Assembly: GCA_017465505.1 (NCBI GenBank) | Contig: JAFTWB010000019.1 | Coordinates: 1-34,214, forward strand | From: Clostridia bacterium | GTDB lineage: Bacteria > Bacillota > Clostridia > Oscillospirales > Acutalibacteraceae | Length of the DNA stretch: 34,214 bases | Direction of reading: 5' to 3' | Shown: one piece after another, positions 1 to 34,214 of the stretch | How the letters are laid out: each line of letters opens with the position of its first letter | How positions within the stretch are numbered: the stretch's first letter is position 1 | Translations under genes and position numbers: made by a program | The notes under the pieces: model-generated | What the model was told of the DNA's origin: nothing | The model's database searches: none | The model's input: only the letters and a program-made list of their open reading frames with translations

Positions 1-1392
1 AACCTTCTCAGGAGCTCTGAACCAAAGCATATTTTCCCTTCTTTCTGCTACTGTCTTGATATTTAAGAGGTGCTTAACACCTACGTTTTCACTTACTGAG
101 TTGCCGCCCCAGCTACCGCAACCAAGGGTAAGAGAGGGAGCCAGCTTGAAGTTATAAAGGTCACCGATACCGCCGTGGGATGAAGGAGTATTCAAGAGGA
201 TTCGGCAGGTCTTCATTCTGCTTGCAAACTCACTGAGCTTTTCACGCTCTGTAATCTCGTTGAGGTAAATTGAAGAAGTATGGCCGTAACCACCGTCGGC
301 AACTAACTGCTCAGCCTTTTTGAGAGCATCCTCAAAGCTCACTGCCTTATACATAGCAAGTACGGGGCTAAGCTTTTCGTGAGCAAATTCTTCTGAAAGC
401 TCAACACTCTCAACTTCACCAATAAGGATTTTTGTACCCTCAGGCACTTCTACACCTGCTAAAGCGGCAATCTTAGCGGCAGGCTGACCAACGATTTTTG
501 CATTTAATGCACCGTTGATGATGATGGTCTTTCTTACCTTTTCTGTTTCATCAGCATTTAAGAAGTAGCAACCGCGGGTTGCAAACTCTTCTTTTACTGC
601 GTCATAAATATCTTCCATAACGATAACTGACTGCTCACTTGCACAAATCATACCGTTATCAAAGGTCTTGGAGTGGATAATGGAGTTAACTGCAAGCAAA
701 ATATCAGCAGAGCTGTCGATAATTGCAGGAGTATTACCTGCACCAACGCCAAGAGCAGGCTTACCGCTACTGTAGGCAGCCTTTACCATACCGGGACCAC
801 CAGTAGCTAAAATGATATCAGACTCTTTCATAACTGTGTTTGTCATCTCAAGAGAAGGCACGTCAATCCAGTCGATAATACCCTCGGGAGCACCTGCTTC
901 AACTGCGGCCTCAAGCACAAGCTTTGCGGCAGCTATTGTGCAGTTCTTTGCTCTGGGGTGAGGAGAAATGATGATAGCATTTCTTGTTTTAAGAGCTAAA
1001 AGACATTTGAAAATTGCAGTTGATGTGGGGTTTGTGGTGGGGATAACCGCAGCAATTACACCGATAGGCTCGGCAATCTTAGTAGTACCGAAAGCCTTAT
1101 CCTCTTCAATAACACCGCAGGTCTTTGTGTCTTTATATGCGTTGTAGATATACTCGGCGGCGTAGTTATTCTTGATAACCTTATCTTCAACCACACCCAT
1201 GCCTGTTTCCTCAACAGCCATTTTTGCAAGGGGAATTCTTGCTTTATTTGCGGCACTTGCAGCAGCTAAGAAAATCTTATCCACCTGCTCCTGAGTGTAG
1301 GTAGAAAAAACTGCCTGAGCTTTTCTCACACTTGCCAGTGTAGCTTCTAAAGCCTCAACACTGTCTACTATCTTGTAATTTTTTGTTTCCAT
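1..1392 (-). CDS. adhE: Bifunctional aldehyde-alcohol dehydrogenase, N-terminal (aldehyde) part, cut by window edge
   Basis: The reverse strand reads open from an ATG at 1392 to the window edge, 464 codons. The product matches the CoA-acylating acetaldehyde dehydrogenase half of AdhE, which reduces acetyl-CoA to acetaldehyde with NADH; the missing C-terminal iron-dependent half would reduce acetaldehyde to ethanol. Visible marks are the start-proximal TQEQVDKIF, the coenzyme segment VIPTTNPTSTAIFK (about 117-129), GAGNTPAIID (217-226) and the catalytic cysteine in MICASEQ (Cys250). The reading ends at WFRAPEKV, where the linker between the halves normally begins, so a full bifunctional AdhE is likely but a stand-alone aldehyde dehydrogenase cannot be excluded. 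A strong AGGAGG site precedes the ATG, and a Rex-type operator lies about 73 bases upstream. The ORF list misses this gene because it runs off the edge. Confidence 0.93.
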   Translation of the reverse strand, partial: METKNYKIVDSVEALEATLASVRKAQAVFSTYTQEQVDKIFLAAASAANKARIPLAKMAVEETGMGVVEDKVIKNNYAAEYIYNAYKDTKTCGVIEEDKAFGTTKIAEPIGVIAAVIPTTNPTSTAIFKCLLALKTRNAIIISPHPRAKNCTIAAAKLVLEAAVEAGAPEGIIDWIDVPSLEMTNTVMKESDIILATGGPGMVKAAYSSGKPALGVGAGNTPAIIDSSADILLAVNSIIHSKTFDNGMICASEQSVIVMEDIYDAVKEEFATRGCYFLNADETEKVRKTIIINGALNAKIVGQPAAKIAALAGVEVPEGTKILIGEVESVELSEEFAHEKLSPVLAMYKAVSFEDALKKAEQLVADGGYGHTSSIYLNEITEREKLSEFASRMKTCRILLNTPSSHGGIGDLYNFKLAPSLTLGCGSWGGNSVSENVGVKHLLNIKTVAERRENMLWFRAPEKV

Positions 1393-1464
1393 TTTGTCCT
1401 CCTGTTTTACGAAAAATCATTATGGAATCATATAATTTTTTATAATATACAAAGCTTTTTTGCT

Positions 1465-1482
1465 TTGTTATTATTTTAACAA
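1465..1482 (-). promoter_or_regulatory. Rex (redox-sensing repressor) operator of adhE
   Basis: TTGTTATTATTTTAACAA differs by one base from the Clostridium-type Rex consensus TTGTTAA-N4-TTAACAA. It sits 73 bases upstream of the adhE ATG, next to a -10-like TATATT on the minus strand (1444-1449). Rex releases DNA when NADH/NAD+ is high, and adhE is a classic Rex target. The site is read directly; the regulation is inferred. The rest of the 1393-1743 intergenic stretch is AT-rich and holds the blaI promoter, with nothing else recognised. Confidence 0.8.
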
Positions 1483-1666
1483 ATCCTTTGCTTCAATGCA
1501 ATATCTTTATTAAAATTGGTTATATATACACATTTTAAGCATATCATAAAAGACTTATAATATCAATATTGACTCAATTTTTATAAGAAAATTTATTTTA
1601 ATGCCAATTTTACAGTAAAATACAAGGATTTTTTTGCAATGAAAAGCGACAAATCAATCAAAAGTG

Positions 1667-1695
1667 TTGACAAATTATAAAAATTTATGTAATAT
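1667..1695 (+). promoter_or_regulatory. Sigma-A promoter of the blaI-blaR1 pair
   Basis: TTGACA (1667-1672), a 17-base spacer, then TAATAT (1690-1695), about 50 bases before the blaI start. The AT-rich spacer has weak dyad symmetry (ATTA...TAAT), but no convincing TACA/TGTA BlaI box was seen. Confidence 0.75.
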
Positions 1696-1743
1696 TATAT
1701 TGGATAGAAGTCTAAGCTTTTAAACTACAAGGAGGTCACAATT

Positions 1744-2103
1744 ATGTCAACACCCAAAATTTTCGAAAGCGAGTACAGATTCTGCCTTATTATGTGGGAC
1801 AATGAGCCCATTAAATGTGCAGAAATCGCAAAAATCTGCAAAGATAAGCTCAACTGGTCACGCACAACTACCTACACAGTTATCAAGCGTCTTAAAGAAA
1901 GAGGCGTACTTGAGGTTGAAAACTCCTATGTTCATTCCATTATCTCCAAGGAGCAGGCTCAGAAGTCCGAGCTTGACGAGCTTATGGAGAAGAAATTTGA
2001 AAATTCTATGCCTGCCTTTATAGCCGCGTTCAGCAAAGGCAGAACACTTAAAGCAGAAGAAGCAGAAGCTCTCAAGAGTATGATTGAAAGTGCAGGAAAA
2101 TAA
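1744..2103 (+). CDS. BlaI/MecI-family winged-helix repressor
   Basis: A 119-residue protein with the BlaI/MecI layout: an N-terminal winged-helix DNA-binding domain (about 5-75, with the recognition-helix region SRTTTYTVIKRLKERG) and a C-terminal helical dimerisation segment. Family members repress their own operon until cleaved by the partner BlaR1/MecR1 protease. The ATG has a strong AAGGAGG site 8 bases upstream and a sigma-A promoter in front. The stop codon overlaps the ATG of the downstream M56 peptidase gene by one base, the normal translationally coupled arrangement. No beta-lactamase or PBP2a gene is adjacent, so the target is unknown and need not be antibiotic resistance. Confidence 0.92.
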   Translation: MSTPKIFESEYRFCLIMWDNEPIKCAEIAKICKDKLNWSRTTTYTVIKRLKERGVLEVENSYVHSIISKEQAQKSELDELMEKKFENSMPAFIAAFSKGRTLKAEEAEALKSMIESAGK

Positions 2104-3506
2104 TGACTGACTTTTTCTTGAGCATTTTAAACGTTAGCTTCACCGCAAGTGTGGTAGCTCTGGCGGTTATTGTGCTAAGATTACTTTTCAAAAAAGCCCC
2201 TCGGTGGATTACCTGCCTGTTGTGGGCTTTGGTGGGACTCAGGCTTATGATTCCCTTTTCCTTCGAAAGCAGTTTTTCTCTTATTCCCAGCACAGATTTA
2301 TTTACAAAAAATCAGGTGCACAGTACTGAAGCTATAAAAATTCACACAGGTGCAGGTGCTTTTAACCACACCCTGAACGACGCCATTACCTCTATGCCTC
2401 AGCCCGAAAAGACTGTTGAGCTGATGGATGTTCTCTCTGTTGTGTGGATTTGCGTTTCGGCTCTTGTGCTTATTTACGGAATTGTCAGCTATGCATTGAT
2501 GTACCTGAGGGTAAGCACAGCTATTCCTCTTAAGAAAAACATTTATCAGAGCGAAAAGGTTAAATCTCCATTTGTACTGGGATTTTTCAAGCCTCGTGTT
2601 TACATCCCCTTTAACCTCTCAGGGCGTACTCTTAAGTATGTTCTTGCCCACGAAGAGGCTCACATCAGAAGGAAAGATCATATCACAAAGCCCTTTGCCT
2701 TTCTTCTGCTGAGCTTTCATTGGTTCAATCCTCTTATGTGGATTTCCTACATTCTTCTTTGCAGGGATATTGAGGTTGCCTGTGACGAAAAGGTTATCAG
2801 GGATTTCAGCATTAACAAGCGTAAAAATTACGCCTTTGCCCTACTGAACTGTAAGGTAAACCGCAGTAACATTGCGGTTTGTCCTGTTGCATTCGGCGAG
2901 GTCAATGTTTCAACAAGAATCAAAAACACCCTTTGCTACAAGCGTCCTGCGGTGTGGCTTATTGCCGTGGCTATTGGTATTTCGGTGATTTCTGCCTGCT
3001 GTCTGCTGACAGACCCTAAGCCCGAGAAGCTTCCTGCCGCTGTGCCTGTTATTGAGGCGTTTGTACCCGAAATCCCCACCGAGCCCCAGCAAACTATCCC
3101 CCTGACCCAACCCGTGACTCAGCCTGCAACTACCTTGCCTGCCGAAACAGAGGCAGCTATAACCGAAGCCGAGGAGTATTACGAAGAAGAATACTACGAA
3201 GAAGAATACTACGACCCGTATTATGAAGAGGCTATGGAACAGCTTTTGACCGTTCCTGACCCATTCGAAAAATATATGCAGGAAGAAATGGAGCGAATCA
3301 CAAATTTAAGATACGCCCGCTTAAAGAGTGAAACCAGTAATCACGCTGATTCCTGCCAATGCGGAAGTTGCGACGAGCTCAGAGAAGCAGGTATTAAGCC
3401 CATAGTCTATCTTGACACTTCACAGGTTCAGACAATTCCTGATTTCTCTATGCCGGAGATTGAAACTGAATATTTCGTTATTCCTGAAAACATTACACTA
3501 TTCTAA
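2103..3506 (+). CDS. BlaR1-like M56 membrane metallopeptidase lacking a penicillin-sensor domain
   Basis: A 467-residue membrane protein of the BlaR1/MecR1 (M56) family. Hydrophobic segments lie near residues 5-30, 34-50, 110-135, 195-220 and 275-300. The zinc site is HEEAH (183-187) in HEEAHIRRKDH, with the downstream CDEKVIRDF that usually supplies a further ligand. In BlaR1 the metalloprotease domain cleaves BlaI after ligand binding. Here the extracellular tail after the last membrane segment is only about 165 residues and has no SxxK/SxN/KTG-type penicillin-binding domain. It contains a Pro/Thr-rich linker, a strongly Glu/Tyr-rich tract (about 356-378) and a small Cys-containing motif (CQCGSCDEL). 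The sensed signal is therefore probably not a beta-lactam bound by acylation. It is coupled to the blaI-like gene by a one-base overlap and followed by a good terminator. Confidence 0.88.
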   Translation: MTDFFLSILNVSFTASVVALAVIVLRLLFKKAPRWITCLLWALVGLRLMIPFSFESSFSLIPSTDLFTKNQVHSTEAIKIHTGAGAFNHTLNDAITSMPQPEKTVELMDVLSVVWICVSALVLIYGIVSYALMYLRVSTAIPLKKNIYQSEKVKSPFVLGFFKPRVYIPFNLSGRTLKYVLAHEEAHIRRKDHITKPFAFLLLSFHWFNPLMWISYILLCRDIEVACDEKVIRDFSINKRKNYAFALLNCKVNRSNIAVCPVAFGEVNVSTRIKNTLCYKRPAVWLIAVAIGISVISACCLLTDPKPEKLPAAVPVIEAFVPEIPTEPQQTIPLTQPVTQPATTLPAETEAAITEAEEYYEEEYYEEEYYDPYYEEAMEQLLTVPDPFEKYMQEEMERITNLRYARLKSETSNHADSCQCGSCDELREAGIKPIVYLDTSQVQTIPDFSMPEIETEYFVIPENITLF

Positions 3507-3509
3507 ACC

Positions 3510-3541
3510 AAGAGCAGACGTCTGTCTGCTCTTTTATTTTT
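3510..3541 (+). terminator. Intrinsic terminator after the blaI-blaR1 pair
   Basis: A perfect 10-bp stem (AAGAGCAGAC / GTCTGCTCTT) with loop GTCT, followed by TTATTTTTC. Confidence 0.9.
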
Positions 3542-3543
3542 CC

Positions 3544-3571
3544 TTGATTTTATCCCCAGATTCTGTATAAT
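3544..3571 (+). promoter_or_regulatory. Sigma-A promoter of the rRNA methyltransferase gene
   Basis: TTGATT (3544-3549), 16-base spacer, TATAAT (3566-3571), ending 28 bases before the ATG at 3600. Confidence 0.75.
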
Positions 3572-3599
3572 AATCTCATAACATATAAGCGGTGGTTTT

Positions 3600-4946
3600 A
3601 TGGATAAATTTTTTCACAGGATGAGCTCTCTCCTCTGTCCTGAGGAGCTTGAAATTTTTAAAAAAGAATACGAAAAGCCCTCTCTGGTGGGTGTGCGTGT
3701 CAACACACTTAAGTGCAGTAAGGAAAAGCTTATAAGTCTTATTGAGGCGGTAAAAGAAGACAACACCACGCCTTTTTGTAAAGATGGATTTTACCTTGAA
3801 AACAAGGAAGTTTTCAGCGGAAATCACCCTTTGCACCACGCAGGAGCGGTGTATTTTCAGGAGCCTTCGGCTATGTCGGCGGCTACTTTGCTTGCACCAC
3901 AGAAAGGTGACAAAGTGCTGGACCTTTGTGCCGCTCCCGGCGGTAAATCCACTCAGCTTGCCGCCGCTTTAGATGGCACAGGCTTAATCTGGAGCAATGA
4001 AATTATAAAGAGCCGTGCAAATATCCTTCTTAGTAATTTTGAAAGGTGCGGTATCAGTCAGGGAGTTGTTTCAAACACTGACCCCGAAACCCTTTGCACT
4101 GCTTTGGAAGGGTATTTTGACAAGGTGCTGGTTGACGCACCTTGCAGCGGCGAGGGTATGATTCGCCGTGACCCCAAAGCTCTTACAGAGTGGAGCGTTG
4201 AGCACACAATTTCCTGTGCCTCTCGTCAGCTTAAAATTCTGGAAAGTGCAAAAAAAGCTCTTAAACCGGGGGGTATTATGGTATACTCCACCTGCACCTT
4301 TTCTTATGAGGAAAACGAGGGTGTTATCAAGGCTTTTCTTGAGGCTGACTCTGACTTTGAGCTTATGGAAAGTAAAGAAATCTTCGGCAGAGCAGGACTT
4401 GAAAACATCGGACGCAGGATTTATCCTATGGACGGCGGTGAGGGTCATTTTGCCGTTAAGCTGAGGAAGAAAGAAACCGCCTGTGCTTATGTGAACACTT
4501 CCTCAGCCACTCCCACAAACGAGAAGAAAATCCCTCAGCTGGTGAGAGATTTTCTTGAGGATACATTTATAGACACAAGTCCTTACAAAAAGCTTATGGT
4601 TATTGGCGACAGAGTGTATGCTCTGCCCCAAGTCTGCCCTGATTTAAGCTCTGCCCACGTTATAAGAGCAGGAGTTTTTGTGGGTGTTATTAAGAAAAAT
4701 TACTTCGAGCCTGAACACTCTCTTTTCACCACCGCACATATCAATAATCTTAAACGTATTATTGATTTAAAGCTTGAGGACGAAAGACTGAGAAAGTTTT
4801 TGCGTGGAGAAGAAATAGACATTGATGAAAACATCAAGGGCTACACCGGTGTTGCGGTGGAAGGTATACTCTTAGGCTTTGGCAAAGCAAGCAATATGAA
4901 GCTTAAGAATAAATACCCCAAGGGCTTACGGGTCAGCCACCTGTAA
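3600..4946 (+). CDS. rsmF: RsmB/RsmF-family rRNA cytosine-C5 methyltransferase
   Basis: A 448-residue SAM-dependent RNA m5C methyltransferase, acting on cytosine in 16S rRNA (RsmF type by length and layout). Residues 1-90 form the family N-terminal RNA-binding region. Then come the SAM-binding motif LDLCAAPGGKSTQ, motif IV VDAPCSGEGM (Cys182) and motif VI YSTCTFSYEENEG (Cys232), the two cysteines used for substrate release and covalent attack. The C-terminal 150 residues (from about LVRDF) match the RsmF-type C-terminal accessory domains rather than a bare RsmB. It has its own promoter and is monocistronic between two terminators. The exact target base cannot be told from sequence alone. Confidence 0.93.
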   Translation: MDKFFHRMSSLLCPEELEIFKKEYEKPSLVGVRVNTLKCSKEKLISLIEAVKEDNTTPFCKDGFYLENKEVFSGNHPLHHAGAVYFQEPSAMSAATLLAPQKGDKVLDLCAAPGGKSTQLAAALDGTGLIWSNEIIKSRANILLSNFERCGISQGVVSNTDPETLCTALEGYFDKVLVDAPCSGEGMIRRDPKALTEWSVEHTISCASRQLKILESAKKALKPGGIMVYSTCTFSYEENEGVIKAFLEADSDFELMESKEIFGRAGLENIGRRIYPMDGGEGHFAVKLRKKETACAYVNTSSATPTNEKKIPQLVRDFLEDTFIDTSPYKKLMVIGDRVYALPQVCPDLSSAHVIRAGVFVGVIKKNYFEPEHSLFTTAHINNLKRIIDLKLEDERLRKFLRGEEIDIDENIKGYTGVAVEGILLGFGKASNMKLKNKYPKGLRVSHL

Positions 4947-5001
4947 AACTATTCAGTCGTTAGCCACGACAGGGCAATTCCGCCTTTTACAAAGCTGATT
5001 T

Positions 5002-5033
5002 AACCTCGCCTTTTATTAACGGCGGGGTTTTGT
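5002..5033 (+). terminator. Intrinsic terminator after rsmF
   Basis: Stem AACCTCGCC / GGCGGGGTT (one G-T wobble) with a 10-base AT-rich loop, followed by TTGTG. It lies between two converging genes and could also help end the minus-strand operon. Confidence 0.7.
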
Positions 5034-5044
5034 GTTTCATATAA

Positions 5045-5527
5045 TCAATTCACAAAATCAATTTCAACCTGTCCGACTACCAATTTCAAAACATCACCCT
5101 TGACATCTGTATAGACTTTACTGCAACCGCTATCGCTTTTGCTCTGGAAGAGGTATGTATTTTCATCTTCTTTTGTAGGGGTTGGGTTATTGAGTCTTAT
5201 ACTGTCAAGGGCATTTTTTATGCCCATAACAAAGGAAGAGGATGAAAGATAGTCGCCCTCACTCATAGCATTAAGCCCACGATATCCTATGGTGAGCTCT
5301 TCATCAAAGCTGAAACTAAGCCCCTTAAGCTCATCGGGTGTGGAGATTTCCATATACATCTGCCCCTCTTCAGAATAAATAAGAAGACCCGAAAGGCTCA
5401 TCTCCCCTATTTTGCCAATGAAAGAAGTGTTCAGGTGAAGATTCGCTTTATGAGGAAGCTTTTCGCTACACCCCCAAAAGGGTAAAAGAAAAAGGAACAT
5501 CAACATACACAGTAAGGTTTTCTTCAT
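5045..5527 (-). CDS. Predicted lipoprotein of unknown function
   Basis: A 160-residue protein with a lipoprotein signal: a basic start, a hydrophobic run and a lipobox LPFWGC with Cys20. It would be lipid-anchored to the outer face of the membrane. The mature part is beta-rich and hydrophilic (NLHLNTSFIGKIGEMSLSG), loosely reminiscent of LolA-like lipid-binding folds, but I do not recognise the family. It is the last gene of a three-gene minus operon, starting 25 bases after the nnrD stop with a GGCGG-type binding site. No function is claimed. Confidence 0.75.
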   Translation of the reverse strand: MKKTLLCMLMFLFLLPFWGCSEKLPHKANLHLNTSFIGKIGEMSLSGLLIYSEEGQMYMEISTPDELKGLSFSFDEELTIGYRGLNAMSEGDYLSSSSFVMGIKNALDSIRLNNPTPTKEDENTYLFQSKSDSGCSKVYTDVKGDVLKLVVGQVEIDFVN

Positions 5528-5551
5528 AAAAACCGCCTTTAAAGTGATACA

Positions 5552-6370
5552 TTAACATTCCTTGAAAGCGTCGCTTAAATATTCAATTATATCTGACGCA
5601 ATTACACTTCTTGCCCCAAGATTTTTCTCGGCTATTTCACCGCTGAGGCCGTGGATGTAAGCACCCGACACTGCAGCTTCAAAGGGCTTTATGCCGTTGG
5701 TAAGAAATGCGGTGATAATACCCGTAAGCACATCACCCGAGCCTGCTGTTGCTAAAGCAGAGGAGCCTGTGGGATTTATGTAAGTTCTCTCGCCATCGGT
5801 AATAACCGTGTCCTTGCCCTTCAAGAGAAGGGTCACGCCATACTTTCTTGCAAAATCCTCTGCTGACTTTTCTCTGTTTGCACGGATAAAGTCAATACTC
5901 AGCCCACTGAGGCGAGCAAACTCACCCTCGTGAGGAGTAAGAACAACAGGACAGTTTTTTTCATTCAGTACATCTATATGATGAGATAAAATATTTATGC
6001 CGTCAGCGTCAATAACCAAGGGCTTTTTGCACTCACGCACAAGGCTCAGCAAAGTTTTCTCAGCTTTTTCGCTTTGAGAAGAGCCGCAACCGAAAGCCAC
6101 TGCCTTTGCTTTTTCCAAGTCGATTTCTTCATCATCAAAGGAGTAAACCGCCTCCAAAAGGGATGAGGCACAAATGGGATAAATCCTCTCATCCACCACA
6201 AGGCGGATTATACCTGCTCCGCTTTTAAGGCAGGCCTTGCCGCAAAGCACTGCCGCACCTGCCATTTTATATGAGCCTGCAAAAATCACCCCATAGCCTT
6301 TTGAGTATTTGTTGGCAAGGGGTGAAATTTCACTGAGGTTTTGTCTTACGAAATTTATATCTGTAATCAT
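5552..6370 (-). CDS. nnrD: ADP-dependent NAD(P)H-hydrate dehydratase
   Basis: A 272-residue protein of the YjeF C-terminal (ribokinase-like) family, which repairs hydrated NADH and NADPH by dehydrating the S-epimer with ADP. Diagnostic segments are the nucleotide-binding start YGVIFAGSYKMAGAAVLCG (about 27-45), VIDADGIN, the TPHEGEFARLSG motif and the C-terminal NPTGSSALATAGSGDVLTG catalytic loop with its conserved aspartate. In many bacteria it is fused to the N-terminal NAD(P)HX epimerase domain; here it stands alone and no epimerase gene is visible nearby. Its start codon overlaps the stop of the upstream membrane-protein gene by four bases (ATGA), so translation is coupled. Confidence 0.93.
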   Translation of the reverse strand: MITDINFVRQNLSEISPLANKYSKGYGVIFAGSYKMAGAAVLCGKACLKSGAGIIRLVVDERIYPICASSLLEAVYSFDDEEIDLEKAKAVAFGCGSSQSEKAEKTLLSLVRECKKPLVIDADGINILSHHIDVLNEKNCPVVLTPHEGEFARLSGLSIDFIRANREKSAEDFARKYGVTLLLKGKDTVITDGERTYINPTGSSALATAGSGDVLTGIITAFLTNGIKPFEAAVSGAYIHGLSGEIAEKNLGARSVIASDIIEYLSDAFKEC

Positions 6371-6924
6371 TTTCTGCCGTAGAAAAGCTTTAAGGCGATT
6401 TCGCGGTTAAGGTAAGGACGCATACCCTCCAAAATCTTCTCGTTGGGAACGAAAAGAAGTAAGCACAAACCTCTCTGGGGAAGTCTGAACTCGGCAAAAT
6501 AAATCTCACTTATATCGTGATTACCTGTAAAGTCATATCTTTTTACATATTTGTTGTTGGGTATGTCCTCGTCACTAAGCTTACAAAGCTTTTCGATATG
6601 CTTGATTTCGACCTTAAGCTTTCTTTTGCGGGTTGACTTAGCGGTAACCTTTGCAACAATAAAATCGCTGCCGTAAACGGAATAGTCATACTCAACCTTC
6701 ATAATTCTGGGAATAACCAGCCAGAAGGTGAAAACGCCAAACATTGAAAGCACAAGGGCAAAAAGAGGATAGAAATAATCAAAAGCCCCAACTGCCGCAC
6801 CACGATAGAAAAGTGCCATCAGAAAAACAACGGGCAGTAAAAATGCCAGCACAAGGAGTAAGCACAACACAACGTGCTTTGTTCCTTTCTTTACTTTAAC
6901 CACTTGTTCACAGAAACCTTCCAC
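6367..6924 (-). CDS. Small membrane protein, DUF6106-like
   Basis: About 185 residues with two hydrophobic segments near the N-terminus (roughly 13-38 and 45-70), then a cytoplasmic domain with VEYDYSVYGSDFIVAKV and a KSTRKRKLKVEIKHIEKL stretch. This layout (short EQVVK-type start, two membrane helices, a YDY-basic domain) resembles the DUF6106 proteins common in Clostridia; the assignment is from memory of the pattern and moderate. I place the start at the GTG at 6924, because GGAG lies 8 bases upstream of it; an in-frame GTG at 6933 overlaps that site and is less likely. It is the first gene of an operon with nnrD and a lipoprotein, and has a clear promoter. Function unknown. Confidence 0.72.
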   Translation of the reverse strand: MEGFCEQVVKVKKGTKHVVLCLLLVLAFLLPVVFLMALFYRGAAVGAFDYFYPLFALVLSMFGVFTFWLVIPRIMKVEYDYSVYGSDFIVAKVTAKSTRKRKLKVEIKHIEKLCKLSDEDIPNNKYVKRYDFTGNHDISEIYFAEFRLPQRGLCLLLFVPNEKILEGMRPYLNREIALKLFYGRK

Positions 6925-6956
6925 AAAAATCACTCCGATTCAAAAAATATACATAT

Positions 6957-6985
6957 AATATAACACAATAAAATATTTTTTTCAA
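6957..6985 (-). promoter_or_regulatory. Promoter of the nnrD operon
   Basis: On the minus strand TTGAAA (6985-6980), 17-base spacer, TATATT (6962-6957), about 33 bases before the GTG start. It lies back to back with the pheS T-box promoter. Confidence 0.65.
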
Positions 6986-6992
6986 TAAACTC

Positions 6993-7021
6993 TTGCCAAA
7001 AGTTTCAGGAAATGTTAATAT
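6993..7021 (+). promoter_or_regulatory. Promoter of the pheST T-box transcript
   Basis: TTGCCA (6993-6998), 17-base spacer, TAATAT (7016-7021). It places the transcript start near 7028, just before the T-box stem I region. Confidence 0.7.
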
Positions 7022-7029
7022 ATCATTTG

Positions 7030-7278
7030 AAACCCAACGACGAAGGAAGTAGCAACTCCAAAAGCTCTTGCAAAGAGAGTGTGACCGTGGCTGAAAGTCG
7101 CACCGTGGGCAGGATTTGTGAAGTTCCCTTTTGAGGGGCAGGGCTGAAATTTTCAGTAGGCTCTGACGGAAGACACCGTTACAGGTCAGAGGAGTGTTTG
7201 CTTCTTCAAGCAAGAATCAGGGTGGTACCGCGGATTTATTCGTCCCTGCGATTTTGTCGCAGAGGGCGTTTTTTTATT
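7030..7278 (+). promoter_or_regulatory. T-box riboswitch leader of pheST
   Basis: The leader contains the T-box antiterminator core AGGGTGGTACCGCGG (7219-7233), which pairs with the free CCA end of uncharged tRNA. It is followed by a terminator hairpin (7241-7270, CCTGCGA / TCGCAGAGG type) and a T run. Upstream lies about 190 bases of structured stem I-III sequence. Uncharged tRNA-Phe would stabilise the antiterminator and allow transcription into pheS-pheT. A UUC triplet at 7124-7126 is a candidate Phe specifier codon, but I could not confirm its place in the specifier loop without folding. Confidence 0.93.
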
Positions 7279-7304
7279 TTACGAACATTATCAGGAGGTT
7301 AATG

Positions 7305-8357
7305 ATGAACGAGAAAATCATTGCTTTGCAAAATGAAATCACAGAAAAATTAAATTCGGTCACAGATTTAGCCCAGCTTGACCAGATAAGGGTTGCATAC
7401 CTGGGCAAAAAGGGTAGTATCACAGCTCTCTTAAAAGGTATGAAGGACTTAAGCGTTGAAGAGAAAAAGACCTTTGGCGCAGAGGTTAACGCACTTAAGG
7501 AGCTTGCAACAGAAAAAATCGACGAAAAGCTTACAGAGCTTAAGGAAAAAGAGATTCAGCAAGAAATCGCCTCTATGCCTCTTATTGACGTAACTTCTCC
7601 TGCCTTTACAGACAGAGGCTCTTACCACCCCATCACACTGGTTCAGCGTCAGTGCGAGGCAATCTTCAAGTCTATGGGCTTTACTGTTGAGGATTACCCC
7701 GAGGTTGTAACAGATTATGAGTGCTTTGAGGCTCTTAACATTCCCAAGCACCACCCTGCCCGTGATATGCAGGACACATATTATCTTGACAACGGTCAGC
7801 TTTTAAAGACTCACACCTCTGCCGCTCAGAACGCAATCCTCAAAAAATACGGCAAGAACCTTATGGAGAATGGTGTTCCCATCAAGGCAATCTTCCCCGG
7901 CAGATGTTTCAGAAACGAAGCAACAGACGCTTGTCACGAGAACACCTTCTTCCAGATGGAAGGCATTATGGTTGACAAGGCTATAAATATTTCAAACCTT
8001 ATTTACTTTATGAAGTCTATGCTTTCCGAGGTGTTCCAGAAAGACATCAAGGTTCGTCTTCGTCCCGGCTTCTTCCCCTTTGTTGAACCCGGTTTCGAGC
8101 TTGACATAAGCTGTCTTATCTGCGGCGGCGAGGGTTGTCCCTCCTGCAAGCACTCAGGCTGGCTTGAGCTTTGCCCCTGCGGTATGATTCACCCCAACGT
8201 TCTTTCTGAGGGCGGTATCGACCCCGAGGAGTACATCGGCTTTGCTTTCGGTCTTGGTCTTACAAGACTTGCTATGATGAAGTACGGCGTTAAGGACATC
8301 CGTAACCTTAACAGCGGCAGCCTTAAGGCACTGAGTCAGTTCACTGACGACGAATAA
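7305..8357 (+). CDS. pheS: Phenylalanyl-tRNA synthetase alpha subunit
   Basis: A 350-residue class II synthetase alpha subunit; with PheT it forms the (alpha-beta)2 enzyme that charges tRNA-Phe. The N-terminal coiled coil (1-85) is followed by the catalytic domain with GRCFRNEATDACHENTFFQMEG (motif 2), VRLRPGFFPFVEPGFELDI, a Cys-rich insert (CLICGGEGCPSCK) usual in Clostridia, and motif 3 FAFGLGLTRLAMM near the end. An open frame extends upstream to 7194 through the T-box terminator; the real start is the ATG at 7305, 6 bases after AGGAGG (an adjacent ATG at 7302 is too close). It forms an operon with pheT. Confidence 0.97.
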   Translation: MNEKIIALQNEITEKLNSVTDLAQLDQIRVAYLGKKGSITALLKGMKDLSVEEKKTFGAEVNALKELATEKIDEKLTELKEKEIQQEIASMPLIDVTSPAFTDRGSYHPITLVQRQCEAIFKSMGFTVEDYPEVVTDYECFEALNIPKHHPARDMQDTYYLDNGQLLKTHTSAAQNAILKKYGKNLMENGVPIKAIFPGRCFRNEATDACHENTFFQMEGIMVDKAINISNLIYFMKSMLSEVFQKDIKVRLRPGFFPFVEPGFELDISCLICGGEGCPSCKHSGWLELCPCGMIHPNVLSEGGIDPEEYIGFAFGLGLTRLAMMKYGVKDIRNLNSGSLKALSQFTDDE

Positions 8358-8371
8358 GGAGGTTTCAGACT

Positions 8372-10738
8372 ATGTTTTTATCTATGAATTGGATTCAGGA
8401 CTTTGTTGATTTATCAGGTCTTGACAAACTTGAGCTTATCGCTAAGCTTTCTCTTTCCACCGCTGAGGTTGAAAACGAAATTTTCTTTAAGGGCAGTGAC
8501 ATTTCTGGCGTAGTTGTTGCCGAAATCAAATCTGTTGAAAATCACCCCGAGTCAAAGAAGCTTCACCTGCTTAAGGTTGACGCAGGCGACGGCAAATTAA
8601 CAGACGTTGTATGCGGTGCACCCAATGTAAGAGTTGGTATGAAGACTGCTTTTGCAAAGGTTGGTGCAAAGCTGGGTGAAATCGAAATCGCACCTCGTCC
8701 TCTTGCAGGCTTTGAGTCCTTCGGTATGTGCTGCAGTGAAGCTGAAATCGGAATTTCTGATGATCACTCAGGCATTATGGACATTACTGAAAATGTTGCC
8801 GCAGGCACAGACATCAAGGACGTTTACGCCATTGACGACATTATCTTTGAGGTTGACAACAAATCTCTCACAAACCGTCCTGACCTCTGGAGCCACTACG
8901 GCTTTGCAAGAGAGTTTGCAGCCCTTGCAAACCGTCCTCTCAAGCCTCTTGAGCTTGAGGATCTGACTGCTTACGATAACCTCAAGAAGATTGATATGAA
9001 GATAGAAGACAACCTCTGTCAGCGTTACAGCTGTATGCAGGTTGAAAACATTACCAGAAGCGTAAGCCCTGTTAATATGAGAATCCGCCTTTTCTACTGC
9101 GGTATGAGAGGTATCAACTTCCTTGCTGACCTTACAAACTACCTTATGCTTGAGGTTGGCCAGCCTATGCACGCTTTCGACTCCAGAAAGGTAGAGAAAA
9201 TCCGCATTAAGCGTTTTGACACTCCTTTCACCTTCCAGACTCTCGACGGTGTTGAAAGAAACATCGACGAAAACACCCTTATGATTTGCAACGGTAACAC
9301 TCCTGTTGCTATTGCAGGTATTATGGGCGGTCTTGACTCTGAAATCGTTGATGATACCACAACTCTTACTCTGGAATCTGCCACCTTTGACGCAGTTTCT
9401 ATCCGTAAGTCCACTGTAAGACTTGCTCACCGCACAGACGCTTCCATCCGCTACGAAAAGTGCCTCGACCCCGAGATGACAACCCTTGCAATTGCAAGAT
9501 TTATAAATCTTTTAAAGAAATATGATAGCGGTGTTCAGGTTGTATCTTCTCTTACTGACGAGTACGCTTTCAAGTACGACACAGTAAGCCTGAGCTTTAA
9601 CAAGGCTTATGTTGACAGATACACAGGCATTGAGATTTCAAACGACACAATCGTAAAGACTCTCACCGACCTTGGCTTTAAGGTTGAGCTTAAGGAAGAT
9701 GACTTTACTGTTACAGTACCCTCCTGGCGAGCTACAAAGGATGTTACAATCAAAGCTGACATCATCGAAGAAATCACCCGTATTTACGGCTACGACAACT
9801 TTGACGTAAGCACAACCTTGGCTCCTCTTTATCCCGTAAGAGCAGAGGTTATGAAAACAAACGAGAACAAGCTCAAGGATTTACTCGTTAAGAAGTACAA
9901 TCTTCACGAGCTCCACTCCTACATCTGGGCTTACACTGATGAGCTCAAGGCTCTGGGCATTGAGGTTGAAGACAACGTTAAGCTCTTAAACGCTACCAAC
10001 CCCAACATTGAAACAATCCGTAAATCCATTATTCCCACCCAGCTTTGTCAGGTTAAGGTAAACACAGGCTTTGGCTCTGACTTCGGTATTTTCGAAATCG
10101 GCAAGGTTGTAGATGGTCTTAAGGAAGACGGTCTTTGCAACGAGCAGAAAAAACTCTGCATTACCCTCTTCAGCAAAACAAAAGACATCAAGACTCTTTA
10201 CCTTGAGCTCAGAGATATCCTCTCAGTTGCAGCAGGAGATATCAAGCACAAGGAGCTTGCTTTCAAGGCAGCTTCCGCTGACAAAGCCTACATCCACCCC
10301 ATAAACTTCAACGAGATTTACATCGACTCCACTCTCATCGGCTCTATGGGTATTGCTCATCCCTCTGTACTTAAGAAGATTGACAAAAAGGCAAACGTTG
10401 TTTTTGCTGAAATTGATATGTCCGCATTTACAGAGGCTGAGAGTGCTTCTATCGTTTACGATGAGCCTTCCAAGTTCCCTGCTATGACTTACGACATCAG
10501 CGTGGAAGTTCCCGATGGTATGCTCTTTGCTCAGCTTAAGAGCTGCTGGGAGAACGAGGGTAAGGAAATTCTCAAGTCCACAAGAATTGTTGACACCTAC
10601 GACACAGACGAGGTTCACTCCATTACAGTGAGATTTGAGTTCTCTTCCAGTGAGCGTACTCTTGCAGGTACTGAGATTCAGGAGATTATGGACAAGGTAA
10701 TCTCAAACCTCAAGGAAATCGGCGTTAACTTAAGATAA
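8372..10738 (+). CDS. pheT: Phenylalanyl-tRNA synthetase beta subunit
   Basis: A 788-residue beta subunit of about normal length. Domains in order: an EMAPII-like tRNA-binding fold (about 40-150, VENHPESKKLHLLKVDAG), B3/B4 editing domain (about 210-380, with VGQPMHAFD), B5 DNA-binding-like domain (about 400-475), a catalytic-like core (480-685) and a C-terminal anticodon-binding FDX-ACB domain (about 695-788, starting near SKFPAMTYDISVEV). It starts 14 bases after the pheS stop, with AAGGAGG overlapping that stop. Control is through the upstream T-box. The stop is followed within a few bases by repeat element A, whose first hairpin is the likely terminator. Confidence 0.97.
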   Translation: MFLSMNWIQDFVDLSGLDKLELIAKLSLSTAEVENEIFFKGSDISGVVVAEIKSVENHPESKKLHLLKVDAGDGKLTDVVCGAPNVRVGMKTAFAKVGAKLGEIEIAPRPLAGFESFGMCCSEAEIGISDDHSGIMDITENVAAGTDIKDVYAIDDIIFEVDNKSLTNRPDLWSHYGFAREFAALANRPLKPLELEDLTAYDNLKKIDMKIEDNLCQRYSCMQVENITRSVSPVNMRIRLFYCGMRGINFLADLTNYLMLEVGQPMHAFDSRKVEKIRIKRFDTPFTFQTLDGVERNIDENTLMICNGNTPVAIAGIMGGLDSEIVDDTTTLTLESATFDAVSIRKSTVRLAHRTDASIRYEKCLDPEMTTLAIARFINLLKKYDSGVQVVSSLTDEYAFKYDTVSLSFNKAYVDRYTGIEISNDTIVKTLTDLGFKVELKEDDFTVTVPSWRATKDVTIKADIIEEITRIYGYDNFDVSTTLAPLYPVRAEVMKTNENKLKDLLVKKYNLHELHSYIWAYTDELKALGIEVEDNVKLLNATNPNIETIRKSIIPTQLCQVKVNTGFGSDFGIFEIGKVVDGLKEDGLCNEQKKLCITLFSKTKDIKTLYLELRDILSVAAGDIKHKELAFKAASADKAYIHPINFNEIYIDSTLIGSMGIAHPSVLKKIDKKANVVFAEIDMSAFTEAESASIVYDEPSKFPAMTYDISVEVPDGMLFAQLKSCWENEGKEILKSTRIVDTYDTDEVHSITVRFEFSSSERTLAGTEIQEIMDKVISNLKEIGVNLR

Positions 10739-10743
10739 TTACC

Positions 10744-11043
10744 TTAGCCAAGTTTTTTATTCTAACACACTAACAACAGAAAAGAGAAGATTCGTTACCC
10801 AAACGAGTCTTCTCTTTCTTTTACCCGTTAAGTGATATGCTGACTAAAGTCAGCGTGATATTTTCGCTTTGCGAAAGTGATATTAAGCCCATACGGCTTA
10901 GTGATATTCCATTCGCCTATAACTTGCGAAGCAAATAACACTCGGATGAAATCCAAACATCACTGCGTGGCAATATCACTCGCCGCAGGCGAATAGAGTT
11001 GCGTGATACTCCGCTTGGAGTATCACGCATAAGCGGGGTTTTG
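10744..11043 (+). repeat. Multi-hairpin repeat element, copy A
   Basis: A 300-base non-coding element just after pheT. After a terminator-like hairpin it is a chain of short hairpins separated by GTGATAT-type linkers: GCTGACT/AGTCAGC (10839-10854), TTTCGC/GCGAAA (10862-10876), TAAGCC/GGCTTA (10883-10900). In the second half the linker appears in the opposite orientation (AATATCACT), with hairpins CGCC/GGCG and a perfect 12-bp stem GCGTGATACTCC (11001-11028). The same element, inverted, is at 13084-13345, and a copy with different stems is at 33838-34075. No protein is encoded. Confidence 0.85.
10781..10823 (+). terminator. Terminator-like hairpin at the pheT end of repeat A
   Basis: A 16-bp stem AAAGAGAAGATTCGTT / AACGAGTCTTCTCTTT (one wobble), 5-base loop, then CTTTT. 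It is nearly identical to the hairpin in copy B, which ends the gene at 13373-13993. Confidence 0.7.
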
Positions 11044-11078
11044 TTTTTTCTGCCTATGGCTAAAATGATAAAAGGGTA

Positions 11079-11107
11079 TTGAAATATTTTAAAAAGTATT
11101 GTATAAT
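11079..11107 (+). promoter_or_regulatory. Promoter of ireB
   Basis: TTGAAA (11079-11084), 17-base spacer, TATAAT (11102-11107), 61 bases before the ATG. Confidence 0.75.
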
Positions 11108-11168
11108 ACTTCTATATTGTAGTTTGCTACAAAGATTTATCCTAAATTTTCCTTCGGAGGTGTTTCGG

Positions 11169-11414
11169 ATGTTGGATAAAACTATGGTATTTTCTTTAGG
11201 CGGTGACAGGGACGTTGAGATGAAACGTGCTCTGATGATTGTTTATGACGCATTGCGTAAAAAGGGCTACAACCCCATTAACCAGATTGTGGGCTACATT
11301 CTGTCTGAAGACCCCACCTACATCACCACTTACAACAATGCCCGAAATATCATTTCCAAAATAGACAGGGACGACCTTCTGGAAGCATTGGTTAAATCTT
11401 ATCTTAAAAACTGA
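11169..11414 (+). CDS. ireB: IreB-family regulatory phosphoprotein (UPF0297)
   Basis: An 81-residue protein matching the IreB/UPF0297 family over its full length, with the signature KKGYNPINQIVGYILSEDP in the middle and DRDDLLEALVKSYL at the end. In Enterococcus IreB is a substrate of the PASTA kinase IreK and influences cephalosporin tolerance; Thr5 in the N-terminal segment is near the phosphorylated threonines there. The start is the ATG at 11169 after CGGAGG; the upstream in-frame extension covers the promoter and is not coding. In most Firmicutes ireB is followed by ruvX and a DUF1292 gene; here a different small gene follows 13 bases later. Confidence 0.93.
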   Translation: MLDKTMVFSLGGDRDVEMKRALMIVYDALRKKGYNPINQIVGYILSEDPTYITTYNNARNIISKIDRDDLLEALVKSYLKN

Positions 11415-11427
11415 CGGAGGTATTATT

Positions 11428-11715
11428 TTGGCAAATAAAGAATTTTTCACATATAAAGGCAGACCCTTGGTAAGATGTGGCGACGAGCTCTACTACGGAA
11501 GTATGGCTGAGCGTTTTGTTATCCGTATGCAGATTAAGTCAAAGAAAACAGTGGGCGACCTTGAAATCGCCGACAAGGTGACAATTCAGCTTATGTGCAC
11601 CGACCCTGACCTTTCTCCCAGAAAGCAGCTTATCAAATCCTCTGAGAAAAATGGTCTTTTCCTTGCAATTGACATTGCAGACATCTGGCTTGAGCGTGCT
11701 CTTTCCAACAAGTAA
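11428..11715 (+). CDS. Small conserved protein of unknown function
   Basis: A 95-residue protein starting at TTG (11428) behind CGGAGG (11415-11420), 13 bases after the ireB stop, and ending at a strong terminator. It looks like a compact soluble alpha/beta protein (FTYKGRPLVRCGDELYYGSM; VGDLEIADKVTIQLM; LFLAIDIADIWLERAL) with no membrane segment or signal. I recall similar uncharacterised proteins in other Clostridia but no named function. Co-transcription with ireB suggests, without proof, a link to the same cell-envelope kinase pathway. Codon use matches its neighbours. Confidence 0.8.
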   Translation: MANKEFFTYKGRPLVRCGDELYYGSMAERFVIRMQIKSKKTVGDLEIADKVTIQLMCTDPDLSPRKQLIKSSEKNGLFLAIDIADIWLERALSNK

Positions 11716-11728
11716 TATTTTTCAGACT

Positions 11729-11760
11729 ACTCCCCGAAATTTTCGGGGAGTTTTTGTTTT
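11729..11760 (+). terminator. Terminator of the ireB operon
   Basis: Stem ACTCCCCGAA / TTCGGGGAGT with a very short loop, followed by TTTTTGTTTT. Confidence 0.9.
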
Positions 11761-11815
11761 TTCTGTTGACTTAGTCGGTTTAATATGTTAGTCTTTTAAT
11801 AAAAGGGGGTATATT

Positions 11816-13081
11816 ATGAAACGTTTTCTTGCTTTGGTTATCAGCATTATTTTGCTTTTTACTTTTACAGGGTGCTCTTATATAGAAGAGTTTATTTCTT
11901 CTTTTTACCCCTCTGAGCCCACGGACGAAGAAATCTCTCTTGCTCAGCAGGAGTTTATAAATATCGGCTATTCAAACTCAAACAATGAAGATGATATCCG
12001 GTTTGTTCTTTCTCTTGATGAGCTTAAGGCTTGGGAAAATCCATATTCTCATTACAGCTCCTACATACTTTACAACACCCTCAACGAGGACGAAAAGCTG
12101 GTTTACAAAGCCTTGGAATATGCCCTTGTAAACAGCTATGAGCGGACATTTATTGATTACCGCATAGGCGTTAATATATCCAGAACCGAGGAGATTTTGC
12201 AGCTTTTAAGCCTTGACACTCCTCTTCTGGAACAAAATGTGATTTTCACTGTTTACAACAACGTTGCATTTTATGATTATGAATACAGCGACACCAGAAT
12301 CGTAGAGGTACTTCACCGAAGCAACTGCGTAAGTGTACAGAACTTCACCCACATACAGTGGAATCAGAAAGTGCAGGCTCTTGAGTTTGCTCAGGAATTT
12401 GTGGATTCACTGGATGAGGATATGACCCAAATCCAAAAGGCAGAAGCCATTTACAGGCACATTGCCGAAAACGTCACCTACATTCCTTATGAAAATGAAT
12501 TCGGCCACTACAAAGGTGCTCTTGAAAACTTTCTTTTCGACGCCTTTGTAACCAAGGAAACCCACTGTGACGGCTTCACCAACGCCCTTGCTCTTCTTTA
12601 TGAAATGGCAGGCTTTGAGCAGGTGGAAAAGCGAAACACCATTACAATGCAACACACCTGGAACTTTGTGAAAATCGAGGATAAGTGGTACAACATCGAA
12701 GGCACTGCAGGCGGATACATCCCAAAAGAGGACTGCACAATGGGCTCGGGACTGATGTTTGCCACTCCCGATATTTATTTTGACGACTACTGCGAATTCA
12801 AGGAGCTTTACCCCAAGGCAAAAACCTCTTACTATATGAATCCCGACGGCGAAACCGAAAGCTGCAACAGCGACGATTTCTTCGACCTTCTCCTTGAGGG
12901 ATTTGAAAAGCACAACGACGAGTGGGCAATTGTGATTGTGGACGAGTTTGTTGAGGATGACGCAAGAAGAGAGCTGAGCAATATTGCCGACTATTACTGG
13001 GAGTCGATGTATTACTACAAAAAAGACACCGCCGACGACAGAGTTCTTCTGATGTATTGCAAAGAATATATTATGAAATAA
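11816..13081 (+). CDS. Transglutaminase-like lipoprotein
   Basis: A 421-residue protein with a lipoprotein signal (lipobox FTGC, Cys20), so it acts on the outer face of the membrane. The middle carries a transglutaminase-like (papain-fold) core: ETHCDGFTNALALLYEMAG with Cys251, QHTWN with His280, and KWYNIEGT, where the third triad position is Glu295 instead of the usual Asp. The N-terminal 180 residues are an unassigned helical region (NEDEKLVYKALEYALVN) typical of secreted clostridial transglutaminase proteins. Such proteins may be proteases or amidases of the envelope; the substrate is unknown. The start has AGGGGG upstream. A weak TTGACT lies at 11766, but no good -10 is placed. Repeat B begins 2 bases after its stop. 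Confidence 0.85.
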   Translation: MKRFLALVISIILLFTFTGCSYIEEFISSFYPSEPTDEEISLAQQEFINIGYSNSNNEDDIRFVLSLDELKAWENPYSHYSSYILYNTLNEDEKLVYKALEYALVNSYERTFIDYRIGVNISRTEEILQLLSLDTPLLEQNVIFTVYNNVAFYDYEYSDTRIVEVLHRSNCVSVQNFTHIQWNQKVQALEFAQEFVDSLDEDMTQIQKAEAIYRHIAENVTYIPYENEFGHYKGALENFLFDAFVTKETHCDGFTNALALLYEMAGFEQVEKRNTITMQHTWNFVKIEDKWYNIEGTAGGYIPKEDCTMGSGLMFATPDIYFDDYCEFKELYPKAKTSYYMNPDGETESCNSDDFFDLLLEGFEKHNDEWAIVIVDEFVEDDARRELSNIADYYWESMYYYKKDTADDRVLLMYCKEYIMK

Positions 13082-13083
13082 AA

Positions 13084-13345
13084 TCACCCCGTTGGATTGC
13101 AGAAATGTTCGCTAAGAACATTTCTGCAACTCTATTCGCCTGACGGTGAGTAATATTGCTCCGAAGGTTTTACGGCGAATAAAACATCACTAAGTCCACA
13201 GGACTTAATATCACTTTCGCAAAGGGAAAACATCACGCTGACAATAGTCAGCATATCATTTCACAGGCAAAAAGAAAGAGAAGACTCGTTTTTGTAACGA
13301 ATCTTCTCTTTTCTGTTATTAGTGTTAGAACAAAAACTTTGCTAA
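13084..13345 (-). repeat. Multi-hairpin repeat element, copy B (inverted relative to A)
   Basis: Read on the minus strand this aligns with copy A from the TTAGC-AAGTTTTT end, through the AAAGAGAAGA terminator-like hairpin, the GCTGAC/GTCAGC hairpin and the TTCGC and AAGTCC/GGACTT hairpins, to a final long stem (13099-13128, TTGCAGAAATGTTC / GAACATTTCTGCAA). The stems AAGTCC/GGACTT here and TAAGCC/GGCTTA in A differ on both sides while still pairing. It fills the space between the converging genes ending at 13081 and 13373. Confidence 0.85.
13266..13311 (-). terminator. Terminator-like hairpin in repeat B
   Basis: A 16-bp stem (13275-13290 with 13296-13311), followed on the minus strand by CTTTTTGC. 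It would end transcription of the lipoprotein gene at 13373-13993. Confidence 0.7.
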
Positions 13346-13372
13346 TAAAATTATGCTTTCTTTCAACGCACC

Positions 13373-13993
13373 TTAGTTTCTCTGATTCTTAAGTGAGGTG
13401 ATGACGGCTTCGTTGGTTTCAAAAACCGCCTCCGTGTCGGTATTGCCTGTAAGGTTGATTTTCTCGTAAGTACCGCCTAAGTCTGTACCTTCGGTGCTGA
13501 AAGCCTCGGCAAACTGATACAGGGGTTTTCCCTCTTTGTCTGCCTGCTGATAAGTAAGATAAGTGCGGTTTTTGGATAGCTCGTCACCCTTTACAAGATA
13601 GCTCAGACCGCTGGAATCTGTATAAATCCAGAGGCTTGCCACGCCACTATCTTTTGAGGTGATTTCTTCATCCAGCAGGTCAGCCAGACCCATATCAAAG
13701 CCGCAGACCATAACTCTGTCAACTTCCTTGCCCTTTTCGCTTGAGTAAGCAATGAGCATTTCGTACTGGCTATCTCCTGTAAAGTCCAGAAGCCTTACAA
13801 CTGCCGCTCCGCAAAGTGCGTTTTCTAACGCCTGTGCTTCGCCGTATTTTTCTACATAGCTCTGATATGTATCATAAAAAGCCATTGCTCTGTCTGAATT
13901 TCCCAGGTCGTAACGCTTATTTGCACCTGAATTACAGGCACAAAGCCCTATAACACAAAAAACAGTAAGAAGCAATGCAACAATTCTTTTCAT
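13373..13993 (-). CDS. Predicted lipoprotein of unknown function
   Basis: A 206-residue protein with a lipoprotein signal (lipobox LCAC, Cys20), predicted to be anchored outside the cell. The mature part has one VRLLDFTGDSQYEMLIAY motif, an Asp-Gly/Asp loop like those in FG-GAP or integrin-type repeats, but only once. The rest is a mixed domain (SSGLSYLVKGDELSKNRTYLTYQ). I do not recognise a named family. It is a single gene with its own upstream region (an 80-base AT-rich gap to the ORF at 14121) and ends in repeat B. Confidence 0.78.
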   Translation of the reverse strand: MKRIVALLLTVFCVIGLCACNSGANKRYDLGNSDRAMAFYDTYQSYVEKYGEAQALENALCGAAVVRLLDFTGDSQYEMLIAYSSEKGKEVDRVMVCGFDMGLADLLDEEITSKDSGVASLWIYTDSSGLSYLVKGDELSKNRTYLTYQQADKEGKPLYQFAEAFSTEGTDLGGTYEKINLTGNTDTEAVFETNEAVITSLKNQRN

Positions 13994-14065
13994 CTCAAAA
14001 ACTCCTTATTTTGTTAATGATATCATTTTACAATAAATTGCAGGATTTTGCAATAAAATTTTCTG

Positions 14066-14095
14066 TTTACAAAAGCCTGTTGCGTGAGGTATAAT
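14066..14095 (+). promoter_or_regulatory. Promoter of the NusG-II / Gx transporter genes
   Basis: TTTACA (14066-14071), 18-base spacer, TATAAT (14090-14095), 25 bases before the TTG start at 14121. Confidence 0.7.
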
Positions 14096-14120
14096 TTTTA
14101 AAAAGAAAGGGAGATGTCAA

Positions 14121-14516
14121 TTGAAAAAAAATCGACCCTATTTCAGAAAAACCGACATTTTAATAATTCTTCTTGTCCTTTTGATTTCCGCAGGAGCAAT
14201 TGTACATCTTGTTTTAAGTCATTATAAAAAAGAAGCTCCCTCTATAGCCGAAATCAGAATAAACGCAAGGCTTGAAAAAGAAATTCACCTCGCCTCAGTA
14301 AGCGAGCCTTATGAGATTATAGTTGAGGGCAAAATCCCCGTGACCCTTAAAGTAAGCAAAGATGGCGTTCAGTTTATAAAATCAGACTGTGCCGACGGGC
14401 TTTGTCTTCACTCGGGGCTTATTGAAGCAAATGAATCTGCCGCCTGCCTTCCTGCAGGGGTTTCGGTAACCGTAAAAAGCGAAGGCAAAACTGATATTGA
14501 CACAGTGGTGGGGTAA
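14121..14516 (+). CDS. Membrane-anchored NusG domain II protein
   Basis: A 131-residue protein with one N-terminal membrane anchor (about 12-32), then an extracellular NusG-II (KOW-like) domain. The signature is ADGLCLHSGLIEANESAACLPAGVSV, with the conserved cysteine pair of this family. It starts at TTG with AAAGGGAGA upstream. NusG-II proteins in Firmicutes are usually next to the Gx transporter gene, as here, and the pair occurs in flavin-based extracellular electron transfer loci, where as I recall they are called EetA and EetB. The biochemical role is unknown. It ends 3 bases before the next ATG. Confidence 0.85.
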   Translation: MKKNRPYFRKTDILIILLVLLISAGAIVHLVLSHYKKEAPSIAEIRINARLEKEIHLASVSEPYEIIVEGKIPVTLKVSKDGVQFIKSDCADGLCLHSGLIEANESAACLPAGVSVTVKSEGKTDIDTVVG

Positions 14517-14519
14517 GTT

Positions 14520-15044
14520 ATGAGCAAGGTTAAAGTAAACAAAAAACTGATTCTTATAGCGCGCACTGCACTTTTGTCAGCGGTGGCAGTGGTGCTTGCA
14601 ATTCTTGAAAGCTTCATCCCCGATTTGCCCTTTGTGCTTCCGGGTATGAAGCTGGGTTTGGGGAACATTGCGGTGCTCCTTTGCGTTGAGCTTTGCCCTC
14701 TGCCCTGTGTCCTTTACGTTGCTCTTGTCAGGGCTCTCTTTACCCTTGTGACAAGAGGCGGAGTGGCTTTCTTTATGAGCTTTGCAGGTGCAATAGTGAG
14801 CTCACTTGTGATGTATGCTCTTGCCCACACAAAGAAGCTCCGATTCGGATGTCTTGGCATAGGAGTTTCAGGTGCACTGAGTCATAATCTCGCACAGCTT
14901 TGTGTTGCCTATTTTATTGTAGGCAACGCCGTGTGGGCGTATCTGCCTGTGATTACTCTTTTTTCTCTTGCTACAGGTGCACTCACCTCTCTGGTGCATT
15001 ATTTCACGCTCCCTTCTGTTGTGAAGATACCTCTCCTGCACTAA
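14520..15044 (+). CDS. Gx transporter family / heptaprenyl diphosphate synthase component I-like membrane protein
   Basis: A 174-residue integral membrane protein with about five hydrophobic segments and the family signature FVLPGMKLGLGNIAVLL near residues 38-54, followed by RGGVAFFMSFAGAIVSSL. The family resembles ECF-transporter S components; the older name (heptaprenyl diphosphate synthase component I) reflects its common neighbourhood with polyprenyl synthase genes. Its start is 3 bases after the NusG-II stop, so the two are co-translated. No polyprenyl synthase, ApbE or FMN-binding lipoprotein gene is in the window, so the complete electron transfer locus is not seen here. Confidence 0.87.
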   Translation: MSKVKVNKKLILIARTALLSAVAVVLAILESFIPDLPFVLPGMKLGLGNIAVLLCVELCPLPCVLYVALVRALFTLVTRGGVAFFMSFAGAIVSSLVMYALAHTKKLRFGCLGIGVSGALSHNLAQLCVAYFIVGNAVWAYLPVITLFSLATGALTSLVHYFTLPSVVKIPLLH

Positions 15045-15077
15045 GCTTGCAAATTTATTTTTTGAAGGTGAAATTTT

Positions 15078-15476
15078 ATGAAAGCAAAAAAGAAAACAGG
15101 CTCAAAATTCCTGAAAATATTGATTCTTGTGGTTGTACTCGCCCTGGTGGCAGTGGCAGCCATTGCCGTTTCCGATATGATTTTTCCAAAAAACAACGAA
15201 AATATGGAGCTTGACACAATTACAATAAGAGTTTCTTCCAAGGACATTTTCTTAAACGGCAGTGAAAAGGTCACTCTTTCAGAGCTTGAAGATAATCTGC
15301 AACAGCGGTATGATAATAAGGATTATTTCACAATTGCTCTTATTAACGATACAAAGCACCCTGCGGACATCGACACCTATAATTCCGTGGTAGAAATTTT
15401 AGGCAAGTTTGGTATTCAGCAGGAGCCTCTCACCCTTCCTGCCACAAAAGACGAAGCAACAAAAGACCAAAGCTGA
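15078..15476 (+). CDS. Single-pass membrane protein with ExbD/TolR-like external domain
   Basis: A 132-residue protein: a basic N-terminus, one membrane helix (about 12-34), then an extracellular domain. That domain (DTITIRVSSKDIFLNGSEKVTLSELEDNLQQ; KDYFTIALINDT; YNSVVEILGKFGI) follows the pattern of ExbD/TolR periplasmic domains, with strand, 'L(N)G', helix, strand, helix, 'G(I)'. No ExbB/TolQ partner gene is nearby and the membrane Asp typical of ExbD is not evident, so energy-coupled transport is not implied. It lies 33 bases after the Gx transporter gene with GAAGGTGA as binding site, probably in the same operon. Confidence 0.65.
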   Translation: MKAKKKTGSKFLKILILVVVLALVAVAAIAVSDMIFPKNNENMELDTITIRVSSKDIFLNGSEKVTLSELEDNLQQRYDNKDYFTIALINDTKHPADIDTYNSVVEILGKFGIQQEPLTLPATKDEATKDQS

Positions 15477-15490
15477 GGAAAAATTTACTA

Positions 15491-15520
15491 TTGACAAGTA
15501 AACCGATAATGGTTTATAAT
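15491..15520 (+). promoter_or_regulatory. Promoter of the metK S-box transcript
   Basis: TTGACA (15491-15496), 18-base spacer, TATAAT (15515-15520). Confidence 0.85.
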
Positions 15521-15563
15521 TATCTTTGGTCGGCAAAATCTGACCTTAAAACTGAAAATTTAC

Positions 15564-15695
15564 CGCTTATCAAGAGTGACGGAGGGAACAGGCCCGTTGA
15601 AGTCCGGCAACCTGCATTTTGTAAGGTGCTAAATCCTGCGGAGAACCGAAAGATGAGTTTGTAGCCGCTGTCGGTTTCTGACGGCGGTTTTTATT
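15564..15695 (+). promoter_or_regulatory. SAM-I (S-box) riboswitch of metK
   Basis: Contains the highly conserved S-box core: CTTATCAAGAG at the P1/P2 start (15566), GACGGAGGGA, GGCCCGTTGAAG, CCGGCAACC (15604-15612) and AAGGTGCTAAATCC. The P1 partner GATGAG (about 15652-15657) pairs with CTTATC with one wobble. It is followed by a terminator (CCGCTGTC / GACGGCGG, then TTTTTATTTT). High SAM would keep the terminator formed and switch off metK and the gene behind it. Confidence 0.97.
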
Positions 15696-15727
15696 TTGCA
15701 AATTTTATTTATGAAAGGAAGATATAT

Positions 15728-16918
15728 ATGGCAAGATTTTTATTTACATCCGAATCAGTAAACGAAGGCCATCCCGACAAGGTTTGTGACCAGATTTCTG
15801 ACGCAGTTTTAGACGCTATTCTTGCTCAGGACGAAAACGCTCACGTTGCCTGTGAGGTTACCGCTACAACAGGTATGGTTAACATTATGGGCGAAATCAC
15901 AGCCAATGCCGAGGCTGATTTTGAGGCTATTGCAAGAGAAGTTATTGACGAAATCGGCTACAACAAGGAAGAGTACGGCTTCAGTGCCAAAACCTGCAAG
16001 GTTAATGTTTATATCGACGCTCAGTCTGCTGACATTGCTATGGGTGTTAACGAATCCTTGGAGCTTAAAGACGGCAAAGAGGACAGCGACAACCTCATTG
16101 GTGCAGGCGACCAGGGTATGATGTTTGGCTTTGCCTGCAACGAAACAAAAGAGCTTATGCCTATGCCTATTTCTCTCGCTCAGAAGCTGGCTTTAAAGCT
16201 TACAGAGGTAAGAAAAGACGGCACACTTTCCTATCTGCGACCTGACGGCAAAACTCAGGTTACCGTTGAATACGACGACGACAAGGTTGTAAGAATTGAC
16301 GCAGTGGTTGTTTCAACTCAGCACGACGAGGACGCTTCCTTAGAAACCATCCGCAAGGATATTATCGAGTATGTAATCAAGCCTGTTATCCCCGATGAGC
16401 TTATGGACGAGAACACAAAGATTTTTGTTAACCCCACAGGCAGATTTGTAATCGGCGGCCCTGTTGGCGACTCAGGTCTTACAGGCAGAAAGATTATTGT
16501 TGACACCTACGGCGGATATTCTCGTCACGGCGGCGGCGCTTTTTCAGGCAAAGACCCCACAAAGGTAGACAGAAGTGGTGCATACTACGCCCGTTACATT
16601 GCCAAGAACATTGTTAAGGCTGAGCTTGCTACAAAGTGCGAGGTTCAGCTTGCTTACGCTATCGGCGTTGCCGAGCCTGTTTCCGTGTTGGTTGAAACCT
16701 TCGGCACTGCAAAGGTGGATGAGGAGCTTCTCTCCAAGGCAGTTAGAAAGGTATTTGACTGCCGTCCCTCTGTAATTATCCGTGACCTTAACCTTACAAA
16801 GACAAAGTACCGTCCTCTTGCCGCATACGGCCATATGGGACGTGAAGAGTTGCCTGTTAAGTGGGAGCAGACAGACAGAGTAGAAGAGCTCAAGGCAGCA
16901 GTTGCTTCTCTTTCTTAA
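15728..16918 (+). CDS. metK: S-adenosylmethionine synthetase
   Basis: A 396-residue enzyme making SAM from methionine and ATP, of normal full length. Marks are [23 protein letters not shown] at the start, [10 protein letters not shown] (ATP site, about 126-135), the P-loop-like [16 protein letters not shown] and the final [14 protein letters not shown]. Start ATG at 15728 after AAAGGAAG. Expression is under the SAM-I riboswitch, a feedback loop on its product. The dCMP deaminase gene follows after only 3 bases. Confidence 0.98.
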
Positions 16919-16921
16919 GCT

Positions 16922-17404
16922 ATGAAGAGAGAAAACTATTTAAGCTGGGACGAGTACTTTATGGGCATTGCACTTTTAGCTGCTCAGAGAAGCAAAGACC
17001 CCAACACACAGGTGGGTGCCTGTATCGTTTCAGAGGATAACATAATTATTTCCACAGGGTACAACGGTATGCCCAAGGGCTGCAGTGACGACGAGTACCC
17101 TTGGGAAAGAGAAGGCAGGGACACAAAGTATCCTTACGTTGTTCACGCAGAGCTTAACGCAATTTTAAATGCCCACGGCAGAAGCTTACAGGGCAGCAAG
17201 CTTTACGTTACCCTCTTTCCCTGCAACGAATGTGCCAAGGCGATTATCCAGAGCGGTGTAAAGGAGTTTTACTACCTTTCGGACAAATACGCCGACACTC
17301 CCTCTACCCTTGCCTCAAAAAGAATGATAGAGTCCGCAGGAGTTAAGTTCACTCAGCTTGACACCACCATCGACTCCATTACATTAAATTTTAAAATCAA
17401 CTGA
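16922..17404 (+). CDS. Deoxycytidylate (dCMP) deaminase
   Basis: A 160-residue zinc-dependent deaminase of the ComEB/dCMP deaminase family, converting dCMP to dUMP for thymidylate synthesis. The zinc and proton-shuttle motif is VVHAELNAI (HAE) and the second zinc motif FPCNECAKAI (PCxxC), with the N-terminal QRSKDPNTQVGACIV and GYNGMP substrate segments. The ATG lies 3 bases after the metK stop and has no clear AGGAGG of its own, so translation probably depends on metK. That places it under the SAM riboswitch, which is unusual for a nucleotide enzyme. A terminator follows. Confidence 0.93.
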   Translation: MKRENYLSWDEYFMGIALLAAQRSKDPNTQVGACIVSEDNIIISTGYNGMPKGCSDDEYPWEREGRDTKYPYVVHAELNAILNAHGRSLQGSKLYVTLFPCNECAKAIIQSGVKEFYYLSDKYADTPSTLASKRMIESAGVKFTQLDTTIDSITLNFKIN

Positions 17405-17412
17405 TAAGCAAA

Positions 17413-17447
17413 ACAGACTCAAAGCTATTGCCTTGGGTCTGTTTTTT
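17413..17447 (+). terminator. Terminator of the metK operon
   Basis: Stem ACAGACTCAA / TTGGGTCTGT (one wobble), 10-base loop, followed by TTTTT. Confidence 0.88.
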
Positions 17448-17453
17448 CGTATG

Positions 17454-17804
17454 TTAGTTTGTGTTTATGCCGAAAGAGATTGAAATAGCTTCGTTTACTT
17501 TGCTCATAGAAGCTTCGTCAACACTGCCCATTTTTTCTTTCAGCCTGCGTTTGTCGATGGTGCGTACCTGCTCTAAGAGCACCACACTGTCCTTGGAAAG
17601 CCCTGTTGTATCTGAATTTATGGCGATATGAGTTGGGATGTTTGCCTTTTGCTGACGGCTGGTAATAGCCGCCGCAATTACAGTGGGGCTGTACTTGTTG
17701 CCAACATCGTTCTGCACAATGAGCACAGGCCTCACCCCACCCTGTTCTGAGCCTACAACGGGACTTAAATCCGCATAAAATATATCTCCGCGTCTGACGT
17801 TCAT
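17454..17804 (-). CDS. MazF/PemK-family endoribonuclease toxin
   Basis: A 116-residue protein close to the chromosomal EndoA/NdoA type of MazF, a sequence-specific mRNA interferase. Diagnostic segments are the start [30 protein letters not shown], the [17 protein letters not shown] strand and [20 protein letters not shown] at 17804 with AGGAGT upstream. Usually a small ribbon-helix-helix or AbrB-type antitoxin gene lies just upstream; the 183 bases there hold no such ORF, only a terminator and AT-rich sequence, so the antitoxin is absent locally or encoded elsewhere. Its end converges on the metK operon terminator. Confidence 0.92.
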
Positions 17805-17920
17805 TTATTACACTCCTGAGTTTCATCTTACTGATATTTTTGCCACGGACAAAAATTTTTATTCCGCTTTACTATATTTTATTTGAAACTCAATTATGTG
17901 TGACAATATCAAGAGTGTAA

Positions 17921-17965
17921 AAATCAGCCGTCCGCCTCGTATATCTTGAGGCGAACGGCCTGTTT
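17921..17965 (-). terminator. Terminator after the dockerin protein genes
   Basis: Imperfect stem CCGTTCGCCTC / GAGGCGGACGG on the minus strand with a 9-base loop, followed by CTGATTTTT; the plus side also ends in TGTTTTA. Confidence 0.7.
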
Positions 17966-17987
17966 TAGTCTTACTTATAAATAAAAG

Positions 17988-18635
17988 CTATCCAACAACA
18001 TCACCATCATCAACCGGATAAAAAATATAATCGGGTTCAGCCCATAATATATCTACATTTGCCCTATAATCCAATGTTTTAATAGCATTTAATACGTTCT
18101 CTTCGCTGGGTGTTTCTAAATATAAGTAATATGCTGTAACTTTTATATTGTTAAACTCAGCATAAGTTTCGACAGATTCAAGATTTAACTCAGGAAAATC
18201 TTCTTTAGCATACTCAATACCTTTTATTTGTTTCACACCAACAACTATGCGGTTGTTTTTAAAACTATCTGATGTGTGAACGCTCTTTGAAAACTCATCC
18301 TGACTCGCCATTACAAGTTCTGTGCCGAAAAGTGGCGAGGCTTCGTATTTAGCAAGATATTTCTGGATTGCAGTGGCGTTTTTTACGGAGTAGCCTGTAC
18401 CATCGGGGTCGGCAAGATATCTCTGCACCGCTGTTACATAAGTAACCTTTGCCAAGCCTTTCTGAATCAGGGTGGCGTCCTTGATTGTAACATCACCGTC
18501 TAAATCTACGTCGCCGTAAATAAATTTTTCAGGCTGAACGTATCCGCTCTCTGCACTTGCCGAAATCAAGGAAGGAGAAGTAGCAATAGCAAAAGCGATA
18601 ACCAAAGAAATTAAACTACATATTACTCTTTTCAT
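17988..18635 (-). CDS. Secreted dockerin-type protein with subtilase-propeptide-like domain (paralog 2)
   Basis: A 215-residue protein with a signal peptide (about 1-28, cut near SASAES). Residues 40-95 hold two dockerin-like calcium repeats: DVDLDGDVTIKDATLIQKG and ADPDGTGYSVKNATAIQKY. The C-terminal domain (about 125-205) has NRIVVGVKQ, DFPELNLESVETY, YYLYLETPSEENVLNAIKTL and VDILWAEPDYIF. This is the pattern of subtilisin-type N-terminal propeptides / I9 domains (strand, hydrophobic core, paired helix, final AEPxYI), which fold and inhibit proteases. No protease domain follows. It lies 19 bases after its paralog, with AAAGGAGAT as binding site. The dockerin match is firm and the propeptide match moderate. 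A cohesin-bound protease inhibitor or a surface-attached adaptor is possible. Confidence 0.82.
   Translation of the reverse strand: MKRVICSLISLVIAFAIATSPSLISASAESGYVQPEKFIYGDVDLDGDVTIKDATLIQKGLAKVTYVTAVQRYLADPDGTGYSVKNATAIQKYLAKYEASPLFGTELVMASQDEFSKSVHTSDSFKNNRIVVGVKQIKGIEYAKEDFPELNLESVETYAEFNNIKVTAYYLYLETPSEENVLNAIKTLDYRANVDILWAEPDYIFYPVDDGDVVG
18309..18569. repeat. Direct repeat, copy in paralog 2
   Basis: 261 bases encoding the end of the signal peptide and both dockerin repeats. It matches 18943-19203 with about seven mismatches and no gaps. Confidence 0.9.
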
Positions 18636-18654
18636 AATATTCTATCTCCTTTTT

Positions 18655-19269
18655 CTAATCTTGAGTTTGTATAAAACTAGCAGAGGCAGATACCAAATCA
18701 ATATTAGCTCTATAATCCAAAGCTCTCAATGCCTCAATTATATTTTCTTTTCCAGAGTTCTCTAAGTACAAATAATATCTGCTATCGTTATACTCGCACT
18801 TAACTACTTTGCTAAAGTTATACTCTGGAAAATCTTCTAAAGTATACTCTTGATTACTACCTGCTTTTACACGAACTATAATTTCATCCAATACATAATC
18901 ACTATCTGTGGACACACCGCTTGAAAATTTATTTTCCGTTGTCATTACAAGTTCTGTGCCGAAAAGTGGTGAGGCTTCGTATTTAGCAAGAAATTTCTGG
19001 ATTGCAGTGGCGTTTTTTATGGAGTAGCCTGTACCCTCGGGGTCGGCAAGATATCTCTGCACCGCATTTACATAAGTAACCTTTGCCAAGCCTTTCTGAA
19101 TCAGGGTGGCGTCCTTGATTGTAACATCACCGTCTAAATCTACGTCGCCGTAAATAAATTTTTCAGGCTGAACGTATCCGCTCTCTGCACCTGCCGAAAT
19201 CAAAGAAACTCCTCCGAGAGTAAGAATCATAGCCAAGGCTAAGGATAAAATTTTAATGTATTTTTTCAT
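18655..19269 (-). CDS. Secreted dockerin-type protein with subtilase-propeptide-like domain (paralog 1)
   Basis: A 204-residue protein. I choose the ATG at 19269 (signal KKYIKILSLALAMILTLGG, GGAGG 7 bases upstream) over an in-frame ATG 14 codons earlier that has no binding site. After the signal peptide the dockerin half is almost identical to its neighbour. The C-terminal domain (DEIIVRVKAGSNQEYTLEDF; YYLYLENSGKENIIEALRAL; ANIDLVSASASFI) shares the same fold pattern but has diverged strongly, and the final AEPxYI is degraded to ASASFI. It is the first gene of the two-gene minus operon, divergent from padR. Confidence 0.82.
   Translation of the reverse strand: MKKYIKILSLALAMILTLGGVSLISAGAESGYVQPEKFIYGDVDLDGDVTIKDATLIQKGLAKVTYVNAVQRYLADPEGTGYSIKNATAIQKFLAKYEASPLFGTELVMTTENKFSSGVSTDSDYVLDEIIVRVKAGSNQEYTLEDFPEYNFSKVVKCEYNDSRYYLYLENSGKENIIEALRALDYRANIDLVSASASFIQTQD
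18943..19203. repeat. Direct repeat, copy in paralog 1
   Basis: Partner of 18309-18569. Identity stops at the border of the C-terminal domain. Confidence 0.9.
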
Positions 19270-19389
19270 AAGAAAACCTCCTGTGTGAACAATATATTTA
19301 TCGGGAAACACGCTTTATTCCCGTTTATACTTTGTTTTTGTTACTGTGCCATGGAAATCACACCTTTTTACAGATATAAGCCAATATTT

Positions 19390-19410
19390 ATATCGTCATA
19401 ATGACTATAT
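19390..19410. promoter_or_regulatory. Palindromic operator candidate between the dockerin operon and padR
   Basis: A 21-base near-perfect palindrome with arms ATAT-c-GTCAT and ATGAC-t-ATAT around a central A. It lies mid-way in the 267-base divergent spacer, about 120-125 bases from each start codon. The rest of the spacer is AT-rich with no other clear structure. Confidence 0.5.
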
Positions 19411-19488
19411 TTTTAAACATAAGCTTCTTTATCTGTATTATAAATCATTTAGTTGTTGTCTGTCAACTATATTTTGAAGAATAAAATA

Positions 19489-19517
19489 TTGATTTTTAGT
19501 AAATTTGCCTGTATAAT
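19489..19517 (+). promoter_or_regulatory. Promoter of padR
   Basis: TTGATT (19489-19494), 17-base spacer, TATAAT (19512-19517), 20 bases before the ATG. Confidence 0.78.
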
Positions 19518-19536
19518 AACAACAGGCGGTGAAAAT

Positions 19537-19887
19537 ATGAGTAAGAATTACTTTATGAGCGGAATTACCGACCTTCTTATCCTTGCTATTCTTGACAAGG
19601 GCGACAGATATATGTACGAAATTGTCAAGTGTATTTCTGATTTTTCAAAGGGAAAGCTGGACATTTCACAGAACACCATTTACACAGTTGCCTACAAGCT
19701 TGGAGACGACGGTAAAATCAGCGAATATTCAAAACTTGTTGGTAAAAGACGCACAAGGGTTTACTACCACCTTGAGCCCAAGGGGAAAGAATATCTTAAT
19801 GAGCTTATGGAAAATTTCTCGACTGTAACAGACGGAATTTTCAATCTGCTGAAAACATTGGACGAAGGGGATGATACCAATGCTTAA
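19537..19887 (+). CDS. PadR-family transcriptional regulator
   Basis: A 116-residue PadR winged-helix repressor: SGITDLLILAILDKGDRYMYEIVKCI opens the domain, SQNTIYTVAYKLGDDGKI is the recognition helix region, and RTRVYYHLEPKGKEYLNELMENF is the wing and dimer helix. The start is the ATG at 19537 after AGGCGGTGA; an upstream in-frame start overlaps the promoter. The next gene begins inside its last codons, so they form one operon. Small PadR proteins of this type usually control a neighbouring membrane protein or transporter. Confidence 0.92.
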   Translation: MSKNYFMSGITDLLILAILDKGDRYMYEIVKCISDFSKGKLDISQNTIYTVAYKLGDDGKISEYSKLVGKRRTRVYYHLEPKGKEYLNELMENFSTVTDGIFNLLKTLDEGDDTNA

Positions 19888-20260
19888 TATATGCAAGATA
19901 TATGTATCTCAAGTAAAAGCAATACTTCCTTTGTGGGGTAAAAAAGAAAAAGCTTTTGTGAAAAAGCTTCATAACGATTTATTTGATTATTGCGAAGATA
20001 ATAATGTAAACACTATTGAGGAGCTTTACAAAGGCTACGGTACTCCTCAGGAAATTGCATTTGAATACATAGCTTTAATGGAACCTGAAGTAATATCAAA
20101 ACGTATAAATACCGCTAAATATTTAAGAATATTGATTGTAACGGTTATTGTTTTATCGACTATTGCAACGTCTGTATTTTGTATGGGATTATTTCATGAG
20201 TATAAAGTGCAGACACGCCAAGAGGTAGTTGGAACGAATGTTATAATCGAAGAAAGTTAA
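19880..20260 (+). CDS. PadR-associated membrane protein (DUF1700/DUF6120-like)
   Basis: A 126-residue protein: a soluble N-terminal helical domain (KKLHNDLFDYCEDNN; YGTPQEIAFEYI), then one membrane helix (about 78-100) and a short tail. The GTPQEIAFEY motif and the PadR-then-membrane-protein order match the DUF1700/DUF6120 proteins that commonly follow padR in Clostridia; their function is unknown. I place the start at the ATG at 19880, 9 bases after GGGG; an in-frame ATG at 19871 is the alternative. It overlaps the padR end by 8 bases. Confidence 0.78.
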   Translation: MLNICKIYVSQVKAILPLWGKKEKAFVKKLHNDLFDYCEDNNVNTIEELYKGYGTPQEIAFEYIALMEPEVISKRINTAKYLRILIVTVIVLSTIATSVFCMGLFHEYKVQTRQEVVGTNVIIEES

Positions 20261-20277
20261 CACGAAGGAGAATATGG

Positions 20278-20476
20278 TATAAAAAAACAATACTAATTTC
20301 TTTAATCGCTGCTCTTATCAGTTGTGTAGTTTTTTGTTTTCCGGTAGGAGCAACTTCCACAACAGAAATTACCGTAGAGGTGCTTGACAACGGCAACGCA
20401 TAAACAGATATTTACTTCAAAGGATTATACAAGAACCGTAAACTTATATTGCAGCCCCTACGGTATTCTCTCTTAA
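20278..20476 (+). pseudogene. Decayed small secreted peptide gene
   Basis: After AAGGAG (20265-20270) an open frame reads KKTILISLIAALISCVVFCF, then PVGATSTTEITVEVLDNGNA and a stop at 20401. This looks like a signal peptide plus a short mature part. The codon at the expected start spacing is TAT (20278), not a start codon, and the nearby ATG (20274) runs into a stop after two codons. A second frame from 20399 (FTSKDYTRTVNLYCSPYGIL, stop at 20474) could be the displaced C-terminal part after a frameshift. Third gene of the padR operon, probably broken; a non-coding explanation remains possible. Confidence 0.45.
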
Positions 20477-20490
20477 ATTTTAACAATAAA

Positions 20491-20530
20491 AAAAAGAGCA
20501 CTCCGCTGACTTAATGGAGTGCTCTTTTTG
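20491..20530. terminator. Bidirectional terminator between the padR operon and clpC
   Basis: Stem AAAGAGCACTCC / GGAGTGCTCTTT with an 11-base loop, flanked by A and T runs, so it works on both strands. It ends clpC on the minus strand. Confidence 0.9.
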
Positions 20531-20533
20531 TGT

Positions 20534-22966
20534 TTATAGGGTATCAAAATTTACTTTTCCATCATTAAAATCGCAGAAAATTTTCTCTTTGCCCTGAAGC
20601 TCTCCGCTTAAGAGCTTTTCGCTGAGCTCGTCTTCTACTAAACTTCTCACTGCTCTGCGGATAGGACGAGCACCGTAAGCCTCGTCAAAGCCTTCGTCGG
20701 CAATTCGCTCAAGAACATTATCGGAAAACTCTATTTCAAAGCCCAGAGCCTTCACCCTCTTGGCGAGGTTACTGAGCATAAGAGCGGCAATTTCCTTGAC
20801 CTCGTCCTTTGTAAGCATTGTGAAAACAATAACGTCATCAATTCGGTTAAGAAACTCGGGTCTGAAAACATTTTTAAGCTCTGCCATAACAGTTTCCTTG
20901 ATGTTATCGTTCTTGCTCTCTGTCTTGGTGTCAAAGCCCATAGACTTGGCAGAATGTGTAATAAGCCTTGCACCAACGTTTGAGGTCATAATGATGATTG
21001 TATTTTTAAAGCTCACTGTACGGCCCTGAGAATCCGTAAGTCTGCCGTCTTCCAGAATCTGCAAAAGCATATTGAAAACATCGGGGTGAGCCTTTTCAAT
21101 TTCGTCAAAAAGGAGAACGGAATAGGGCTTGAGCCTTACCTTTTCAGTAAGCTGACCACCATCGTCGTACCCTACATAACCGGGAGGAGAGCCGATAAGC
21201 TTTGACACGGTGTGCTTTTCCATAAACTCGCTCATATCAAGGCGAATCATTGCGTTTTCGTCCCCAAACATCGCCTGAGCCAGAGCCTTTGTAAGCTCGG
21301 TTTTGCCTACACCCGTAGGACCCGAGAAGATGAAAGAGCCAATGGGACGGTTTTCTTCTTTAAGCCCTGCCCTGCCTCGTCTTATGGCTTTGGCAACAGC
21401 AGTGACTGCCTTGTCCTGACCGATAACCCGCTTGTGAAGCTCCTCCTCTAAATTAAGAAGTCTGAGGCCTTCCTCTTTTGTAAGCTCCTCCGAGGGCACA
21501 CCCGACCACTGAGAAACGGTCTTGGCAATGTCTTCTTTGGTTACAACCGCAGAGTTAAGCTTTGAGCTTGTCTTCCACTTCTCCTTTTCTTCACTGAGAA
21601 GTGTTGTGAGGTTTTTCTGCTTATCCCTCACCTTTGCCGCACGTTCAAAGTCCTGATTGCTCACTGCCTCTGCCTTTTCAATTTCAAGAGCGGCAATGTC
21701 ATCTTCCATACTCTTAAGATTCATAGGCGGAGTCTGCTCCTTGAGCCTTATGCGTGAGGCAGACTCGTCAATAAGGTCGATTGCCTTGTCGGGGAGATAT
21801 CTGTCGGCAATGTAACGGGTAGAAAGCTCCACCGCCGCCTCGATTGCTTCATCGGAAATTTTCACCTTATGATGGGCCTCGTATTTATCCCTGAGTCCTT
21901 TGAGGATTTCAACCGCCTCTTCTTTGGAAGGCTCAAGCACCTTCACAGGCTGAAATCTTCGCTCCAGAGCAGAGTCTTTCTCAATATACTTTCTGTATTC
22001 ACTAAGGGTGGTCGCACCAATTACCTGAAAGTCGCCTTTTGCCAGAGCAGGCTTTAAGATATTGGCGGCGTCTGCACTGCCTTCTGCCGAGCCTGCACCT
22101 ACAATTGTGTGAAGCTCATCAATAAAAAGGATGGTGTTTTTGTCCTTTGTGAGCTCATCCACAACGCCCTTGATTCTCTCTTCAAAGTCACCTCTGTACT
22201 TTGTGCCTGCAATCATTCCTGTTAAGTTAAGGCTGAAAACCTTCTTATCCCTGAGAAGCTCAGGCACTTCGCCCTGTGCGATTTTAAGAGCCAGCCCTTC
22301 GGCAACGGCAGTTTTGCCCACACCGGGCTCACCGATTAAAACAGGGTTATTCTTGGTTCGCCTTGAGAGGATTTCAATAACCCTGCGGATTTCGTTTTCT
22401 CTGCCGATAACAGGGTCAATCTCGCCTTTTGAAGCCGAAAGAGTCAAATCTCTGCCGAATTTTTCCAGAGTCTTGTTTTTGCTCTTTTCTCCTTTTGAGG
22501 CTTCGTGATTAAAGTCGGTGTCGGTTTCTTCACTTAAGTCCGCTCTCAAAGCGTTCATAACCGAGCCCGGCGAAACAGAAAGCTCTGTCATAAGCTTAAG
22601 AGCAAAAGAATCTTTCTCCGAAAGCAAAGCCATAAGCAGGTGTTCAGTGCCCACAAAGCTCTGACCCGACCTTGAAGAGATAATGACAGCAGTCTGCATT
22701 ACTCTCTTTGTGCGAGGGGTAAAATCCTGGGGAGTGAGAGAAGTCTGAGAGCCTGTGCCGATAAGATGAGCGATTTTCTCCTTAAGTGCCTCTGCACTGA
22801 GTCCGCACTCCTTAAGGGCGGTGGCGGCTACTCCTGATTCCTGCTCTAAAAGTCCCGTTAAAAGGTGCTCTGTGCCGATATAGGTGTGACCAAGCTCAAC
22901 GGCACACTCTATGGCTAAATTCATTGCTTCGTTTGCTTTCTGGGTAAATCCTTTAAAATTAAACAT
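20534..22966 (-). CDS. clpC: ClpC-type AAA+ chaperone/unfoldase
   Basis: An 810-residue HSP100 protein that unfolds substrates, including arginine-phosphorylated proteins, for the ClpP protease. An N-terminal Clp repeat domain (about 1-145) is followed by AAA+ module 1 (Walker A GEPGVGKTAVAEG, Walker B ILFIDELHT), the middle UVR-containing coiled coil (about 410-460, DFERAAKVRDKQKNL) that defines ClpC against ClpA, and AAA+ module 2 (GPTGVGKTELTKALA; LLFDEIEKAHPDV). The C-terminal D2-small domain includes GARPIRRAVR. It is the last gene of the ctsR operon, starting 70 bases after the mcsB stop with GAAGG as binding site, and ends at a strong terminator. Confidence 0.97.
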   Translation of the reverse strand: MFNFKGFTQKANEAMNLAIECAVELGHTYIGTEHLLTGLLEQESGVAATALKECGLSAEALKEKIAHLIGTGSQTSLTPQDFTPRTKRVMQTAVIISSRSGQSFVGTEHLLMALLSEKDSFALKLMTELSVSPGSVMNALRADLSEETDTDFNHEASKGEKSKNKTLEKFGRDLTLSASKGEIDPVIGRENEIRRVIEILSRRTKNNPVLIGEPGVGKTAVAEGLALKIAQGEVPELLRDKKVFSLNLTGMIAGTKYRGDFEERIKGVVDELTKDKNTILFIDELHTIVGAGSAEGSADAANILKPALAKGDFQVIGATTLSEYRKYIEKDSALERRFQPVKVLEPSKEEAVEILKGLRDKYEAHHKVKISDEAIEAAVELSTRYIADRYLPDKAIDLIDESASRIRLKEQTPPMNLKSMEDDIAALEIEKAEAVSNQDFERAAKVRDKQKNLTTLLSEEKEKWKTSSKLNSAVVTKEDIAKTVSQWSGVPSEELTKEEGLRLLNLEEELHKRVIGQDKAVTAVAKAIRRGRAGLKEENRPIGSFIFSGPTGVGKTELTKALAQAMFGDENAMIRLDMSEFMEKHTVSKLIGSPPGYVGYDDGGQLTEKVRLKPYSVLLFDEIEKAHPDVFNMLLQILEDGRLTDSQGRTVSFKNTIIIMTSNVGARLITHSAKSMGFDTKTESKNDNIKETVMAELKNVFRPEFLNRIDDVIVFTMLTKDEVKEIAALMLSNLAKRVKALGFEIEFSDNVLERIADEGFDEAYGARPIRRAVRSLVEDELSEKLLSGELQGKEKIFCDFNDGKVNFDTL

Positions 22967-23036
22967 ATACCTTCAGTCCCTTCCTATTTTTCTATATACC
23001 TTCCAAAATCTATAAATAACTTCCAAATTTCCCAAA

Positions 23037-24032
23037 TCAGCGAGGTCTTAGCTCGCTTCGTATAATCTCAGCCCTTACTCTGTCCCTTTCTTCCGGGGAG
23101 AGCCTTGTACCCTTTAGCCTCATAAGGCTGGCAGGCTGAATTTTCAGCATAAGGCTGTCAACCGTGGCAAGGTCAACACCCTCAATAAGTCCTTCGCAAA
23201 TACCCATACGAAGATTTGAAAGAAGCCTTACCGCTTCCTTGTGGTTAATAAGTCTTGCGGTAATGAGGATACCGTAGCTTCTGCCGATTTTGTCCTGATA
23301 CTCAAAGCTCTGCATCATACTTTCTCTGGTTTTAAGCTCAGAGTTTACAAGCTGCTCGGTAATGCTTCTGAGGTTTTCCACCGCTGATTTTTCGCTGATA
23401 CCCAAAGACACCTGATTGCTTATCTGATACATTGCTCCAACAGATTCCGTGTCCTCGCCGTAAGCACCTCTGATAACCAGTCCAAGCTTTGAAAGGTTGG
23501 CGGCGATTCGGGCAACGGTGCGGCTTTCCTTAAGTGCCGGCAGATGTAGCATAACGCTGGCTCGCATTGCAGTACCTAAGTTTGTGGGACACTGAGTGAG
23601 ATAACCAAGCCTTTTGTCAAAGGCAAAATGAAGCTTTTTATCAAGCTCTGTGTCAAGCCTGTCGGCAATTTCATAGGCTTTTTCAAGCTCAAAGCCGTCT
23701 ATAATTACCTGAATACGCAGGTGGTCTTCTTCACCCACCATAATGCTGATTTCTTCATTTTCGGTGGTTATGAGAAGCTTTTTGCTGTCGGGAGCGGCAA
23801 ACTCGGGGCTGATGAGATGACGCTCCACCATAGCAACTCGGTCAAACTCGCTGAGGTCTTCCATTTTCACCGCCATAAACTTATAGCCGCAAAAATCCTT
23901 GCCGCACATTACCTCTCTCACCTTCTCTGCGATTTCTTCGCCCTGAGAGGTGCTCATTCGGTTTGGGAAAGGGTAATCTCTTAAATTTCTGGCAAGACGG
24001 ACACGGGAAGAAATAATTACTGCGTCGCTCAT
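23037..24032 (-). CDS. mcsB: Protein arginine kinase McsB
   Basis: A 331-residue kinase of the ATP:guanido phosphotransferase family that phosphorylates arginines on proteins, marking them for ClpC-ClpP and inactivating CtsR. Visible marks are SSRVRLARNLRDYPFPNRM at the N-terminus, GEEDHLRIQVI (catalytic core), LGYLTQCPTNLGTAMRASVMLHLP and the C-terminal RGAYGED loop. It is somewhat shorter than the Bacillus protein (about 363). Its ATG overlaps the mcsA stop by four bases, so translation is coupled to its activator McsA. Confidence 0.95.
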   Translation of the reverse strand: MSDAVIISSRVRLARNLRDYPFPNRMSTSQGEEIAEKVREVMCGKDFCGYKFMAVKMEDLSEFDRVAMVERHLISPEFAAPDSKKLLITTENEEISIMVGEEDHLRIQVIIDGFELEKAYEIADRLDTELDKKLHFAFDKRLGYLTQCPTNLGTAMRASVMLHLPALKESRTVARIAANLSKLGLVIRGAYGEDTESVGAMYQISNQVSLGISEKSAVENLRSITEQLVNSELKTRESMMQSFEYQDKIGRSYGILITARLINHKEAVRLLSNLRMGICEGLIEGVDLATVDSLMLKIQPASLMRLKGTRLSPEERDRVRAEIIRSELRPR

Positions 24033-24535
24033 TTTTCTGCCTCCATTTCCTTGATTTTATCTCTTAAGGTTGCGGCAAGCTCAAAATTCTGCTCCTCAAT
24101 AGCCTTCTGAAGCTGTGTTTTAAGGCTTTTAAGCTCATTTTCTGCTGAGTTTACCTCTACTTCAAGGGTTTCTGCTCTCAGAGGCACCTTGCCGCAATGA
24201 GAAGCTGAGCCGTGAATCCTTTTGATTGAGGGCAAAAGCTCGGAGTAGAAAGCCTCGTAGCACTTTGCGCAGCCTACCTTGCCTGTGTTTGTAATGTCGC
24301 CGTAGGTACTGCCGCACTCGGGACAACGGGAAGCTCCTGAGCGTGCAGGCAGAGCACCTGTGAAAAAGCTCTGCAAAAGCCCACCGAACATATCGGGCAT
24401 TTCCAAATCAAAAACGTTGTCATACCCCAAAGCCTTGGCACACTCACTGCAAAGCCTCAGCTCCGTATACTCGCCGTTGACCACCTTTTTGATGTGGGTG
24501 TTAGCCTCACGGCTTTTACATTTCTCGCATTTCAT
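24029..24535 (-). CDS. mcsA: McsA zinc-finger activator of McsB
   Basis: A 168-residue protein with two zinc-binding regions (MKCEKCKSREANTH with LCSECAK; then CPECGSTYGD with CAKCYEAF) and a C-terminal UVR motif (KTQLQKAIEEQNFELAATLRDKIKEME). It binds McsB and ClpC and stimulates arginine kinase activity. ATG at 24535 with GGAAGGTGATT overlapping the ctsR end; operon order is ctsR-mcsA-mcsB-clpC. Confidence 0.95.
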   Translation of the reverse strand: MKCEKCKSREANTHIKKVVNGEYTELRLCSECAKALGYDNVFDLEMPDMFGGLLQSFFTGALPARSGASRCPECGSTYGDITNTGKVGCAKCYEAFYSELLPSIKRIHGSASHCGKVPLRAETLEVEVNSAENELKSLKTQLQKAIEEQNFELAATLRDKIKEMEAEK

Positions 24536-24539
24536 ACAA

Positions 24540-24992
24540 TCACCTTCCTGTTAAATTTAAAATCATATTCTTAAAAATACTTGCTCTCACAATATCTCTG
24601 CCGCCTGCTTCAACCCGAGCCAACGCCCTGTCGGAAACAGCAGCGGCAAGAAGTCTGGCGGTTTTTTCATCCACAACCTTTGTGGCGTAAAGGTTTTTAA
24701 TCATTACCTCGGCACTCATTCTGTCCAGAGTGTTGCCGATGGAATTTACAAGGTGCATAAGGGTACCTGTTTTGTCACTGCTGATTCTTGTTATGCGGAT
24801 GTAACCGCCACCGCCTCGGCGAGACTCTACAATATAGCCCTGCTCGGGAGTAAACCTGGACGTGAGCACATAGTTAATCTGGCTGGGTACACAACCGAAA
24901 TGATTGGCAAGCTCGTTGCGTTTTATCTCGGCGTCCCCTGTGTCGTTTATCATTTCCATAATATATTCTGTCAGCATATCGCTAAGACGCAT
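24540..24992 (-). CDS. ctsR: CtsR heat-shock repressor
   Basis: A 150-residue class III heat-shock repressor. MRLSDMLTEYIMEMIND begins the helix-turn-helix domain, CVPSQINYVLTSRFTPEQGYIVESRRGGGGYIRI carries the recognition helix and the glycine-rich wing with the arginine that senses heat, and the C-terminal helical domain dimerises and is recognised by McsB. The start is the ATG at 24992 after GAGGTG; the longer frame to 25088 covers the promoter and operators and is not coding. Confidence 0.96.
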   Translation of the reverse strand: MRLSDMLTEYIMEMINDTGDAEIKRNELANHFGCVPSQINYVLTSRFTPEQGYIVESRRGGGGYIRITRISSDKTGTLMHLVNSIGNTLDRMSAEVMIKNLYATKVVDEKTARLLAAAVSDRALARVEAGGRDIVRASIFKNMILNLTGR

Positions 24993-25033
24993 ATATTTCA
25001 CCTCTTTTATTATAAAGGAAAGGTTTGGGGTAA

Positions 25034-25105
25034 TTTGTCCTTTCCTGACCTTTGATTTTATTTTAGTACGAAAGTCAGAGAAAGTCAAAGTCAGTTAAAG
25101 TCAAA
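25034..25105. promoter_or_regulatory. Three CtsR operators in front of ctsR
   Basis: The CtsR box is RGTCAAA-N3-RGTCAAA (17 bases). Tandem matches on the plus strand are AGTCAGAGAAAGTCAAA (25073-25089) and AGTCAGTTAAAGTCAAA (25089-25105), with a third on the minus strand (25034-25050, GGTCAGG-AAA-GGACAAA). The first covers the -35 and the third lies just after the expected transcript start. Confidence 0.82.
25060..25088 (-). promoter_or_regulatory. Promoter of the ctsR operon
   Basis: On the minus strand TTGACT (25088-25083), 17-base spacer, TAAAAT (25065-25060). The -35 lies within a CtsR operator, consistent with direct repression. Confidence 0.75.
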
Positions 25106-25201
25106 TTGATTTGATTTTTACTTTATAATCCGTTCCAATCTCCTGTTTGCTCTTGTTTTCTTTAATTTTCTTTGATTTTCGCAATTTTATATAATAAAAA
25201 A

Positions 25202-25226
25202 TCGGGTGTTCATTACGAACACCCGA
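25202..25226 (-). terminator. Terminator of the minus cluster ending at 25244
   Basis: A perfect 10-bp stem TCGGGTGTTC / GAACACCCGA with loop ATTAC; on the minus strand it is followed by TTTTTTATT. Confidence 0.88.
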
Positions 25227-25243
25227 CAATTTTCTATAATTTA

Positions 25244-25654
25244 TCAATTACTTTTGTTCCTCTTGTTGAAAATAGAATTGGAAAGAGCTCCGTTTGGAAA
25301 CAAAAAAATCACTACAAGGCAAAGAGAAACAAACTTAAATGCAATAAATACAATCAGCACAATATCAAAAATATTACTTGATAAAATGAAATACAATAAA
25401 ATCGAAACCAGATAAATCAATAAACCGATAGCAACATACAAGATATAAAATTTATGGGTAATTTTACATTCTTTTTTGTATTTCTTAAGCTGCTGCAAAT
25501 CACATTTTAACATCAGCCAGGAAAAAGGGTTTTTGGTTTTTGGCAATTTTATATGACTGCTATTAAAGCAATCTATTATAGCTTCCCTGAACAGCTGAAT
25601 TACACTTACATCATGTGCCAACATAGCTATAAGACCGATACCGAATATTTCCAT
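25244..25654 (-). CDS. Small membrane protein of unknown function
   Basis: A 136-residue protein with an N-terminal amphipathic region and two strong membrane helices (about 68-92 and 97-118), the loops being Lys-rich and positive. It is more AT-rich than its neighbours (many AAA, ATT and TTT codons), which may indicate a recent arrival. ATG at 25654 with AAAGGT upstream, 40 bases after the lipid kinase stop. No family recognised. Confidence 0.65.
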   Translation of the reverse strand: MEIFGIGLIAMLAHDVSVIQLFREAIIDCFNSSHIKLPKTKNPFSWLMLKCDLQQLKKYKKECKITHKFYILYVAIGLLIYLVSILLYFILSSNIFDIVLIVFIAFKFVSLCLVVIFLFPNGALSNSIFNKRNKSN

Positions 25655-25693
25655 ATTTCTTTACCTTTCCGCTACATAATTCTTTGTGCTTGA

Positions 25694-26551
25694 TTATGCT
25701 TTGACCTTTACAGGGGATTTAATGGTGTAAGAGCTTACGTCCAGAACTGTTTCGCCGTCAATCTGAAGTGCCATAGGATGGCTGAATTCAACGGTGATTT
25801 TTCTACCCTCAATGGCGGTGAAAATCTTCTTGTGCTTAACGTGCTCACCCTTGAAAAGCTTTGGAAAAACCAAAAGAGTCTTAAGCTTTCCACTGTTATG
25901 TATAACCGCAGAGGTAAGTAACCCCGAGGTTCTGTCCTGATTTGGAGCGATATTCATACCGCCGCCGTAGTATCTGCCCTTCATACCTGAAGCAAGCCAG
26001 ACTTTCTTAAAGTTATACACCTTACCGTCAACGGTAACCTTTGCATTGGGGCATTTGTAGCCGTGAATAAGAAGCTTTATGGAAATACCGGCATAGCTGA
26101 TATTTTCTTTGCCCTGTGCTCGCATTTTGTCCGCAACCTCGCAGCACATTCCGTCAATACCATAACCGATACCGTTTACAAAACGATAGCTCTTGCCCTT
26201 TACTGTAATGGTAGGCAGATTCTTGAGAAAATCGTTAATCTGCACCATATTGTTTTCTACCTTGTCCTCAACGTCTTTCATAAAGTCGTTGCCTGTGCCT
26301 GACTTATAAAGGAACACAGGGCAAGGAAAGTCCATATCGGCGGTATCATTTGCAAAACGGTTTAGTGTGCCGTCGCCGCCGAGGATGAGGATTGTATCCT
26401 CACTTTTTGCATTTTTTACGATTTCTTTAACATCAAGGTCAATAAGGCTTAATTTTATAAACTCAGCACCCTTGAAATTTTCCAGAGCCTCCTGAACCTT
26501 TCCCTCTGCCTTTCCACCGAAGGCAAGCGGATTAAAAAGTAAATATAACAT
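25694..26551 (-). CDS. Diacylglycerol kinase-family lipid kinase
   Basis: A 285-residue protein of the DagK/YegS lipid kinase family, which phosphorylates diacylglycerol or a related lipid with ATP and recycles lipid from envelope synthesis. The nucleotide motif is ILGGDGTLNRFAND (about 75-88), followed by KSGTGNDFMKDV and a C-terminal beta domain with the conserved AEG-type region replaced by DGETVLDVSSY. The start has GGGGG upstream, 27 bases after the MATE gene stop. Which lipid is used cannot be told from the sequence. Confidence 0.88.
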   Translation of the reverse strand: MLYLLFNPLAFGGKAEGKVQEALENFKGAEFIKLSLIDLDVKEIVKNAKSEDTILILGGDGTLNRFANDTADMDFPCPVFLYKSGTGNDFMKDVEDKVENNMVQINDFLKNLPTITVKGKSYRFVNGIGYGIDGMCCEVADKMRAQGKENISYAGISIKLLIHGYKCPNAKVTVDGKVYNFKKVWLASGMKGRYYGGGMNIAPNQDRTSGLLTSAVIHNSGKLKTLLVFPKLFKGEHVKHKKIFTAIEGRKITVEFSHPMALQIDGETVLDVSSYTIKSPVKVKA

Positions 26552-26578
26552 TGTCTTTCCCCCATTTAATATTCTTTT

Positions 26579-27967
26579 TTATTTTGCCACAAGATTCTGA
26601 ACCCAAAGTTTTTTCTTTAACATAACAGAGCCAATAACCGCCTTTATAAGCTCAAGGGACTGAACTATTATGTAAAGCTCAAGCACAGGCAAGCCTGTAA
26701 ACCTTGAAAGCACAAAGGCAACGGGGATTGAAGCTCCCCAGACAAAAACACTGTCAAACAAAAATGTTATTATGGTTTTGCCGCCTGAACGCAGTGTAAA
26801 GTACGCCATATGCACAAAGGCATTAACAGGAAGCATAACCGCCGAAACTCTCAAGAGGGCTGTAGCAAGTGCCTTGATAGAGTCGGTGGTGTTGTAAACA
26901 GCCGGGAAGATTGGAGCCGTAAGTGCCAGAATACCGCCAACAACAAAGCAAACCGCCACCGCAAGTGCGATAAGCTTTCTGTCCTCGTCCACCGCTCTTT
27001 CGAGCTCTCCTGCACCAAGAAGCTGGCCAACGATAATGGAAACCGCCGAGCCCAGAGCAAAAAAGGCACAAAAGAAAAGGTTAGAAACAGTTGAGGAAAT
27101 ATTCATAGCAGATACCGCCTCAAGACCTCTTACAGAGTAACACTGCACAAGCATTGTTGTGCCCAAGGACCACAAAACCTCGTTAAGCATAAGAGGTGCA
27201 CCCTTAGTAGTGATTTCTTTAATAAGCGCCTTGGGGATTTTAAAGCTTCTGTAAGCACCCTTTATAAACTGACATTTCTGCTTTCTTATATGAGTCCACA
27301 AAACTACGAAAATGCATTCTGTATATCTTGCAATAACCGTGGCAATTGCCGCACCTGTAACTCCCAGAGCAGGAGCTCCCAGCTTTCCGAAAATCAGAAT
27401 GTAGTTAAGGATCATATTAACCACAAAGGCAACAATTCCTGCACACATTGGCACAACGGTTTGTCCTGTTTCTCTCAGTGTGCCTGAATACGCCTGTGTA
27501 ACGGCAAAAGGCAGAAGCCCCAGAAGCATTATAAATATGTAGTCTTTGGCATAGCCTAAAGTTCTTCCCAGGTCAAGTTCGTCGTCGCTCTGATGTAAAA
27601 ACAAAGAAATAAGCTCCTCGTTAAAAAAGAAAAGCACACAAACAGCAATGAGGGTAACGCTCAGGCAGATAATAATTTTTGCTCTGAAGGTATCTCTTAC
27701 GCCCTTGTGGTCTCCTTTGCCGAAATACTGGGCGGTGAAAATACCCGCCCCTGATATTCCGCCGAAGATACAGATGTTGAACACAAAAACAAGCTGATTT
27801 ACAATAGCAACGCCCGACATCTGCTCTGTGCCTATCTGACCAACCATAATGTTGTCCAGCAGGCTTACAAAGTTTGTAATAATATTCTGTATAAGGACAG
27901 GCAAGGCGATAAGCACCACCTTTTTGTAAAACTGCCTGTCACCTATAAATTTTTTTACTAATCCCAT
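26579..27967 (-). CDS. MATE-family efflux transporter
   Basis: A 462-residue membrane protein with about 12 predicted helices in two six-helix halves. The MATE signature regions are visible: NFVSLLDNIMVGQIG near the start, GISGAGIFTAQYFGKGD, and GSAVSIIVGQLLGAGELERAVDED in the second half. MATE proteins export organic cations, drugs or metabolites using Na+ or H+ gradients; the substrate is unknown. It lies in a minus cluster 21 bases after the beta-CASP gene, with only a weak ribosome binding site. Confidence 0.92.
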   Translation of the reverse strand: MGLVKKFIGDRQFYKKVVLIALPVLIQNIITNFVSLLDNIMVGQIGTEQMSGVAIVNQLVFVFNICIFGGISGAGIFTAQYFGKGDHKGVRDTFRAKIIICLSVTLIAVCVLFFFNEELISLFLHQSDDELDLGRTLGYAKDYIFIMLLGLLPFAVTQAYSGTLRETGQTVVPMCAGIVAFVVNMILNYILIFGKLGAPALGVTGAAIATVIARYTECIFVVLWTHIRKQKCQFIKGAYRSFKIPKALIKEITTKGAPLMLNEVLWSLGTTMLVQCYSVRGLEAVSAMNISSTVSNLFFCAFFALGSAVSIIVGQLLGAGELERAVDEDRKLIALAVAVCFVVGGILALTAPIFPAVYNTTDSIKALATALLRVSAVMLPVNAFVHMAYFTLRSGGKTIITFLFDSVFVWGASIPVAFVLSRFTGLPVLELYIIVQSLELIKAVIGSVMLKKKLWVQNLVAK

Positions 27968-27988
27968 TTTCTTTTATCTTTTATTCTT

Positions 27989-29596
27989 TTATCTTCTGTA
28001 CTGTTCTATAAGTTTATCAATTTCCTTGGTAAGATTACGCATATCCTTGTTGGGGATTCCTGCACTGCCCTCAGCAAGAGCAAGAAGCTTTCTGGCACTT
28101 GACACAAGAGTTTTCTGCAAAGGACTTGCAAACTGCTTACTGCTCTGCACCTTTTGCTTTACAGGTATGCCCTCGGTGATTTCTATAAACTCACCCTTTA
28201 TTAAATCGTAGCTTGTGCCGCTGAATGGTGCAAATGCCTTAACGCCGATTTCCTGCTCAACTGCCTGAGAAAAATCTCTCACTGCCTCGTCATCACCGTG
28301 ATTTACAAAGACAAGAGATGGCTTTTTCTCAAAGCCCTTGAGCCAGTTAATAAGGCCCTCTTTGTCTGCGTGGCCGCTGACACCTATCAGCTCGCAAACT
28401 TCGCAGTTAACGGCAATTTCGTCCCCGAAAAGCCTCACTGACTCAGCTCCGTCGTGAATCTTACGTCCCAGTGTACCCTCTGCCTGATATCCCACAAAAA
28501 GCACAGTGCACTCCTTACGCCAGAGGTTATACTTAAGGTGATGACAAACTCTGCCTGCCTCGCACATTCCACTGGCAGAAATAATCACTTTGGGTGTGGT
28601 GTTCATATTAAGCTGACGGCTTTCTTCTCCCGAAACAGTGACGTTAAGACCGTCAAACCACAAGGGATTGTTGCCGTCCTTCATAACTGCCTTGAACTCC
28701 TCATCAAGACAGCTTGTGTCGCACTGAAGGTAAATTCCCGTTGCCTCATTGGCAAGAGGACTGTCCACATATACAGGGAAGTTGTGGTGATTCTTCACCA
28801 GTCCCTTTTCCTTGATTTCACGGATGAAGTAAAGCATTTCCTGAGTCCTGCCCACGGCAAAGGAAGGGATAATCAGGTTTCCGCCTCGGTCCAGTGTCCT
28901 CTGGATTACAGAAGCTAAAACCTGCACACTATCCTGCCTTTTGGCGTTGTGAAGTCTGTTACCGTAGGTAGATTCAATTACAAGATAATCCGCCTCTTTA
29001 ACAAAAGAGGGGTTGTTGATTATAGGCTGGTTTGTGTTGCCAACGTCTCCCGAAAAGACGATTTTCTTTGAGACGCCGTTTTCCGTAAGAAAGATTTCAA
29101 TGGCGGCACTTCCCAAAAGATGGCCTATATCAGTAAAGCGAAGAGAAATGCCTTCTTCCACTGTAATCATCTCAAGATAAGCACAGGGTCTGAAAAGCTC
29201 CAGTACACCCTCGGCGTGTTCAAGAGAAAACAGAGGCTCAACCTCTGCCTTACCTGCACGCTTTGCCTTGCGGCTTCTGAATTTTGCCTCGCTCTCCTGA
29301 ATAAAGGCACAGTCCCTGAGCATTATCTGACAAAGGTTAGAGGTTTCATAAGTTGTTATAACCGTACCCCGAAAACCCTCTTTATAAAGCAAAGGCAGAT
29401 TGCCCGAATGGTCCACGTGAGCGTGGGTGAGAAAAACATAGTCGATTTCATTTGAGTTTACAGGAGGCAGAGTGTTTTCAAAAACATCCCTGCCCTGCTC
29501 CATTCCGCAGTCCACAAGAATATTCTTGCCGTTTACTTTGATATAGGTACAGCTTCCTGTAACCTCGTGGGTTGCTCCTAAAAATTTAACTTCCAT
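27989..29596 (-). CDS. Metallo-beta-lactamase fold beta-CASP nuclease/hydrolase
   Basis: A 535-residue protein of the CPSF73/RNase-like MBL family. The metal motif is THAHVDHSGNLPLL (HxHxDH), followed by VESTYGNRLH, the beta-CASP domain (IIPSFAVGRTQEMLYFI; SASGMCEAGRVCHHLK) and the RMMBL-type C-terminal motif VSGHADKEGLINWLKG. The family processes RNA; this length class lacks KH domains, so it is distinct from RNase J. Its binding site AAAGGA lies inside the end of the LOG gene, whose stop is one base away, so the two are tightly coupled. Confidence 0.92.
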   Translation of the reverse strand: MEVKFLGATHEVTGSCTYIKVNGKNILVDCGMEQGRDVFENTLPPVNSNEIDYVFLTHAHVDHSGNLPLLYKEGFRGTVITTYETSNLCQIMLRDCAFIQESEAKFRSRKAKRAGKAEVEPLFSLEHAEGVLELFRPCAYLEMITVEEGISLRFTDIGHLLGSAAIEIFLTENGVSKKIVFSGDVGNTNQPIINNPSFVKEADYLVIESTYGNRLHNAKRQDSVQVLASVIQRTLDRGGNLIIPSFAVGRTQEMLYFIREIKEKGLVKNHHNFPVYVDSPLANEATGIYLQCDTSCLDEEFKAVMKDGNNPLWFDGLNVTVSGEESRQLNMNTTPKVIISASGMCEAGRVCHHLKYNLWRKECTVLFVGYQAEGTLGRKIHDGAESVRLFGDEIAVNCEVCELIGVSGHADKEGLINWLKGFEKKPSLVFVNHGDDEAVRDFSQAVEQEIGVKAFAPFSGTSYDLIKGEFIEITEGIPVKQKVQSSKQFASPLQKTLVSSARKLLALAEGSAGIPNKDMRNLTKEIDKLIEQYRR

Positions 29597-29597
29597 T

Positions 29598-30179
29598 TTA
29601 GCCGTCCTTTAACTCCTTGACACTGAGGGAAATGCCCTCAGCTTCTTCGATATAGCTGAAAACTTCCTCAAAATTATAAACAAACTTGAAAAGTGACTTA
29701 CAGTTTTCGTTAATAAAACCTTTAGCCATAGAAACATCCATAACTGCGTGAAGCTCGTCGTAATAGCCTGCGATGTTGTAAATTGCAATGGGCTTGTCGT
29801 GACGACGAAGCTGTTTTAAGGTGAGCACCTCGAAAAACTCCTCAAATGTGCCGATACCACCGGGCACAATTAAAAATGCGTCGCTCATTTCTTCCATAAT
29901 CATCTTTCTGTCACGCATAGAGTCGGTTTCAATAAGGTCGTCGCAATTTTCAAACAAAGCCTCGATATTCTCATCCTCAAAAAACTTGGGGATAATACCG
30001 ATTACTTCTCCATTACAGCTTTTTGCACCTCTTGCAGCAGCACCCATAAGTCCGTTACCACCGCCGCCAAAAACCAGAGTATGACCTCTTTTTGCAAGCT
30101 CAGCACCCAAGGCCTCGGTTTCTTTAATGAACATAGAATCAATTTTTGGAGACGCAGCCCCGAATACACAAATTTTCAT
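29598..30179 (-). CDS. LOG-family (TIGR00730) nucleoside-monophosphate phosphoribohydrolase
   Basis: A 193-residue Rossmann-fold protein with the family signatures VFGGGGNGLMGAAARGA (about 39-55) and PGGIGTFEEFFEVLT (about 107-121, the PGGxGTxxE catalytic motif). The family cleaves nucleoside 5'-monophosphates to base and ribose phosphate; plant and some bacterial members release cytokinins, but most bacterial ones are uncharacterised. ATG at 30179 with GGAAGG. It heads the cluster LOG, beta-CASP, MATE, lipid kinase. A -10-like TATAAA is upstream without a confident -35. Confidence 0.92.
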   Translation of the reverse strand: MKICVFGAASPKIDSMFIKETEALGAELAKRGHTLVFGGGGNGLMGAAARGAKSCNGEVIGIIPKFFEDENIEALFENCDDLIETDSMRDRKMIMEEMSDAFLIVPGGIGTFEEFFEVLTLKQLRRHDKPIAIYNIAGYYDELHAVMDVSMAKGFINENCKSLFKFVYNFEEVFSYIEEAEGISLSVKELKDG

Positions 30180-30274
30180 AGCAAATAATCCTTCCAGAGA
30201 ATTTTTATTTTATAATTGTACCATAATTTTTTTATTTAGTACAGTTATATTTCACATTTATCACAAAATTTTCA

Positions 30275-30309
30275 AAAAAACAAGGCAGCAAAGCAAAACT
30301 TCGCTGCCT
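30275..30309 (-). terminator. Terminator after the DUF6514-like gene
   Basis: On the minus strand an 11-bp stem AGGCAGCGAAG / CTTTGCTGCCT (one wobble), then TGTTTTTTTG. Confidence 0.82.
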
Positions 30310-30351
30310 CTTAAAGATATTTTATTCTTAGAAATCAAAAATATACCGCTT

Positions 30352-30573
30352 TTACTCAATCTCGTTAAGACAAAGCTCCCTAAAATGCACCGGCTCAGGC
30401 TGGCACTCCTGCAAAAGAGAAGCAAAGCTCTCTGCTTTGTAAGAATCAAGAAACAAGTCCGACACTGAGCCTATAATTTTACCTGATGAGGATTCTTTAG
30501 CCACAATTCCGTAAGCTTTGTAGAATCCGATTTCTTCATTAAATAAGTCTTCCTCAATAACCTCAAAATTCAA
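30352..30573 (-). CDS. Small DUF6514-like protein
   Basis: A 73-residue protein with FYKAYGIVAKESSSGKIIGSVSDLFLDSYKAESF and the C-terminal QPEPVHFRELCL. The layout (YGI, short strand, VSDLF, a Cys then H-R near the end) resembles the small DUF6514 proteins of Clostridia, whose function is unknown. It begins at TTG (30573) with only a weak GGGG upstream, so the start is uncertain. Its own terminator follows, supporting a real gene. Confidence 0.65.
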   Translation of the reverse strand: MNFEVIEEDLFNEEIGFYKAYGIVAKESSSGKIIGSVSDLFLDSYKAESFASLLQECQPEPVHFRELCLNEIE

Positions 30574-30730
30574 ACAGGATTACCCCTAAAACGCTTTGAT
30601 TTGTGTGAGTTTTTTTCACATATTCTTTATTATACTCAAAATCAATGTCGTTTTCAATAAATATTACACGATTTAAAATATATAAAACAAATCTGTAATA
30701 AGATACAAAAAGGAAGAATTTGTCACAAAA

Positions 30731-32077
30731 TCAGTTTTTGAGTCTTTTCTCACCGCACCAGTCAGCTTTTAAGTAATATATTGTCAGAATCACTGTGCTT
30801 AAAAACCAGGTAAGGGGATAAACCCAGTTAACCACGGCGATATCCTTAGTAATGGGTACCATAACAAAAAGAAAGCTCACCCTCAACACACACCATATTG
30901 CAAGCATAGTGACCATAGGCACCACTGCCTTGCCTGCACCTCTGAGCACCGCCGATATACAGTGCGACGCCGCCAAAAGACAGTAAAAGAGAGCACAGAT
31001 TCTTGCTTTTTCCACGCCAAAGGCGACAGCCTCTTCGTCCCTTGTAAATGCCATAATAAGCAAAGGTGCGAAAACAAAGAAGAGTACGCCGATGATTTCG
31101 GCAATTGCCATTGAGATTCCTATGCCAAGCCTTGCACCCTTTTTGGCTCTGTCAAAGCGTCTTCCGCCGATATTCTGACCTACAAAAGTAGAAATCGCCG
31201 CAGTGAAGCTTGTTATAGGAAGAAAAGCAAAGCCCTCAAGCTTTGAATAAGCACCACAGCCTGCCACTGCCATATCTCCGAAATAGTTGATATTTGACTG
31301 AACAACCACATTTGCCAGAGCGATAATGGAGTTTTGCACCGCTGAGGGAAGACCGTAGCGGATAATCATACCTAACATTCTCAGGTCAAACCTCAGCTCC
31401 TTAAAGAAAATCCTGCTGTCATCCTTTGCCCTTAAAAGTCTGAAAAGGCAAAGAAAAACGCTGAGAAACTGAGAAATAACCGTGGCAAATGCGGCAGACC
31501 ACACACCCCAGCCAAAGCCTGCAATAAAAATAATATCCAGCACTACATTGCAGACTGAAGAAATAATGAGATAATAAAGAGGATGTTTGCTATCTCCCAC
31601 TGCCTGCATAACAGACATACAGGCGTTATACATAACCATACTCAGAGCTCCTGCAAAATAAACCTGAATATACTCAAGCGCACCCTGATAGATACTTTCG
31701 GGAGTGCCCATCAGCCTTAGCAAAAGAGGTGAGGCCAGCACACCCGTAACCGAAAGCAGAATACCCACAAAAAAGCTGAAAACTAAATTTGTATGTACTG
31801 CACGACGCATATTGCGGATGTCCTCAGCTCCGAAAAACTGAGAGATTAGCACACCTGCTCCCAGAGAAAGCCCCTGAAAAAAGCCTATAAGCAAAAATAT
31901 CAGCATAGCCGTGGCACTGACCGAGCCCAGAGCCACCGCACCAAGGCGGTTGCTGACTATAAGAGAGTCTGCCGTGTTATAAAGCTGCTGAAAAAGATTC
32001 CCCAGAAAAAGAGGAATTGCAAATTTAATAAGATTTTTTGAAATTGAACCCTCAGTCATCTTAATCTGTGACTGCAC
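30731..32077 (-). CDS. MATE-family efflux transporter (second)
   Basis: A 448-residue protein with about 12 membrane helices. MATE features are NLFQQLYNTADSLIVSNRLGAVALGSV near the start, LSLGAGVLISQFFGAED, and AISTFVGQNIGGRRFDRAKKGARLG in the second half. I choose the GTG at 32077, 8 bases after AGGAGG; an in-frame ATG 29 codons upstream reads through the promoter. It is divergent from the blaI-licD pair with a clear promoter and a dyad over the -35, so it may be controlled by the neighbouring regulator. Substrate unknown; it is only distantly similar to the MATE at 26579. Confidence 0.92.
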   Translation of the reverse strand: MQSQIKMTEGSISKNLIKFAIPLFLGNLFQQLYNTADSLIVSNRLGAVALGSVSATAMLIFLLIGFFQGLSLGAGVLISQFFGAEDIRNMRRAVHTNLVFSFFVGILLSVTGVLASPLLLRLMGTPESIYQGALEYIQVYFAGALSMVMYNACMSVMQAVGDSKHPLYYLIISSVCNVVLDIIFIAGFGWGVWSAAFATVISQFLSVFLCLFRLLRAKDDSRIFFKELRFDLRMLGMIIRYGLPSAVQNSIIALANVVVQSNINYFGDMAVAGCGAYSKLEGFAFLPITSFTAAISTFVGQNIGGRRFDRAKKGARLGIGISMAIAEIIGVLFFVFAPLLIMAFTRDEEAVAFGVEKARICALFYCLLAASHCISAVLRGAGKAVVPMVTMLAIWCVLRVSFLFVMVPITKDIAVVNWVYPLTWFLSTVILTIYYLKADWCGEKRLKN

Positions 32078-32117
32078 AAATGTCGCCTCCTGCACACCAA
32101 CTGCATTTATATTTCTT

Positions 32118-32164
32118 ATTATAGTACAAAAAATATTGTTGTCAATTGTAATAAAAACTGACAA
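32118..32164 (-). promoter_or_regulatory. MATE promoter with overlapping dyad
   Basis: On the minus strand TTGACA (32145-32140), 16-base spacer, TATAAT (32123-32118). An inverted repeat TTGTCA-N14-TGACAA (32139-32164) overlaps the -35 and is a candidate operator. Confidence 0.75.
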
Positions 32165-32224
32165 TTATAATGTTTAAAAAGTCAAATTTTAACCACGAAA
32201 ACAACTAATTGTCAAAAGGCAACC

Positions 32225-32252
32225 TTGACGATTATTTTAGAACTGATATAAT
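32225..32252 (+). promoter_or_regulatory. Promoter of the blaI-licD pair
   Basis: TTGACG (32225-32230), 16-base spacer, TATAAT (32247-32252). Just after it TTAC-AGTGA-GTAA (32253-32265) is a short palindrome that could be a BlaI-type site, and a 7-bp GAGTAAG/CTTACTC arm pair (32260-32308) may fold in the leader. Confidence 0.65.
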
Positions 32253-32357
32253 TTACAGTGAGTAAGAATTACCCGTTAATATCTTTATAAGTAAATTATA
32301 GCTTACTCATATCTGATTTGTATTAAATATCATTCATATATAAGGAGAATCTAAAAA

Positions 32358-32732
32358 ATGCTTACAAAGAGCGAAGAACAGATCGTAGAGCTGCTCTGGA
32401 ACAGTGACGAACCATTGACCAGCTCCGAGATTATCAGAAACTCTGTGGACAAAACCTGGAAAGACAGCTATGTTCATCTTCTGATAAACTCACTGATGGA
32501 CAAAGGCATAATTGAGGTGGCAGGCTTTAAGAAAGCTACCAAAAATTACGCCAGAACCTTTAGGCCCACTATGAGCCGTGAAGAGTATCTTGTTTTAAAT
32601 CTGACCAAAAGCAAGAACTACAGCAAGGCTCAGATGCCTGAGTTTTTCAAAACATTTATCGGTCAGACAACAGACGTCGAGCTTTTAAACGAACTTGAAG
32701 AAGTTATAAAGCAACGCAAAGCACAGCTTTAA
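32358..32732 (+). CDS. BlaI/MecI/CopY-family repressor (second)
   Basis: A 124-residue winged-helix protein of the BlaI/CopY family: TKSEEQIVELLWNSDEPLTSSEII starts the DNA-binding domain, SYVHLLINSLMDKGIIEV is the recognition and wing region, and the C-terminal 45 residues form the dimer helix. It differs clearly from the BlaI at 1744. AAGGAG lies 10 bases upstream. No M56 protease gene follows; instead licD starts 28 bases after its stop. It is also divergent from a MATE transporter. Confidence 0.88.
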   Translation: MLTKSEEQIVELLWNSDEPLTSSEIIRNSVDKTWKDSYVHLLINSLMDKGIIEVAGFKKATKNYARTFRPTMSREEYLVLNLTKSKNYSKAQMPEFFKTFIGQTTDVELLNELEEVIKQRKAQL

Positions 32733-32760
32733 AATCCGCCGCAGTACAAGGAGATTTATT

Positions 32761-33834
32761 ATGAAAAATGAAAACTTAATTTCAGAAAATGATAATTTTT
32801 TGATATGTACTGCGGCACAAACAGCCGCAGACATTTGCTCTGCTTACATCGAAAACGAAAACACAGACTTAATTAAAGATGAAATCAAAAGAAAGCTTAG
32901 TGATAAACTTAAAGAAAAACAGGAAAGCGACAAGAAGCTAAGAAAGCTTCAGAAAACCGAGCTTGAGGTTTTAATGGAGCTTGACAGAGTCTGCCGCAAG
33001 CATAACCTGAGATATTACATCGTAGGCGGCACTTTAATCGGTGCAGCTCGCACAGGGGGATTTATCCCTTGGGATGATGACATCGACGTTTCTATGCCCA
33101 GAGAGGACTTTGACAAGCTTATTGCTCTTAAGGACGAGTTTTCCCAAGACTTTTTTCTTCAGACTCACAAAACCGAAAAGGAGTGTTACTTTTTCTACGC
33201 AAAGCTTAGGAAAAACGGCACCTACTTCGGCGAGGACAAGTTTGAGCACACAGGTATCCACAAGGGAATTTTTATGGATATTTTTCCGTTGGATTACATC
33301 AGCGACAAAAGAATAATCCAGAAGCTGAGCTTTAAGAGCTTTTCTCTTATAAATGCCTTTATCTGCTCAAAGAAACTCACCTCAGAGTTTCTTTACAAAA
33401 ATATGAGCCTGCCTTTTATCGTAACTTTTCGCACTATTCAGTGTCTTCTGCCCTTGCCTCTTCTTTACGGGCTGAGAAGTATTTGTGCAAAGCTTACCAA
33501 GGCATTTTCAAACAAGCGCCTTGTGGCAAGCCTTGCAGGCTTTCACGGCTACCCAAAAGAGATTGCTCCCTTTGAGCTTTGGGCTGAGGGTACGGATATT
33601 GAGTTTGAAGGCAAAACGGTGCGAGCTCCCAAGGAGTACAAAGCCCTGCTGACTCATATGTTTGGCGACTATATGCAGTTGCCTCCTGTTGAGGAGAGAG
33701 TTAATCACACAGTTGCTGACGAGAATATCATCTTTGAAGGTGTTACAAAAGAAAACTACAAACCAAAATTCAGAAGAAAAAGAAGTCACCGCTATTATGG
33801 CGTAGACTACGACATTCTTCCTAACAAAGAGTAA
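32761..33834 (+). CDS. LicD-family phosphotransferase
   Basis: A 357-residue LicD-family protein. The core signature is LRYYIVGGTLIGAARTGG (about 82-99) followed by IPWDDDIDVSMPREDFDKL, the nucleotidyltransferase-type DxD metal site. Downstream are GIHKGIFMDIFPLDYI and a C-terminal APKEYKALLTHMFGDYM typical of the family. LicD proteins transfer phosphocholine or similar groups to teichoic acids or surface sugars. An unusual charged, helical N-terminal extension of about 70 residues precedes the core. Binding site AAGGAG at -10. It sits behind a BlaI-type gene and ends next to repeat C. Confidence 0.88.
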   Translation: MKNENLISENDNFLICTAAQTAADICSAYIENENTDLIKDEIKRKLSDKLKEKQESDKKLRKLQKTELEVLMELDRVCRKHNLRYYIVGGTLIGAARTGGFIPWDDDIDVSMPREDFDKLIALKDEFSQDFFLQTHKTEKECYFFYAKLRKNGTYFGEDKFEHTGIHKGIFMDIFPLDYISDKRIIQKLSFKSFSLINAFICSKKLTSEFLYKNMSLPFIVTFRTIQCLLPLPLLYGLRSICAKLTKAFSNKRLVASLAGFHGYPKEIAPFELWAEGTDIEFEGKTVRAPKEYKALLTHMFGDYMQLPPVEERVNHTVADENIIFEGVTKENYKPKFRRKRSHRYYGVDYDILPNKE

Positions 33835-33837
33835 TAA

Positions 33838-34075
33838 AAAAACCACCGGCTAGGCGTTGTACCCGTAAGAATACAACGCCAGTTTTATTCGCCTTACGGC
33901 GAGTTGTATTGCTTCGCAGTTATATTCGGCTAAAAGCCGAGTGTTATTCGCTTTGCGAGTTTAGGAGCGAATAAAATATCACTAAAACCGAAAGGTTTTA
34001 ATATCACTTTGCCGATAGGCAAAATAACACTGTGAGACCTGTCTCACAATATCACTATTAAAATGTTTTTTGAGA
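33838..34075 (+). repeat. Multi-hairpin repeat element, copy C (probably interrupted by the intron)
   Basis: Starts right after the licD stop. Stem GGCGTTGTA / TACAACGCC is followed by CGCC/GGCG, CGGCT/AGCCG and CGC/GCG hairpins joined by AGTTGTATT, AGTTATATT and AGTGTTATT. After the mid-point come AAAACC/GGTTTT, TTGCC/GGCAA and GTGAGAC/GTCTCAC joined by AATATCACT and AATAACACT. Order and linkers match copy B, but most stem sequences differ. The terminator-like end seen in A and B is missing here, and the group II intron begins instead. Confidence 0.82.
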
Positions 34076-34214
34076 ATCGAGTAGGAGGCTACCCATTAGT
34101 TGAGTAGCCGACCTCTCACACCACCGTGCGTACCGTTCAGTACACGGCGGTTCAATCATATTGAGTGCATAGACTTGTACGCTTCGGATATATCATAGTA
34201 TCCACGGCGTGCAA
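34076..34214 (-). mobile_element. 3' end of a group II intron (class C-like)
   Basis: On the minus strand the end of the intron protein is followed by domain V (about 34120-34151; stem ACCGCCGTG / CACGGTGGT with the GTGTGAGAGG junction) and domain VI (34087-34109, GGCTAC/GTAGCC stem), ending TACTCGAT at about 34076. The catalytic triad in domain V reads C-G-C (34149-34147, with the G in a G-U pair), as in group IIC introns. The remainder lies beyond the right edge. Confidence 0.88.
34156..34214 (-). CDS. ltrA: Group II intron reverse transcriptase/maturase, C-terminal fragment
   Basis: The last 18 codons before a stop at 34158-34156 read ARRGYYDISEAYKSMHSI, the typical C-terminus of group II intron-encoded proteins (RGYYD...HS). 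The stop lies about five bases upstream of domain V, as expected for a protein encoded in domain IV. The two bases at 34213-34214 belong to a codon split by the window edge. The rest of the gene is outside. Confidence 0.82.
   Translation of the reverse strand, partial: ARRGYYDISEAYKSMHSI

Follow-up and report, generated by a model that had tools for sequence, protein, structure and literature searches.

The same element occurs three times, as the intergenic copies A, B and C. It is composed of two inverted half-arrays, in which hairpins alternate with a constant linker with the core ATATCAC. The copies lie in the window, the 34,214-nt stretch of clostridial DNA analysed here. Based on sequence comparisons, we assign a probability of about 0.7 to the explanation that the linkers are arrays of 7-nt sites that would be bound by a protein of the 23S_rRNA_IVP/S23 family (IVP) and would spread together with it, as an "IVP element".

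The first-pass annotation had described three elements sharing one plan at these places. They were recovered with covariance model R1 at 157.7 (A), 103.1 (B) and 180.4 bits (C). Element A is flanked by an ORF ending at 10738 and a gene starting at 11169. Its core double array occupies 10831..11000 on the minus strand (170 bp; left half 10930-11001, right half 10830-10912) and is bordered by a terminator-like right-end hairpin (10779..10822, minus strand) that adjoins the stop codon at 10738 and by a left-end hairpin (11001..11028, minus strand; GCGTGATACTCC..GGAGTATCACGC) that is terminator-like by eye and has counterparts of the same type at the left ends of L116, L142, L042, L060 and other loci. 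The orientation of A is opposite to that of its neighbours. The core array of B (13128..13260, plus strand; right half 13179-13261) is shortened to 133 bp. Its left-end hairpin (13097..13129, plus strand) directly follows the stop codon at 13081, and its terminator-like right-end hairpin (13270..13318, plus strand) repeats that of A in inverted orientation, with 95% complementarity across 56 bp. The two elements as a whole, A at 10744-11043 and B at 13084-13345, are likewise inverted copies, with 83% complementarity over a further stretch of 99 bp. C contains a full core array (33881..34056, plus strand, 176 bp) and a left-end hairpin (33853..33880, plus strand; GGCGTTGTACCCGTAAGAATACAACGCC) directly after the stop codon at 33834, with near-identical hairpins at L204, L205, L211 and L212. 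The 3' end of a group II intron (34076..34152, minus strand; RF00029, 43.3 bits, cut-off 40) lies inside the right end of C, and copy L008, aligned with L204, continues without it. The folding z-scores are -10.2 for A, -7.1 for B and -6.2 for C, and the window contains 33 occurrences of AATATCACT with at most one mismatch, whereas 100 shuffled versions had 8.5 on average and never more than 15. None of the three elements encodes an IVP gene.

Most full copies contain about four linkers in each half. The linker had been described as constant over nine bases; it is constant, but its outer T and A pair with each other and change jointly from T-A to G-C, so the constant core comprises seven bases. 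The left half is closed by an additional long-range stem (TTATATTCGCC..GGCGAATATAA) that covaries at one pair. The earlier observation that the stems differ and still pair holds on a larger sample: in 43 aligned copies both sides change in 28 of 40 base pairs, 95.0% of 1674 cells pair versus 75.7% after shuffling, and the covariation score is 0.439 versus 0.117 for shuffled and at most 0.093 for slid data. Covariation could also arise without selection if template-switch correction of palindromes kept the stems perfect and the arrays were inert debris. The near-absence of G-T intermediates would agree with such a process, but the conservation of loop class and strand and the covariation of the linkers with a protein make it very improbable.

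The hairpins themselves look like DNA because their loops are mostly GNA or GNNA and G-T pairs are rare. In a census of 302 distinct hairpins, with the sequence of both halves taken from the ATATCAC strand, 69 of 132 triloops were GNA and one was TNC, and 79 of 133 tetraloops were GNNA (GNRA 44, GNYA 35) and none TNNC. G-T pairs made up 23 of 1745 pairs (1.3%) versus 168 of 2176 (7.7%) in 100 tRNAs and were thus six times rarer, in a count of near-perfect hairpins (at most one mismatch), which depresses odd pairs somewhat.

The initial statement that the elements belong to no known repeat class needs correction. A permissive covariance-model search, unlike the Rfam search with fast filters and gathering cut-off, which had returned none, matched Rfam Gut-1 (RF01706) to each half of A and of C and to the right half of B; the left half of B gave no match in this search. 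The two halves of an element are matched on opposite strands: in A the right half on the plus strand (52.0 bits) and the left half on the minus strand (35.1 bits), in C 33880-33952 on the plus strand (37.3 bits) and 33940-34032 on the minus strand (28.4 bits). The right half of B is matched on the minus strand (41.9 bits). Only the right half of A passes the Gut-1 cut-off of 50 bits, the other four matches ranging from 28.4 to 41.9 bits; elsewhere L286 (72.5 bits), L204 (71.4 bits) and L004 (52.9 bits) lie above it. The Gut-1 consensus, with GUGAAAU linkers and three hairpins, resembles the left half of a sister class with ATTTCAC linkers, to which L286 belongs. Gut-1 was published as a probable noncoding RNA, from the human gut only (Weinberg et al. 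2010, PMC2864571). The array may accordingly be transcribed as a 3' UTR or as a small RNA, Gut-1, that acts in RNA stability or regulation, and IVP, if it binds, would then bind RNA. The placement of copies downstream of genes and tRNAs, in the sense of their transcription, would suit such a role, as would the location of IVP relatives in rRNA (PMC4990558) or their annotation as Avd of diversity-generating retroelements (DGRs). However, the two halves carry the same unit on opposite strands, so that one transcript cannot hold both units, GNYA loops are nearly as frequent as GNRA loops, G-T pairs are depleted relative to tRNAs, and A is oriented against its neighbours. A structured RNA is therefore unlikely. 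Of the three guesses in the first-pass annotation, the non-autonomous mobile element and the protein-binding array seem to be one thing, whereas the structured RNA loses ground because the same unit appears on opposite strands and loops and pairing are DNA-like.

The search for further copies that the annotation had proposed yielded many. With R1, 45 of the 147 genomes from the order proved to have arrays; the nine listed genomes of the same family had none, and phylum-wide arrays were found in 2 of 299 genomes, both from the same order. Copy numbers are lower bounds because at most 18 candidates per genome were scored order-wide and at most 9 phylum-wide, which also makes the phylum-wide absences weaker. 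The copies tend to lie behind genes: among 118 distinct copies, 52 sit 30-70 bp behind an inward-reading ORF versus 4 behind an outward-reading ORF, and 16 sit 20-60 bp behind the 3' end of a tRNA or tmRNA on the same strand versus none behind one on the opposite strand. Hence, for 68 of the 118, a hairpin's length separates the start of the copy from an ORF reading towards it or from a tRNA/tmRNA; a remaining 46 are further away, closer, or without an ORF on that side.

Copies from different families are identical at 318 of 323 bp, and at the locus of A the gene pair is kept in 11 of 15 same-genus relatives, none of which has the array between the genes. A, B and C are thus quite probably gene-less (MITE-like) copies of a spreading IVP element, with mobility deduced from these comparisons. 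Beyond the IVP genes, no target-site duplication above shuffles was found in 10 of 11 loci; the flank match at the eleventh, L253, was a second array. Among solo copies, direct repeats of the left and right flanks reached significance for 7 of the 24 tRNA-type copies and for 9 of the other 76, inverted repeats were as common (7 of 24 and 25 of 76), and no target-site duplication was established. Mobilisation as REPIN/BIME-type repeats, with the hairpins as the substrate of a Y1 (IS200-like/RAYT) transposase, would account for inverted hairpin arrays with many gene-less copies, and the genome has two Y1_Tnp genes. There is, however, no array at either Y1 locus (1870 and 3357 bp), where a single isolated linker near-match with one mismatch was seen, in L145. 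REPs carry a GTAG foot, which was not seen as a constant feature of the arrays. Mobilisation of this kind is highly unlikely, and the Y1 transposase was rejected as the partner, since the array lies beside neither gene.

The likely partner of the arrays, as judged from gene neighbourhoods, is IVP/S23 (PF05635), a four-helix-bundle family. All three IVP genes of the same genome have an array upstream. In the order, 58 of 98 IVP genes have an upstream array score of at least 3 versus 0 of 196 shuffles, and 40 of 98 fall below it; without the seven loci fetched for their array, 51 of 91 reach the score. In other orders it was reached in 2 of 29 (L347 and L374). IVP is present in 39 of 45 genomes with R1 arrays versus 32 of 102 without (Fisher p 3e-10, uncorrected for phylogeny); three of the six array-positive genomes showing no IVP are less than 80% complete. 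An IVP-type gene directly behind the array on the same strand was found for 8 of 120 arrays, and the one of the eight that was scanned, L149, is PF05635 (Pfam, E 9.7e-28). The IVP of the genome that belongs to the matching protein class has Ser4, Glu65 and Gly100, and its upstream array reads ATACCAC, one base off ATATCAC. According to PMC4990558, the function of S23p/IVP proteins was not known as of 2016. In the open-access literature no paper was found that links IVP or four-helix-bundle proteins with such repeats, and a text search for the linker sequence gave nothing related among the matches listed.

As the comparison of linkers and proteins shows, the choice of the 7-nt site tracks the encoded IVP protein down to single residues. 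For all 37 proteins compared, linker base 7 is predicted by residue 4 (S with C 20, N with T 15, D with T 2), in a sample of best-scoring matches rather than a balanced set and with columns picked by scanning all protein columns against all linker positions. On the tree, residue 4 and base 7 each change seven times, and all four independent pairs on well-supported branches agree; with only four supported pairs p 0.05 is out of reach. Base 3 follows residue 65 (E with A 18, Q with T 17; exceptions E-T 1 and H-T 1) and base 2 follows residue 100 (G with T 21, T/A with C 11, S/C with A 3; G-C 1, gap 1). The tree gives one agreeing and one uninformative pair for bases 2 and 3, and too few informative pairs for bases 2, 3 and 6. 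Seven single-orientation rows were oriented by the rule "T at base 4". L244, L248 and L287 were left out as not array-like, although L287 on later inspection has a AATACCACT-type array; L098, in which the IVP frame is broken and lacks the N-terminus, was excluded for that reason. A residue-base code is also what a DNA-binding regulator would produce, and the arrays directly upstream of IVP genes could be autoregulatory operators, with the scattered ones as nucleoid-organising sites that are not mobile as such. We find this improbable in view of solo arrays distant from IVP genes, the patchy distribution, the near-identical copies across families, and the gene pair that is array-free in relatives.

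In the proposed mechanism of the IVP element, the IVP protein, a relative of which is a pentamer, would bind the 7-nt sites. The hairpins would fold once the strand is single-stranded and would space and present the sites on the ATATCAC-reading strand. With both halves bound, the ends of the element would be brought together, and the element would then be copied or recombined to new sites, chiefly beside other hairpins such as terminators. Host or borrowed enzymes are invoked for this step because IVP is not known to catalyse any reaction. On copies that have no gene, the IVP encoded by a sister copy would act in trans.

Many other IVP genes have 7-bp tandem repeats in place of hairpin arrays. 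Among 14 chosen IVP regions, of which 12 were cyanobacterial, such repeats lay upstream in 13 and downstream in 10, and they adjoin IVP genes on cyanobacterial plasmids; a period test had excluded L253, L267, L279 and L281 as array-like, and L287 remained in the array-less set. In a broader reading, for which we see even odds, one family, IVP/S23, would read 7-nt sites by a residue-base code, in which residues 4, 65 and 100 correspond to bases 7, 3 and 2, respectively, and would drive a class of selfish elements that spans the phylum. The Gut-1 "RNAs", the hairpin arrays, the IVP-adjacent 7-bp tandem repeats in other orders and the STRRs, heptanucleotide tandem repeats of heterocystous cyanobacteria, would be its cis arrays, and the intervening sequences (IVSs) of 23S rRNA and DGR Avd would be offshoots. 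Several unexplained repeat types may then join into one system, with a possible explanation for the 7-bp tandem repeats adjoining "four helix bundle" genes. For the IVP family, a ligand would be predicted, along with the length of its site and a residue-base code, an Rfam RNA family would be re-read as half of a DNA element, and a kind of mobile element without a recognisable recombinase would be added. Gut-1, S23p and tandem heptamers had each been described before; to judge from searches of the open-access literature, what is new is their connection.

Among known systems, Gut-1 resembles the left half of the ATTTCAC class and matches the halves in the window at 28-52 bits; in the present case the matching unit makes up one half of a two-sided element that has many classes of linker, occurs in other hosts and has a putative protein partner. 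REPIN/BIME with RAYT likewise combine inverted hairpin repeats at extragenic sites, many non-autonomous copies and a rare protein gene, but the protein here is a four-helix bundle instead of a Y1 transposase, and the constant sites are linkers between hairpins. In contrast to CRISPR, the spacers are hairpins with covarying arms, arranged in inverted halves. Cyanobacterial STRRs share the tandem 7-bp repeats, set beside the IVP-adjacent ones by description only, and lack the hairpin spacers. The 23S rRNA IVSs, suggested to be selfish or mobile (PMC4990558), involve the same protein family, PF05635, as the gene-bearing copy L149. They are located within 23S rRNA, from which RNase III excises them, whereas the present elements carry site arrays and lie behind genes: A, B and C behind ORFs, none within a 23S rRNA gene, and other copies behind ORFs or tRNA/tmRNA genes. 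The likeness to the DGR accessory protein Avd is at the protein level, since Avd is homologous to IVP, as indicated by tblastn matches annotated avd.

The three intergenic hairpin elements A (10744-11043), B (13084-13345) and C (33838-34075) are real and of one kind, as the first-pass annotation had proposed in assigning them a common plan. A and B are copies in inverted orientation; each of the three folds far better than shuffled sequences, and the linker, the constant sequence between the hairpins, occurs 33 times in the window with at most one mismatch (shuffle mean 8.5). Read in the orientation of C, a terminator-like hairpin precedes the left half, in which four hairpins alternate with AGT(T/G)ATATT-like linkers; the centre reads AGTTTT..GGCGAATATAATATCACT, and the right half, three hairpins alternating with AATATCACT linkers, is followed by a variable second end. 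The left half is enclosed by the stem TTATATTCGCC..GGCGAATATAA, one pair of which covaries (A-T in 21 and T-A in 17 of 43 copies). The 43 aligned copies from which the covariance model R1 was built bear out the earlier observation that the stems change yet still pair: 95.0% of the cells are paired, changes on both sides occur at 28 of 40 base pairs (282 cells), and all five measures lie beyond every one of 500 shuffles. The linker had been described as constant over 9 bases. It is constant, but since its outer bases also pair with each other (T-A replaced by G-C), the constant core is reduced to 7 nt, ATATCAC. Arrays that depart from the 4 + 4 plan in being one-sided, with as many as 16 linkers on the same strand, were observed at the fetched loci L101 (4328-4695), L068 (18-223) and L100 (2620-2757), and eleven consecutive AATATCACT-like linkers in the cyanobacterium Planktothricoides (L106, 3960-4109). 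A further conserved tail, GTCTYATACNNTAACAA.., lies past the right terminator at the right ends of L008, L005, L016, L160 and L204, and also in L004; in several copies it precedes an AAATTTG..CAAATTT-like hairpin.

In the 1.9-Mb source genome, a DNA search with A yielded 20 matches, which include the query and parts of B and C, and the covariance model yielded 60 at E <= 0.001 (both strands being counted for some elements), 13 of them above 90 bits. The same genome, G000, contains sister arrays of similar plan with linkers of the ACTTCAC, ATATCGC and ACATCAT types (C7:21215, C27:6425, C27:49118, C23:110070 and C6:48714, i.e. L160 and L163-L166; also L159, L171 and L173). Arrays were found at E <= 1e-12 in 45 of 147 genomes of the order Oscillospirales, the highest count in one genome being at least 18 matches (18 candidates were scored), and in none of the nine other listed members of the same family. 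A scan of named genomes gave at least 80 records among the matches listed, nearly all from Clostridia or Oscillospiraceae MAGs and one from a cyanobacterium. Among 118 distinct copies, 52 start 30-70 bp behind an inward-reading ORF and 4 behind an outward-reading one, 16 start 20-60 bp behind the end of a same-strand tRNA or tmRNA, and the other 46 lie closer or further away or have no ORF on the relevant side. In copies inspected by eye, the gap between gene or tRNA and array contains a terminator-like hairpin.

The gene pair flanking A is kept together in 11 of 15 same-genus relatives, and none of these 11 has the array; L008 of the source genome is identical to L204, from another family, at 318 of 323 bp, and C and L204 share 97% identity over 225 bp. 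The array-free gene pair, the near-identical copies across families and the patchy spread are signs that the element may be mobile. Comparison of the left with the right flank gave significant direct-repeat similarity in 7 of 24 copies of the tRNA type, and significant inverted-repeat similarity likewise in 7 of the 24. For the 76 other copies the counts were 9 (direct) and 25 (inverted); these 25 perhaps reflect inverted terminal hairpins. At the contig end, a group II intron 3' end (34076-34214, minus strand; RF00029, 43.3 bits) lies in the right end of C; terminators are known targets of group IIC introns. The window also contains a T-box leader (7028-7250) and a SAM riboswitch (15564-15659), both Rfam matches, and a direct repeat of two 287-nt copies with 94% identity (18287-18573 and 18921-19207) within adjacent reading frames.

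In 8 of 120 copies, the array is followed within about 50 bp by the start of a same-strand gene, and the array-linked gene of the source genome encodes a 23S_rRNA_IVP (S23) protein, PF05635 (E 9.7e-28), here called IVP. This genome has three IVP genes, each preceded by an array whose linker is distinct: ATACCAC (one base away from ATATCAC, to whose class it belongs), ACATCAT and ACTTCAT. IVP is present in 71 of the 147 genomes of the order, namely in 39 of 45 with R1 arrays versus 32 of 102 without. The 99 IVP genes considered comprise the best-scoring ones of the order together with seven that had been retrieved beforehand on account of their array; 98 had sufficient upstream sequence, which was scored by the number of linker intervals bounded by hairpins. 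Scores of at least 3 were obtained for 58 of the 98 (51 of 91 without the seven) and for none of 196 dinucleotide shuffles. Three of these 58 loci were subsequently dropped because they did not resemble arrays.

Sixteen linker spellings occur among the 55 rows. With these three loci and a broken protein removed, dereplication left 37 proteins for comparison with their linkers, the residue columns being picked by scanning all columns. Residue 4 corresponds to linker base 7 without exception (Ser-C 20, Asn/Asp-T 17). When the tree is built with the N-terminus and the remaining tested columns excluded, residue and base change seven times each, and all four independent pairs on well-supported branches agree. 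Few independent changes underlie the matches of residue 65 to base 3 (Glu-A 18, Gln-T 17, two exceptions) and of residue 100 to base 2 (Gly-T 21, Thr/Ala-C 11, Ser/Cys-A 3, one exception, one gap). This residue-base code is the strongest sign that IVP probably touches the linker.

Array-less IVP genes often have an alternative cis feature whose unit length equals that of the 7-nt linker site. Tandem repeats of 7 bp lie upstream of 19 of 39 such genes in the order and 14 of 29 in other orders, versus 0 of 55 array-bearing ones; other periods from 4 to 12 occur at most once each, and shuffles have none. In random windows of the same loci, period 7 was found in 9 of 130 and every other period in 1. 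Plasmid matches to one IVP comprise 37 records, mostly cyanobacterial (of the 30 listed, 3 are annotated as Avd, the DGR accessory protein), and those to another IVP 25. Among 14 hand-chosen plasmid IVP regions, such 7-bp repeats precede the gene in 13 and follow it in 10; in several, the copies on either side are inverted relative to each other. These sequence patterns are best explained if IVP recognises 7-nt sites and has the arrays, hairpin-spaced or not, as its putative cis elements. The sole PDB sequence found for IVP, 2rld (five chains), is named 'Uncharacterized protein'. According to a 2016 paper, S23p lacks a known function; the paper also cites a homopentamer structure and mentions an old proposal that the S23p ORF serves mobility (PMC4990558).

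The array hairpins look like DNA rather than RNA structures. In 302 distinct hairpins from 120 copies (198 from right and 104 from left halves; 25 intervals had no hairpin), G-T pairs account for 23 of 1745, versus 168 of 2176 in 100 tRNAs of the fetched loci (Fisher p 5e-23), a difference that may in part be due to selection because the hairpins were picked as nearly perfect. On the ATATCAC strand, 69 of 132 triloops are GNA and 1 is TNC, and 79 of 133 tetraloops are GNNA (GNRA 44, GNYA 35) and none TNNC. Extra-stable DNA mini-hairpins include types with cGNAg and cGNNAg loops. The GNA/GNNA loops lie on opposite strands in the left and right halves. In a permissive Rfam search, the candidate RNA Gut-1 (RF01706) gave two matches each in A and C, one per half, and one in the right half of B. 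Left-half and right-half matches again lie on opposite strands, with the polarity of the loops; one of these five matches exceeds the 50-bit cut-off, and the sister class L286 reaches 72.5 bits. Gut-1 is presented in a 2010 paper as a supported RNA structure, confined to the human gut and probably noncoding (PMC2864571). The linkers of the Gut-1 consensus read GUGAAAU.
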